DNA from: Cephalotus follicularis | Lineage: Eukaryota; Streptophyta; Magnoliopsida; Oxalidales; Cephalotaceae | Assembly: GCA_001972305.1 (NCBI GenBank) | Contig: BDDD01000059.1 | Location: 578,358 to 642,357 of the forward strand | Length of the DNA stretch: 64,000 bases | Reading direction: 5' to 3' | In this document: positions 1-64,000 of the stretch, one piece after another | Layout of the letters: every line of letters begins with the position of its first letter | Position numbering within the stretch: position 1 is the first letter of the stretch | Made by a program: the position numbers and the translations under genes | The notes under the pieces: model-generated | The model's database searches: none | What the model was told of the DNA's origin: nothing | The model's input: the letters and a program-made list of their open reading frames with translations, nothing else

Positions 1-323
1 GGACTTAGGGATGTTCTGGGATATTTATCTTTGTATCGAAAACCAACTGGACTTTCGGGTCCCATCTGAATTGGAACAGGTTGATGTGTGAGCGACACAT
101 ATCATTTAGTGAGAGATCAGCGTCGGGGAGATGCTACTTTTCTAGTGGACATGTTCATTGCTGAACATGTGTCTCTTCTTCTGGAAATTGTTCGAGCATC
201 ACCATAATAGAATATTCCGTGCGAAGAGTTATTTGTTTCTACAGATTAATACAATGAGTATTTATTTGTTGAGAGAGCCTTAAATACAATGTTTATGTGA
301 AAGCAAACCAAGCAGCGGAGCTT

Positions 324-557
324 AGACCTCATAGTCAGACCACACAACGGAAATCAGACCTCAAAGTTAGACCTCATAGGTCATTGCAAACCTCAGGGGT
401 TATTGGCAGACCTCAGGGGCAGAGGGCAGACCTCGTGGGAGTCATTGGTGGACCTCAAACGTAGAGGGCAGACCTCAGAGGGCTATGGTTAGAGCTCAGT
501 GGTAGAGTTCAGACCTCAGAGCTTCAGGGAAGACCTCGGTGGTAGAGGTTGGAACTC
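324..557 (+). repeat. 20-bp-phased array, core AGACCTC
   Basis: About 13 copies of the core AGACCTC or a one-base variant start at 324, 337, 356, 369, 388, 408, 428, 450, 470, 491, 511, 531 and 551. From 369 onward the spacing is 19, 20, 20, 22, 20, 21, 20, 20, 20. The spacer bases differ from unit to unit while the core is kept. The array ends about 150 bp upstream of a TATA box. Confidence 0.85.
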
Positions 558-694
558 AGACTTCGTTTGGCAGAGCTGGGAAGCTCGATACATGAAGTCA
601 GACTTTGGAACTCTTTTGCATACCTCCTTGATCAGAGGGATCAGAGTCTATAAGCTTAAGCATAAGATTATATTGAGATGTTTATTGATGAGTC

Positions 695-721
695 TTCAGC
701 CATATGGTATATAAGGCTGAA
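695..721 (+). promoter_or_regulatory. TATA box inside a short inverted repeat
   Basis: TATATAAG lies at 708-715. It is flanked by the 7-bp perfect inverted repeat TTCAGCC (695-701) and GGCTGAA (715-721). A TATA box here fits an LTR promoter downstream of the AGACCTC array. Promoter activity is inferred. Confidence 0.45.
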
Positions 722-1369
722 AGGTTATTTCCTTAACACAAGAAAGTGACTTATCGTATCAAACACACTTTGGAACAACTCTTGATACGAACGAGTTTCA
801 AACCCATCAAAAACTTTCTCTCATTTCACTTAGTTGTTGATCTCTCCGTATCGTCTTCTTTCATCAGAGGACTTTGACAGAGCTTGGAGCTCTTGACAAG
901 AGAAGGACAAACATATCATCTCGCAGCCTTCAAACTTCATTATAGGTGGAGATAGTTTCTACACTGGATTCTATCTTTACTTGTATTGAAGACTAGATCA
1001 GGTCTAAACACATATAGCCTCCAACCTTTCACAAAATTTGCTTGCCCTGGATTGGGTAGCAAGATTAGTGAAGGCAAAAGCTTGGATTTGAAGCTTGAGG
1101 AAAAGCAAAGTTTTACGGTTAGCGAAACCCTGTGTTAAAGTTTGAGGGATAACACAAAAGTGGAGGAGCAAAGAATTAGGTAATTCTAACATCCTTCTTT
1201 ATCGCTTTTGTGTAGATGCTTGGGTTTCGGGTTGGTGAGTTGATGTTGTGGTTTTTGTGTGTAACCCTAATATCAATTTAAGGAGTGACCTATGTTAGGG
1301 GTAGGGAAACCCTAGCTCCAGCTGAAATCCTATGCTTGGAAAGTTTCTCTGATTCGATTGAAACCCTAA

Positions 1370-2067
1370 TTATTGATCCTTGGGCACAATGGGATAATTA
1401 GTGTAAGGGATTACACGCTTTCGCATTTCAAAGAAAAGGAAATTTTTTTGTTTTTCACCCTGAGCACTAAGTGTCCCAAAATGCATTGAGCCGCCCCCCA
1501 TAAGGGGTTCCCAATAGGGCATTCCACACTTAACAATGTAAAGAATTTCCTCAGCCCCTTCGTTAGAAATCTCATTTTTACACTTAACATTCATGATTCG
1601 CATCATCATAGGTAACTTAGTGTGTTTTCTACAACCATCCCATTAAGGTTCATTCACATTCTTAAGTAGGTCATAGAACTTTTTTACATTGGGATTCAAA
1701 AGTTCATCGGCCTACTCGTCATCTTCACTAATATCTAACTCAAAACCCCAGCATCTATAACAAGATCTCTAAAAGGATTGCTTAGACCCGATGGGTCTAC
1801 CTATTTTACTGCAACACTATGACATTCCCTCATTTCTCCATGTTGATCTCACAAAGTGTAATCATGGGTAAAACCATTCTTCAGCAAATGTAGAGTTCCA
1901 AAAGATCTTATCTTGTAACGGCTGCAAGGACATTTTATCTTACCACGGTAGACAAACTGTTCATTCCAGAAAGCAAAATCTATGAATATGATCGCACCCA
2001 TGTTAAATTCCTCTGTTATTCTCCTCTGATCAAGCCGCCTACGCATCCAACTCTGGTCTAGCGACAT
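1370..2067 (-). pseudogene. CACTA (En/Spm) TNP2-like transposase, 5' fragment
   Basis: The minus strand from 2067 encodes a typical transposase-associated domain (the PF13963 type found at the N-terminus of plant CACTA transposases). It shows the SWM and RRIT motifs, then EFNMG, FIDFAFWNE and the GKIKCPCSRYK cysteine motif, followed by HLLKNGF. Further along the strand come KFYDLLKNVNEPL and KCKNEISNEGAEEIL, which match the region after that domain in TNP2-like proteins. The reading frame is interrupted several times and the catalytic core is absent, so this is a dead 5' fragment. It probably belongs with the CACTA terminus at 10662, the two parts being separated by the Athila-like insertion. 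Confidence 0.75.
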
Positions 2068-2982
2068 TTTCTCTACACTTAGAGTAGAAGATTATTAAAA
2101 TCAAGTATTCTTTTTTTAAAATGCATTCTCTGAAATGCATCCCACCACCTAACTCTAAAAGATACGACTCTATCTCATTCCTGAATACGTACCACCACTA
2201 ATATTGTTATCCCACATACATAGTTATGTCCGAGAAATTTTTGGCAACATCTCCCCATAGTTTCTCAAATACATGAATTAAACTAAAGTAATCAATAAAT
2301 TATATACCCAATGAAGATGTTTAAGGAGTAACCAAAATTTTCTCGAATAAAGCTATGTATGCAAAATAACAATATATCTTACAATGGACGTATGCGTGTG
2401 AGAATTGTCCAAACTAGACAATTCATGATTTACACATATTGAATGAATCTTTGACAGGAATCTAAGGTTTTCAATATATTTGAAATCATTAGATGTAACT
2501 CAACTCTTCAATAGATTCCAATAACCCCTCAAACTTTTATTTCATATAAAGGCTACAACATACGTAAAAAATAATCAATGTTAAATGAAAGGAAATATTA
2601 TATTAATCAAGATTCAAGTGGAGAATTGGACATAATCCCAAAATTTTTCTTAAAAAAAAAAATCAATATTCCACACCCAAGTCTCCATGCAAAAGGACCA
2701 CAATTACCATATATATAAATCACATTTCTCATAATTAATGTACGGGGCTACATATAATTTTACATAGGTGTCATGATTTTACACGTGGCATATTTTTACA
2801 TAGTCATGACTAAAATCATTAGTCTCTGAAATAAAGTCGTACCCGTTGGGTCTCGATCAATCTAATGATAATTGTGACAAAGACAATTCAAATTATGTAT
2901 GTCATTCAACTACAAACAAAGTAATTATAACTCTCTTTTTATCATATAAAAGAATTGATAGATAATGTGACTTTATAGATTT
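2068..2982. other. AT-rich noncoding stretch
   Basis: No gene, tRNA or repeat is recognised here. By position it would be the 5' noncoding part of CACTA-1, between its transposase fragment and the Athila-like insertion. That assignment is inference. Confidence 0.4.
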
Positions 2983-3221
2983 ACATATGTTCACTGATTT
3001 AGAAAGAATGTTTTAATATTTATAGCCGCAAGTGCACGGATCATGTAGTAACGGGCCGAATGCAGGGAAACGTAAACTAGTTGTAATTTATCCAACCTAG
3101 GCGAAGCATACCAATTTTAAGAGATAAACTAACAAAAACTACTCCTAATTATGCAAAGTAAAATAAATAAACAAAACAAGGAATTAAAACTTAAATAATT
3201 AAAAATGATGAATTCAAAAGA

Positions 3222-3536
3222 CTAAGGAATTAAGCATGCAATAAATAAAAGTGAAGAGAATATATAATAAAGAAACGGTTTTAGGGTATAGAAACTCACC
3301 ATAGATTGTATAGAACAATTCCATTGAGTTGAACGCTCATACCTTGATAAACAACGAGAGCTAGGTCTATACGGAGTGCGGCGGTGATGACAAGACGTAT
3401 GAGTAGTCATGCTAGGTCTATATGAAGTACGGCAACGATAACGGCGGCAAGACGTATGAGTAGACATGCTAGGTCTATACGAAGTGTGTTCGATGCGACA
3501 AATCGTATGAGTAGACTCCGTTGTGTTGAGCACCAT
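3222..3536 (-). repeat. LTR tandem repeat (about 51-54 bp) with a 104-codon open frame
   Basis: Two to three units of a 51-54 bp repeat contain CGTATAGACCTAGC and ACTCATACGTCTTG. In the element's sense direction they read through as THTSC and SYRPSM peptide repeats, followed by a hydrophobic tail (FYTLKPFLYYIFSSLLFIAC). The same frame is open in the right LTR (8554-8868, 104 codons) and in Athila-2 (50047-50355, 102 codons). A GGTGAGT donor-like site lies within it. Whether it is translated is unknown; an open frame through a tandem repeat can be chance. Confidence 0.45.
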
Positions 3537-3899
3537 TTATTCGCCAATTTTTAAGCTTCGCCGACAAGATGAGTGTGGATTTTAATCAGACAAACAAAGT
3601 GTGTGCGAAGGCAGAAATATTGAAGAACAAATCAAATATTCAAGGGTTTTTTATTGATGGAATTGAAACAATACAAATCTAGGCTTGTTCTTCCCTAAAA
3701 CCTTGGAAAGGTTTAGCTACTAAACATTGAGAAAGAAAACTAAATTGATAAAGAAATTAGGGTTCTACAGCCTATGCTTACTCTACTTATGTTATTCTGG
3801 CCGAATATAATATGTTTATATACTACACAATTGATCGAAAACGGAATAAAAGCAATCCTAGTTACAAAATATGGCAAAAATCTAAACTTTCTATTTCTG

Positions 3900-4230
3900 C
3901 TGCAGAGGAGACGTCGACTTCTTCTGGAAAGGCATCGACTTCTTTTGGTTAAAAGTCGCGACTTTGTGTACTGCGAGTGAAAGGCGTCGACTTCTTCTAT
4001 GAAAGACGTCGACTTCTTTTGCTCCAAATTCTACAGGTTGATTTCGCACAAAGACGTCGATGCAATTGATGAAAGACGTCGATGTCTTTCTCATAGCTCT
4101 GCTGCATTTTCCATAAAAGGAGTCCACTCTCAAGGAAAGACGTCGACTACATTTTTCCAACCCAGAACTTCATCTCCAACCCAGAAAAGACGTCGACTTC
4201 TATTTGAAAGGAGTCGACTTCTTTGTCCTG
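3900..4230 (-). repeat. TCGAC phased array in Athila-1 left LTR
   Basis: About 11 copies of a GACGTCGAC-type core occur, many in pairs 20-22 bp apart. Variants include GGCGTCGAC, GGAGTCGAC and GACGTCGAT. The spacers differ markedly from those in the right LTR although the flanks are almost identical. Confidence 0.85.
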
Positions 4231-4418
4231 TTTTCTGCAGAATTTTGCATTTCTTCAATCTTTATTCCTTTAAACTCCAATTTGCACAATTTGGGGTAGT
4301 ATTTTTGCACTTTGGTCTTTAAACACTTGTACCTGAAAATCATTAAAACACAACCAAAGTAGTCTATTCCAAGCATAAAAATATAACAAATATATCATTA
4401 AAAATCACACATTTTTAT

Positions 4419-5178
4419 NNNNNNNNNNNNNNNNNNNNNNNNNNNNNNNNNNNNNNNNNNNNNNNNNNNNNNNNNNNNNNNNNNNNNNNNNNNNNNNNNN
4501 NNNNNNNNNNNNNNNNNNNNNNNNNNNNNNNNNNNNNNNNNNNNNNNNNNNNNNNNNNNNNNNNNNNNNNNNNNNNNNNNNNNNNNNNNNNNNNNNNNNN
4601 NNNNNNNNNNNNNNNNNNNNNNNNNNNNNNNNNNNNNNNNNNNNNNNNNNNNNNNNNNNNNNNNNNNNNNNNNNNNNNNNNNNNNNNNNNNNNNNNNNNN
4701 NNNNNNNNNNNNNNNNNNNNNNNNNNNNNNNNNNNNNNNNNNNNNNNNNNNNNNNNNNNNNNNNNNNNNNNNNNNNNNNNNNNNNNNNNNNNNNNNNNNN
4801 NNNNNNNNNNNNNNNNNNNNNNNNNNNNNNNNNNNNNNNNNNNNNNNNNNNNNNNNNNNNNNNNNNNNNNNNNNNNNNNNNNNNNNNNNNNNNNNNNNNN
4901 NNNNNNNNNNNNNNNNNNNNNNNNNNNNNNNNNNNNNNNNNNNNNNNNNNNNNNNNNNNNNNNNNNNNNNNNNNNNNNNNNNNNNNNNNNNNNNNNNNNN
5001 NNNNNNNNNNNNNNNNNNNNNNNNNNNNNNNNNNNNNNNNNNNNNNNNNNNNNNNNNNNNNNNNNNNNNNNNNNNNNNNNNNNNNNNNNNNNNNNNNNNN
5101 NNNNNNNNNNNNNNNNNNNNNNNNNNNNNNNNNNNNNNNNNNNNNNNNNNNNNNNNNNNNNNNNNNNNNNNNNNNNNN
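4419..5178. other. Assembly gap, 760 N
   Basis: A run of N begins 8 bases before the predicted inner end of the Athila-1 left LTR and ends inside the pol side of the element. The true length is unknown. Confidence 1.
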
Positions 5179-7818
5179 GAGCTTGAATTTCTTAACGGGA
5201 GATGCAACTTTATGAGTAAAGATCCACTTTTGGTTTTTTGGAGGTTCCTCAATTGATGGTTTAGGCAAGGATGTGGACAAGGGTCCCACTGGCTCTAATG
5301 GCTGCATACTAAACATATCAACAAAGTCACCTCCATCGCCATCCTCTAAATCCCACATGCAATCATTGAAATTTCCATCCAAATCAATGTCGAATTGCGT
5401 CTCAATATAATCGGGAAAGGTATGGATTGCATTCAATTCATCGAAATCACCGGCATGCTTACCCAATCGGAACACATTGAAATCCACGGATGTGTTTCCA
5501 AAGCTCAATCTCATCAGACCGTTTCGACAATTGATTAACGCATTGCTTGTAGCGAGGAAAGGTCTTCCAAGGATAACAGGAATTTGATCATTTAAGTTTG
5601 CAACAGGCTGGGTGTCTAAGACGACGAAGTCGACAGGAAAGAAAAACTCTCCAACCTTTATCAACACATCCTCGATTTTTCCTCGCGGTACCTTCACAGA
5701 CCTATCCGCTAATTGCAATGTCATCGTGGTAGGTCTTAAATCTCCTAATCCAAGCCTTTCATAGACCAATGATGGCAACAAGTTCACACTTGCTCCTAAA
5801 TCGAGCAAGGCATGCTCAATTTTCGTGTTTCCAATAACACAAGCAATTTTTGGGCAGCCAGGATCTTTATATTTTCGCATCGTGGGTTGCGAAAACAATG
5901 CACTAATGTTGGCTGCCAAGAAAGCCTTTTTCAGGGTCTGAAGGATCCTCTTTTTCGTGCATAAGTCTTTTAGGACTTTTGCGTAAGAGGGCACCTGTTC
6001 AATGGCTTCAAGCAATGGAATATTGATTTGGACTTGTTTAAATGTTTCAATGATCTTTTCCATTGCTGGGGCTTTCTTGCTTTGCAATCTGTTTGGAAAG
6101 GGAGCTGGTGGGTCAAATAAACGTTTTGGCTCCTCAACCGGTTGTTTCTTCTTTTCATCCTCTTTCTCCTTTCTCAATTCCTCGTGCGCATTCGATTGCA
6201 TTGGTTGCACGGATGGGTCAACCAATAAATCTTGCGGCTCTTCTTGCGTTAAGGGTTCCTCCATTTGCTCGTTCACGTTCGCCGTTTGATCCGCTGGATG
6301 GTATTCAGTTCCACTCCTTAGGGCAAAAACTTGTTTTGATGGACCCGAGGAGTAAACTGAATTTTGCGAATTAACAGGTTGTTGGAATTGAGCGGAATGG
6401 TTTAAGGTAGTCCTAGGATTCGGGTCAGGTTGTGAGGGCATTTTTCCTTTTTCTCTTTCATGCAGAGTGGATGCTAGTTGCGAAATTTGTTTTTCCATGG
6501 CATGCTGACTAGTCATCACAGTGCTGATAAGGAGTTCCATGCTCTTTTCTAATGACGACATCCTAGGTGTATCATCCCTTTGGTTTGGCAAGCTTGAAGG
6601 TTGTTGGTTTGAGAATTGATTTTGTGGTGGGAAGGATGGTCGATTAGTGTTTGAATTTTGGGAGAACCTTGGAAATGTCTGCTGTGGGGCAGATTGGCTA
6701 GGGAAGCTCGAAGGTTGTCCCGAAAAGTGTGGAGGTGGGGCACCAACGCTAGAAGGCTGCCCCGAAAAGCTAGATTGTCCTCGCATGTTTTGTCCTTGAC
6801 TCCATGAGAAGTTTGGGTGATTTCGCCAACCCGGATTGTAAGTGTTACTATATGGGTTGTATTGGTTCATAGCACACACATTCTCAGGAGTATATTGATT
6901 TTCAATGTAGCTTTGGCATTCTTCAAGAACATGATTTGGGGACTGGCACCAAGAACACATAGGGGTGGTTTGATTGATTTGATTTACTTGTGTGGAACCC
7001 CTAATAAGTGATTCTAGTCTATTCATGAGACTGTCTAATTGTGCCTCTTTAGCAACTGCTCCTTCTATAACGTACCCTTTACTTGGCAATGCTCTCTCGA
7101 AAACTTGAACCGACTCCCACTCTCTAGTTCGCTCACCCAAATCTAAAAGGAAATTCCATGCATGGTTTTCATCAGTGTATGAGGTGAAACCATCGGGACA
7201 CATAGATTCGACCAATTGCTTGGTCTGGTAGTCTATCCCTTCGTAGATGATTTGGCATAAATGCCACATGTTTAAGCCATGATGAGGACACTCTAAGAGA
7301 AGATCCTTAAAATGTTCCATACATCTAGAAAACGATTCATTTGGTCTTTGACGAAATTGGAGAATGTCGTTCCTAAGTTTGTTGGTTTTATGAAGCGGAA
7401 AGAATTTCTTAAGGAACGAGACAATGAACTGATCCCAAGTGGAGATGGAATTAGTTGGGAGACTGTAGAGCCATTTCTTAGCTCCGTCTTTAAGAGCAAA
7501 GTTTATGAAGCGCAACTTGATATCATCGTCAGATAGTTGCTGAAGTTTCATGAGGGCACATACCTCCTCGAATTCGCGAAGGAAGAGATATGCATCATCA
7601 TTAGGTACACCATGAAAGTGCGGGAGCATGCTAATGAATTGTGATTTTAACTCAAAATTGTTCCCGTTAGGTGCAGGCAACAGGATACTGGATGGTTGCG
7701 CTGTCCTAGCGGGGTAGAATTTATCGCGAAGAGTTTGAAGTGGGCGTGCGTCCGCCATTGGTCTAGGTTGATGAATTCTTTCTAAGCGATGATTTGGACC
7801 ACGCACCCAGTCGGTCAT
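5179..7818 (-). CDS. Athila-like gag and protease region
   Basis: The frame opens with MTDWVRGPNHRLERIHQP and runs to the assembly gap without interruption. Residues about 60-230 are a retrotransposon gag domain (LPHFHG, YLFLREFEEVC, WDQFIVSFLKKFFP). A CCHC zinc knuckle follows near residue 288 (CSWC, then H and C in CX2CX4HX4C spacing). Then comes a Pro/Ser/Gln-rich linker to about residue 440. An aspartic protease lies near residue 670 with LLDLGASVNLLP, followed by TLQLADRSVKVPRG and PVILGRPFLATS. Gag forms the virus-like particle and the protease would mature the polyprotein. The same region in Athila-2 is closely similar. RT and integrase are not visible. Confidence 0.88.
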
Positions 7819-8295
7819 AAACTAACGCTAGGAATCCTAAACTAATGGTAATAATTAACTTAGCAAAATTAGGGTTTGTTTAAAGCTTATGCAAAGATTA
7901 TGAGAATCTGTTGTTAAAGCTTATGCAATACCCTAATTTAAACTAAACTAACGGAAACACTAAGGTCAATGCAAGAAACCTAATTTATCTACGTTAGAAA
8001 ATTGTTAAAGTTTATGCGAATGAAGTTAAATGTTTGTTAAAAATTATGCTGAACCTATTTAAACTAAATTAGAATTGTTAGAAAAACACAATAATAGAAA
8101 AGAGAAAAATAATAATAAAAATAAAAATAATAAAAATAAAAATTAACGTAGAGCACACACTAATAAACTAATTATACTAACTAAAACAAATCAAGGCAGA
8201 AAAAATCACAGTAATTTAATCCCGTTTTTTTTTGAATTAAATCTAAACTAAATACTACGAATCAGTTAAATAAAGTTAAACTAATTTAAAACGTT
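7819..8295 (-). other. Athila-1 untranslated leader
   Basis: AT-rich noncoding DNA lies between the PBS and the gag start. I see nothing else in it. Confidence 0.6.
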
Positions 8296-8313
8296 TCCCC
8301 GGTAACGGCGCCA
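8296..8313 (-). promoter_or_regulatory. Primer binding site, tRNA-Asp type
   Basis: In sense orientation it reads TGGCGCCGTTACCGGGGA. This is one base off the complement of the plant tRNA-Asp 3' end and typical of Athila elements. It begins 6 bases inside the 5' LTR. Confidence 0.85.
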
Positions 8314-8319
8314 AAAACT

Positions 8320-9798
8320 TGTTCACTGATTTAGAAAGAATGTTTTAATATTTATAGCCGCAACTGCACGGATCATGCAGTAACGGGTCGAACGCAGGGA
8401 AACGTAAACTAGTTGTAATTTATCCAACCTAGGCGAAGTATACCAATTTTAAGAGATAAACTAACAAAAACTACTCCTAATTATGCAAAGTAAAATAAAT
8501 AAACAAAACAAGGAATTAAAACTTAAATAATTCAAAATGATGAATTCAAAAGACTAAGGAATTAAGCATGCAATAAATAAAAGTGAAGAGAATATATAAT
8601 AAAGAAACGGTTTTAGGGTATAGAAACTCACCATAGATTGTATAGAACAATTCCATTGAGTTGAACGCTCATACCTTGATAAACAACGAGAGCTAGGTCT
8701 ATACGGAGTGCGGCGGTGATGACAAGACGTATGAGTAGTCATGCTAGGTCTATATGAAGTACGGCAACGATAACGGCGGCAAGACGTATGAGTAGACATG
8801 CTAGGTCTATACGAAGTGTGTTCGATGCGACAAATCGTATGAGTAGACTCCGTTGTGTTGAGCACCATTTATTCGCCAATTTTTAAGCTTCGTCGACAAG
8901 ATGAGTGTGGATTTTAATCAGAGAAACAAAGTGTGTGCGAAGGCATAAATATTGAAGAACAAATCAAATATTCAAGGGTTTTTTATTGATGGAATTGAAA
9001 CAATACAAATCTAGGCTTGTTCTTCCCTAAAACCTTGGAAAGGTTTAGCTACTAAACATTGAGAAAGAAAACTAAATTGATAAAGAAATTAGGGTTCTAC
9101 AGCCTATGCTTACTCTACTTATGTTATTCTGGCCGAATATAATATGTTTATATACTACACAATTGATCGAAAACGGAATAAAAGCAATCCTAGTTACAAA
9201 ATATGGCAAAAATCTAAACTTTCTATTTCTGCTGCAGAGGAGACGTCGACTTCTTCTGGAAAGGCGTCGACTTCTTTTGGTTAAAAGTCGCGACTTTGTG
9301 TACTGCGAGTGAAAGGCGTCGACTTCTTCTTTGAAAGACGTCGACTTCATTTGGTGCAAAAGTTACAGGTCAAATTCGATAAAAGACATCGATCCCTACT
9401 TCAAAGACGTCGATGTCTTTTTCATAGCTCGTTTGAAGATTGCTGCGTTTTCCAGAAAAGGCGTCGACTTCTAAAGGAAAGACGTCGACTTCATCTCCAA
9501 CCAAGAAAAGACATTGACTTGAATTGAAAGGAGTCGATGCTTTAGCTCCAACCCAGAAAAGACGTCGACTTCTATTTGAAAGGAGTCGACTTCTTTGTCC
9601 TGTTTTCTGCAGAATTTTGCATTTCTTCAATCTTTATTCCTTTAAACTCCAATTTGCACAATTTGGGGTAATATTTTTGCACTTTGGTCTTTAAACACTT
9701 GTACCTGAAAATCATTAAAATACAACCAAAGTAGTCTATTCCAAGCATAAAAATATCACAAAGAATGCATTAAAATCAACACATTTTTATGCTAAACA
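8320..9798 (-). repeat. Athila-1 5' LTR (1479 bp)
   Basis: This copy has both ends (TGTTCACTG to GCTAAACA). It repeats the left LTR with about nine differences in the first 910 bases. The array is longer than in the left copy. Confidence 0.92.
9242..9590 (-). repeat. TCGAC phased array in Athila-1 right LTR
   Basis: GACGTCGAC-type cores start at 9242, 9263, 9315, 9337, 9385, 9406, 9460, 9481, 9510, 9530, 9561 and 9582. Close neighbours are 20-22 bp apart; the longer gaps are 29-54 bp. The part from about 9310 to 9500 aligns with the SIRE-like LTR array at 56090-56295. Confidence 0.88.
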
Positions 9799-9803
9799 AC
9801 ATA

Positions 9804-10662
9804 TCACAATGTAAACAACCCCATTGATAGTATTGAATTAAAATTAACTAGCTAGTAAAGTGCAAAAAAAAAAAAAAGCATTAATTACCTAGTTAAAATT
9901 AACACTATAAATCAATAATCCAAACCTAAAAAACCTAAATAAAATTTTTATTAATAATTAACACAATAATCTAACATAATTAAATTATTAAACTATTTAT
10001 TAACCAAATGCATTAAATAAAACATTTATTTAATTAACCTACACTAATTAAAAAATTTATTAACAAAAAGTATTTAATTAATTAATTTTCTAATAAACAA
10101 AAATAAATTCAACGAATTAATTTGCACATATGTTAACTAATTAACCAATAAACATAATAAATTTAAAACTAAACTGAAAAAATAATTTAAAAAAAAACCT
10201 TACCAAAGGTGGCAAGGTCAAAAGATGAAGAGGAGGAATGGCATGACGCGACGCTATTTGGGGGTTGGGTAGTGTCCGGATAGCGATTTGTGCGTCAACA
10301 CGAGTAAGAGTTGGGGTAGTGGCAGGACGGTACGATTTGAGACTGGTGGTGCATTCTAGGGCTGACGACGCGATCTGGGTGTTGGGCGACGTGCGTTGAC
10401 TGAGGGGTTTAAGGGCCGGGCAGCCTGGCGCAAGAGAAGAAAGAAATAAGAAATAAGCATAAGGAAGGAAAAAAAGAGGGAAAAAAAGAGAGGTATGCTC
10501 GATAGTGTTAGGGTTTGGGGGGTAATGACATGGCAACAAAACTTAATGCCATAGCCCCTATATTTTTTAAAAATATATATAAATTAAAAAAGACCGTAAA
10601 ATGGCAATGGGATTCCGTGCTGTCACTCTGAGCTGTTGCCGTTGCCCTTCTTTCTTTTAGTG
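9804..10662 (-). mobile_element. CACTA-1 5' terminal region
   Basis: The right edge reads TTTCTTTTAGTG, whose complement is CACTAAAAGAAA, a CACTA-type terminus. Just inside are subterminal words GTTGCCGTTGCCC and ATGGCAATGGG. Then come an A/T block with AAATTAAAAAAGA and a purine-rich tract (10430-10495). CACTA-2's right end has the same order: terminus, subterminal repeats, AAATTAAAAAGA block, purine-rich tract. This supports a real 5' end. The bases after it are TTA, but I could not find the opposite terminus to confirm a duplication. The rest (9804-10430) is AT-rich without a credible gene. Confidence 0.5.
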
Positions 10663-13276
10663 TTATAGGTACTTTTAAGCCATAGCTAATACAAATGATA
10701 TCAGTGCACATGCCAGTTGATTGTTGAGATAAGGATGTCAGGGGTATTTGGCTTTTGTTGTTGATACAAAGAGATAATAGTGGAGACTAGAGGATATTTC
10801 AATGGTTTGTGACTTCAATGATGTCTTTCGTCAAGACTTGACTCCCTTACCTCCACCCAGAGAGACAGAGTTTGTGCTTGATTTTTTTCACGAACAACGC
10901 TAGTTTCAAGGGCTTCTTATTGGATGAGACCACTGGAATTAAAGGAATTGAAGTTACATCTTCAGGAAATTCTTGACAGGGGTTTCACTAGACCGAGTGT
11001 TTCACCTTGAGGAGCAATGGTTCTCTTTGTCAATAAGAATGATGGATCCTTAAACATGTGCATTGGTTATTGGCACCTCAACAAGGTTACTATCAAGAAT
11101 AAGTACTCTCGACCGCATATCGACGAGTTGTTTGATCAGTTGGGGGGTTCTACAGTGTTCTCGAAGCTAGAATTGAGATAATGTTACCATCAGTTGCTGG
11201 TGAGATCAGAGGATAATTCGAAGACAAATTTTAGGTTGAAATATGGCCATTATGAGTTTATGATTATGCCATTTGGTGTGAGTAATACATTAGTTGAATT
11301 GATTGATTTGATCAACCATGTGTTCAGACCTTATCTTAATCAGTTTATTGTGGTTTTCATTAATGATATCTTGGTATACTCCAAGACTCTGGGGGAACAT
11401 GGAGAGAATCTTCACATGGCGTTATAGTTATTAAGGGAGAAACATGTTTATTCCAAGTTCAGCAAATGTGAGTTTTGGTTGACAGAGGTGTCTTTTCAGG
11501 GGCATATTATATCTAGTTCCAGGCTAGTAGTTGATCCAGTAAAGATAGAGGCTTTGAGAGATTGGAGACAGGAGACGAATACAATTGAGGTCCGTAGTTT
11601 GTTAAACTTAGCAGGTTATTATCATCGATTCGTCGAGGGGTTTTCACGGATTGCTACACCAATGACCAGATTGACACATAAAAAGACTCCGTTTGTATCG
11701 GATATTAAATGTGAGATGAGTTGAAGGAGTTGAAAGAACAGTTGATCTATGCACTAATCTTAGTTTTGTCAAATGAGAATGAGGACTTCATGGTTTACAG
11801 TGATGCCTCAAGGAAAGGTTTGTGTTATGTTTTTATGCACTATGGAAATGTGATTACCTATGCTTCTAGGAAGATCAAACCACATGAGGAGGCTATCCAG
11901 TGCATGATCTTGAGTTGGCGGCCATTATCTTTGCTTTGTGAAAATGGCTTCTCTACCTTTATGATACGAGGTTTGACGTGTTCACATATTACAAGAGCTT
12001 GAAACACCTATTTTCATAAAAGGATATGAATATGAGACATAGGAGATGGATGAAGTTGCTCAGGGACTACAACTGTGAGATACAGTATCATTCGGAGAAG
12101 GCAAATGTAGTCGTTGATGTTTTGAGTCGCATAATGGCTTGCTTGACGATTTGCCACGTTTAGGCACAACCATTTTTGCTTGGAAAGATTAAAAAGGCAC
12201 AAGATGGGGATGCAGAGTTACAGTTATTGGAAACAATTTTTGAGGGAGAGTTGAAGCAAGATTTTACTCTTCTTTCAAATGGATTGTTGAAGTATATAAG
12301 TAAAGTATGTATTCCAACCAGTGTTGAGTTAAAGGATGATATTTTATCTCAAACTCATAGATCTCGTTTCTTCATTCATCTAGGGAGTATGAAAATGTGT
12401 TAGGACCTTAAACTCAGATACTGGTGGAATAACATGAAGAGAGAGATTACAGATTTCATATCAAGATACCTGGCTTGTCAGCAAGTCAAGGAGAAGCACC
12501 AGAGGCTAGCGAGCTTGCTTCAACCTTTTTTTTATTCCAGAGTGGAAGGGGAAACATATTAGGATAGATTTATTCACCGGGTTACCTCAAACTCGTGGCA
12601 AACATGATGCCATTTGGGTTATGGTCAATCAACTCATGAAGTTGGCCCATTTCTTACCAATATGGATGAATTATTCCCTTGAAAGATTGGATCGAATATA
12701 TGTTTAGGAGATAGTCAAATTGCATGGGCTACCAATCAGTATTGTTTTAGTCGAAGACTCTGGTTTTCCTTCCATGTTTTGAAAGAGATTACAATAAACT
12801 TTGGGTACGAAGCTAAGTTTCAGTATTAATTTCCACCCACAGTCAGATGGCTAGTTAGAGAGAACTATTCATCCCTTAGAAGATATGCTGCATGATTGTG
12901 CTATCGAATTCAGGGGTAGTTGTGATGAGCATTTTCCATTTGTAGAGTTTTCCTACAACAATAGTTTTCATGCGAGTATTCAGATGCACTGTATGAGAAC
13001 TTGTATGGTTGGAAATTATCACTAGCATGTTGGGATTAGGTCAGTGAGATGAGTCTATTTGAGCCAGATATAGTATAGATCACCTTTGAAAATGTGAAAT
13101 TGATCAGGAAGAGATTGCTAGTAACTTATAATCGCCAGAAGAGTTATGCAGATGATCATCGGACATGCTTAGAGTTCTTCATTGATGATCATGTTTTTCT
13201 CTAAGTGTCACCAACGAAGGGGGTTATGAGATCGTGGAAGAAATGGAAACTTGCATCGAGGTACACTTGGCTGTTT

Positions 13277-16134
13277 GAGATTGTAATACCCTGCTCGTTC
13301 GTATATGTGTTTTACGGACTTTTAATATGTTTGTTTTCGGGCTTTTAAATTTTTGTTGTTATATGAAGTCCGTTTGCTCGGTATTGAGCCTATGTGTTTT
13401 GGGCTGACTGATACCAGCCTGAACCTTGGATATGTTGGTATGTGAATGCTTGGGTTTATGTTATGTCAATTCTTAATAAAAATAACTATTTTAAAACAAT
13501 TTTATCTCTTTTATAATTCAATTCTCTTTTATTTTATTTTAAAATTCCTTATTTTCTATTTTTTTTTATCTTATTTCCTTTTCTTCCCTCCCTATCCTTC
13601 TCTCACCCAAATCCCTCTCTTCTTCAAACTCTATCTCTCCAAAAATCTCTCCCTCTCTTAACTCCTCACGCGTTTTCTTCCTCTCCTTCCTTACCTAGCC
13701 CAAAATTCTCTCCCTTTTCCCGTTTAAGAGTGGTTTTTGGTTCATTGTGATATGCCATTCTCTTTTCTTTTGTCTGCTCATAGCCGAATTCTGCAAAGAT
13801 AGAATTGTTTTGGTTCCTGTGAAGTTGCTCCATTAAAAAGTCAGGTTTGTGCTAGTATTTCAATCCTTAATTGTCCTGTTTTAGTTATTATATCCTTTGA
13901 CAGGCTTTGAGGTTATACATTCTTTTTCTTCCCTTTTGTTTTCTGTTGATCAGTGAATTGAGTCTGGAAATCGTTGTGTTAATACAACAGTCTTGTGACA
14001 CCATTACAAGTTAGTTATTTCTTTTGCTGTGGTGGTTCATGCTACATTGTTATGAATCCGATTTTATGTTCATTTTGGCTATGAGAGGTTGGTTTTGCCT
14101 TCTATCAATTCGTAATATGTTGTTGTTCTGAGTCAGATGATCTGCCTTTAGGCATCTGTACTTATTGTAATCTGGTCTTAGAAACTGAAAATGACTGTTG
14201 ACAGTAATATTGGTTTATAAATAGGAATGCATGTGATTAGAGTTCACTTTGTTGTTTTTTGAATATAAACACTGGTCATAGAATTGTGTCAATTCTGTGT
14301 TTTCCTACTGACTAAATGCCGTATAATGTCTTGTGTATATGTTTATATGTCTCTGGTATAGAGTTATACATGTTTGGACAGTTTTTGCATTGAAAAATGT
14401 CGAGTTCTGCTGTTCTGTCGTCCAGAACAGTCGGCTGTTCTTATGGACAGTCGGCTGGTTTGGTTGTGTAGTCGGCTGCCTTATGAAGACAGTCGACTGC
14501 CTTGCTTTGCATAGTCGGCTGGACCTTTGTCACAGTCGACTGCCTGCAGTCTGGTTTGTGTAGTCGACTGACCCTGTTAGATAGTCGGCTGCCAAGCTTC
14601 TTCAGTCGACTGGTGCTCTGTAACAGTCGGCTGTTTTGCCCAGAAAATGCCTATTTTCATTTGTTTTGATCCGTTTGTTCTTAGAATCGATCTGGGTCTG
14701 TTCTAAACACTATAATGAATCTGCTTTATGTCTCTAATGATTCTCAGACCCTTATATGAATGGTTTTATATCTTTTAGATTGTTGTGCTTCAAAAGGAAG
14801 TTTGACCTAACAATCTTTTCGTAAGTACTTTTGTGAACGCATAAGGTATGGATATTCTGTTCTTTGATACTCTCTTCAACTTTATCGAGACAAAATTCAA
14901 GTTTGATTTATGAATGGATATTCATTTCCTTAATATGTTTCTTCGGTTTTGTGAACTTTGCTACGTTTCGAATTTGATATGTTCTGAAAATAAAGTCAGT
15001 TTTGACATTTTGCGAAATTGAGTGTTCTCGACTTTATTCTTATGATATGATAGATTATGATATGTTATATGTTATGGCCATCTCGTTTATAGGGAGAAAT
15101 AAATGAGTTGATACTCCAAATATGAAATGTATCGTTTAATAACGATTTTCGAATATGTTTTGAAAAGCATATTTTATGTGTTTCTAAATTGATTTTGATA
15201 AATCAATGTTTTGGAAATGAGTGAATATTGTGTAATTGTACCCACCTATGGGGCATACCATAGGCATGTCGTAGGCCTGGCACGGGGACATGACACTTTC
15301 ATAGCGGTGTGACTAGTCTACAGTGTCTCTGTATATTATGAATAAATCCCATGAGGTGGATTTATGGATCCGCTATGTATGATAGAGGCGTATGAATCGA
15401 TTCTAGTATATGGAATATGTGATAAGATATGTAATATGTGATATGATATGATATGAGAATTGACTTGTGTAGTGCCATACACCTCAATTCTAATGGGCAT
15501 GTGAAATTAGCGCCTCCCTTGACATATATGTTTCTAATATGTGATATGTTATATGGCTCAGTATGAATTATGAAATTGTGATTTTGAAATGTTTCGTATG
15601 TATATATTTCAAAGTTATGAATTGGGTTTCATGATGTTCGAAAATGAACATTTAAATGATTTACTGCTTAAGATTTCTGTTACGAGTTTTATTGAAATCT
15701 TACTGCTTTTAAATTATCGTTTACCGTTTTATATTCTTTATCTGTACTGAGGTTTGCTCAGCCGCATTTTTGTTTTCCATGCGGCAGGTTATCAGGAGCA
15801 GCGAGGGAAAGTGTGAATGAGAGATGACCACCTTTATGTCATGGATCCCTAGGAGTGTGATCCCTATGTGTTTTCAGTTAGAGTTTGTCATGAACAATAA
15901 GATACTTTTGCTTTATGTTTTTAATAATTGACCCTTGGAACATATGTTTTAAGTTTTATGAATATGTTAAGTTTTTTAGTTTATGATCAGTTTTCAGTAT
16001 GTTATGTTTTGACCGCCACGTTTTTGGCTAATAAAGTTATGCCTATGTTATGTTCAGTTAAGTTATGTTTTGTTAAGTTATGATCTGTATTATGACCTGT
16101 GACGACTCCCGACGTCCGGGGGTGTTACAGAGAT
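13277..16134. mobile_element. Solo LTR of a Tekay/Del-type gypsy element (2848 bp)
   Basis: The LTR runs 13282-16129, from TGTAATACCC to GGGTGTTACA, the terminal form usual for this lineage. It is flanked by the perfect 5-bp repeat GAGAT (13277-13281 and 16130-16134) and has no internal coding region. That is the product expected of LTR-LTR recombination. It lies in the integrase end of the surrounding Tekay-like pol. Inside are a pyrimidine-rich tract (13540-13730), the AGTCGRCTG array and a segment rich in ATATG words. Confidence 0.93.
14428..14633 (+). repeat. 21-bp-phased array, core AGTCGRCTG
   Basis: Ten copies of [C/T]AGTCGRCTG start at 14428, 14448, 14469, 14490, 14512, 14533, 14561, 14582, 14603 and 14624. 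The intervals are 20, 21, 21, 22, 21, 28, 21, 21, 21. The core is nearly invariant, palindromic when R is A, and the 11-bp spacers share no sequence. Confidence 0.95.
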
Positions 16135-16474
16135 TTTAGATCGAATTAGTAAGGTTGCTTACAAACTTGCATTGTCTCCAGCATTGTCAGAGGTTCAATG
16201 TCTTCCACGATTCTTTGTTGAGGAAGTATCATCGAGACCCTACACATGTGATTGATTATGAGCCGATACGCTGAGAGAAGACTTATCATATGAGGAGACA
16301 TCGATTCAGACTATGGACAGAGAAGAGCAACTATTGAGAACCAATACCATCTCTTTGGTTAAGGTTCTATGATAGTATCATGTTTTAGAGGAAGCTACAT
16401 GGAAATAAGTGGATAAAATGAGGGAGAAACACCCTCATTTGTTTATGGATAGTGGAATTTAGGAACTAGATTTT

Positions 16475-16490
16475 TATAAGGAGGGAAGAA
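16475..16490 (+). promoter_or_regulatory. Polypurine tract of the Tekay-like element
   Basis: A purine run (AAGGAGGGAAGAA) lies directly before TGTAGAGGTC, the inferred LTR start. Position and composition fit a PPT. Confidence 0.6.
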
Positions 16491-17031
16491 TGTAGAGGTC
16501 GAGATCCAGTATTTCTTTGTACAGTATTGTTGCATCATATTTATTTACTATACTGATATTATTCAAATTGGCTATCATAATTATTGAATTATTGGCTTGG
16601 AGTATTTATTACCCATATGTGTTCGTTCTGAGCGTTTTATTGACATTTTGAGGATGTGGGTTTATTAGAACTTAGTATATAAGCCAACCTAGGAAATTGC
16701 TAAGCTTTTGGTAGAATATCTCTATCTCAAATGCATCATGAATACATGGTTATTGCTTTATAAACTGTATAACATAATTTCTAGGCCATTTGGACTGATT
16801 GAATGAATTGGTTTGAGTTTAGTTGGTTGATTTTTTGATTATGTTGAAATTTGGAGACTTTAGACCTAAAATGAGTAATTGTTGATTTTGGTGGATCAAT
16901 TGATGTTTTAATGGTTTAAAAATGATCCAAGAAACTTGTTTAAATCTCATATGAACTGATTATAACGAAAGACTAAGTTTTGGTTGTGTTTTGGAAAATG
17001 GGGAAATGTGTTCTTGATGATTCTAGGTTCT

Positions 17032-17330
17032 TAAGCGGCGCTGCTTACCCATAAACGTCAATGCTTTAATACTTGTTTTTATTTGGTTTTTCTTTCTTCC
17101 ATTTTAACCGTCGACATTTAAGTCAACCTTTAGCTAAGCGTTGCCACTTAAGCTTCAATTTTATAAAAATTAGCTATTGCCTCTTTTTTTTATTGTTAAG
17201 CGACGACTCCTTAACTTAGTGTTGCCGATTAAGGTCATCGGTTAGCTTAAAAGTCACCACCTTATGTCACTCTATGACTTAAGTATTGACAATTAGACCT
17301 AAACGTCGCCATTTAGGGTCGACGCTTAGA
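17032..17330 (+). repeat. Degenerate array, core like AAGCGTYGMC followed by TTAA
   Basis: About ten loosely similar units occur (for example AAGCGTTGCCACTTAA, AAGCGACGACTCCTTAA, AAACGTCGCCATTTAG). Spacing is mostly 17-21 bp with some longer gaps. It resembles the clearer arrays in the other LTRs but is more decayed. Confidence 0.5.
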
Positions 17331-17569
17331 CTCCTAACCAAGTTTTAAATGGTATTCTTCTACTCATTTTTAAATGGTTTTACTTTGAGTACTTTCTTAG
17401 GCCTGTGTATGGTTTCAAAAGCGGTTTTAAACACTATATTAACCGCGAATCGATCAGAGATCGATCTTTGCCAAATATTGGATTATTTTCTTCACCGATT
17501 AGTACTAAATGACTTGTACTATGGTTTGACATTAGAGTGTTTGATTGTACCTTTTAGAGTGACCTTGTA

Positions 17570-17750
17570 GCTACTAGTTCAGGTATGTTATGCATCGAAC
17601 TTCGTTTGACTAATCTCTCTAACTAGTTAGTCACCTGCCTTGATTGGCATATTGTTTCGTAGCTTGTAGCTCAGGCATATTAGGCATCAGATTCTGTTCG
17701 ACTTATCCCTCGAACTAGATAGTTACCTGCCTTGATTGGCTTACTATTGC
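17570..17750 (+). repeat. Imperfect tandem duplication, about 100 bp
   Basis: Two diverged copies each run from TTGTAGCT through CACCTGCCTTGATTGGC (TTACCTGCCTTGATTGGC in the second). The duplication lies inside the Tekay-like LTR. No function is suggested. Confidence 0.7.
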
Positions 17751-17837
17751 ACTGGTTTAGTCCAGTCCATCTAAACCTAACTCTTGGCGGTATACCTCCC
17801 GAGGGTTTAGATTCACTACATTGATATTGTATTGAAA

Positions 17838-18135
17838 CACTACTAAAAAACAAGTCAACAGCGATGGCACTTCCCCTCACCAAATAGCTCCTCTCCATCA
17901 TGCATGGCGAGGGTCTGGCGAGGGCACGGTGAGAGTGCCTTACCCTCGCTGTAGATTGCCCTCGCCATGTGCGAGGGTGTGGCGAGGGTACGCTCCCCTC
18001 ACCGTCATCTGATCAGTACACGCCTCTACCCTCGCCAACCTTCTCATGGCAAGGGGCATGGCGGGGGTTATTTCCCTCGCCGTGTAGATTTGCTACAGAA
18101 TGGCGAGGGCATAACCCTCGCCATTCTACAGATTC
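17838..18135. repeat. CACTA-2 left TIR and subterminal repeats
   Basis: About a dozen GGCGAGGG/CCCTCGCC motifs in both orientations follow the terminal CACTACTA. In characterised CACTA elements such motifs bind the TNPA protein; that is the presumed role here. Confidence 0.85.
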
Positions 18136-18377
18136 TACTGATGGATTTATCAGCAGAATCCATTCCCCATATTCAAACAAAACCTACAATTCATTTTTCA
18201 GCAGCAACCACAATAACAATTTATATTTCAATTGTCCAATGGACTCCATCCATAAATACTCAATGGAACATTTCATTAACATTAGGGTAACAAAAAAATG
18301 TAAATGAACTTTATAGCGTATTTATTAAAAGTGTAATAAGTTTACAAACAGTCTTAAACTGTGTCAAAATCAACAAA

Positions 18378-19872
18378 CTACGACTCATCATCGCTATGGT
18401 CCGAGTTTGGAGATGGCTGGGAGGGGGGGTACCAGTTCTGCGACGAACTCTGATCAGATGGGGCCATCATCTGAGTCATTTGAGCCTGGGACACCTGATG
18501 TCGAAGCTCTGAGACCTCCTCGCGAACAGCTACGTCCATCCCGGAGCTAGCCTTTGATGGCTGTGAAGTGAATGGTCGACTCTGACATCCCATTCCCGAC
18601 TGAGCAAAGTGAAGTGCTTGTGGTAGCCTCTTCGTGAAAGTCATGTAGTTCCCAAATCCATGGATCTTGCCCTTCCGCGGACCTCCTGTCGCCTCTGTCC
18701 ATGCCACGACATTGAAGGGAGCTGACCTACTAATACCGTCGGGCCCAGTATCTGACCCGCTAGCATCCTTGTACTTCTCCTATAAAAAATACAAGATTAA
18801 TTAGTTAAGTAATTGACATATAAAGGGTAATTGACATATTCGTTACAGTTTGTGACTCGCCAGCCTCTCCACTACAATAGGAGGTGGAAGAGTATCATCC
18901 CCTGCCCTCCGATGTGTATCGTAAAATACATCCTCAAAATTGTTCCCCTTAGCCTCCTGTAAGTCAAATGCTATTTTGAATAAGTTTGAAACACAAATTA
19001 AGTTTATTAATCACCATAATTACAAATAAAGTTTATTACTTACCTCAATCTTAAGTGTTCTTTCCATCGTGTAACTACCGCCAATGTAGGTGGTGTGTGC
19101 TTCGTTCTTTCCATCTGACGCACACTAGCGCCCGTCATTGCCTTCTTCATATAGTTACGCATCCACTTTGGGTAATTCTCTTGCACATAACTATGGAAAG
19201 AAGGCCTGCTGTGTGCATTAGATGGCAGAAAATGGAAGTAGTCCAACAAAACATCAATGTCAAACAACGAAAATAAAAATATCATGAATAATATTAATTG
19301 TTAACTGCAACAGTTTTACTCACTAGTAACTTCTCCCACAGTAGTTCCTTCTCTGAATCGGGCCACTGGCTCCACGTGGTCCATGGTTGTAGTATTCTGC
19401 CCTTGATGATGGATGTTATGGTGCTCTTCACATCCATCTCCTCAAAACGCATGCAATTAAACAAATATTAGCACCAACATGATAGGTTAGTTTTAAAAAA
19501 AAAATGTACTTAAATTACTAGTTACTTGCCCATTGACACTGATATGCCGAATAGGCCTAGAATCCTCCACTCCCTGCGGGGTCAAGTCCGCCCCCCTACT
19601 AGCTCCCCTCATCCGTCGCTGATGGGAGCCTGATTCAAAAATATGGATATGTTTGACTGTAAACATGTATAACAAAATATAATAAAAAAATTTCGACAAT
19701 ACGAAAAACAGTTTAAGGTCAAATATCGTGACAAAACAAATTTCCTTACTAGCACTGGGAATATCGGTATCCTGCTCCCGTGTGTCTAACTCCATGAAGT
19801 CCAACTTGGGACGAGTAAATCCAGATGGTGTGGTGGAATCTCCAGGAATAGGAGAACCCTGCGCAGCATACC
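18378..19872 (-). CDS. CACTA TNPA-like protein (PF03004-type), multi-exon, 5' end not found
   Basis: Minus-strand blocks separated by apparent introns fit a plant En/Spm second-gene protein. In order they are: a segment with TTPSGFTRPKLDFMELD (from about 19872); an exon at about 19525-19629 (QRRMRGASRGADLTPQG); one at about 19330-19440 with TSIIKGRILQPWTTWSQWP, the usual family motif; one at about 19044-19285 (YPKWMRNYMKKAM, then WKEHLRLR before a GTAAGT donor); one at about 18845-18958 (GNNFEDVFYDTHRRAGDDT); and a last exon ending at 18378. The last exon has AWTEATGGPRKGKIHGFG, a short coiled coil (VREEVSELRHQVSQ) and an acidic end. The protein should bind the subterminal motifs. No ATG precedes the first block, so a 5' exon is missing or unrecognised. 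Exon limits come from splice signals read by eye. Confidence 0.65.
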
Positions 19873-19889
19873 TGCAAGAACTCACCGTA

Positions 19890-21244
19890 TTTAAAAACGA
19901 TACAAACTACATACAGTTATCCTATTATATATTATCAAATTATAGTGTCATGCCAAATTAAAAAGTTAAGAATACTATTACAAACATTATTTACTACATA
20001 TACTACACTATTAAAGAAAGGATTTATAGTGTTTGACATGATATGCACGATAAACTTTATATTCATTCACAATAGTTTTAACAAATGACTTCATACACAA
20101 GATAAAATGAAAACAAGAATTTTCGACCTTATACACATGAATTCATTTGATAATACTCAAATATATATACAAACTGGATTCATGTGATCACACTTGAACA
20201 ATTATAAACATTGGGTCAACTTGATACCCCTTTAAAAATCATATGGTTACACTTTCTCTCTTAAGAAATGTATTTTATCACTTATTCGTTTACAATTTAT
20301 ACATTATAACAAAGATTGAATTACTCGAACTAGTTTCATTCGATACAAACAATCATTGAATTTACTCAAATAACCATTCAATGAGAGCTAAGAAAATTAT
20401 CAAACTATCATAATTCAATGAGTCGTTGCAATTCATTATAAACCATTCACTAACAATTTATGTTCGAGTTCATAAAAGTCTTTACGGAAAGTGCAATAAG
20501 ATCGGACGAATATCAAGCCAACCCACCCGTTGACATAAAAATGAATGAGACATGTAAACATGTGATCCATAAGTATATTACATTCGTAATTCATTAATTA
20601 AAAATGTAGGAAACAAGAAAAATAAAGTCTAGTTAAAGGGTATACGAGAAACATGCTAATCAGCAAAACTCACCAGGTTGTAGTTTATTAGACATAACTT
20701 TCTCCAGAAATTAATTATTATTATATTTTTTTGTAAGACGAAGTCCATTGAATCGTAGATATCAAGACCTTTGAAACTATCCTATCATGATTCCAAACCA
20801 TTTGAATGATCAAATCCTATCTAATACGAATTTTCTTTAAAGACATGTATAATCACAACATTCTTGCAATACAAAGTTTAAATTCATCAAATTTCTACTT
20901 ATAATCAATTTTCTTTAACTCAAATTGAAAACAATAATCTATGGCACATTATGCCTTGATCTCAAATAAACAAACCACCATCATATAAAATCTAAGCAAT
21001 ACAATGATGATACCCAAAGTTAACCTTTCAAACTCAAAACCTTATAATTCAACAGTATACTATACTTTCATCCTACAACTATATATATATATATACTACT
21101 AATATAAATTATACATATGCATATATATACACAAATACATATATATTATTAGTATATATATATAAAATCAGTTTGTTTATAAATATATCTACATATAAAT
21201 TCAGTTTATAAATATATATATACTTATATTATTAGTATATATAT
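19890..21244. other. CACTA-2 internal noncoding DNA
   Basis: AT-rich DNA holds no recognised gene. Its last 180 bases are TA-rich, with minisatellite-like words (ATAAATTCAGTTTATAAA). The same words resume at 32454, so Tat-1 inserted into this tract. Confidence 0.6.
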
Positions 21245-21999
21245 ATATACAGAAATCCTTCCTTCAACAATGTTCTGCGTGGAGGACTTTGATTTGTTAA
21301 TGGAAACGCTGAGAAATATGTCTGAGAAGAAGGTTTGGTTGATAATCCCTGCACAGAGTAAGCAAACTCGTTGAAGGCCCATGAGGTTGTTCTCCCGGGG
21401 ACACTCCAACGCTCAAGTTAAACAATGCACATGAAGTTTTAGGTTCTTTAGTATGCAAAAATGGCTGACATTTGTTTAGACAGTGAAACTGGTATTTATA
21501 GTGCTGGTTTGTAACCGTTTGAGCATGAAATTCGGAGATGATTACTGTGCCCCTAAGGAAATACCGAGGATCTCGAGCCATTTTCTTGATTCTCCTCCTG
21601 ATTTTGTGCCAGTACGTTTATCATATCTTATCTTTCCATGTTTGAAGAGGTAAATCCCTGGGATGTAGGCTGATTTTAAGGCTTCATCTTAAGAAGGAGG
21701 AGGAAGGAAAGGTCCTCTGGTCTCTTATTTGCTTCAAGGTCTTCAACGTCAAGAGCTTTTTCAAGGGCTTGTGCCTGAAGCATTAAGTCATCTGCAATGC
21801 TGCTAAGGAAGCAGTCCTCTGCATTGCAGTCAAGGAGGAGGTCCTTGGCACTGATGCCGAGGAGGATGTCCTCTGCATTTCTGACGAGGAAAAGGTCATC
21901 TGTCTTATATTCATGTAAGGTTTAATGCATTTGGACACTTGGCTACGTCCATGGATGACACGTGTCGTTCTGTGTATAGATAGAGTTTTCTCCATATCA
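21245..21999 (-). repeat. Tat-1 3' LTR
   Basis: It matches the right LTR end to end, finishing at CATATCA. The first bases merge with flanking TA repeat, so the left limit is uncertain by a few bases. Its 27-bp array has one unit fewer than the right LTR. Confidence 0.88.
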
Positions 22000-22537
22000 T
22001 ATGCCCCTCTGGTCCGTCTTCTCTGGCTGTGGCAGAGGAGGATGAGCAGAGCTGGGAGTTTTCACTCGAGCAGACTTCCATTGCGTAACCTTCAGTCTTA
22101 GTTAACTATCACAATTGGGCTTCATCAAACCTACCTCGATTGCTGGACTTGTTTATTTGGCCCAAATCCAAAACCATTAAGAGGCGTATAGGACACGATT
22201 TACACCTGGCGTATTCTGCGTATTTTCGGCCTCGGCCGCTTCGTTTTTTGGGTCTGATTTGACGGTTCATTCCTCAGCCGTTAGATTTGCAGGGTTTGGA
22301 GGGCTAGGATTCGAGCATTGGATCTTTAAAAGATATCTTTCTCAAAGAAAAACTCTTTGTCTTTTTTATTTCAAAACTTCACATTCTTACTGAGAGCTGC
22401 CCAGATTTCCAGTGCTTTCAAATCTCCCTTGCTCTTCCAAACTTTGGTCAAAATTCTCGGTAAGTGCCTGTCGTCTTCTTGTTAAATCAGGTTGACCTAG
22501 GATTTCCTTAGTCTCTTCTCCTCTATGTCTGATATAG

Positions 22538-24943
22538 ATGGGTAGGACCAAGCAAACAAGTAGATCTTCTCCTCCCTTAGATGTCGAACCTTTGGCTATG
22601 GTGGCTCCTACCACTGAAAACCCCCTCAATTCTAAGGGAAGCGTGGGGGCTGCAGTGGGCGACCCGGCTGCCCCCACCACCGAAGCTGACGTCGAAGCTT
22701 TGGAAAGTTGCTTCGGTGTTAGAACTCTCCCCCGTAGAGAGGTGTTTGAACTATCCAGTAAGTATAACTTTCATCAGGGGTTGACGTTTAGTCTCCCCTT
22801 GGATCCTCGGAGGGTTACGGAGAGTAAGGAGGGTCTCTTTGTGGTTTTTGAAGGTGCACTCTATCACGGCTTGAGGGTCCTAGTGCCCTCCTTTGCCATC
22901 TCGGTTCTGGAGAATTTTCATCTCCGCCCTTCACTCCTCCAACCTCAGTCTTGGAGCTTCATAATAGGTTTTCTGGTCAAGTGTATTGAGTCAGAGGTGA
23001 ATGCAACAGTGGGACTTTTTAAAGAATTCTATGTCCTCTCGTCCTCTCCGGGAAAGCGCGGGTTTTCAAGTCCCGTTCTAGTGTAAAAAAGCTTCTGTTG
23101 AACCCCACCAAATCCATTAAAAATTAGAGGATGAGGTATTTCCTGATAAATAACTTCGAAGGGTTCACTCCCTCCGCCTGGTGTGATTCTATGGACACGG
23201 GATCTCTGAATAAGAGGTCCCGCTTGACATCGGTAGAGAAGGCGGACCTCTGCAAACTCTTGGCCATGGAGGCCGAGGAGGTGAACTCTACTGTGCTTGA
23301 GGATCGTTTTCTCCATGCCGGGCTGAGTGTGGTCCCTGTCCGAGAATCCCACTCGGATGAGGCCGAGGACATCTCAGAGGGAACCCAAGATTGATCCATA
23401 CCCCAAGTGTCGGGGGAAAGCTGTATAAAGCCTTTGTCTCATCCAACTCTTGCTTTTACATTTCTTATGTTTTCTCTCTATTATTATCCATGCTCCTGAT
23501 CTTTGGACCTTTTCTTTTTTGTGTAGCAATGGCTTCTCGGCTTGATTTTGATACACACTTCAAGGCCACCAAGATAACGAAGCCATTGTCTGGTGAGGGA
23601 TCCAAGCAAAAGTCTGCTGTTGAGGGGGCTAAGCAGAGAGAAAAAGTTGCTTCTGATGGGGCTAGGCAGAGAGCAAAGTTTGCTGCCGAGGGGGCTAAGC
23701 AGATGGAAAAGGCTACAGTTATAGCAAAGGAAAAAGGAACCAAGAGGCCTGCGGGGGGACGTTCCTCAGGGGTTCCTCCTAAGCCTCCTAGCAAGAAGGG
23801 CAAGTACGCAATAGAGACCGAGTTTGAGTCTGCACTTGGCAGGACTTCTCATAATCCCGTTATTCTGCCTCATCCTCGGGATACGGAGAAGTTGATCGAG
23901 GAGCTGGGGGTGGTAAAGAAAGAGGGTACAAGCCTGAGCAACCCCAGCGTCCCCTTTGCTCTAAGCTCTTTGTGCTTCTTCGAGGATGAGCTCAAAGCGA
24001 GGGAACGCTGGACCAACGAAGAGCTGATCCATAGCTCCCTGCAGAGTCACTTTAAGGTAGGATATGTCTTCTTTTTAACGCGCTTTTCATTCTCCTTCTT
24101 AACCTTGCACCTTACTTGCAGGCTCTAAATGACCACCACCTTCTGGTTGAGAACTTCTCAATCATCCTTGAGAGGTATGACAAAGCAAGGGAAGAGGTGA
24201 TGGTGCTCGAGGAGACAGCGCGCTCGGCCAAGGCTGAACTTGAAGAAGCCTTTAAGGCCCAGGATTAACTCGAGGAGGCGAAGAATAAGGCCATCAAGTA
24301 GAGGGACCAAATACAGGAAGACCTCTTGAATGTAGGTGATCAGTTCTGTGGGCTGGACCAGAGGTTTGAGTATTACCGAAGGAGAGACGAGGAGTGGCGG
24401 GCTAAGGCAGTGGAGGACGCCCTGACAATATTCAAGTCCTTGGATGAATTCAACTGTTTGATGGAGGCCTCTGTGGAGGACTTCAAAACTTCAGAAGCTT
24501 TTGATGATGAAGTTTTTAAAGAATCTGTCGAGTTCTACCATCGAGGTTTTTACACTTGTCGGAATTGGGTATCGACTCTTCATCCTAAAGTTCCCTTGGG
24601 CGAGGTTGCTTACTGCTCAACTGCTAAGGCCTTTGATTACTATCCCGAGGGTTATAAGGCATAGGAAGTGAGAGTTGAGGCCATCTTAGAAGAAAACATT
24701 AACCCAGGGGTCGAGGCAGCGGAAGAGGGGGTTGAGCTTGCCTCGGAGGTAATGGTCGGTCAAGGAGGTGAGGTAGAAGGAGATGGGTCATCATGGGTAA
24801 CTATCCTTCTCTCGAATCCTAACGTGTCCTCTTCTTCTTTAGCACCTTCCTCGGAGGTTATCATTCCTCAACCTCCCACGGTTGGACCCTTTGTTCCTCC
24901 CCCTCCGGAGGACAACCGTTTAAACGGCGCTGCCACATCATAG
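22538..24943 (+). pseudogene. Antisense ORF of Tat-1 (putative gypsy-type transposon protein, PF04195-like)
   Basis: On the strand opposite gag-pol, a spliced-looking gene starts MGRTKQTSRSS. Its first domain (FELSSKYNF, then FVVFEGALYHGLRVLVPSFAISVL and SLLQPQSWSFIIGFLV) resembles the plant 'putative gypsy type transposon' family. A basic segment follows with three 11-residue repeats (EGAKQREKVAS type). Next comes a coiled-coil-like region rich in E, K and A. A conserved block FYTCRNWVSTLHP and FDYYPEG precedes an acidic, Pro/Ser-rich tail. Introns are suggested by TTTTTGTGTAG near 23527 and by GTAGG/TTGCAG near 24056-24120. Antisense ORFs of this kind are known from Tat/Retand elements; their function is unknown. 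This copy is broken. Confidence 0.72.
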
Positions 24944-24949
24944 TTTTGT

Positions 24950-25980
24950 AGGCTAGCCTTTCACTTGTAACCATCTTTAATATAGCTTGTATTTTTCTTA
25001 TCTTTGCTTTCGAATTGTAATAGCTTTTGGTTTTAATGAACTTGTAATCTTCAAAGTATCAATGAGAAATGAACCTTTTTGTATTCTCGGATCATGTCTT
25101 TACTTCCTTGCATCGTATGTTTGAGCTTTGCATATATAAATGTTCACAATTCCCTTAGGAATTTTACCTTAGCCTAACTTATAGTCTTCTTATATTGTGG
25201 TCTTACAATTTCCAGACCTGATCATCTAAGCTTTGTAGTCCCTTAGGACATTTTGTTTCAAAAGTGCTTAGGTAACGAGACTTAGTCTTTACGAGTTCTG
25301 TTGTATTCGTAGACTAAGTTTTTGGTCTGCTCGGACAAGTTCCTATGAGTTTACCGAGCAGGATCTCGTCTGGTCCATCATGTTTTGAACCAGGTCGCCT
25401 GAGCTTGCAGTCCTCGTCGGGACACTTGTTTCAAAGTGATCAGTACAACGAACTTGGTCGTTGTGAGTTCCTATGGATTCGTCTTTCAAGACACGATTTT
25501 GGTTTGGTCGGACAAGTTCCCATGGAGTTGCTGACCAGTGCTCGCTCTCTTGGGAGTCTTATTGCTTCCTTAGGAGTCTTTTGTTGATCAATGCTAGGTG
25601 TTCCTCGGACGGAGTCTTTAGTGCTCCTCAGAAGGACTCTTTGGTGCTCCTCGGAAGGAGTGTTTGCGGATGTTTGTCACCTTGTTCTGTTCGAGACCTC
25701 GGCTTGTGTTTGTTTTCCCTTAGGAGTTTTGTCTATGTGAAACTTAAAAAGCTTTAGAATTATGTCGAGATGTGCCCTGTATGCCCCCTTAGGAACGTGG
25801 TCTAACATGCTTGAAGTAAAGTTTCTTGATTGAGGGAGTTGGTTGGTGGTTGTTCAGAGGTTTAAGGACATGAACATTGGGCTTCCGGTCCCTTGCAAAC
25901 TTGAAACTATGATCTTGAGCAAGTATTTTTCGAGAAAAATTCAATTTCATTGATCCCTTGAAGTTTTACAACTTACAAAA
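24950..25980. other. Tat-1 spacer between antisense ORF and integrase end
   Basis: Noncoding. At about 25600-25665 it has two to three copies of a TGCTCCTCGGAAGGAGTC unit (see the better preserved tandem in Tat-2). I see no other structure. Confidence 0.5.
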
Positions 25981-25981
25981 T

Positions 25982-28900
25982 TTATTGATAGTATTTTCTC
26001 AGATGCTCGGCATTCCATGCTTTGGCAATCTCCCTTCCCCCCAGAATTTCAAGTTTGAATGTTCCTGGGCGGAGCACTCTCTTGATCTTGTATGGTCCTT
26101 CCCAGGTGAGGGCTAGTTTTCCTCTGGTACCGGTTGGTTCCGCAATAACGGAGTTGCGTAGGACTAGATTTCCTTGCCTTAGTGGTTTGGGGCATACCTT
26201 TTTATTATAATAACGGCTCACCCTCTGTTGGTAGGCTGTAACTGTGATGACGGCCTTATCCATGAGCTCTTCTACTAAATAAAGGAGGCATCTAAGTCCT
26301 TTTTCATTGTTCTCTTCAGGGAAATGCACAACCCTTGGTGATTGTACACCAATCTCCATCGGTATCATAGCTTCAGCCCCAAAATAAATGTTGTATGGGA
26401 ATTCACTAGTTGTGGTCCGAGGAGTGGTTCTGTATGCCCACAGTACACTTGGTAGCTCTTCTGTCCATTTTCCTTTGTTGTCTTCAAGGCGCTTCTTCAA
26501 GCCCAAGATGATTTCTCTATTGATCACATCGGCTTGACCATTACTCTGGGGGTAGGCTACTGAGGCAAGCCTATGCTCTATTCTCCACTCTTTGAAAAAG
26601 TCACGGAATGCCTGGTAATCAAACTGTTTGCCATTGTCTAAGACTATTATCCTCGGGACTCCGAATCTGCAGATGATTAACTTCTATACAAAGTTCTCCG
26701 TGTTTGCTTCTGTGATTGTGGCCAGAGGTTCAGCTTCTACCTACTTGGTGAAGTAGTCCACTGCTACAATGAGAAACTTCCTCTACCCAGGTGCCACTGG
26801 TAATGGTCTGACAAAGTCAATCCCCCATTGTGTGAAGGGCCAAGGGGCCATGATAGACTTCAGAGGCTGAGAAGGTGTTCTACTTATGTTTGCGTTCCTC
26901 TGGCACTTATCACATTTTCTTACCAAGTCTATGGCATCTTGGTGCAAGGTCAGCCAGTAGTAGCCCTGCCTTAATAGTTTGTGGGACAAGGTTCTGCCCC
27001 CCGTGTGGTTGCCACAAACTCCTTCATGGACCTCCCTTAGAGCATAACTGGCCTCTAAGGGAGTCGAGCATCTCAACCAAGGGAAAGAGAAAGACCTTTT
27101 GTATAGGATCCCATCTCGGAGCTGAAATCTGTTTGATCTTTGCACGAGTTTTCTTGCCTCCGCGGGGTCCTCGGGTAAAATTCCATTCCTTAGCCAATTG
27201 ATGAAAGGGGTCATCCAGTTCGGCTCCTGTGGTAGGTCTATGTCCATCACATCTATTTCAGAGATGGTGGGTCTGTCCAGGTAGTCTACTAGCACGGTTT
27301 TGTTCTTTTCTAGCTCCTCTGCCGTGGCTAGTTTTAATAATTGGTCTGCTCGGGTGTTTTCTGCTCTGGGTACTTTCAACACTCTTAGAACTTCAAAGGC
27401 TGACTTCAAACTCTGGAAATGAGATAAGTACTTATCCATGGGCTCTTCTCGAGCTTCGTACTCTCCATTTGCCAGACCAACCACTAGTTGAGAATCACTA
27501 GAGGCTTCTATATTTTGCACCTCCAAGTGCTTTGCAATTGTCAGTCCGGCTATCAGAGCTTCCCACTCAGCTTTGTTATTTGTAGCTTTAAATCCAAACC
27601 TCAGAGCATACTCTAGCGTCCACCCATCTGGACTTGTTAACACCAGCCCTGCTCCACTGCCAGTGAGGCAGGAAGAGCCATCCACGAACAACTTCCATAA
27701 CCCCCTCTCATTCTCGGAGGGGTCTTCCTCCATACACTCCATGGGTTTATTATCTCCAACAAAGTCGGCCAAGACCTGGGATTTGATGGTTGGTCCGGCT
27801 TCGAACTTCACATCATACTCGCCTAGTTCGACTGACCACTTGAATAATCTCCCTTAGGTGTCAGGCTTTGCAAGAACTTGTTTTAATGGTTTGTCAGTCA
27901 GAACCTTGATTGTATGGGCTTGAAAATATGGCCTTAATTTTCTGGCCGCTATGATCAGAGCATAGGCGAACTTCTCCACCTCTGGGTACCTCTCCTCAGC
28001 ATCAGTCAAAGCCTTGCTCACGTAGTACACCGACCTTTGAACTTTCTCCTCCTTCCTGAAAAGCACCCCACTCACTGCACTCGAGGTGGCCGCAAGGTAC
28101 AAATAAAAGTCTTTCCCATCCTTAGGTTTTGAGATCAAAATAGGGGAAGCCAGGTATTCCTTCAACTTGTCGAAGGCTGCTTGACACTCGTCTGACCAGG
28201 AAAATCCATTGGGATCCCTGAGCACCTTGAAGAATGGGAGGCACTTCTCTACTGATTTCGAAACAAACTTGCTCATGGCTGCTATCTTTCCATTTAGCTT
28301 TTGAACATCCCTGATGGTATGGGGGGCCCTCATACTCTGAACTGCTAAGATCTTCTCCGGGTTGGCCTCTATTCCTCTGCTTGAGACCATGAACCCGAGG
28401 AACTTACTAGAGGTGACCCCAAAAGTACACTTGGACGGGTTGAGTTTCCTTTTATACTTTCTCAACACCCCAAATGTCTCCTCCAAGTCTTTAATGTGGG
28501 GACTCCTTACTGGCGTCTTGACGAGCATGTCGTCTATATAGACCTCCATGTTTCTCCCGATCTGAGGCTCAAAGATTTTGTTAACTAGTCATTGGTAGGT
28601 GGCCCCTGCATTCTTCAACCTAAAGGGCATGACCTTGTAACAATACATCCCCCAGTCCGTGATGAAAGCTGTCGTGTTCTCATCAGTCCCGTACATGGGG
28701 ATTTGATTGTACCCCAAGTAGGCATCCAAGAAGCTTAACATTCTGTAGCCTGCAGTCGCATCCACCAACTGATCTATCTTTGGGAGAGGGAAGTGGTCCT
28801 TGGGACAAGCTTTGTTGAGGTCTATGAAATCAATGCATATCCTCCACTTGCCATTTACTTTTTTTACCAGTACTGGGTTCGTCAGCCAGTCTGAGTAATG

Positions 28901-29290
28901 CACTTCCCTTATGAACCATGCCTGCAATAGCTTGCTCACCTCCTCGGCAATTGCCTGTTGTCTCTCAGGAGCAAAGTTTCTCTTCTTTTTCCTGGTCAGA
29001 GGTCTCATTGGATCCACACTTATTTTGTGAACCATTACGTTTGGGCCGATCCCAGGAACCTCATCTGTCGACCAGGCAAATACGTTTTTATTATTTTGGA
29101 GGAATGTTATTAATTCCCGCTTTTCCACCTCTCCAAGCTGTGAGCCGACTTGGAAAACTTTTTCAGTGTTGCCCTCTTCTAGGGGCACTTGGATCACATC
29201 CTCAACAGGCTGTGGGCGCTCAGGTTCCACATCCCCTCTGAGCTCCACATTTGCAATAGGAAGTACCTTTTCCTTCCCTTTTTCCAATAT
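25982..29290 (-). pseudogene. Tat-1 pol: RT, RNase H, second RNase H, integrase
   Basis: Sense order. RT carries NGKWRICIDFIDLNKACPKDHFPLP and the catalytic EVYIDDMLVKT. The gypsy RNase H/connection domain follows (FYLYLAATSSAVSGVL, YPEVEKFAYALI). Then comes an archaeal-type RNase H (LFVDGSS, LTSPDG, NNKAEWEALIAGL, SDSQLVVG). Integrase has its zinc-binding motif (HTGGRTLSHKLLRQGYYW, CDKCQR), a core (WGIDF) and the C-terminal GPYKIKRVLRPGTFKLE. The double RNase H is the known hallmark of the Tat lineage. The reading frame is broken in several places. Confidence 0.88.
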
Positions 29291-29299
29291 GGACTCCTG

Positions 29300-31624
29300 T
29301 AGCCCTGTCTTGCCACCTATTGATCTCCTCTGGCTTCCCCCATGCCAAACCTTATAGGGAATTACATTAATAAGTGTCCCGTGGATGCTATCGCATCCAT
29401 CAAGTTCAAACCTGCATGCCCAATCATTGCATTGTAAGGGCTTGGTGTGTCCACTACCAGGAATGTCATCTCCACCTGGGTTTAGCGTGGGGCCGTGCCT
29501 GCTACCACGAACAGGTCGATGGATCCCAGAGGATGGACCATCTCCCCTGCAAAGCCAACCAGTGGGGTCTTCACAGGCTTCAACTGGTCGGTCGGTATCC
29601 TCAGCAGATTATATGCGTGCTTTTACAGGATATCGGCCGAGCTCTCGCTATCAATGAGAATCCTCTTCATAGTGAAAAGTGTCACTTAAAGGGTTACCAC
29701 CACTGGATCATCATGAGGGAGACGTACTCTCTCATAGTCTGCCTCTGAGAAGGATATCACCTCCTCATCTCCACCTGTTCTCAGCCTTTTACTGTGATGA
29801 ATTTGCTGCACAGCAAGGGACTGTCTCTGATAGGCTTTTCTAGCATTCTTATGGTCGCCACTAGACGCGATCCCCCCAGAGATTGTGTGAATGACACCCC
29901 TGGGCTCTGCTGTTGCTCCTCCTATTGCCGAGGAGCCTCTTCTCTTCGCTCCCTCCTTGCCTGAGGGGCGTCCCTGTCTACATACTTGCGTAGATGCCTC
30001 TTTCGAATCAGGTCCTCGATCTGATTCTTCAATTGCTTGCACTCCTCGGTATCGTGTCGTGGTCACGATGGTATCGGCAGTACTTTTCTATGTCCCTCTT
30101 CTCTGCTAGGGACCTCATCTTTTCAGGCCATTGGATGGGAACCTTATCCTTCTCCACAACAAATATTCTGATGCGTGTGTCCAGGAGGTTGGCAAAATTG
30201 TTGTAGTCCGGGATGGGTGCCCCCCTCTGGATGAGTCCTCTCTCCTGGAGAGTTTGTGTCTGAGGTCTTCTTTGGATAGCTCGGACCTCTCCTTCCTCAT
30301 CTCTTTCTTCCCATGAGCATTTTGTGAATGCTCCCCTTTCTCCGCCTGATGGTCTGACCAAGGTGTTTTTTGTTTCCTGGCTACCACCTCCTCCTCGGCA
30401 TTGACATACTTTTCTGCTCTCTTTAGCAGGTCTGCCATGTCCACCGGGGGTTTCTTCAAAAGAGATAAAGTGAATGATGAGTTGTTCCTCAGCCCACTAT
30501 TCAATGCTGCCATGGCAAAGGACGGCTCCTGGTCTTTCACTATGAGATACTCCCTGTTGAACCTGGTGAGGTAGTCCCTTAGTGATTCGTCTCTCCCCTA
30601 CACCACATTGATCAAATGGGTAGAGTTTCTCATCTGCATAGTACTGTTAAGGAATTTGGTGACGAATAGTTCCGTGAACTGGTCAAAATTCTCCACTGAT
30701 TCCTGAGCGAGGGTAAAATACCACGACTGGGCTGCACCAGCCAGTGTTGTAGGGAATCCTCGGCAAAGTGTGGCGTCTGAGGCTTGATGCACTAACATGC
30801 TTTGGCGGTAGATGCGTACATGTTGGATAGGGTCCGTGGACCCATCATATTTGTCGAGACTTGGGAGCCAGAATCCGCTGGGGATTCGTTCCGTCATGAT
30901 CTCGGATGTGAAGGGGGGCGCTAATATTGCGCACCTCGGACAAACATCCCCTCGGCAGCTCGGCTCCTTGGAGCCTTCTCTCCACCTCGGCAAACCTTCC
31001 GTTCATCGCTCATTCCACATCCTCAATGTTCCTAGCCCAGCTAGAAGCTTGTGATCCCCGGACCAGTGTGGCCGAGTGGTCTACTCTACTCCCTCGTACC
31101 GTTCCTGCCCTGTGCGAGGCATTGGACCGCACTCGTGCCTCCTCTGCACCCCTGGCTTCCACTTGGGGATCCACCTCCATTGCCTGATGCTCGAGACGCA
31201 CTCTTCTGGGATCATTGGGCTGATCCCGAGCAGTTGAGGACTCTGCCCTCTGAGATGCATTGATCTTAGGTCTCCTCCCCAGGAGAATATTATCCCCTGA
31301 CCGCCTCAGGGGGAGTCTGTCTCCCCTTTGCGGGTTTCGCTTGGCACCTCGGGGGTGTCCTATCTCCACCACTGGCCTGGCATGATCGCTTTGTCCTCGG
31401 CTATTTGTTCGTGCAGGTCCGGCTTGCCCCTGGTTGGCTAGATTTGTTGCCAACAAATTTGTGAGACGCTCCATTCCCTGGAAGAGCTTATTAAGTTGCT
31501 CCCCAATGACGAGAGCTTGCTCCGGAGCCGTAACTTGGCCGGCTTCAGGAGGAGGAGGTGGGATCTCCTGTTGTCAGCTGCCTGTAGCTCCAGACTGGTT
31601 GTCGATATTCTTTCTTGGAGGCAT
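29300..31624 (-). pseudogene. Tat-1 gag and protease
   Basis: Gag starts at an ATG at 31624. It shows the capsid-type block (PSLDKYDGSTDPIQHV, FPTTLAGAAQSWYF, FDQFTELFVTKF), then FAMAALNSGLRNNSSFTLSLLKKPP and a charged linker. The gag-protease junction carries ISGGIASSGDHKNARKAY. The protease (clearest in Tat-2 as ILIDSGSSADILY) covers about 29370-29680. Broken. Confidence 0.8.
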
Positions 31625-31647
31625 GATTCTTGATGGCTTTTTGCTGC

Positions 31648-31669
31648 GTTTCCTACAGATGGCTCCAAC
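31648..31669 (-). promoter_or_regulatory. Tat-1 primer-binding-site-like sequence
   Basis: In sense orientation just inside the 5' LTR it reads TTGGAGCCATCTGTAGGAAA, resembling the TGGCGCCGTCTGTGGGAA form common in this lineage. Tat-2 has TTGGAGCCGTCTATGGGAAA at the same place. The tRNA is not assigned. Confidence 0.5.
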
Positions 31670-32453
31670 TGTTGATACAGAAATCCTTCCTTCAACAGTG
31701 TCCTACGTGGAGGACTTCGATTTATTAATGGAAACGTTGAGAAATATGCCTGAGAAGAAGGTTTGGTTGATAATCCCTGCACAGAGTAAGCAAACTCGTT
31801 GAAGGCCCAGGAGGTTGTTCTCTCGGGGACACTCCGACGCTCAAGTTAAATAATGCACATGAAGTTTTAGGTTCTTTAGTATGCAAAAATGGCTGACCTT
31901 TGTTTAGACTGTGAAACTGGTATTTATAGTGCTGGTTTGTAACCGTTTGAGCATGAAATTTGAAGATGATTATTGTGCCCCTAAGGAAATGCCGAGGATC
32001 TCGGGCTATTTCCCTGATTCTCTTCTTGATTTTGTGCTAGTACGTTTATCATATCTTATCTTTCCATGTTTGAAGAGGTAAATCCCTGGGATGTAGGCTG
32101 ATTTTACTGCCTCATCCTGAGAATGAGGAGAAAGGAGAGGTCCTCTGGTCTCTTATCTGCTTCAAGGCCTTCAACGTCAAGAGCTTCTTCAAGGGCTTGT
32201 GTCTGAAGTATTAGGTCCTCTGCAATGCTGCCGAGGAAGCGATCCTCTGCAATGCAGTCGAGGAGGAGTTCTTCGGCACTGATGCCGAGGAGGAGGTCAT
32301 CGGCACTGATGCCGAGGAGGATGTCCTCTGCACTTCTGACGAGGAAGAGGTCCTCTGTCTATATTCATGTAAGGTTTAATGCATCTGGACACTTGGCTAC
32401 GTCCGCGAAGGACACGTGTCGTTCTATGTATAGATAGATTTTTCCTCATATCA
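31670..32453 (-). repeat. Tat-1 5' LTR
   Basis: On the plus strand it begins TGTTGATACAG and ends ATATCA. A sense TATA box (CTATAAATA on the minus strand) lies at 31921-31929. At the other end are a G-box (CACGTG) and a weak TATA on the plus strand. Confidence 0.88.
32233..32358 (+). repeat. Exact 27-bp tandem array in Tat-1 LTR
   Basis: Units start at 32233, 32260, 32287, 32314 and 32341, each 27 bp. They begin GAGGA(A/G)GA and contain TCCTC or TCATC and GCACTGATGCC-type words. The array lies upstream of the plus-strand G-box/TATA pair. Confidence 0.93.
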
Positions 32454-33002
32454 ATATATATAATCAGTATATAAATATATATACATATATAATCAGTTTA
32501 TAAATATATATACATATAAATTCAGTTTATATATATATACCGATTTATGTAAATTGGTTTGTATATACCAATTTCAAAAATATATACAAACAAAATTATA
32601 TGGAGGTTGGATCTAGAAATTAATACCTAAAATCCAAGTTTTGATGTTGGCTGGAGGAGAAGAAAGAAAGAGAAGGAGACTGGCTGTAAGAGAGGAAGAA
32701 AGTGAGGGCGAGCAGCGGTGAGGGAGAGGAAAAAATAGTGAGAGGGAAAAAAGATAGGTGAGGGAGAGGAAAAAAGAGAGAGATAGGGAAGAAAGATAGG
32801 GTCGGGTAGTATGAGGGTAGAAAACGGTCAGGGCATGGCGAGGGCACTTATTGCCCTCGCCATGCATTTTGAACATGGCGAGGGCAAAAGTGCCCTCAAC
32901 ATGTCTTTTTTTAAAAAAAAATTAAAAAGAAAATGCGCAACGGCGAAAGGATTACAGTGCCCTCGCCGTTTGCCCTCGCGGTTACCAGTTTTTCTAGTAA
33001 TG
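32454..33002 (-). repeat. CACTA-2 right (5') end with subterminal repeats
   Basis: TA-rich minisatellite DNA (to about 32600) leads to a purine-rich tract (32650-32800). Inverted GGCGAGGGCA/TGCCCTCGCC motifs follow, then the terminus. On the element's own strand the purine tract would be a pyrimidine-rich 5' leader. Confidence 0.8.
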
Positions 33003-33005
33003 AAA

Positions 33006-33557
33006 GTCATTAAGCTTTATATGTTTGTTTGAGTATGTTCGCATACATACTTGGATTCTCAGATAGATGTATGACTAGAATTGTATGTTTAGGTCTTGTT
33101 GCATATACACTGATATTGGACGGGCGTATATGAATAGTCAACCACAATTGATATTCATACATATAGCATGACATGCACATATTATTGAAATACTTGTTCA
33201 TTTCATCGTGCATTGAGATCTTTCTACTAGGACGTATGGTTGACTCATTCTTCGAAATAGGCGTGTAATTGTTTTTAGGTCAAGGAGGCAAGAGCAGTTG
33301 TAGGTGATTCGAGTTGCTGCAACTGCTTTGGACAAAGATGCATTTATGTTTCCTGTTTGTTTTTCGTTGACTTGTATTGAGTTTGGGGTCAGTGTTACGT
33401 TAGCGTTTTATTTTTGAACTTGTATTTGTCATTGGATTTATATTTTCGCATTTTATCGGATATTGTTATCTAGTCTTCCAATTAAGAGTTAAGAGAGACT
33501 ATTATTGGACAGGAGAGACTGCATCTCGGGTCTGCCACTCGGGTTCGGAGTGTGATA
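33006..33557 (+). repeat. Tekay-like 3' LTR, second part
   Basis: It resumes after CACTA-2 and its AAA repeat. It ends near GGGTTCGGAGTGTGATA, which resembles the usual chromovirus LTR end. No second LTR is available to confirm the limit, so the right end is a best guess. Confidence 0.5.
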
Positions 33558-35468
33558 TAATCGAGTCTCAGTCTCTCTTTTCAATCACACTGTTCATAAA
33601 CCAACCTAAAAAAAACTCATATCTTTACATTCTACCAGAGTACAAACTTTAAGATATCTCACATGAATTAAAGGTCACCTATGCTTTAAATAATTGGAGA
33701 TTTTTCCTCTTACAAATATGCTTTTAGATTAGACTGCGTGAATTGCTGGTGCAGATTATCATATAAGATATGGGAACTCAATCCCACGTGAAAAAGAGAA
33801 TGGAAACTTTTGAAGGGTACATAAGTGAGTGCATCTTATTAGACTAGTGTCATAGCATTAATACTATGCTCTACGACATTTTAGGTGCTTTTATGGGTGC
33901 ACTTCGCACTTGGAAATGTTGGCACGAGGCACGTAAAGTCGCATACTTTTTGTTAAGTGTAAGGTTAGTATTTTGTTTAAATTCAAATAAAACAGTTATT
34001 GGATAGAGATTTGTTTTGGCAATTATATGTCTGATACAGTTACTTACCATATTTGAAAATAAAACAATTACGTGTCAATAGTAATGTGTCAACAGACGTC
34101 AATTCAAGTGTTGTTGGTCATTTGTATATATATACCACAATATAAGACGTCTTCTCCTTCTATCTATCAAACAGTTTTATTATGATACGGAGGCTTTATT
34201 GTATCAGGGAGAAAAATTGTTTGACAATATTTTCTTTAGGACAGTGATTTGTATCTCACTTCAAAGCCTAATTCGTTTTCTGATCATAAGATTTCCTACC
34301 AAGTCTTATAAAAAACAATTGAGTTTCGTGCTATTCAAAATCAATCCACAAGCTTCAATATAAGGAGTGCGATGACTGATGACATGCACTTCCTCACAAT
34401 AGTTCGTTACAATTCTGCAACAATCTTTTTACCATGTAATTGCCCAAATACATATAAAAAACTTTCCCTCTTGGCCAAAGTGATTCTTAATGAATTAAAA
34501 ATGTTCGGGGCATTTTCCTCATGTAACATTCCTCATCTATATCGGTGCACTCATTTTTACTCACTTTTCATGTTTTTGAAGATAATGAAAATCTTATTTT
34601 TATTCTCATTTACTACCTCACTTAGATTCAATTCCACCGTTTATATTGTTGTACCAAACAAAGGTAATGAATGAACAGAAATACATTCAATTCAATTTTC
34701 ATCCATTTCACCATACTCAACGTGACCTAAGTAGCTCATTTTAACAACAATCTAAATTTAAAGGTATAATGATTAATCTCATGAACTGAAATAGTTAAAC
34801 ACCTGTATATCCCCAAAATAGAGAACTAAAATAAAAAGAAAGAATATGTTAATTAAAAAGAAAATAAGAATAAACACGAAGCATTTATATGAAAAACTTA
34901 AATTGAAAAAAAAAATTACATAGAGAACTCAAAATTCATTATCATGGAATTGAAATAAGTATAGGGCTTGACTTAAAGTCGTGTTTACAAGCATTTATAG
35001 GAAAAATCCTATTGATATAATAGTACTAGAATAACCTAAAATAAATATTTGTCGAAAGCTCATTTGAAAAGAGAAATTTTTATGCATCATATCTATAGAC
35101 TTCTGAATACAAGACATTCTAACAGAAAAAAAGATATGCACCTACGCCATAGAAGAGCCAGCTATTACATGGATTAATTCTTAAATACATATTACATGGA
35201 TTAATTCTTAAATACATTAAGTGTATTGTGTAGTTTATACATTGATCAAATATCAAATCGTCCCATAAACATAAATAAGTTATTTGTCTTTTTAAATACA
35301 CTCAATGTATTATATGGCTTATACATTAATCTAATAATACTTCATAAATTAATATTAATAAGTTATTGTTTAGTTTTTACCTATATTATTATCTATACTT
35401 ACGTCACTTTGTTTATAGCCTCGTGAGTAGTTCAAAAAAGTTGTTGGTCACATATACATATGTAAATC
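33558..35468. other. Unassigned AT-rich DNA
   Basis: No credible gene or element ends are seen. A 27-bp unit (ATTACATGGATTAATTC...) is duplicated head to tail at 35164-35190 and 35191-35217. Confidence 0.5.
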
Positions 35469-36298
35469 TGTTGATACGGAAAATCTCCCTTTAATAGTAC
35501 CCTGCGTAGAGGGTTTTGATTTGTTTAGGGAAACGCTTGAGTATATCCGAGAAATGTGTTTGGTGGTTGAGAATCCCTGCACAAATAGAAAACAAAGGTA
35601 GAAGGTCCAGGAGGTTGTTCTCCCGGTGACACTCTGACGCTCAAGTTAGTAGATGTACAAAGAAAGCTAGGTTATTTTGAGTGCAAAAATGGCTAACCTT
35701 TGTTTTGACTTTGGAACTGGTATATATAGTGTTGGTTGATAACTGCCTGAGCGTGTAAATCGGAGGTGATAGGTATCCCCTAAGAAAATGCTGAGGATCT
35801 CGGGCATTTCCCTTGATCTCCGCCAGATTTGTTGGTACTTTCCTTGTAGGAAGTATATCATATCTTATCCTTCCATATTGAAAGAGTAAATCACTAGAAT
35901 GTAGGCTGATTTTATGGCCTTATCCTACAGAGGACGAGGAGAAAGAGGTCCTCTGGCCTCTTGTCCGCTTCAAGGTTTTCAACGTCAAGAGCTTCTTCAA
36001 GAGCTCGTGCCTGGGACACTAGGTCCTCTGCAACACCTTCCGAGGAAGAAGTCTTATGTGTTGCAGTTGAGGAGGAGGTCCTCGGCACTGGTGCCGAGGA
36101 GGGCATCCTCTGCTATGCAAACAAGGAGGAGTTCCTCGGCGCTGATTCCGAGGAGGATGTCCTCACCTACTTCTGTAGCTGGAGTTAAAGAGTTTCCTCT
36201 GATCCGTATCTATGTAAGCTTCAAAGCCCATGGACACTTAGCTATGTCAGCGGAGGACACGTGTCATTCTAGGTATAAATAGATTTTTCCCCACATCA
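35469..36298 (-). repeat. Tat-2 3' LTR
   Basis: It runs from TGTTGATACGG to CCACATCA. A 27-bp array lies at 36042-36170 (units at 36042, 36069, 36096, 36123 and 36150). A sense TATA-like CTATATATA is on the minus strand at 35721-35729. Confidence 0.9.
36258..36281 (+). promoter_or_regulatory. Antisense LTR promoter: G-box plus TATA
   Basis: CACGTG (36258-36263, within ACACGTGT) is followed 10 bp later by TATAAATA (36274-36281). Both point on the plus strand toward the antisense ORF that starts at 36852. The right LTR repeats the pair (53098-53103 and 53114-53121). Tat-1 LTRs keep the G-box with a weaker TATA. Activity is inferred. Confidence 0.55.
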
Positions 36299-36851
36299 TA
36301 TGCCCCCCTAGTCCTTCTTCTCTGACAGTGGCAGAGGAGGAGGAGCAGAGCTGAGAGTTATCACTCGGGCATGCCTCCACGCCGTGACCTTCAGATTCTT
36401 AGTTAACTGTCAGGTTTGGATTCCTTCACACATTCCTCGGCTGCTGGACTTGTGTGGCTGTCCCAAATCGAAAATAATTAAGTGGCGTATAGGGCACGAT
36501 TTACACCTGGCATGCTCTGCGCATTTCCCGCCTCTGTCTCTTCGTTTCCCTCGCTTGATTGGACGGTTCACTCCTCAGCCGTTAGATCTGTGTGACATGG
36601 AGGGGTAGGATCCGAGCTTGTGGTTTTTAAAAGATAATTTTCCTAAAGAAAAAACTCTTCGCTTTTTCAATCCCCAAACTTCATCTTCCTGCTGAGAGCT
36701 GTCCATATTTCCAGTGCTTCCCAATCTCCCTTGTTTTGCCATTCTTTTCGTCACGATTTCTGGTAAGTTTCCATTAGTTTCCATTGTCTTCTTGTTGTTC
36801 TGGGTTGGTCCTGGATCCCCTTAGCCACTTCTTCGCTTCTGTCTAAGATTA

Positions 36852-39238
36852 ATGGCTAGTGCAGAACAGACCAATAGATCTTCTTCTTCTCCTCCACTAG
36901 ATGTAGAACCCTTGGCCATAGTGGTTTCCACCACTGAGAGACCCCTCATCTCTGAAGCCAGCATGGGGGCTGTGGTGGGTGATCCTATTGGTCCCAACAC
37001 CGGAGCTAACCCCCAAGATCCTGAAAGTTCTTTCGAAGTTAGCACCCTCTCCATGGAGATGTAATGGAACTCTCTAGAAAGTATAATTTTCTCAGTGGGC
37101 TAACGTATAACGTTCCCTCAGACCCTAGGATATTCACGTTGAGTAGGGTTGGTCTCTTCGTGGTTTTCAAAGATGCGCTCTCCCATGGTTTGAGGGTTCG
37201 AATACCCTCCTTTGCCATCTCGGTCTTAGAGAATTTTTGTCTCCATCTTTCTCTTCTTCAACCTCAGTCTTGGAGCTTCATAATAGGCTTCCTCATTAGA
37301 TGTGTCGAGTCAGAGGTAAGTGCGACAGGGGTCTTTTTAAAGAATTCCATGTCCTCTCAGCCTCGCCAGGGAAGCGTGGGTGCTTTTTCAAGTCCCGTTC
37401 TGGCATAAAGAAACTTCTATTGAACCCCACCAAATCTATTAAGAATTGGAGGAAGCGATACTTCCTAATAAAAAACTTTGAAGGGTTCACTCCCTCCCCC
37501 TGGTGTGATTCTATGGATACACCTCATCTAAACAAAAGGTCCCGCTTGACCTCGGCCGAGAAAACGGAACTCAACAAACTCCTGGCCTTAGATCCCGAGG
37601 AGGTGAATTCTACTGTGCGCGAGGATCGTCTACTCCAGGTTGGGCTGAGTGTGGTCCCTGCCCAAGAGTCACACTTGGAGGGTGCCGAGGACATCTCGGA
37701 GGGGGAGGGAGCCGTAGATAGATCTGTGCCCCCAATGTCAGGGGAAAGCTATATAAAGCCTTCGTCTCCTCCAATCTAAGTTTTTACATTTTTACTATAT
37801 AATTACTCCTATTTGTTATGCCTCTGATTATTTATCCTCTACTTTTTGTGTAGCAATGGCTCCTCGGCGCGACTTCTCTGCTATCTTAAAGGCCACCTAC
37901 AAAAAGAAAACTCCCACAGTGGGAGGATCAAAGAAAGCTCCCGAGGCCGAGGGATGAAGGCCAAGAGCCAAGGCTCCTCCTCCTGCTAAGGTCGTTGCTA
38001 CTGCTGAGAAGAGAAGTGAAGCAAGCCAAAGTCTCCTGGAGGACACCTCTCCTAGCGAGGTTCATGTTCCTCTGGTGAAGAGGAGCAAAAAAGGGAAAGG
38101 CGTCATGGACACCGGGAAAGGGAGGACCGTTGAGGACGTCACTGCTCTGGGCGCGAGTTCTCAAGATCCAATTATGTTGCCCCCATCTCAAGAAGTTGAA
38201 GACATGCTCAACGACCTGGAGGCCTTGGATAGCAGTAAACTACACTTGAATGCTCTAGGGGTCCCCCAAGTGGTCAGCCAATTAGTCTTCTTTCCTCTAG
38301 AGATGATGGCAAGGACAGGCTGGTCCAACGAAGAGTTGGTGACCCAGTGTCTTCGGAGTAACTTGAGGGTGTGTAACCTCTTCCTCTGCCGCCTCCTTTT
38401 CCTTCTATCTATTTTTTTTTTATTTTGTCTGCTGACGGATTAGCTTCTCTAACAGGCTCTGAACAACACCCAGCTGCTGGTGCAGAACTTCTCTGCCGTT
38501 GTGGCTAGAAATAGGGAGCTGAGGGAGAGCATGGCAGAACTGGAGGAGACTGCTGGCTCGGCCCAGTCTCAGCTGAATGAAGTCCTCAAGGTTCAAGACT
38601 CTTTGGTATAGGAGAAGAAGCAGGCAGTAAAGGACTTGGAAGAGGAGAGGGTTGACAAGAAGGAGCTGGAGGAGGAACTCGGCCGTGTCCGAGAGAGGTG
38701 CCTTGACCTAGAGGCAAAACTTGTTCGCCACCAGAGAAAGGATGAGGATCAGCTAAGGAGGGAGCGGAATAAATCCGTGGAGGAGTTCAAGTCCTCGGAA
38801 AATTTCCAAGAGCTGATGAAGTCCTCCATGGAGAAGTTCAAAGCTTTGAAAGACTTCAAGGATGCTGTGTTGGAGGATGAGGCCGAATACTTCTGTCTGG
38901 GCTTTTATGCTTGCAGGAATTGGGTTTCTTCCCTTCATCCAAGTGTTCCTCTAGATGGTGTGGTATACAGCTCTGAGACCAATGCCTTCGATTTCTACCC
39001 TGAGGGGATCGAAGAGGAGGAGGAAAAGTTTAGGCTTGCTTTGGAAAAGAGGATTTCCTCTGTTATGGGAGAAGAATTTGCAAAGGCCAGGTCGCTGGAG
39101 TTGGTTATCTGGCCCTCGAACCCCACATTGGATCCACCTATAATTCCAACCTCTTCTAGTCTCATGGACCCTCCCCCTCCTGTCACTGATGCCTTCAATG
39201 CTCCTCTGCCCAACGATGAAGATCCCCATCAGCTTTAG
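36852..39238 (+). pseudogene. Antisense ORF of Tat-2 (PF04195-like)
   Basis: This is the counterpart of the Tat-1 antisense gene. Blocks FVVFKDALSHGLRVRIPSFAISVL and SLLQPQSWSFIIGFLI are followed by NFEGFTPSPWCDSMD, then a basic spacer. A long, charged, coiled-coil-like region (ELEEELGRVRERCLDLEAKL) comes next. The conserved end block reads FYACRNWVSSLHPSVPLDGVVY and AFDFYPEG, with a Pro/Ser-rich tail closing at 39238. The first intron-like end (TTTTTGTGTAG near 37853) and a second near 38360-38457 sit where they do in Tat-1. The N-terminus reads MASAEQTNRSSSS. Broken, but less so than Tat-1. Confidence 0.72.
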
Positions 39239-39239
39239 C

Positions 39240-40185
39240 TTTTTTTCTTTTTTGCTTTTGAATTGTAATAGTTTTTTGATTTTCGCACGTGTAATCTTTA
39301 AATATGAATGAAAAATGAACCTTTTTGTATCCTCGAATTATGTCTTAATTTCTCCGCACCATGTGTTTGAGCCTTGCTTATATGTGTATGTTCATAATTC
39401 CCTTAGGACTTTTATCTCAGTCTAACTTGTAGACTTATATATATGAGCACCTAAGCTTTATAATCCACGTAGGAAACTTTGCTTACCAAGTGCTTAGGTA
39501 TTAGGACTTAGTTTTTACGAGTTCTGTTGTGTTCGTAGACTATGTCCTTGGCCTGCTCGGACAAGTTCCTATGGGTTTGCTGAGCAGGATATCGTCTGGT
39601 CCATCATGTTATGGACCAGGTTGTCTGAGCTTGCAGTCCTCGTGGGGACACTTTTTTCAAAGTGCTCAATACAACGAACTTGATCATTGCGAGTTCCCAT
39701 GGATTCGCCTTTCAAGACACGATTTTAGGTCTGGTCGGACAAGTTCCCCTGGTGTTGCCCACCAGGGTTCGCTCCCTGAGGAGTCTTAATGCTTCCTTGG
39801 AAGTCTTTTGATGCTCCTCAGAAGGAGTCTTTTGGTGCTCCTCGGAAGGAGTCTTTTCTGCTCCTCGGAAGGAGACTTTTTGTTGAGTGCGCCCTTGGGC
39901 ATTTGTCACCTTAGTCTGTTCGAGTCCTCGGTTTGTGTCTATGAAATTTGGAATGCTTTGGACCTGAACTGAGACATACTCTGAATGCCCCCTTAGGAGC
40001 ATAGTTTGACATGTTTGAAGTAAGATTTCACAATTGAGGGAGTTGATCGGTGGTTGTTCAGAGGTTCGAGGACATGAACATTGGACCTCCGGTCCCTTGC
40101 AAACTTGGAACTATGATCTTGAACAAGTATTTTTTGAAAAAAAATCAACTTTGTTGATATCTTGAATTTGTACAACTTACAAACT
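39240..40185. repeat. Tat-2 spacer with 23-24 bp tandem repeat
   Basis: Noncoding. At about 39810-39880 there are three adjacent units of TGCTCCTCGGAAGGAGTCTT type at 23-24 bp spacing. Each holds the inverted repeat CTCCT...AGGAG. The same unit occurs in Tat-1 near 25600-25665. Confidence 0.65.
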
Positions 40186-43100
40186 CTATTGATAGTAGTT
40201 TCTCAGATGCTCGACATTCCAAGCTCTGGCAATCTCTCTTCCCCCCAGAGTTTCAAGTTTGAATGTTCCTGGTCGGAGCACTCTCTTGATTTTGTATGGT
40301 CCTTCCCAGGTGGGAGCTAGTTTTCCTCTGGTACCGGTTGGATCCTCAATAGCTGAGTTGCGTAGGACTAGATCTCCCTGCCTTAATGGTATGGGGTTTA
40401 CCCTTTTGTTGTAATAACGGCTCACCCTCTGTTGGTAGGCTGCCACTCTGATGGCGGCCTTATCTCTGAGCTATTGTACTAAGTCGAGGAGGCATCTAAG
40501 TCCTTCATTGTTCTCTTCAGTGAAGTGCACAACCCTTGGTGATTGCACGCCAATCTCTACCGGTATCATAACTTCAGCTCCAAAACAAAGGCTGTATGGG
40601 GAATCACCAGTTGTGGTCTGAGGAGTGGTTCTATATGCCTATAGTACACTTGGTAGCTCCTCTGTCCATCTTCCTTTGCTATCTTCAAGGCGCTTCTTCA
40701 AACCCGAGATAATTTCTCTGTTGATTACCTCAGCTTGTCCATTGCTCTGGGGGTAGGCTACTAAGGCAAGCCTATGTTCTATTCTCCACTCTTTACAAAA
40801 ATCACGGAATGCTTGACAATCAAACTGTGTTCCATTGTTTGAGACTATTGTCCTGGGGACTCCAAATATACAGATGATGGACTTCCATACAAAACTCTCC
40901 GTGTTTGCTTATGTGATTGTGGCCAGGGGTTCTGCTTCCACCCACTTGGTAAAATAATCCACTGCCACAATGAGAAACTTCCTCTGGCCTGTCACCACGG
41001 GTAGTGGTCTGCCGAAGTCCATTCCACATTGTACAAAGGGCCAGGGGGCCATGATAGACGTCAGAGTTTGAGAAGGTCTCCTACTTATGTTTTTGTTTCT
41101 CTGGCACTTTGTCACATTTTCTCACCAAGTCTATAGCATCTTGGTGCAAGGTCGGCCAGTAGTAGCCCTGCCTTAATAGCTTGTGGGACAATGTCCTGCC
41201 CCCTGTGTGGTTACCACAAACTCCTTCATGAACCTCCCACAGAGTATAATCAGCCTCCAATGGAGTCAAGCATCTCAGCTGAGGGAAAGAGAAAGACCTT
41301 TTTGTAGAGAATCTCATCTCGGAGCTGGAATCTGTTTGCTCTGTACACAAGTTTCCTCGCTTCCACGGGGTCCTCGGGCAAGATCCCGTTCCTCAGCCAA
41401 TTGATAAAAGGGGTCATCCAATTCAGCTCCTTTGGTATATTATTGTCCATCACATCTGCTTCAGAGATGGTGGGCCTGTCCAGGTAGTCAACTAACACAG
41501 TTTGATTCTTCACTAGCTCCTCTGCCGTGGCTAGTTTTGATAACTGGTCTGCTCTGACGTTCTCTGCTCTGGGGACTTTCAAAACCCTTAGAACTTCGAA
41601 GGCCAACTTCAAACTCTGAAAATGTGATAAGTACTTGGCCATTGAGTCTTCTCGGGCTTCGTACTCTCCACTTGCTAAGCTAACCACTAGCTGAGAATCA
41701 CTGGAGGCCTCTATCTTTTGTACCTCAAAGTGCTTTGCAATCGTCAGCCCAGCAATCAGAGCTTCCCACTCGGCTTCGTTGTTTGTAGCTTTGAAGCCAA
41801 ACCTCAGAGCATACTCTAACGTCCACTCGTCTGGACTTGTTAACACTAGCCCTGCTTCACTGCCAGTGATGCAGGAAGAGCCATCCACGGACAGCTTCCA
41901 TAACCCCCTCTCGCTCTCGGAGGGGTTCTCCTCCGTACACTCCGTAGGTGTATTATCTCCAACAAAGTTGGCCAAGACCTGTGATTTGATGGCTGGTCTG
42001 GCTTCGAACTTCACATCATACTCGCCTAGTTCGATTGACCACTTGATTAATCTTCCTAAGGTGTCAGGCTTCGCAAGAACTTGTTTGAGTGGTTTGTCAG
42101 TCAGAACTCTTATTGTATGGGCTTGGAAATATGGCCTCAATTTTTTGGCCGCTATGATCAGAGCATAGGCAAACTTTTCTACCTCTAGGTATCTTCCCTC
42201 GGCGTCATTCAAAGCCTTGCTTATATAGTACACTGGCTTTTGAACTTTCTCCTCCTCCTTGACTAGCACTGCACTCACTGCGCCCGAGGTGGCCGCAAGG
42301 TAAAAATACAGGTATTCCCCGTTCTTAGGTTTTGAGATAAGAGTAAGGGAAGTGAGGTATTTCTTAACCTTGTCGAAGGCTGCTTGACACTCGCCTGACC
42401 AAGAAAATCCCTTGGGATCTCTAAGTACTTTGAAGAAAGGGAGGCACTTCTCTGCCGACTTTGACACAAACCTGCTCAAGGCTGCTATCTTTCCATTCAT
42501 TCTTTGAACATCCCTGATGGTTTGGGGAGGCCTCATACTCTGGACCACTGAGATCTTCTCTGGATTGGCCTCTATGCCTCTGCTGGAGACCATGAATCTG
42601 AAGAACTTGCCAGATGTGACCCCAAAAGTGCACTTGGATGGATTGAGTCTTATTTTGTACTTTCTTAGTACCTCGAATGTTTCCTCCAAGTCTTTGATGT
42701 GTGGGCTCCTGGCTGGGGTCTTGATGAGCATGTCGTCGATGTAGACCTCCATGTTTCTCCCAATCCGGGGCTCAAAGATTTTGTTCACCAGTCGTTGGTA
42801 GATGGCCCCTACATTCTTCAGTCCAAAGGGCATGACCTTGTAACCATAAATCCCCCGGTCCGTGACGAAAGCTGTCTTGTTCTCGTCGGGCCTGTACACG
42901 GGGATTTGATTGTATCCCGAGAAGGCATCCAAGAAGCTTAACATTCTGTAGCCCGAGGTCGTATCCACTAACTGATCTATCTTTGGGAGAGGGAAGTGAT
43001 CTTTGGGACAAGCTTTGTTGAGGTCTGTAAAGTCGATGCACATCCTCCACTTGCCATTTGCTTTTTTTACTTGTACTGGGTTCGCCAGCCAGTCTGAGTA

Positions 43101-43605
43101 ATGTACTTCCCTTATGAACCTCGCGTGCAACAGCTTGCTCACCTCATCGGCTATTGCCTGCTGCCTCTTAGGGGCAAAGTTCTTCTTCTTTTATCTGGTT
43201 GGAGGCCTCATTGGATCGACACTTAGCTTGTGGACCATTACGTTTGGGCTGATCCCAGTGACCTCCTCTGCCGACCAGGCAAACATGTCTTTGTTGTTTT
43301 GGAGGAATGTTATTAATTCCCCCCTTCTCCACCTCTCTAAGTTGTGAGCCAACTTGGAAGACTCTTTCAGTGTCGCCCTCTGCTAAGGGCACTTGGATAA
43401 CATCTTCAACAGGCTGTGGACACTCAGGTTCCACGTCTCCTCTGAGCTCCACATTTGTAATAGGAAGTACCTTGTCCTTCCCTTTCTCTAGTGTGGCAGT
43501 CTTGTAGCACTGCCTTGCCACCTTTTGATCTCCTCTGGCTTCCCTCATGCCAAACCTTGTAGGGAACTTCATCAATAAGTGTCTCATGGACACTATAGCC
43601 TCCAT
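40186..43605 (-). pseudogene. Tat-2 pol: RT, two RNase H domains, integrase
   Basis: RT through the second RNase H is open over a long stretch: NGKWRMCIDFTDLNKACPKD, MEVYIDDMLIKT, FYFYLAATSGAVSAVL, LSVDGSS and NNEAEWEALIAGL are all visible. Integrase zinc-binding (HTGGRTLSHKLLRQGYYW) and C-terminal (GPYKIKRVLRPGTFKLE) blocks follow with interruptions. The paired gypsy-type and archaeal-type RNase H domains mark the Tat lineage. The element as a whole is dead. Confidence 0.88.
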
Positions 43606-43620
43606 TAAGTTCAGTTCTAG

Positions 43621-44177
43621 TCACCCAATTATGGCATTGTATGGGCTTGGTGTGTCCACTACCAGGAATGTCATCTCTACCTGGGTATGGCGTGGGACTG
43701 TGCCTGCAACCATGGACAGTTCGATGGATCCCAGAGGATGGACCATCTCTCCTGCGAAGCCAAACAGTGGGGTCTTGATGGGGTTTAGCTGGTCGGTCGG
43801 TATCCTCAGCTGATCAAATGCGTGTTTGTACAGGATATCGGCCGAGCTCCCGCTATCAATCAGAATCCTCTTCATAGTGAAAAGTGCCACCTGAAGAGTT
43901 ACCACCACTGGATCATCGTGAGGAAGATGTACTCCCTCATAATCCGCCTCCCAGAAGGATATCACCTCCTCATCTCCACCTGTCCTCAGCCTTTTGCAGT
44001 GATGAATCTATTGTACAGCAATGGATAGTCTCCCATAGGCTTTTCTGGCATTCTTGTGGTCGCCAAAAGATGTGACACCCCTAGAGTGGTGTGGATAACA
44101 CCCCTGGGTTGCTGTTGCTGCTGCTCCTCTTGCTGTCGGGGAGCCTCTTCTCTCATTTACTCCCTTCTTCCCCGGGG
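43621..44177 (-). pseudogene. Tat-2 protease and gag end
   Basis: An aspartic protease with RILIDSGSSADILYKHAFDQL and PLFGFAGEMVHPLGSIEL is preceded (on the right) by the gag-protease linker KNARKAY. The gag side stops at the Athila-2 insertion point. Confidence 0.8.
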
Positions 44178-44182
44178 AGCAT

Positions 44183-45020
44183 TGTTTAGCATAAAAATGT
44201 GTTGTTTTTAATGCGTTATTTGTAATATTTTTATGCTCGGAATAGACTACTTTGGTTGTGTTATATTGATTTTCAGGTACAAGAGATAAAAGACCAAAGT
44301 GTAAGAATACTACCCAAAAGTGTGCAAAATTGGAGCTTAAAGTGTAAAGATTGAAGAATTGCCAAATTCTGCAGAAAACAGACCAAAAGCGTCGACGCCT
44401 TTCATATACATCGATGTCTTTTCTGGGTTTACAACAAAGAAGTCGACGTCTTTCCTTGAAAGTCGACGTCTTTTCTGGAAAATGCAACAATCTTCAAAGA
44501 GCTATGAACAAGACATCGACGTCTTTTAACACATGGATCGACGTCTTTGTGCCAATTCGACCTGTAACTTTTTGACCAAAAGAAGTCGACGTCTTAAAGC
44601 ATAGGAGTCGACGTCTTTCACTCGCATCTTAGCAAGTCGCGATTTTTACAAGAAGACATCGACGTCTTTGGGAAAAAGTCGACGTCTTCCTCTGCAGCAG
44701 AAATAGAAAGTTTAGATTTTTGCCACATTTTGTAACTAGGATTGCTTTTATTCCGTTTTTGATCAACTTTATAGTATATAAGCAATGTTATTTCGGCCAG
44801 ATTACAAGAAAGTAGTGTAAGTAGTGTAAGTAGAGTAGTAGAGAGGTTGTAGAACCCTATTTCTCTTTATCAATTTAGTTTTGTTTTACAATGTTTAGGA
44901 GCTAAACCTTTCAAGGTTTTGGGGAAGAACAAAGCCTAGATTGTTATTGTTTCAATTCCATCAATAAAAATCCTTGAATATTTGATTTGTTCTTCAATAT
45001 TTCTGCCTTCGCACACGCCT
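44183..45020 (+). repeat. Athila-2 left LTR, partial
   Basis: It starts TGTTTAGCATAAAA. It contains a TCGAC array (44386-44700) and a TATA box TATATAAG at 44775-44782, and ends at GCCTTCGCACACG. About 840 bases are shared with the right LTR. Confidence 0.88.
44386..44700 (+). repeat. TCGAC phased array in Athila-2 left LTR
   Basis: About 12 cores of GTCGACGTCTTT or ATCGACGTCTTT type occur, several pairs 20-22 bp apart. The array ends about 75 bp upstream of the TATA box. Cores agree with Athila-1 while many spacers do not. Confidence 0.85.
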
Positions 45021-47985
45021 TAAACCATACCGCTCAAATCCAACAACCTGTATATCCGCAAAATTTAGCTTCCTCCTCGGGTCCATCAAAACAAGTTTTT
45101 GCCCTAAGGAGTGGAAATGAATACCATCCAGCGGATCAAACGGAGAATGTGAGCGAGCAAATGGAGGAACCATTGGCGCAAGAAAATTTTCAAGAATCAT
45201 TGGCTGACCCATCCGTGCAACCAATGCAATTGAATGCGCATGAAGAAAAGAAGAAACGACCGGTCGAGGAGCCAAAACGTTCATTTGACCCACCAGCTCC
45301 TTTTCCAAAAAGATTGCAAAACATGAAAGCCCCAGCAATGGAGAAAATCATTGAAACATTTAAGCAAGTCCAAATCAATATTTCATTGCTTGAAGCCATT
45401 GAACAGGTGCCCTCTTACGCAAAAGTCCTAAAAGACTTATGCACGAAAAAGAGGATCCTTCAGAGCCCGAAAAAGGCTTTCTTGGCAGCCAACATTAGTG
45501 CATTGTTTTCGCAACCCACGATGCGAAAGTATAAAGACCCTAGCTGCCCGACAATCTCTTGTGTTATTGGAAACACGAAAATTGAGCATGCCTTGCTTGA
45601 TTTAGGAGCAAGTGTGAACTTGTTACCGTCATCAGTTTATGAGAAGCTTGGTTTAGGAGAATTAAGACCAACCACGATGACATTGCAATTAGCGGATAGG
45701 TCTGTAAAGGTACCGCAAGGTAAGATCGAGGATGTGTTGATAAAGGTTGGAGAGTTTTTCTTTCCTGTCGACTTTGTTGTCTTAGACACCCAGCCTGTTG
45801 CAAACTTAAATGATCAAATTCTGGTTATCCTTGGTAGACCTTTCCTCGCTACAAGTAATGCGTTAATCAATTGTCGAAATGGTCTGATGAGATTAAGCTT
45901 CGAAAATACGTCCGTGGATTTTAATGTTTTCCGATTGGGTAAGCATTTCACGGATTTTGATGATGAGAACGCAATCCATGCATTTCCCGATTATATTGAG
46001 ACACACTTCGACATTGATTTTGATGGAAGTTTTAATGATTGCATGCGGGATTTAGAGGATGTCGATGGAGGTGATTTCGTTGATGTGTTTAGTATGCAGC
46101 CATTAGAGCCAGTGGACCCCTTGTCCACATCCTTGCCTAAACCATCAATTGAGGAGCCTCCGAAACTCGAACTCAAAGAATTGCCCACTACATTGAAATA
46201 CTCGTTTCTAGGTGAAAACCAAACTCTTCCTGTTATTATTTCATCTAATCTTACTCCCAGTCAGGAAGAGGAGGTTATCGACCTACTCAAAGAAAATAAA
46301 GAGGCAATTGGTTGGACGATGGCTGACATCAAAGGAATTAGCCCTTCCATTTGCGAGCATCGCATAAATCTCATAGAAGGATCCAAACCTTCTAGAGAAC
46401 CTCAGCGAAGAGCAAATCCCTTGATGAAAGAAGCCATCCAAAAAGAAATCTTGAAGTGGCTGGACAATGGTATCATTTATCCCATTTCGGATAGTCAATG
46501 GGTTAGTCCAGTCCACGTTGTCCCAAAGAAATCCGGAGTAACGGTAGTGCAATCCTCCACTGATGATTTACTTTCGATGAAAATCCAAACCGGATGGAGG
46601 GTGTGCATTGACTACCGAAAGTTGAATTCAGCAACCTGAAAGGATCATTTTCCACTTCCGTTTATCGATCAAATGCTTGATAGGTTGGCTGGTCATGAGT
46701 ATTATTCTTTTCTTGATGGGTACTCGGGATACAATCAAATTCCCATCGCTCCGCAAGATCAAGAGAAAACCACGTTCACATGCCCTTTCGGAACATTTGC
46801 TTACCGACGCATGCCGTTTGGCCTATGCAATGCTCCCGCTACCTTCCAAAGGTGCATGATGAGTATTTTTTCCGACATGGTGGAAGATTTTCTTGAAGTA
46901 TTTATGGATGACTTTTCTGTGCATGGTTCCTCCTTTTCTCAATGCCTTCATCACCTAAAGTTAGTACTCGAAAGAAGTCGAGAGAAGAATTTAGTGCTTA
47001 ATTGGGAAAAGTGCAATTTCATGGTGAAGAAGGGTATCGTTCTTGGACATGTAGTGTCAAAAGAAGGAATTTAAGTAGATAAAGCAAAAATTGAAGTCAT
47101 CAAGCATTTGCCTCCACCTCGTAATGTGAAAGATATCCGAGCGTTCCTCGGACATGCTGGTTTTTATCGAAGGTTCATCAAGGATTTTAGCAAGGTCGCA
47201 CACCCCTTGACTTCGCTCTTAGCGAAGGATCAAGATTTTGTTTTCTCTGATGAGTGCCTTGTAGCATTTGACCACTTAAAAAAGGAGCTCACTTCCGCTC
47301 CTATCATCCAGGCACCCATTTGGACTGAGCCTTTTGAGATCATGTGCGACGCTTCCGATAGTGCAATTGGAGCTGTTCTCGGACAAAGAATGAATAAATT
47401 TCCTCACGTCATTTATTATGCTAGTAGAACCCTTTCCGATGCGCAATTAAATTACACGATGACCGAGAAGGAATTTTTAGCTGTGGTCTTTGCTCTTGAG
47501 AAATTTCGTTCATATCTTTTAGGATCACATGTCATCGTGTATACTGATCATGCTGCGATTCGGCATCTCATGAGTAAAAAGGATGCAAAAGCGCGTCTTA
47601 TCCGATGGGTTCTACTCCTTCAAGAGTTTGACGTTGAGATTCGAGACAAGAAAGGAACTGAGAATTTGGTAGCCGACCATCTATCCCGACTTTCCAATAC
47701 ACCCGAAGTCCATGGTCTGATTAATGAGAGTTTTCCTGATGAGCACCTTATGCGAGTTGAGAGTGAACCATGGTATGCAGATATAGTGAATTATCTAGTT
47801 ACGGGAAGTGTACCTTCGGTCTCGTCTGCTCAAGTTAAGAATAGGTTTCTGTCGCAAGTTAAACATTATTATTGGGATGATCCTTATCTTTTTAAAGCGT
47901 GTCCAGATTTAATTTTGCGACGATGTGTTCCTGATCATGAGCATCGCTCGATTCTATCTTTTTGTCATGATCAAGCATGTGGTGG
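45021..47985 (+). pseudogene. Athila-2 gag (part), protease, RT and RNase H
   Basis: The gag tail matches Athila-1 (SSGPSKQVFALRSG, PAPFPKRLQNMKAPAMEKI). Protease has LLDLGASVNLLPSSVYEKLGL. RT has KSGVTVVQ, WRVCIDYRKLNSAT, FLDGYSGYNQIPIAP, FGTFAYRRMPFGLCNAPAT and the catalytic FMDDFSVHG. RNase H has [36 protein letters not shown] and TDHAAIRHL. The protein is cut by the N gap at the start of the integrase zinc-binding motif (CHDQACGG). Wording is typical of Athila. A small number of breaks are present. Confidence 0.9.
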
Positions 47986-48010
47986 NNNNNNNNNNNNNNN
48001 NNNNNNNNNN
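47986..48010. other. Assembly gap, 25 N
   Basis: The N run falls where integrase should begin. Noncoding 3' sequence follows directly. Confidence 1.
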
Positions 48011-49146
48011 GAAATTCCTTGATCCACATCTTGTGGGGATTCCAAATTACTGAGCTTAGTTTATCCGATGTCTGATTCTGCCTTAAGTTTCTCCATTAAA
48101 ATAAATATATCAAAAATATATCCAGAATCGGAAAATTCGAAAGATATTCCAGGTACATCGCTCGAAAGCTGGTCAATAGAGTTTGGTCAACCGAAATTCC
48201 TTGATCCACATCTTGTGGGGAGTCCAAATTAATGAGCTTGGTTTATCCGAAGTCTGATTCTGGCTAAAAAAATAAAAAAAAAAAATGATATAAATATGAA
48301 ATAAAAAATCTTGTATATATATATGTGTATATACGTTCTTGGAGTTAAGGAATAGGAGGAGGAGGTATTTTAGAATACTTTGAAACTTTTGTATATTTCT
48401 AGCCAGAAAAATAAGTAAATTAGTAAAATTAAAAGCGTGTTTTAAGGATGGAGCTCTACGTAAGGAAAAGAAAAGGAACTTTTGTTTTAAAAATAATAGA
48501 TTCCTTAAAACCAACTGGTTTGAGAGCAACTGGTCGAAAGCTCGCTACATGGATCCTATAGAAAGCTTAAGAGGCTAAGACATTGCACGAATTTAAAAGA
48601 TGGTAAAAGAAAGAAAAAGAAAAAAAAATGGAATATATATATATTATATGTGTGGTGTATATGTGAGTGCTAAAGTTCTTTTGTCTGACTCCGAAGTAGG
48701 ATTTTATGGTATTGCGAATGCATATTTTGATTGGTCATTAATGGTTGAATAATAAAATAATTTGCTAAAAGTTCCTTAATTGAGATGTGTTTTTGATTCT
48801 AGAACTTGGAACGAGATAATAAAATTCAAGTATGGGGGTGTTCTATGAATTTTTGAGTATAGATACATTTAACCTGTTTTCAAAGTTTTAATGAACTGAA
48901 TTTTGTGTGTTTATTCGCTTGGAAAACACTCACGAGACAAAACTCGTCCACTAGGGCCACCTAGGGGTTTAACGGCTTGTTGCATAAGCTAAATGCAATC
49001 GTGATTCCTACGAAAGTGAGTTAGGTTTTTGTTTATGTGTTTGTGTGTGCATTTAGTTTTTGTTTTTTTGTTTGCATGTGTTTTCTTGTTTTTAGCTTTC
49101 TATTTGGTTTGCTTGAGGACAAGCAAAGTCTAAGTATGGGGGTATT
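48011..49146 (+). other. Athila-2 3' noncoding region and PPT
   Basis: A block of about 70 bp (GAAATTCCTTGATCCACATC to TGTCTGATTCTG) occurs at 48011 and again at about 48193. The region ends with the purine-rich AAGTATGGGGGTATT before the LTR. No integrase or env-like frame is seen. Confidence 0.65.
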
Positions 49147-50583
49147 TGTTTAGCATAAAAATGTGTTGTTTTTAATGCGTTATTTGTAATATTTTTATGC
49201 TTGGAATAGACTACTTTGGTTGTGTTATATTGATTTTCAGGTACAAGAGATAAAAGACCAAAGTGCAAGAATACTACCCAAAAGTGTGCAAAATTGGAGC
49301 TTAAAGTGTAAAGATTGAAGAATTGCCAAATTCTGCAGAAAACAGACCAAAAGCGTCGATGCCTTTCATTTACATCGATGTCTTTTCTGGGTTTACAACA
49401 AAGAAGTCGACGTCTTTCTTTGGAAGTCGACGTCTTTTCTGGAAAATGCAACAATCTTCAAAGAGCTATGAACAAGACATCGACGTCTTTCAACACATGG
49501 ATCGACGTCTTTGTGCCAATTCGACCTGTAACTTTTGACCAAAAGAAGTCGACGTCTTAAAGCATAGGAGTCGACGTCTTTCACTCGCATCTTAGCAAGT
49601 CGTGATTTTTACAAGAAGACATCGACGCCTTTGGGAAGAAGTCGACGTCTTCCTCTGCAGCAGAAATAGAAAGTTTAGATTTTTGCCATATTTTGTAACT
49701 AGGATTGCTTTTATTCCGTTTTTGATCAACTTTGTAGTATATAAGCAATGTTATTTCGGCCAGATAACAAGAAAGTAGTGTAAGTAGTGTAAGTAGAGTA
49801 GTAGAGAGGTTGTAGAACCCTAATTTCTCTTTATCAATTTAGTTTTGTTTTACAATGTTTAGGAGCTAAACCTTTCAAGGTTTTGGGGAAGAACAAAGCC
49901 TAGATTGTTATTGTTTCAATTCCATCAATAAAAATCCTTGAATATTTGATTTGTTCTTCAATATTTCTGCCTTCGCACACACTTTGTCTGTCTGATTAAA
50001 ATCCACAAACATCTTGTCGGTGAAGCTGAAAGTTGGTGAATAAACGGTGCTTAATTCAACGGAGTCTACTCATACGATTTGTCGCAACGAACACACTTCG
50101 TATAGACCTAGCATGTCTACTCATACGTCTTGCCGCCGTCGTTGCCGTACTTCGTATAGACCTAGCATGTCTACTCATACGTCTTGTCATCACCGCCACA
50201 CTCCGTATAGACCTAGCTCTCGTTGTTTATCAAGGTATGACCGTTCAACTCAATGGAATTGTTCAATGCAATCTACGGTGAGTTTCTATACCCTAAAACC
50301 GTTTCTTTATTATATATTCTCTTCACTTTTATTCATTGCATGTTTTATTTCTTAGTATTTCAAATTCAACGTTTTTAATTATCGAAGTTTTAATTTCTTG
50401 TTTTGATTATTTATTTTATTTTGCATAATTAGGAGTAGTTTTTAATAGTTTATCTCAAAATCGGTATACTTCGCCTAGGTTGGATAAATTACAACTAGTT
50501 TACGTTTCCCTGCGTTCGACCCGTTACTTCATGATCCATACACTTGTGGCTATAAATTTTAAAACATTCTAAATCAGTGAACA
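49147..50583 (+). repeat. Athila-2 right LTR (1437 bp)
   Basis: It runs from TGTTTAGCATAAAA to CAGTGAACA. Array at about 49350-49665, TATA box TATATAAG at 49738-49745. The 51-54 bp tandem repeat with a 102-codon frame lies at 50047-50355. Confidence 0.93.
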
Positions 50584-50588
50584 AGCAT

Positions 50589-50795
50589 CTCTGTCCACAT
50601 ACTTGGGCAGGTGCCCATTCCGAATCAAGTCCTCAATCTAATTCTTCAATTGCCTGCACTCCTCGATATCATGGCCGTGGTCACGATGGTATCGGTAGTA
50701 TTCTTTTGTGTCCCTCTTCTTTGCTGGGGACCTCGTGGGCCAATGGATGGGGAGCTTATCCTGCTCCATTGCAAGTATTCTGGCGCGTGTGTCCA

Positions 50796-50828
<33 letters not shown>

Positions 50829-52267
50829 GTAAAGTTGTTGTAGGTCAGGACAAGCGCCCATCTACTGGGTGAGTCACCCATCCTGGAGAGCTTGTGTCTG
50901 AGGTCATCCTTTGGTATGTCGAACCTCTCTTTCCTCTTCTCCTTCTTCTCGGGAGCATTTCGTGAATGCTCTCCTTTCTCCTCCTAATGGCCCAACCAGG
51001 GTGTTTGCTGTTTTCTGGTTGCCATCTCTTTCTCGGCGTTGACATACCTTTCTGCTCTCCTCAGCAGGTCTTCCATGTCCACCGCGGGTTTCTTCAGAAG
51101 GGAGAAGGTGAAGGACGAGTTGTTCCTCAAGCCACTGTTTAATGCTGCTAGGGCGAAGGACGGCTCTAGATCCTTCACTGTGAGAGACTCCCTGTTGAAC
51201 CTGGTGAGGTAGTCCCTCAGTGACTCATCTCTCCCCTACACCACATTGATCAGGTGGGTAGAGTTCCTCCTCTGCGTAGTGCTGTTGAGGAATTTGGTGA
51301 CAAACAGCTCCATAAGCTGGTCAAAATCTTTCACTGACCTCTCAGCTAGGGTAGAGAACCATGACTAGGCAGCTCCAGTCAATGTGGCCGGGAATCCTCG
51401 GCATAGTGTGGTGTCTGAGACCTGGTGCACCAACATGGTCTGAATGTAGATGCGCACATGTTGGATGGGATCCGTGGTCCCATCATATTTATCAAGGTTA
51501 GGGAGCTGGAATCCACTGGGGATACGCTCCGTCATGATCTCGGGTGTAAAGGGGTGGGCGCTAAGGTTGCGCACCTCTGACAGATATCCCCTTGGCTTCT
51601 CGGCTCGTTGGAGCCTTCTCTCCACCTCGGCAAGCCTTCTGTTCATTGTTTTCTCCACGTCCTCAATGTTTCTAGCCCTGCTAGAAACACGTGAACCCCC
51701 CCCCGGCCAGTGTAGCCGTGCGATCTGCCCTGCTTCCCTGGACAGTCGCTGCTCTGCAAGGGGCATTAGACTGCACTTGTGAATCCTCTGCACCCCTGGC
51801 TTCCCCTTGAGGATCCACATCCACGGCCTGGTGCCCAGGATGCACTCCTCTAGGATCGTTGGGCTGATCCTGGGCAGTTAAGGACACTGCCCTCTGAGAT
51901 GCATTGTCCTCGGGTCTCCTCCCCAAGGGAATATTATCCCCTGACCGCCTGGGAGGAAGTCTCTCCCCCCTAGGCGGGTTTCGCCTGGCACCTCGGGGGT
52001 GCCCCATCTCCACCGCTGGCCTAACAAGGCCGTTTTGTCCTCTGCTATTTTCTTGGATAGGTATGGCCTGGGCCTGGTTGGCAAGGTTGGTTGTCAACAA
52101 ATTTGTGAGTCGCTCCATTCCCTAGAGGAGCAGACTGAGTTGCTCCCCTATGATGAGAGCTTGTTCCGGAGCCGCAACTTGGCTGGCTTCAGGAGGAGGA
52201 GGTGGGATCTCCTGTTGTTGGCTGATAGTGGCTCCAAACTGGTTATTGGCGTTCTTTCTCGGAGGCA
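50589..52267 (-). pseudogene. Tat-2 gag, main part
   Basis: It starts at an ATG at 52267 (MPPRKNANNQFGATIS). It contains NLDKYDGTTDPIQHV, CRGFPATLTGAA and FALAALNSGLRNNSSFTFSLLKKP before the Athila-2 insertion. It matches Tat-1 gag block for block. Broken. Confidence 0.82.
50796..50827 (+). repeat. Poly-G tract, 32 bp
   Basis: Thirty-two consecutive G occur inside the Tat-2 gag region. Tat-1 has mixed sequence (CCAGGAGGTTGGC) at the same place. It may be a real expansion or an assembly error. Confidence 0.95.
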
Positions 52268-52313
52268 TGACTGCTAATAGCATTTTGCTGCGTTTCCCAT
52301 AGACGGCTCCAAA

Positions 52314-53138
52314 TGTTGATACATAAAATCTCCTTTCAACAGTACCTTGCGTGGAGGGCTTTGATTTGTTTAGGGAAACGCTTGAGTATATCCAAGAAAG
52401 GTCTTTGGTGGTTGAGAATCCCTGCACAAATAGAAAACAAAGGTAGAAGGAGGTTGTTCTCCCGGGGACACTCCGACGCTCAAGTTAGTAGATGTAAAAA
52501 GAAAGCTAGGTTCTTTTGAGTGCAAAAATGGCTGACCTTTCTTTCGACTTTGGAACTGGTATATATAGTGTTGGTTGGCAACTGCCTGAGCGTGTAAATC
52601 GGAGGTGATAGGTATCCCCTAAGGAAATGCAGAGGATCTCGGGCATTTCCCTTGATATCCGACAGATTTGTTGGTACTTTCCTTGTAGGAAGTTTATCAT
52701 ATCTTATCCTTCCATATTTAAAAGAGTAAATCTCTGGAATGTAGGCTGATTTTATGGCCTTATCCTGCAGAGGACGAGGAGAAAGAGGTCATATGGCCTT
52801 TTGTCAGCTTCAAGGTCTTCAACGTCAAGAGCTTCTTCAAGAGCTCTTGCCGGGGACACTAGGTCCTCTGTAACACCTTTCGAGGAAGAAGTCTTCTGTG
52901 CTGCAGTTGAGGAGGAGGTCCTCGACACTGGTGCCGAGGAGGGCTTCCTCTTCTATGCAAACATGGAGGAGTTCCTCAGCGCTAATTTCGAGGAGGATGT
53001 CCTCACCTACTTCTGTAGCTGGAGTTAACGAGCTTCATCTGATTCGTATCTATGTAAGCTTCAAAGCCCATGGACACTTGGCTATGTCAGCGGATGACAC
53101 GTGTCATTCTAGGTATAAATAGATTATTCCCCACATCA
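52314..53138 (-). repeat. Tat-2 5' LTR
   Basis: It runs from TGTTGATACAT to CCACATCA. It has the same 27-bp array (about 52880-53010), G-box and TATAAATA on the plus strand as the left LTR. The PBS-like TTGGAGCCGTCTATGGGAAA (minus strand) lies just left of it. Confidence 0.9.
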
Positions 53139-53585
53139 ATATCCAACGTAACCTTATCTAGGCGTTTTGTTCACGATATTTTTCATGGGAATGTAACAAC
53201 GTTAAGAATGTTTATGGATATCAAAATTTAGTTTGAGAAATTTTAAAACGTTATTATAAATGTTATATTGCCATGGAAATTCTATAAAAATCATTTACCT
53301 ATGAAACACGGGAATGTGATTCTCACAAAAAATGGTGAGAATCCAATATTCCCATAAAGAATAAATAATAAATTATTATTTTACCCCTTACTTTAACAAT
53401 TAATTACAAAATAACTTGATTAGTCAATTAATTTTAATGAAAAGTTATATAATCGTATACATATACACATGTAAACACATATACATATATATACATGTAT
53501 ACATATACATAAACATGAATATCTATTATGAGATGACATTGCACATAACTTATGTGTATAGTCACCCTAATTATGTGACTTATTA
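53139..53585. other. Unassigned AT-rich DNA
   Basis: Nothing recognised. Several ATACATATA repeats occur near 53455-53515. Confidence 0.5.
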
Positions 53586-53965
53586 TTGATGCAAAAATCC
53601 TTTCCTCAACAGTATCCTACGTTGAAGACTTTGATTTGTTGAAGGAAATGCTGAGATATGCCTGAGAAGAAGGTTTGATGGTGACTGTATTCCTTGCACA
53701 AATAAGCAAACTACTCGTAGGTCTAGGAGGTTGAACTCCTGGGGACAGTCTGATGCTTTATTTAGACAATGCACAGAGAATTTTAGGTGCTTTAGTGTGT
53801 AAAAATGGATGACCTGGTTAATGTCATTGATTCTAGTATTTATAGCTCTGGAATGCAACTGCTAAGCATGGATTTCGGAGTTGATATGTATCCCCTAAGA
53901 AAATATCCTAGGATCACAGACATATTCCTGATCTCCATTGGATTTGGTGCCAGTATTTCTATTAA
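53586..53965 (-). repeat. Partial Tat LTR, third and more diverged copy
   Basis: It begins TTGATGCAAAAATCC and follows the Tat LTR consensus through CTACGTTGAAGACTTTGATTT, CCTTGCACAAAT and GGTGCCAGTATTTCT. It then stops where SIRE-like sequence starts. Only the half opposite the G-box end is present. Confidence 0.75.
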
Positions 53966-53997
53966 GCGCGACTCTTTTAGAAATGTGCCTTTGAGAA

Positions 53998-55191
53998 ATG
54001 TGCCTTTTGTTGACTTTGAGAAATGTGACTTTTGTTGACAAAAGAGTCATGGGAGACAGAAATATCGATTTAGAATTCTGTTCTTCCGAGTTTTCGTTTG
54101 TTTCTTGGTTAGAGGATCTCCATCTCATTCCCCTTGTACAAATTTCTGACCCTTTTTACATAAAATTGGTCAAGGAATTTTATTCTAATCTTAGGATGGT
54201 TTCTAGCCAAAATGAGGAATTTGCCCTCTCTTCTTCTGTTAAAGGGCAAAGGATTTATCTAGATGCTAGGATTTTAGCTTCGATCTTACACATTCCACAT
54301 ACCGGTTTATATGTTTTTGAACACAAAAAATGGCCGGAGGTTGAGGGTTTTCACCCTAACCATATTTTGTCTCTTTTGTACCCAAATGATCCAAATGTTC
54401 ATCCCAATATGGCACTGACTACCAATAGATTATCAGTGGACCATAGGCTTCTCCACCATCTTATTGTACATCAAATTCTACCCACCGGTGGAGGGTATGC
54501 AAAGTTGTCTAGGATGCAAGTTTTTCTAATGTGGTGCATCCTTTCTAAAATTGAGTTTTGTTTTCCTCTCCTCATGCTCAAGACTATGGTTAGAGCATTC
54601 TCACAAAAGAAATCAGTTTTACCTTTCGGCTCTATCCTTACCAAAGTCTTTCTCCATCATCAAATTCGGCTAGAAGGAGAGATAGCAACCAAATTGAAGA
54701 AAGAGGACACGTACAACAAGAGTACTTTGAATCAGATGGGGTGGAAAAAACAGGAAGGAATATGGACTTATTGCCCCAAAATTGACCAAGTACAAAGGAT
54801 TGCAAGGGAAGAGCAAGAAGACAATCCTCCTTGGGAAGCACATGAAGAATCTGCATCTGCTTAGCCTCAAGCTCAAGGAAGCTCATCCTCTACTGATTAT
54901 GACAGGGTGATGGAGTTCATGCGTTCTCAATTTGCTTCCACGCAAGCCTCGCTTGATAATAAATTTGAGCAAGTCAACACGCGGCTCACTAGATTGGAGA
55001 ACGATCATAAAATACTTTATTCCGACTACGAAAATGTTGATGACAACATCTACTACGATCTAAAAGTCGTAAAGAGGCGTCTCAAACGAATGGAACGAAA
55101 GCTTGCCGATTCCAAGACTATTGATCGTTGCGAAGAGACTTTGGGCGATGAATCCTCCAATTCCGATGCCCCTCCTGCTGCTGATGCCTGA
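53998..55191 (+). pseudogene. SIRE-like env-region ORF, unit A copy
   Basis: It matches the unit B ORF from LRNVTFVDKRVMG onward but lacks the basic N-terminal segment. The core (FSFVSWLEDLHLIPLVQISDPFY, FHPNHILSLLYPNDPN, MQVFLMWCILSKIEF) resembles the 'putative plant transposon protein' family. The C-terminal part (RLTRLENDHKILYSDY, VVKRRLKRMERKL) looks like a coiled coil. The frame is interrupted. Confidence 0.7.
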
Positions 55192-55842
55192 TCTTGTTGA
55201 TTCTATCTTGTTTCTGTTCTGTTGCTGTTTTTGTTTGTGTTGTAATGAAAACTAAGTGTTTATTTATAATTTTTGTAAGAACAAGTTTGAATTTATGATA
55301 TTAATGAAATGTTTATGTGTTTATGAATTTATGTTTGATGTTATGAATTCTGTCTATGAATTGTGTTGTATGAATATATATTTGATTTATGATATAATTG
55401 TGTTGTTGATTATGAGTTCTCTCAATTATTGCCAATAATTACTTTCATTGCCAATATATTGATATTTTTATGCATAATGCCTATATTCACTCTTTTTACC
55501 CTTGCTTATATTAAGGGGGAGCTAATGATTTCTTCCTTTTGTAGAACTTTTTGATGCTATACAAAAAAGGGGGAGAAATGCTAATGGCTCAAAAGAAATA
55601 TGTTTTGGGAGAAATGCTAATGGCTCAAAATGCTATGATTTTTTTTGAAAAGGCTCAATATGGGAGATTAAGACTAAGACTCATAACTTATTGCTTATTT
55701 GATATTGCATGAACTTGCCATTGCTTACATTATAATTTGTCTCTATTGGTATTCACTTATAATTTTAAATTGGTATTACTTATTGCTTACATTATAATAT
55801 GCCTTTTGAGCAAATTATTGTCATCATCAAAAAGGGGGAGAT
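55192..55842 (+). other. SIRE unit A 3' noncoding region and PPT
   Basis: It contains repeated AAAAAAGGGGGAGAAATGCTAATGG-type blocks and ends in the polypurine tract AAAAAGGGGGAGAT immediately before the LTR. Multiple PPT-like GGGGGAG runs are typical of SIRE elements. Confidence 0.75.
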
Positions 55843-57068
55843 TGTTGACGATTTAGTCCCAATCCTTGTTTTGATGATAACAAACAAATTTACTTGATGT
55901 GCAAGAAATTACAAGTTCAATACCAAGGCAAAATACCATCTGCAGAAGAAGACATCGACTCTCAAGAAAAGACATCGACGTCCGTACAAGAAGACATCGA
56001 TCCCTTCCAAAAGACATCGACGTATTTAGTGCAAGATCAAATTACAATGAAGACATCGTCCTTCCAGTAATGACATCGACGTTCGTACAGAAAGACATCG
56101 ACTCCTTTCAAGATGACATCGACGTCTTTTAGTGCCAGAAGCTACTGTGTAAAATTGCAATTGAAGACATCGATCCCTACATCAAAGACATCGACATCAG
56201 TACAAAAGACATCGACGCCTTTCCATAGACATCGACGCCTTTCTAGAGCTACCTGCATTTCCCAGAAAATGCATCGACTCCCACAGAAGAAGTCGATGTG
56301 ATGTTCAAAGATTCAAATCCTGGAGATTTCCCAGAAAAGACATCGACGCCTTTTTAAATGAACAAGACCCAGGAAACATGGAACGGCTAGTACACGCACT
56401 TCCAACGGCCATCAGCTATAAAGACATCGACGCCTTTCTAAAGTAGTCGACGTCTTTATGTCAGCAGAAGACAAATTCAAAGATTGCAACTACACATTAT
56501 TAAATCAAAAGCTTCCATGATTTATGCAACGGCTACAAATCTTTTATGGCTATAAAAGGAAGACTGAAACCTCAGAAGATAAACAAGAATTCAGAATTAT
56601 TCATATCAATCACACAACATCAAGAGATATCAAATCCAAGCATTCAAGTGTGCAAAAAGCTCAAAGTGCTCCATAGTGTTCTAACAAGCTTCTAAGCTTT
56701 ACTCTTTGAGATTATCTGCGTGTTTCTTATTGAGAGCTATATTTTTCATACCTACCAATTTGAGAGGTCATCTTGTAAACACTTTTATCATTACTTGTAA
56801 AAGAGGAGAATCCTCTAAGGCTTTGAGGTCAAGGTCTTGTGATTGAGGTCAATCACGAAATTGTGAGGTGTAACGATTTGCTGCCTTAATCAAATCGAGA
56901 TAGTGGAAACTCAAGTAGCTCCCTTGAGAAAAGTGGACGTAGGCAAGAGTTAGCCGAACCACTCTAAATTCGGAGAAGTTTTTCTTTCCTTGACTCTTTA
57001 CATTTAAAGTTTTTAAATTTCCAATATTTACTTCAATATTCAATTCACCCCCCTCTTGTATATTGCAA
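55843..57068 (+). repeat. SIRE-like LTR A
   Basis: It starts TGTTGACGATTTAG after the PPT. It carries a GACATCGAC array, then TATAAAAG at 56551-56558, then a leader to TATATTGCAA, where similarity to LTR B ends. Divergence from LTR B is about 1.4% by eye. Confidence 0.85.
55951..56290 (+). repeat. 20-22 bp phased array, core GACATCGAC, SIRE LTR A
   Basis: Cores start at 55951, 55971, 55993, 56013, 56052, 56072, 56094, 56115, 56166, 56187, 56208 and 56228. The intervals are 20, 22, 20, 39, 20, 22, 21, 51, 21, 21, 20. LTR B has the same array with two units fewer near its start. Confidence 0.93.
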
Positions 57069-59735
57069 CCTTCAAAACCAAAATGTAAAATGCCTTGTCT
57101 CCTTAAATGAAGATAGTTGGATGTGGCATAGAAGGCTTGGACATGTGAGTATGAGAACAATTGCAAAAATTTTGAAACATGATCTAGTTAAAGGTCTTCC
57201 AAAATTAAGTTTTCAAAAAGATAAATTGTGTGATGCTTGCCAACAAGGTAAACAAATAAGAGCAAGTTTTAAACCTACAAACATTGTTACAACTTCTAGG
57301 CCACTCGAACTACTTCATATGGACCTTTTTGGACCAATAAACATAAGAAGCTTAGGAGGTAAATCTTATGCCTTTGTTATTGTTGATGACTACACTAGGT
57401 ACACATGGGTTTACTTTTTAGCACATAAAAGTGAAACTTTTACTTTCTTTGCCAAATTTTGTAAAATTGTTCAAAAGGAAAAAAGACTTTCAATTTTGAA
57501 AATTAGAAGTGACCGTGGCAAAGAATTCGAAAATAATGTTTTTGATGATTATTGCACTAAAAATGGTTTTAAACATGAGTTTTCAACCCCTAGGACTCCT
57601 CAACAAAATGGAGTTGTTGAAAGGAGAAATAGAACTTTGGAAGAAATGACAAGGACAATGCTTTGCGAAAATGATTTACCAAAGTATTTTTGGGCGGAAG
57701 CCACAAACACCGCATGTTACATTTTAAATAGAACATCAATAAGGCCTATTCTCAAAAAGACTCCATACGAGTTATGGAAGGAGAGAAAGCCTAACAGTAG
57801 CTACTTTCGTGCCTTCGGATGTAAATGCTTCATTCACAACAATGGCAAAGATCAACTTGGTAAGTTTGACTCCAAAGCGGATAAAGGTATATTTCTTGGC
57901 TATTCTCTCACTAGTAAAGCATATAGATGTTTCAATAAGCGTACTTTATTAGTTGAAGAATCTATGCATGTTGTATTTGATGAGTTACATGATTCTACTT
58001 CACATGTGCATGATAGTATAGAGTTTCATGAACCATCGGAGAACATAGATGTTGAACCTAAGGAAGATTACCAAAAAGAACTTATAGATAAAACATATAA
58101 GGTTGTTAGAGACCACCCACATGAGGCTATCATAGGTGACATTCAACAAGGCATTAGAACTAGATCTAGAGCAAACACTTGTAACTATGCTGCATTCCTA
58201 TCTCACCTAGAACCCAAAAACTTTGTAGAAGCGGAAAAACATGAAAATTGGATTTTAGCTATGCAAGAAGAGCTAAACCAATTTGATAGAAACAAAGTTT
58301 GGTTTTTAGTACCTAGACCAAAGGACCATTCGGTTATAGGAACCAAATGGGTTTTTAGAAACAAGATGGATGATCAAGGAACCATTATTAGAAATAAGGC
58401 TAGACTAGTTGCCCAAGGCTATTCACAAGAAGAAGGAATAGATTATGATGAGACTTATGCCCCGGTTGCTAGACTAGAATCTATTAGATTGTTGCTTGCA
58501 TTTGCATGTTTTAATAATTTCAAATTATATCAAATGAATGTGAAAAGAGCATTTTTAAATGGTTTTATCAAAGAAGAGGTATATGTTGAACAACCTCAAG
58601 GTTTTGAGGACCCTCATTTTCCAAATCACATTTTCAAATTGAATAAAGCTTTATATGGACTCAAACAAGCTCATCGTGCTTGGTATGAGCGATTGACAAA
58701 AATTTTAATTGAAAATGATTTTAAACGAGGAAATGTTGATATCACTCTTTTTACAAAATTCAAAGGTAATGATTTACTTATTGTTCAAATTTATGTTGAT
58801 GATATTATTTTTGGATCTACTAATGACTCTTTATGCAAGGAATTTTCAAATACAATGAAAGCTGAATTTGAAATGAGTTTAATGGGAGAGCTAAACTATT
58901 TTCTTGGACTACAAGTCACACAAAACGAAGATGGGATCTTCATCAACCAAACAAAATATACAAAGGATATTCTCAAGAAGTTTGGGATGGAGAATGCTAA
59001 AACGAGCAAGACACCTATGAGTACCTCTACAAAGCTTGACAAAGATGAACAAGGTAAATGTATCGATCAAAAGCTTTATAGAAGTATGATAGGTTCTTTA
59101 TTATACTTAACCGCAAGTAGACCCGATATTTTGTTTAGTGTGCTTGTGTGCCCAGTTTCAATCCAATCCTAAGGAATCCCATTTATTTGCTGTGAAAAGG
59201 ATTTTTCAAATATCTTGCATACACTCCTACATTAGGCTTATGGTATTCACGAGACTCTAGTTTTGACTTACATTCATACTCGGATGCCGACTTTGGTGGT
59301 CATAAAGTAGACTGCAAGAGCACTAGTGGCTCATGCCAATACCTAGGAAGCATGCTAGTCTCTTGGTTTAGCAAGAAGCAAAATTCAGTAGCTTTATCTA
59401 CCACTGAAGCTGAGTATATTGCAGTAGGTAGTTGTTGTGCTCAAATTCTTTGGCAAAAGTAACAATTGGTTGATTATGGTATATGTGTTAAGGATGTATC
59501 TATCAAATGTGATAATACTAGTAGTATTTGTCTTGCTAAGAACCCAGTCCATCATTCTAGGACAAAGCATATAGACATTAGATATAATTTCATAAGAGAA
59601 CATGTAGAAAGTGGTGACATTGTTTTAGAATATATTCCCACCGAAAAACAAGTGGCGGATATTTTCACCAAACCTCTAGATGAGAATTCTTTCTCTAAGT
59701 TTAGAAGAGAATTAGGTTTGTGTGAGCTTGAATGA
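57069..59735 (+). pseudogene. SIRE-like pol: integrase, RT, RNase H
   Basis: It starts with the pre-integrase wording SLNEDSWMWHRRLGHVS. The integrase zinc motif ends CDACQQGKQ. The core shows HMDLFGP, IVDDYTRYTW, IRSDRGKEFENN and TPQQNGVVERRNRTLEE, a D,D-35-E arrangement. RT shows WVFRNKMDD, RLVAQGYSQEEGIDYDETYAPVAR, LYGLKQAHRAWY and the catalytic QIYVDDIIFGS. RNase H ends with KHIDIRYNFIREHV and ADIFTKPLD. This is the order of Ty1/copia (integrase before RT), with wording typical of SIRE/Maximus. Mostly open, with about two to three breaks near RNase H. Confidence 0.92.
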
Positions 59736-59844
59736 TGTTTATTATGATTGAATGATATGTTTGATTGAATGCATATTTGATATGATGTTTGATTTCTAGT
59801 TTTTGTTCTGTTTTTGCTTGATTTTCTGCTCTGTTTTACAAAAA

Positions 59845-60120
59845 CGTCGACTTCTTTTCTGGAAATTCTATGCTTTACAAAATAAAGTCGACTTCTTTTC
59901 TGGAAAACTTTATGTCTTATGAAAATCACGTCGATCCTTTTTGAAAAACATCGATCTCTTTGAAACACGCCGACTTCTTTTCAAACGCGTCGATACTTTT
60001 CAAAACGCAACGTTTTCTGTATTGATTTATTCCGTTCATTTAAAGAACGCGTCGACTTCTTTTTAATCACGTCGACGTCTTTTACTCAGAAATTGACTTC
60101 TTCATAAAATCGTCGATCTC
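59845..60120 (+). repeat. TCGAC array in the SIRE pol-env spacer
   Basis: About nine cores (ACGTCGACTTCTTTT, CACGTCGAT, CGCGTCGAC and similar) occur. Near 59935-60010 neighbours are about 20 bp apart. This array is outside the LTR and has a different consensus from the LTR array of the same element. Confidence 0.75.
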
Positions 60121-60322
60121 ATGCTCATTCTTCATTTTACCCCCATTTTTTAGTTTTCGAAAATTTTCTTCTCTCTCCATTTTTCTTCAAAAATCGTTCT
60201 ATTTGGTCGAAAAACATCCTCTGATTCCTTCTCCATTTTTAAAAACAGTTTTCATCTTGACCAATCCGTCTGTTCTATCACTCTCTGTGTTTATCTTCTA
60301 TACTCACCAACTGTTTGTAAAA

Positions 60323-61660
60323 ATGCCTAGGACTAAACAACCTGCCAAAAAGAAGGCTGCTTCTACCTCTCAACCTAAGAAATCTGCTAAAAAGCAGAGA
60401 CTTGAACTTAGAGAGTCTTCCCCCGACCCTTCTCTCTCGGATTCAGAATCTGAAGAGCAAGTCCCTGCGCCTTTGAGAAATGTGACTTTTGTTGACAAAA
60501 GAGTCATGGGAGGCAGAAATATCGATTTAGATTTCTGTTCTTCCGAGTTTTCGTTTGTTTCTTGGTTAGAGGATCTCCATCTCATTCCCCTTGTACAAAT
60601 TTCTGACCCTTTTTACATAAAATTGGTCAAGGAATTTTATTATAATCTTAGGATGGTTTCTAGCCAAAATGAGGAATTTGCCCTCTCTTATTCTGTTAAA
60701 GGGCAAAGGATTTATCTAGATGCTAGGATTCTAGCTTCTATCTTACACATTCCACATACCGGTTTATATGTTTTTGAACACAAAAAATGGCCGGAGGTTG
60801 AGGGTTTTCACCCTAACCATATTTTGTCTCTTTTGTACCCAAATGATCCAAATGTTCATCCCAATATGGCACTGACTACCAATAGATTATCAGTGGACCA
60901 TAGGCTTCTCCACCATCTTATTGTACATCAAATTCTACCCACCAGTGGAGGGTATGCAAAGTTGTCTAGGATGCAAGTTTTTCTAATGTGGTGCATCCTT
61001 TCTAAAATTGAGTTTTGTTTTCCTCTCCTCATGCTCAAGACTATGGTTAGAGCATTCTCACAAAAGAAATCAGTTTTACCTTTCGGCTCTATCCTTACCA
61101 AAGTCTTTCTCCATCATCAAATTCGGCTAGAAGGAGAGATAGCAACCAAATTGAAGAAAGAGGACACGTACAACAAGAGTACTTTGAATCGGATGGGGTG
61201 GAAGAAACAGGAAGGAATATGGACTTATTGCCCCAAAATTGATCAAGTACAAAGGATTGCAAGGGAAGAGCAAGAAGACAATCCTCCTTGGGAAGCACAT
61301 GAAGAATCTGCACCTGCTCAGCCTCGAGCTCAAGGAAGCTCATCCTCTACTGATTATGACAGGGTGATGGAGTTCATGCGTTCTCAATTTGCTTCCATGC
61401 AAGCCTCGCTTGATGATAAATTTGAGCAAGTCAACACGCGGCTCACTAGATTGGAGAACGATCATAAAATACTTCATTCCGACTACGAAAATGTTGATGC
61501 CACCATCTACTACGATCTAAAAGTCGTAAAGAGGCGTCTCAAATGAATGGAACGAAAGCTTGCCGATTCCAAGACTATTGATCGTTGCGAAGAGACTTCG
61601 GGCGATGAATCCTCCGATTCCGATGCCCCTCCTGCTGCTGATGCCAGATCTTGTTGATTC
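60323..61660 (+). CDS. SIRE-like env-region ORF, unit B copy
   Basis: The likely start is the ATG at 60323 (MPRTKQPAKKKAAS); an upstream in-frame ATG at 60203 would add 40 residues with no family likeness. The first 40 residues are very basic (KKKAAST, PKKSAKKQR, a possible nuclear signal), followed by an acidic stretch (SLSDSESEEQ). The core matches the 'putative plant transposon protein' type. The C-terminus is coiled-coil-like (FEQVNTRLTRLENDHKI). No signal peptide or clear membrane helix is visible from the 60323 start, so 'env-like' refers to position only. Function unknown. The copy is not fully intact at its 3' end. Confidence 0.7.
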
Positions 61661-62104
61661 TATATTGTTTCTGTTCTATTGCTGTTTATGTTTGTGTTGT
61701 AATGAAAACTAAGTGTTTATTTATAATTTTTGTAAGAACAAGTTTGAATTTATGATATTAATGAAATGTTTATGTGTTTATGAATTTATGTTTGATGTTA
61801 TGAATTCTGTCTATGAATTGTGTTGTATGAATATATATTTGATTTATGATATAATTGTGTTGTTGATTATGAGTTCTCTCAATTATTGCCAATAATTACT
61901 TTCATTGCCAATATATTGATATTTTTATGCATAATGCCTATATTCACTCTTTTTACCCTTGCTTATATTAAGGGGGAGCTAATGATTTCTTCCTTTTGTA
62001 GAACTTTTTGATGCTATACAAAAAAGGGGGAGAAATGCTAATGGCTCAAAAGAAATATGTTTTGGGAGAAATGCTAATGGCTCAAAATGCTATGATTTTT
62101 TTTT
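61661..62104 (+). other. SIRE unit B 3' noncoding region
   Basis: It has the same blocks as unit A, with AAAAAAGGGGGAGAAATG repeats, joining directly to LTR sequence at about 62105. Confidence 0.7.
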
Positions 62105-63245
62105 GTTTACTTGATGTGCAAGAAATTACAAGTTCAATACCAAGGCAAAATACCATCTGCAGAAGAAGACATCGACTCTCAAGAAAAGACATCGACGTCT
62201 TTAGTGCAAGATCAAATTACAATGAAGACATTGTCCTTCCAGTAATGACATCGACGTCCGTACAGAAAGACATCGACTCCTTTCAAGATGACATCGACGT
62301 CTTTTAGTGCCAGAAGCTACTGTGTAAAATTGAAATTGAAGACATCGATCCCTACATCAAAGACATCGACGTCAGTACAAAAGACATCGACGCCTTTCCA
62401 TAGACATCGATGCCTTTCTAGAGCTACCTGCATTTCCCAGAAAATGCATCGACTCCCACAGAAGAAGTCGATTGTGATGTTCAAAGATTCAAATCCTGGA
62501 GATTTCCCAGAAAAGACATCGACGCCTTTTTAAATGAACAAGACCCGGAAAACATGGAACGACTAGTACACGCACTTCCAACGGCCATCAGCTATAAAGA
62601 CATCGACGCCTTTCTAAAGTAGTCGACGTCTTTATGTCAGCAGAAGACAATTTCAAAGATTGCAACTACACATTATTAAATCAAAAGCTTCCATGATTTA
62701 TGCAATGGCTACAAATCTTTTATGGCTATAAAAGGAAGACTGAAACCTCAGAAGATAAACAAGAATTCAAAATTATTCATATCAATCACACAACATCAAG
62801 AGAAATCAAATCCAAGCATTCAAGTGTGCAAAAAGCTCAAAGTGCTCCATAGTGTTCTAACAAGCTTCTAAGCTTTACTCTTTGAGATTATCTGAGTGTT
62901 TCTTATTGAGAGCTATATTTTTCATACCTACCTATTTTGAGAGGTCATCTTGTAAACACTTTTATCATTACTTGTAAAAGAGGAGAATCCTCTAAGGCTT
63001 TGAGGTCAAGGTCTTGTGATTGAGGTCAATCACGAAATTGTGAGGTGTAACGATTTGCTGCCTTAATCAAATCGAGATAGTGGAAACTCAAGGAGCTCCC
63101 TTGAGAAAAGTGGACGTAGGCAAGAGTTAGCCGAACCACTCTAAATTCGGAGAAGTTTTTCTTTCCTTGACTCTTTACATTTAAAGTTTTTAAATTTCCA
63201 ATATTTACTTCAATATTCAATTGACCCCCCTCTTGTATATTGCAA
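62105..63245 (+). repeat. SIRE-like LTR B
   Basis: It matches LTR A from about 55895 onward, including the array (62165-62475) and TATAAAAG at 62727. It ends at TATATTGCAA, exactly where LTR A does. Confidence 0.85.
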
Positions 63246-64000
63246 GAGTGTTTTATTTCAGATCACCACAACATCAACAGAATTGAAATGGTGTCACCAT
63301 TGCATTCAATGGTGACACACAAACATGGCAAGAAGAAGAGGGGCCAAAGGTTACACCAGTGGGTGAAGGCTCCTTCTTTCTTTGCCGCTACAAGCTTGAG
63401 TAGATTCCTTTTGATCTTCTCCAAGCCTCAGGAACAGCAAGCAATCCTTCCAGCAAACACCAAGAGCTAGAACTCACTCACTCTCTCACTTAGCTTAGAA
63501 AAGGAGTATTGATTATGACCAACGAAGTCAGTAATCAATCCACCCTAGATAAGCCTTGCTTGGTGTATATCAATAAAAGGGAACACACACTTGCAGAGAA
63601 GAATTCGCAGTCCAATTGCCCAGCAAAAGTGTCTCAACTCTTTTCATTCATTTCTGCAGAAAATGCTTAATACCAGCCCCTAATTCTCTCTCCCAATCTC
63701 CCATTTACTCAGATCATGGCCTTCATTACCTTGGAGTCCGAAGCCATGATTCCCACGTTTCTAAAACGTGCAAGAACGGGAGCTGGATGCTGGAAACGAG
63801 GGAGAGATCGTGCCCACGATTTGAGCTCGTGCACAGGTTGCACGTTCTGCTCAAAGACGTCGACGCCTTCCAAAGGACGTCGACGCCTATGCATCGTGGC
63901 ACAAAAGCACATCGGTGCTTTCTAAAAGACATCGACGTTTTTATCAGGGATACGCATCGATGTCTTTCTAAAAGACGTCGACGCCTTCTGGCTAGTGAAG
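63246..64000. other. Unassigned DNA with a TCGAC array at the window edge
   Basis: No gene is recognised. A perfect 12-bp inverted repeat with a 4-bp loop (GTGTCACCATTG, CATT, CAATGGTGACAC) lies at 63291-63318. From 63855 to 63990 there are five to six GACGTCGACGCC-type cores, the first two 20 bp apart. This suggests another LTR that continues beyond the window. Confidence 0.55.

Follow-up and report, generated by a model that had tools for sequence, protein, structure and literature searches.

The window, by which we mean the whole stretch of DNA analysed, comprises 64,000 nt of Cephalotus follicularis contig BDDD01000059.1 (positions 578,358-642,357, forward strand). Eight arrays of short, regularly spaced cores had been claimed for it in the initial annotation, and all eight are indeed there, within retrotransposon LTRs, as follows (coordinates of the window).

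324..564, forward strand: AGACCTC array of the first LTR; 13 cores (at most 1 mismatch), mostly at 19-22 bp spacing, the core being unlike the others
708..713, forward strand: TATATA box, 3' of the AGACCTC array
3910..4218, reverse strand: Athila LTR array, first element; sense core RTCGACGTC, 9 cores (at most 2 mismatches)
9242..9590, reverse strand: Athila LTR array, second LTR of the first Athila element; 11 cores
14429..14633, forward strand: Tekay-type LTR array; 10 cores AGTCGRCTG at 20-22 bp, with one gap of 28
44388..44683, forward strand: Athila LTR array, second element; 10 cores; TATATA at 44775
49352..49646, forward strand: Athila LTR array, other LTR of the second element (start from the LTR offset of 4964); 10 cores; TATATA at 49738
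55951..56455, forward strand: SIRE LTR array; core GACATCGAC, 15 cores (at most 2 mismatches); TATAAA at 56551; LTR start near 55844
57121..59172, forward strand: ORF for copia-type integrase and reverse transcriptase (Pfam), between the two SIRE LTRs
62168..62630, forward strand: SIRE LTR array, other LTR; 13 cores; TATAAA at 62727

Near-matching 8-mers (at most 1 mismatch) at a distance of 20-22 bp number 24-65 per array, against a mean of 0.4-1.0 and a maximum of 6-10 in 200 dinucleotide shuffles. The Athila element with the array at 3910..4218 has gag and protease in ORF 4405-7818, and gypsy pol domains precede a relative of the Tekay array (L042). The term "copia-like" for the first LTR is a label from the initial annotation.

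An excess of the 20-22 bp period over shuffled sequence had been proposed as a check, and a genome-scale version of it, covering 20 evenly spaced 10-kb stretches of the 1.58-Gb C. follicularis genome, found this excess in the sampled stretches. No motif was supplied to the scan, an array segment was defined as at least 4 units with unlike spacers, and period 20-22 was set against 11 further classes between 12 and 36, the null being 10 Markov-3 shuffles. Period 20-22 gave 26 array segments, in 11 of the 20 stretches, the other classes gave 0 or 1 each, and the shuffles gave 0; autocorrelation peaks at 20-22, 40-42 and 61. Genome-wide, pairs of GACATCGAC spaced 12-42 bp number 38,068, versus 179 for the reversed control.

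The uniform spacing that had been described does not extend to Athila and the first LTR, where gaps are uneven. Athila cores are mostly paired (19-22 bp within a pair), with pairs 29-64 bp apart, mostly 47-54, and the gaps of the first LTR run 13, 19, 13, 19, 20, 20, 22, 20, 21, 20, 20 and 27. The period of the AGACCTC class is 20 bp (1.9 turns): among the first 100 matches listed genome-wide, 52 lie at distance 20 and 1 at 21. For the GACATCGAC class, the first 100 matches listed include 3 at distance 19, 27 at 20, 26 at 21, 18 at 22, 2 at 31 and 24 at 40-42. Helical phasing in its strict form is not borne out, since gaps above 23 bp give resultants at 10.5 bp of 0.48 (n=23) and 0.41 (n=28), and resultants at 7 bp of 0.54 and 0.36, the copies not being independent.

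The period might instead reflect small RNAs of 21-22 nt, or the generation of phased siRNAs, and a link with small RNAs had been put forward as the alternative. It has the coincidence of lengths in its favour, and nothing else; the units have only 8-10 nt in common and their spacers are unlike, so that no single 21-nt RNA could address them, and the period varies inside one array (e.g. 20, 21, 22, 28) and stands at 20 in the AGACCTC class. The idea draws no support from the sequence, and we think it most improbable.

The cores themselves had been taken to be unrelated. They are not, because three of the four core types (Athila, Tekay and SIRE) contain RYCGAC on one strand, AGACCTC alone being without it. 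Among all 6-mers in 20-22 bp pairing, GTCGAC and CGACTG tie for first place (27, versus 3 at nine other distances), followed by TCGACT, AGTCGA and TCGATG. In the palindromic type, RYCGAC occurs in 91 of 105 units (all within 2 mismatches of the core), and GCCGAC, on either strand, in 39 (AGCCGACT in 18, AGTCGGCT in 21). SIRE-type units are mostly ATCGAC or GTCGAC, with a terminal T replacing C in 12 of 77; the canonical A/GCCGAC is therefore not the usual form in either the palindromic or the SIRE type. The CpG bases of the core are retained in 93-100% of units, these having been selected within 2 mismatches of the core, and CpG outside the cores differs at 18-35%. An apparent avoidance of AGCCGGCT (1 versus 8.8 expected when pooled; Fisher p=0.018) was withdrawn: single variants are confined to one strand in six of the seven loci having any (one of the six with a single unit only), so that families differ in the side that varies and the pooled test is confounded. 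The double form occurs 1,657 times genome-wide, a count that stands without matching single-form counts.

Five LTR groups have RYCGAC in common, and outside the core they show no similarity above z=4; when cores were masked in eight arrays (28 pairs, both strands), z exceeded 4 only in the two within-group pairs. These groups derive from 42 array regions; 12 of them duplicated a place already represented and were dropped, and the other 30 were clustered. The clustering merged SIRE with Athila, partly because of a chimeric locus (L021); the final groups were then set by hand, with L011, L021 and the lone array L031_2888 left out.

The chimera consists of the SIRE U3 start and array, joined within the common core to the remainder of an Athila array, its TATA, R/U5 and gag. 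It suggests that common cores might serve recombination, by letting unrelated LTRs swap U3 modules. The exact junction pattern was found once in the genome (altered or other junctions would escape this pattern), which looks like one ectopic event and not a selected function, and we hold a recombination role to be very unlikely. Recent recombination as the origin of the common core was likewise set aside, there being this single chimeric locus. Five loci in viral contigs were considered as relatives and rejected: by eye, four are short tandem repeats with alike spacers and one is a low-complexity stretch.

One could also regard the arrays as decayed minisatellites, in which slippage spread a unit of roughly 20 bp and the cores are its remnants. 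Several observations agree with this. The AGACCTC class keeps closely to 20 bp, its spacers recur and it consists in part of tandem repeats; a genuine tandem repeat of 20-bp units occupies L044 4267-4706; and a portion of the SIRE array duplicates another as a block, at an offset of about 100 bp and 77.5% identity. Slippage may be a route by which arrays grow. The RYCGAC classes, however, keep their cores while the spacers are unlike and the spacing varies by 1-2 bp. Neither the palindromic RYCGAC type nor the GACATCGAC type has units alike over their full length, as a simple minisatellite would; identity between adjacent spacers is 0.338 in the former, versus 0.327 between loci, and 0.346 (7 pairs) in the latter, versus 0.459 between loci, same-family copies included.

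RYCGAC cores also appear to evolve more slowly than spacers. A blast-based comparison pointed this way in all five groups. In a second comparison, which additionally omitted L032_9093, core divergence was likewise below spacer divergence in each: 0.130 versus 0.420 in Tekay (LTR outside the array, 0.378), 0.082 versus 0.230 in SIRE, 0.080 versus 0.204 in F5, 0.196 versus 0.338 in F4 and 0.155 versus 0.241 in Athila. Arrays were chosen by their RYCGAC pairs, and an exact core pattern had fetched every F4 locus and most of the SIRE loci, which biases the sample toward core conservation; without the loci so fetched, the difference persists in SIRE (0.064 versus 0.169, 4 arrays) and in Athila (0.096 versus 0.207, 4 arrays). 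Athila cores are not clearly below the remaining LTR (0.155 versus 0.142, or 0.096 versus 0.102 without core-fetched loci). The short motif is thus conserved against variable spacers in five of five groups and both unselected subsets, but this did not survive the control in which cores were masked before alignment: in columns where both copies have a core, the advantage was gone in SIRE (0.165 versus 0.155) and F5 (0.148 versus 0.151), and the direction was reversed in Athila, Tekay and F4. Gaps gathering inside the masks are probably responsible. The masked result is on the side of decayed minisatellites and the slower cores in five groups against them; we consider that origin quite unlikely for the arrays.

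As to position, the arrays had been placed 75-150 bp upstream of a TATA box. By our count (last core to TATA, subtracted by hand), the distance is about 90-100 bp in Athila and SIRE and about 144-171 bp in the first LTR; in these three, within the window, the array lies in U3 upstream of the core promoter. For Tekay, TATAAT at 14711, 78 bp past the last core, is the sole TATA-like word in 667 bp downstream, and it is not conserved among aligned relatives.

The design common to several families, the constrained cores, the lone 20-22 bp period and the position upstream of TATA lead us to regard these arrays as candidate protein-binding sites. We consider it somewhat probable that they are homotypic clusters of such sites in the U3 of LTRs, bound by a host protein and acting as enhancers. 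A single host DNA-binding protein would read RYCGAC with family-specific flanks and line up along the array, at one site every two helical turns or so, and the bound array would stimulate transcription at the TATA box that lies about 90-100 bp downstream. Several lineages unrelated to one another, copia as well as gypsy, would have adopted this site. Protein binding, activation and the identity of the factor are steps that we infer from the DNA. More tentatively, and with some doubt on our own part, we suggest that abundant copia and gypsy lineages independently came under one code, RYCGAC arrays at two-turn pitch read by a single host protein, so that the whole retrotransposon community might be switched together, the common cores also permitting exchange of U3 between superfamilies. 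LTRs under stress induction are usually studied one family at a time. If the idea is correct, a single host factor could govern how active much of the retrotransposon load of the genome is, and strong sites would lie scattered across the genome in their tens of thousands. With one motif and one protein to examine, the target is simple and testable, and the arrays form a natural experiment in which selection on site number and spacing can be followed.

A DREB-type AP2/ERF protein is our first guess for the factor, and a rather doubtful one. RYCGAC, the array core, is listed as CBFHV, and GTCGAC as the core CRT/DRE, CRTDREHVCBF2 (PMC9138379). Most array units differ from CCGAC in having T for its first C (GTCGAC, ATCGAC), and the available source text describes no long phased array for CRT/DRE elements. 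CBF3 is stated not to be recruited to the GTCGAC sites of RGL3, with data not shown in that source (PMC5209670), which may count against DREB/CBF sites. In maize, the transposable elements linked to responses to cold, heat and salt show enrichment of A/GCCGACNT (PMC4287451). In tomato, the U3 of Rider includes a CBF site, yet the element is described as lacking cold induction (PMC6762207), which may count against the arrays being enhancers.

Our search of the literature (titles and abstract openings, with most subscription journals outside its coverage) found no description of such arrays. A related system is VANC/VANDAL of Arabidopsis, where VANC21 binds a 9-base motif amassed as tandem repeats in noncoding regions of transposable elements, and VANC6 motifs are also present in an unrelated element (PMC5735166). 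A short (8-9 bp) motif is amplified in noncoding DNA in both cases; the VANDAL motif is read by a sequence-specific protein, as ours would be. One could therefore suppose that the arrays are landing sites for a VANC-like anti-silencing (or silencing-recruiting) protein instead of classical enhancers, given that 8-10-bp motifs amass in noncoding DNA of several families, as VANC motifs do (PMC5735166). We think this unlikely: VANDALs are DNA transposons with their own VANC gene, whereas the arrays have no known partner gene and lie in LTRs (in the first LTR, Athila and SIRE, upstream of TATA), and a core common to copia and gypsy lineages is easier to explain by a host factor than by one that an element encodes. 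The one extra ORF of SIRE that was examined (PF20167) yielded a fold model of no use, with a mean pLDDT of 40.5.

Enhancer clusters bound by a host protein, the reading that we favour, would have parallels in the ONSEN heat elements, Tnt1, Tto1 and Rider, which have sites for host transcription factors inside the LTR, in Tnt1 and Tto1 as repeat motifs. Those are single families with a few sites each, whereas each array here comprises about 8-15 sites with a period of 20-22 bp, with one core across several unrelated lineages and tens of thousands of unit pairs in the Cephalotus genome.

The arrays are a genuine architecture at genome scale. All eight that the initial annotation had placed in the window are present, each with 24-65 near-matching 8-mers (at most one mismatch) at a distance of 20-22 bp, whereas 200 dinucleotide shuffles average 0.4-1.0 and peak at 6-10 by the same count. 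A scan of the window in 300-bp tiles also flagged places away from the eight arrays, including A-rich repeats around 8.0-8.2 kb, a G run at about 50.8 kb and repeats of 27 and 29 bp around 32.3 kb, so that part of the window's period signal is unrelated to them. Repeats with a 27-bp unit (AGGTCCTCTGCACTGCTGCCGAGGAGG type) lie in stretches that may be LTRs, and such repeats are therefore not uniformly of 21 bp:

Window 21814-21902: 27-bp-unit repeat
Window 32213-32357: 27-bp-unit repeat
Window 36069-36164: 27-bp-unit repeat

The assembly searched comprises 1.577 Gb (the window being C59:578358-642357) and was sampled by one 10-kb stretch every 100 kb, giving 20 stretches from two contigs only (18 from C1, 2 from C2); the choice was fixed by the step, with the match positions of the SIRE core GACATCGAC already known, and one stretch, L050, contains listed GACATCGAC matches. 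The autocorrelation suggested by the initial annotation does give an excess at 20-22 bp over a Markov control in these stretches: for 9-mers with at most one mismatch the counts are 606, 561 and 350 at 20, 21 and 22 bp, 295, 334 and 440 at 40-42, 329 at 61 and 85-375 at other distances, versus 19-64 in one run of a third-order Markov control. If an array segment is defined by at least four units with unlike spacers (mean identity not above 0.6) and simple words are excluded, the period 20-22 yields 26 segments in 11 of the 20 stretches. None of the eleven other period classes from 12 to 36 yields more than 1, and no segment comes out of ten Markov runs; these 26 segments are not 26 LTRs, as several share one LTR, and part of them are without a RYCGAC core.

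Genome-wide, GACATCGAC pairs number 27,829 with N{10,14} (reversed control, 145) and 38,068 with N{3,33} (179), and pairs of CAGACCTC, of the AGACCTC class, 5,117 (control, 23), all counts of copies and not of independent events. Among the first 100 matches listed, GACATCGAC spacings are 19 (3), 20 (27), 21 (26), 22 (18), 31 (2), 40 (2), 41 (2) and 42 bp (20), and CAGACCTC spacings 20 bp (52), 18, 19 or 21 (11), 40-41 (24) and elsewhere (13). Two turns are the commonest pitch, but a footprint length or a slippage length would explain it equally well. The longer gaps between cores follow no clear 10.5-bp rule, which leaves the helical phasing initially inferred unsupported in its strict form. 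The palindromic-type and GACATCGAC arrays are not fresh tandem copies, because adjacent spacers are no more alike than spacers between loci (identity 0.338 in 35 pairs versus 0.327 between different loci, and 0.346 in 7 pairs versus 0.459, respectively).

When every 6-mer in the sample is scored by its pairs at 20-22 bp less a third of its pairs at nine further distances, GTCGAC and CGACTG tie for first (27 versus 3), followed by TCGACT, AGTCGA and TCGATG; GTCGAC scores 26, and the top score per run in ten Markov runs ranges from 2.7 to 17.0. GACCTC gives 8 versus 0, and on re-scan all its clustered pairs lie inside locus L044 (4267-4706), a true 20-bp tandem repeat with GACCTC and CTTGAA that is likely related to the AGACCTC class. 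The cores of these families are not unrelated: those of Athila (RTCGACGTC), SIRE (GACATCGAC) and Tekay (AGTCGRCTG), read on the sense strand, have RYCGAC on one strand in common. The 105 palindromic units comprise AGTCGACT (43), AGTCGGCT (21), AGCCGACT (18), AGCCGGCT (1) and other forms (22), and single variants are confined to one strand in 6 of the 7 loci having any, so that recognition probably concerns an asymmetric site, GYCGAC. Locus L042 (6580-6760) carries GCGTTGACGTC-like cores at 19-22 bp, which resemble RTCGAC with a changed CpG and are also W-box-like (TTGAC). A different, TTGTTYCAAGRC-like core, in about 5-7 copies at 20-22 bp, occurs at L035 5800-5940 and 7590-7730; these two copies, 1787 bp apart, are possibly a short LTR element.

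Five groups were set by hand from blast links: SIRE (11 arrays), Athila (5), Tekay type (4), F5 (L032, L034) and F4 (L016, L017, L027). Athila, Tekay and SIRE are names taken over from the initial annotation, and the check made here was at the level of superfamily domains: copia domains between the SIRE LTRs, gag/protease in Athila, and gypsy pol domains adjoining L042 (Tekay type) and L034 (F5). The 3-kb F4 loci hold no frame of at least 150 aa. Eight arrays (one each of SIRE, Tekay, copia and F5, two of Athila and two of F4) were compared by local alignment after masking of the cores. Over the 28 pairs, on both strands and with 60 letter shuffles per pair, only Athila-Athila and F4-F4 rose above z=4; no between-family spacer likeness reached that level, and weaker likeness may exist. 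Spacers thus unlike while the core is common argue for a core that would have arisen independently across families, or through very old exchange. By eye, CTGCAG or CAGCAGAA words edge SIRE and Athila arrays (window near 44353, 44690, 55935 and 56460), below the z=4 threshold, a possible trace of old exchange.

A chimera, L021 (G000:C1 near 1384.7-1385.1 kb), begins as a SIRE LTR matching window 55842-56353, switches within a shared core to Athila (window 49541-50007) and continues into Athila gag, and so consists of SIRE U3 and array followed by the rest of an Athila array with TATA, R/U5 and gag. The genome contains a single match to the exact pattern of this junction, which is therefore probably one ectopic event. 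Upstream of both SIRE LTRs of the window there is an ORF:

Window 53998-54864: PF20167 (Transposase_32) ORF
Window 60203-61546: PF20167 (Transposase_32) ORF

Window 54014-55646 is repeated at 60471-62103, and the SIRE parts therefore form a tandem series of internal end, LTR, internal part and LTR; the second LTR is without part of the upstream junction (62103-62163 versus 55646-55988 in the first). A 200-aa piece of the SIRE PF20167 ORF has 247 protein matches, the 120 listed being all from Cephalotus follicularis (75-96% identical), and the 120 matches listed for the copia RT ORF reach 68% identity, none named Cephalotus; on this protein evidence the host would be Cephalotus or one of its near relatives.

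In MAFFT alignments cores diverge less than spacers in all five groups (Tekay 0.130 versus 0.420, SIRE 0.082 versus 0.230, F5 0.080 versus 0.204, F4 0.196 versus 0.338, Athila 0.155 versus 0.241), and blast points in the same direction. Most SIRE loci, all F4 loci and one Athila locus were fetched by exact core pattern; without such loci the values are 0.064 versus 0.169 for SIRE and 0.096 versus 0.207 for Athila. We think that the cores are likely constrained, the Tekay alignment being the best evidence, but this is not proven: the Athila LTR outside the array diverges by 0.142 (0.102 without pattern-fetched loci), so that cores are not clearly lower; the advantage is gone or reversed when cores are masked before aligning; and cores were defined within the compared sequences, which biases towards core conservation.

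The TATA box is about 90-100 bp downstream of the last core in Athila and SIRE and about 144-171 bp downstream of it in the first LTR; Tekay has one TATAAT 78 bp past the last core, not conserved in relatives. As to mechanism, we lean towards a U3 enhancer driven by a host factor, for which DREB is a tentative and rather doubtful candidate. Repeat motifs are known in Tnt1 and Tto1. In the literature, the CBFHV motif is RYCGAC (PMC9138379), CBF3 is reported to be absent at GTCGAC (PMC5209670), maize TEs hold DREB sites (PMC4287451), Rider has a CBF site without a cold response and is mentioned alongside ONSEN (PMC6762207), and VANC motifs are described (PMC5735166). The present architecture is a new form of clustered factor sites in LTRs, and its surprising aspect is a single core across several unrelated LTR lineages.
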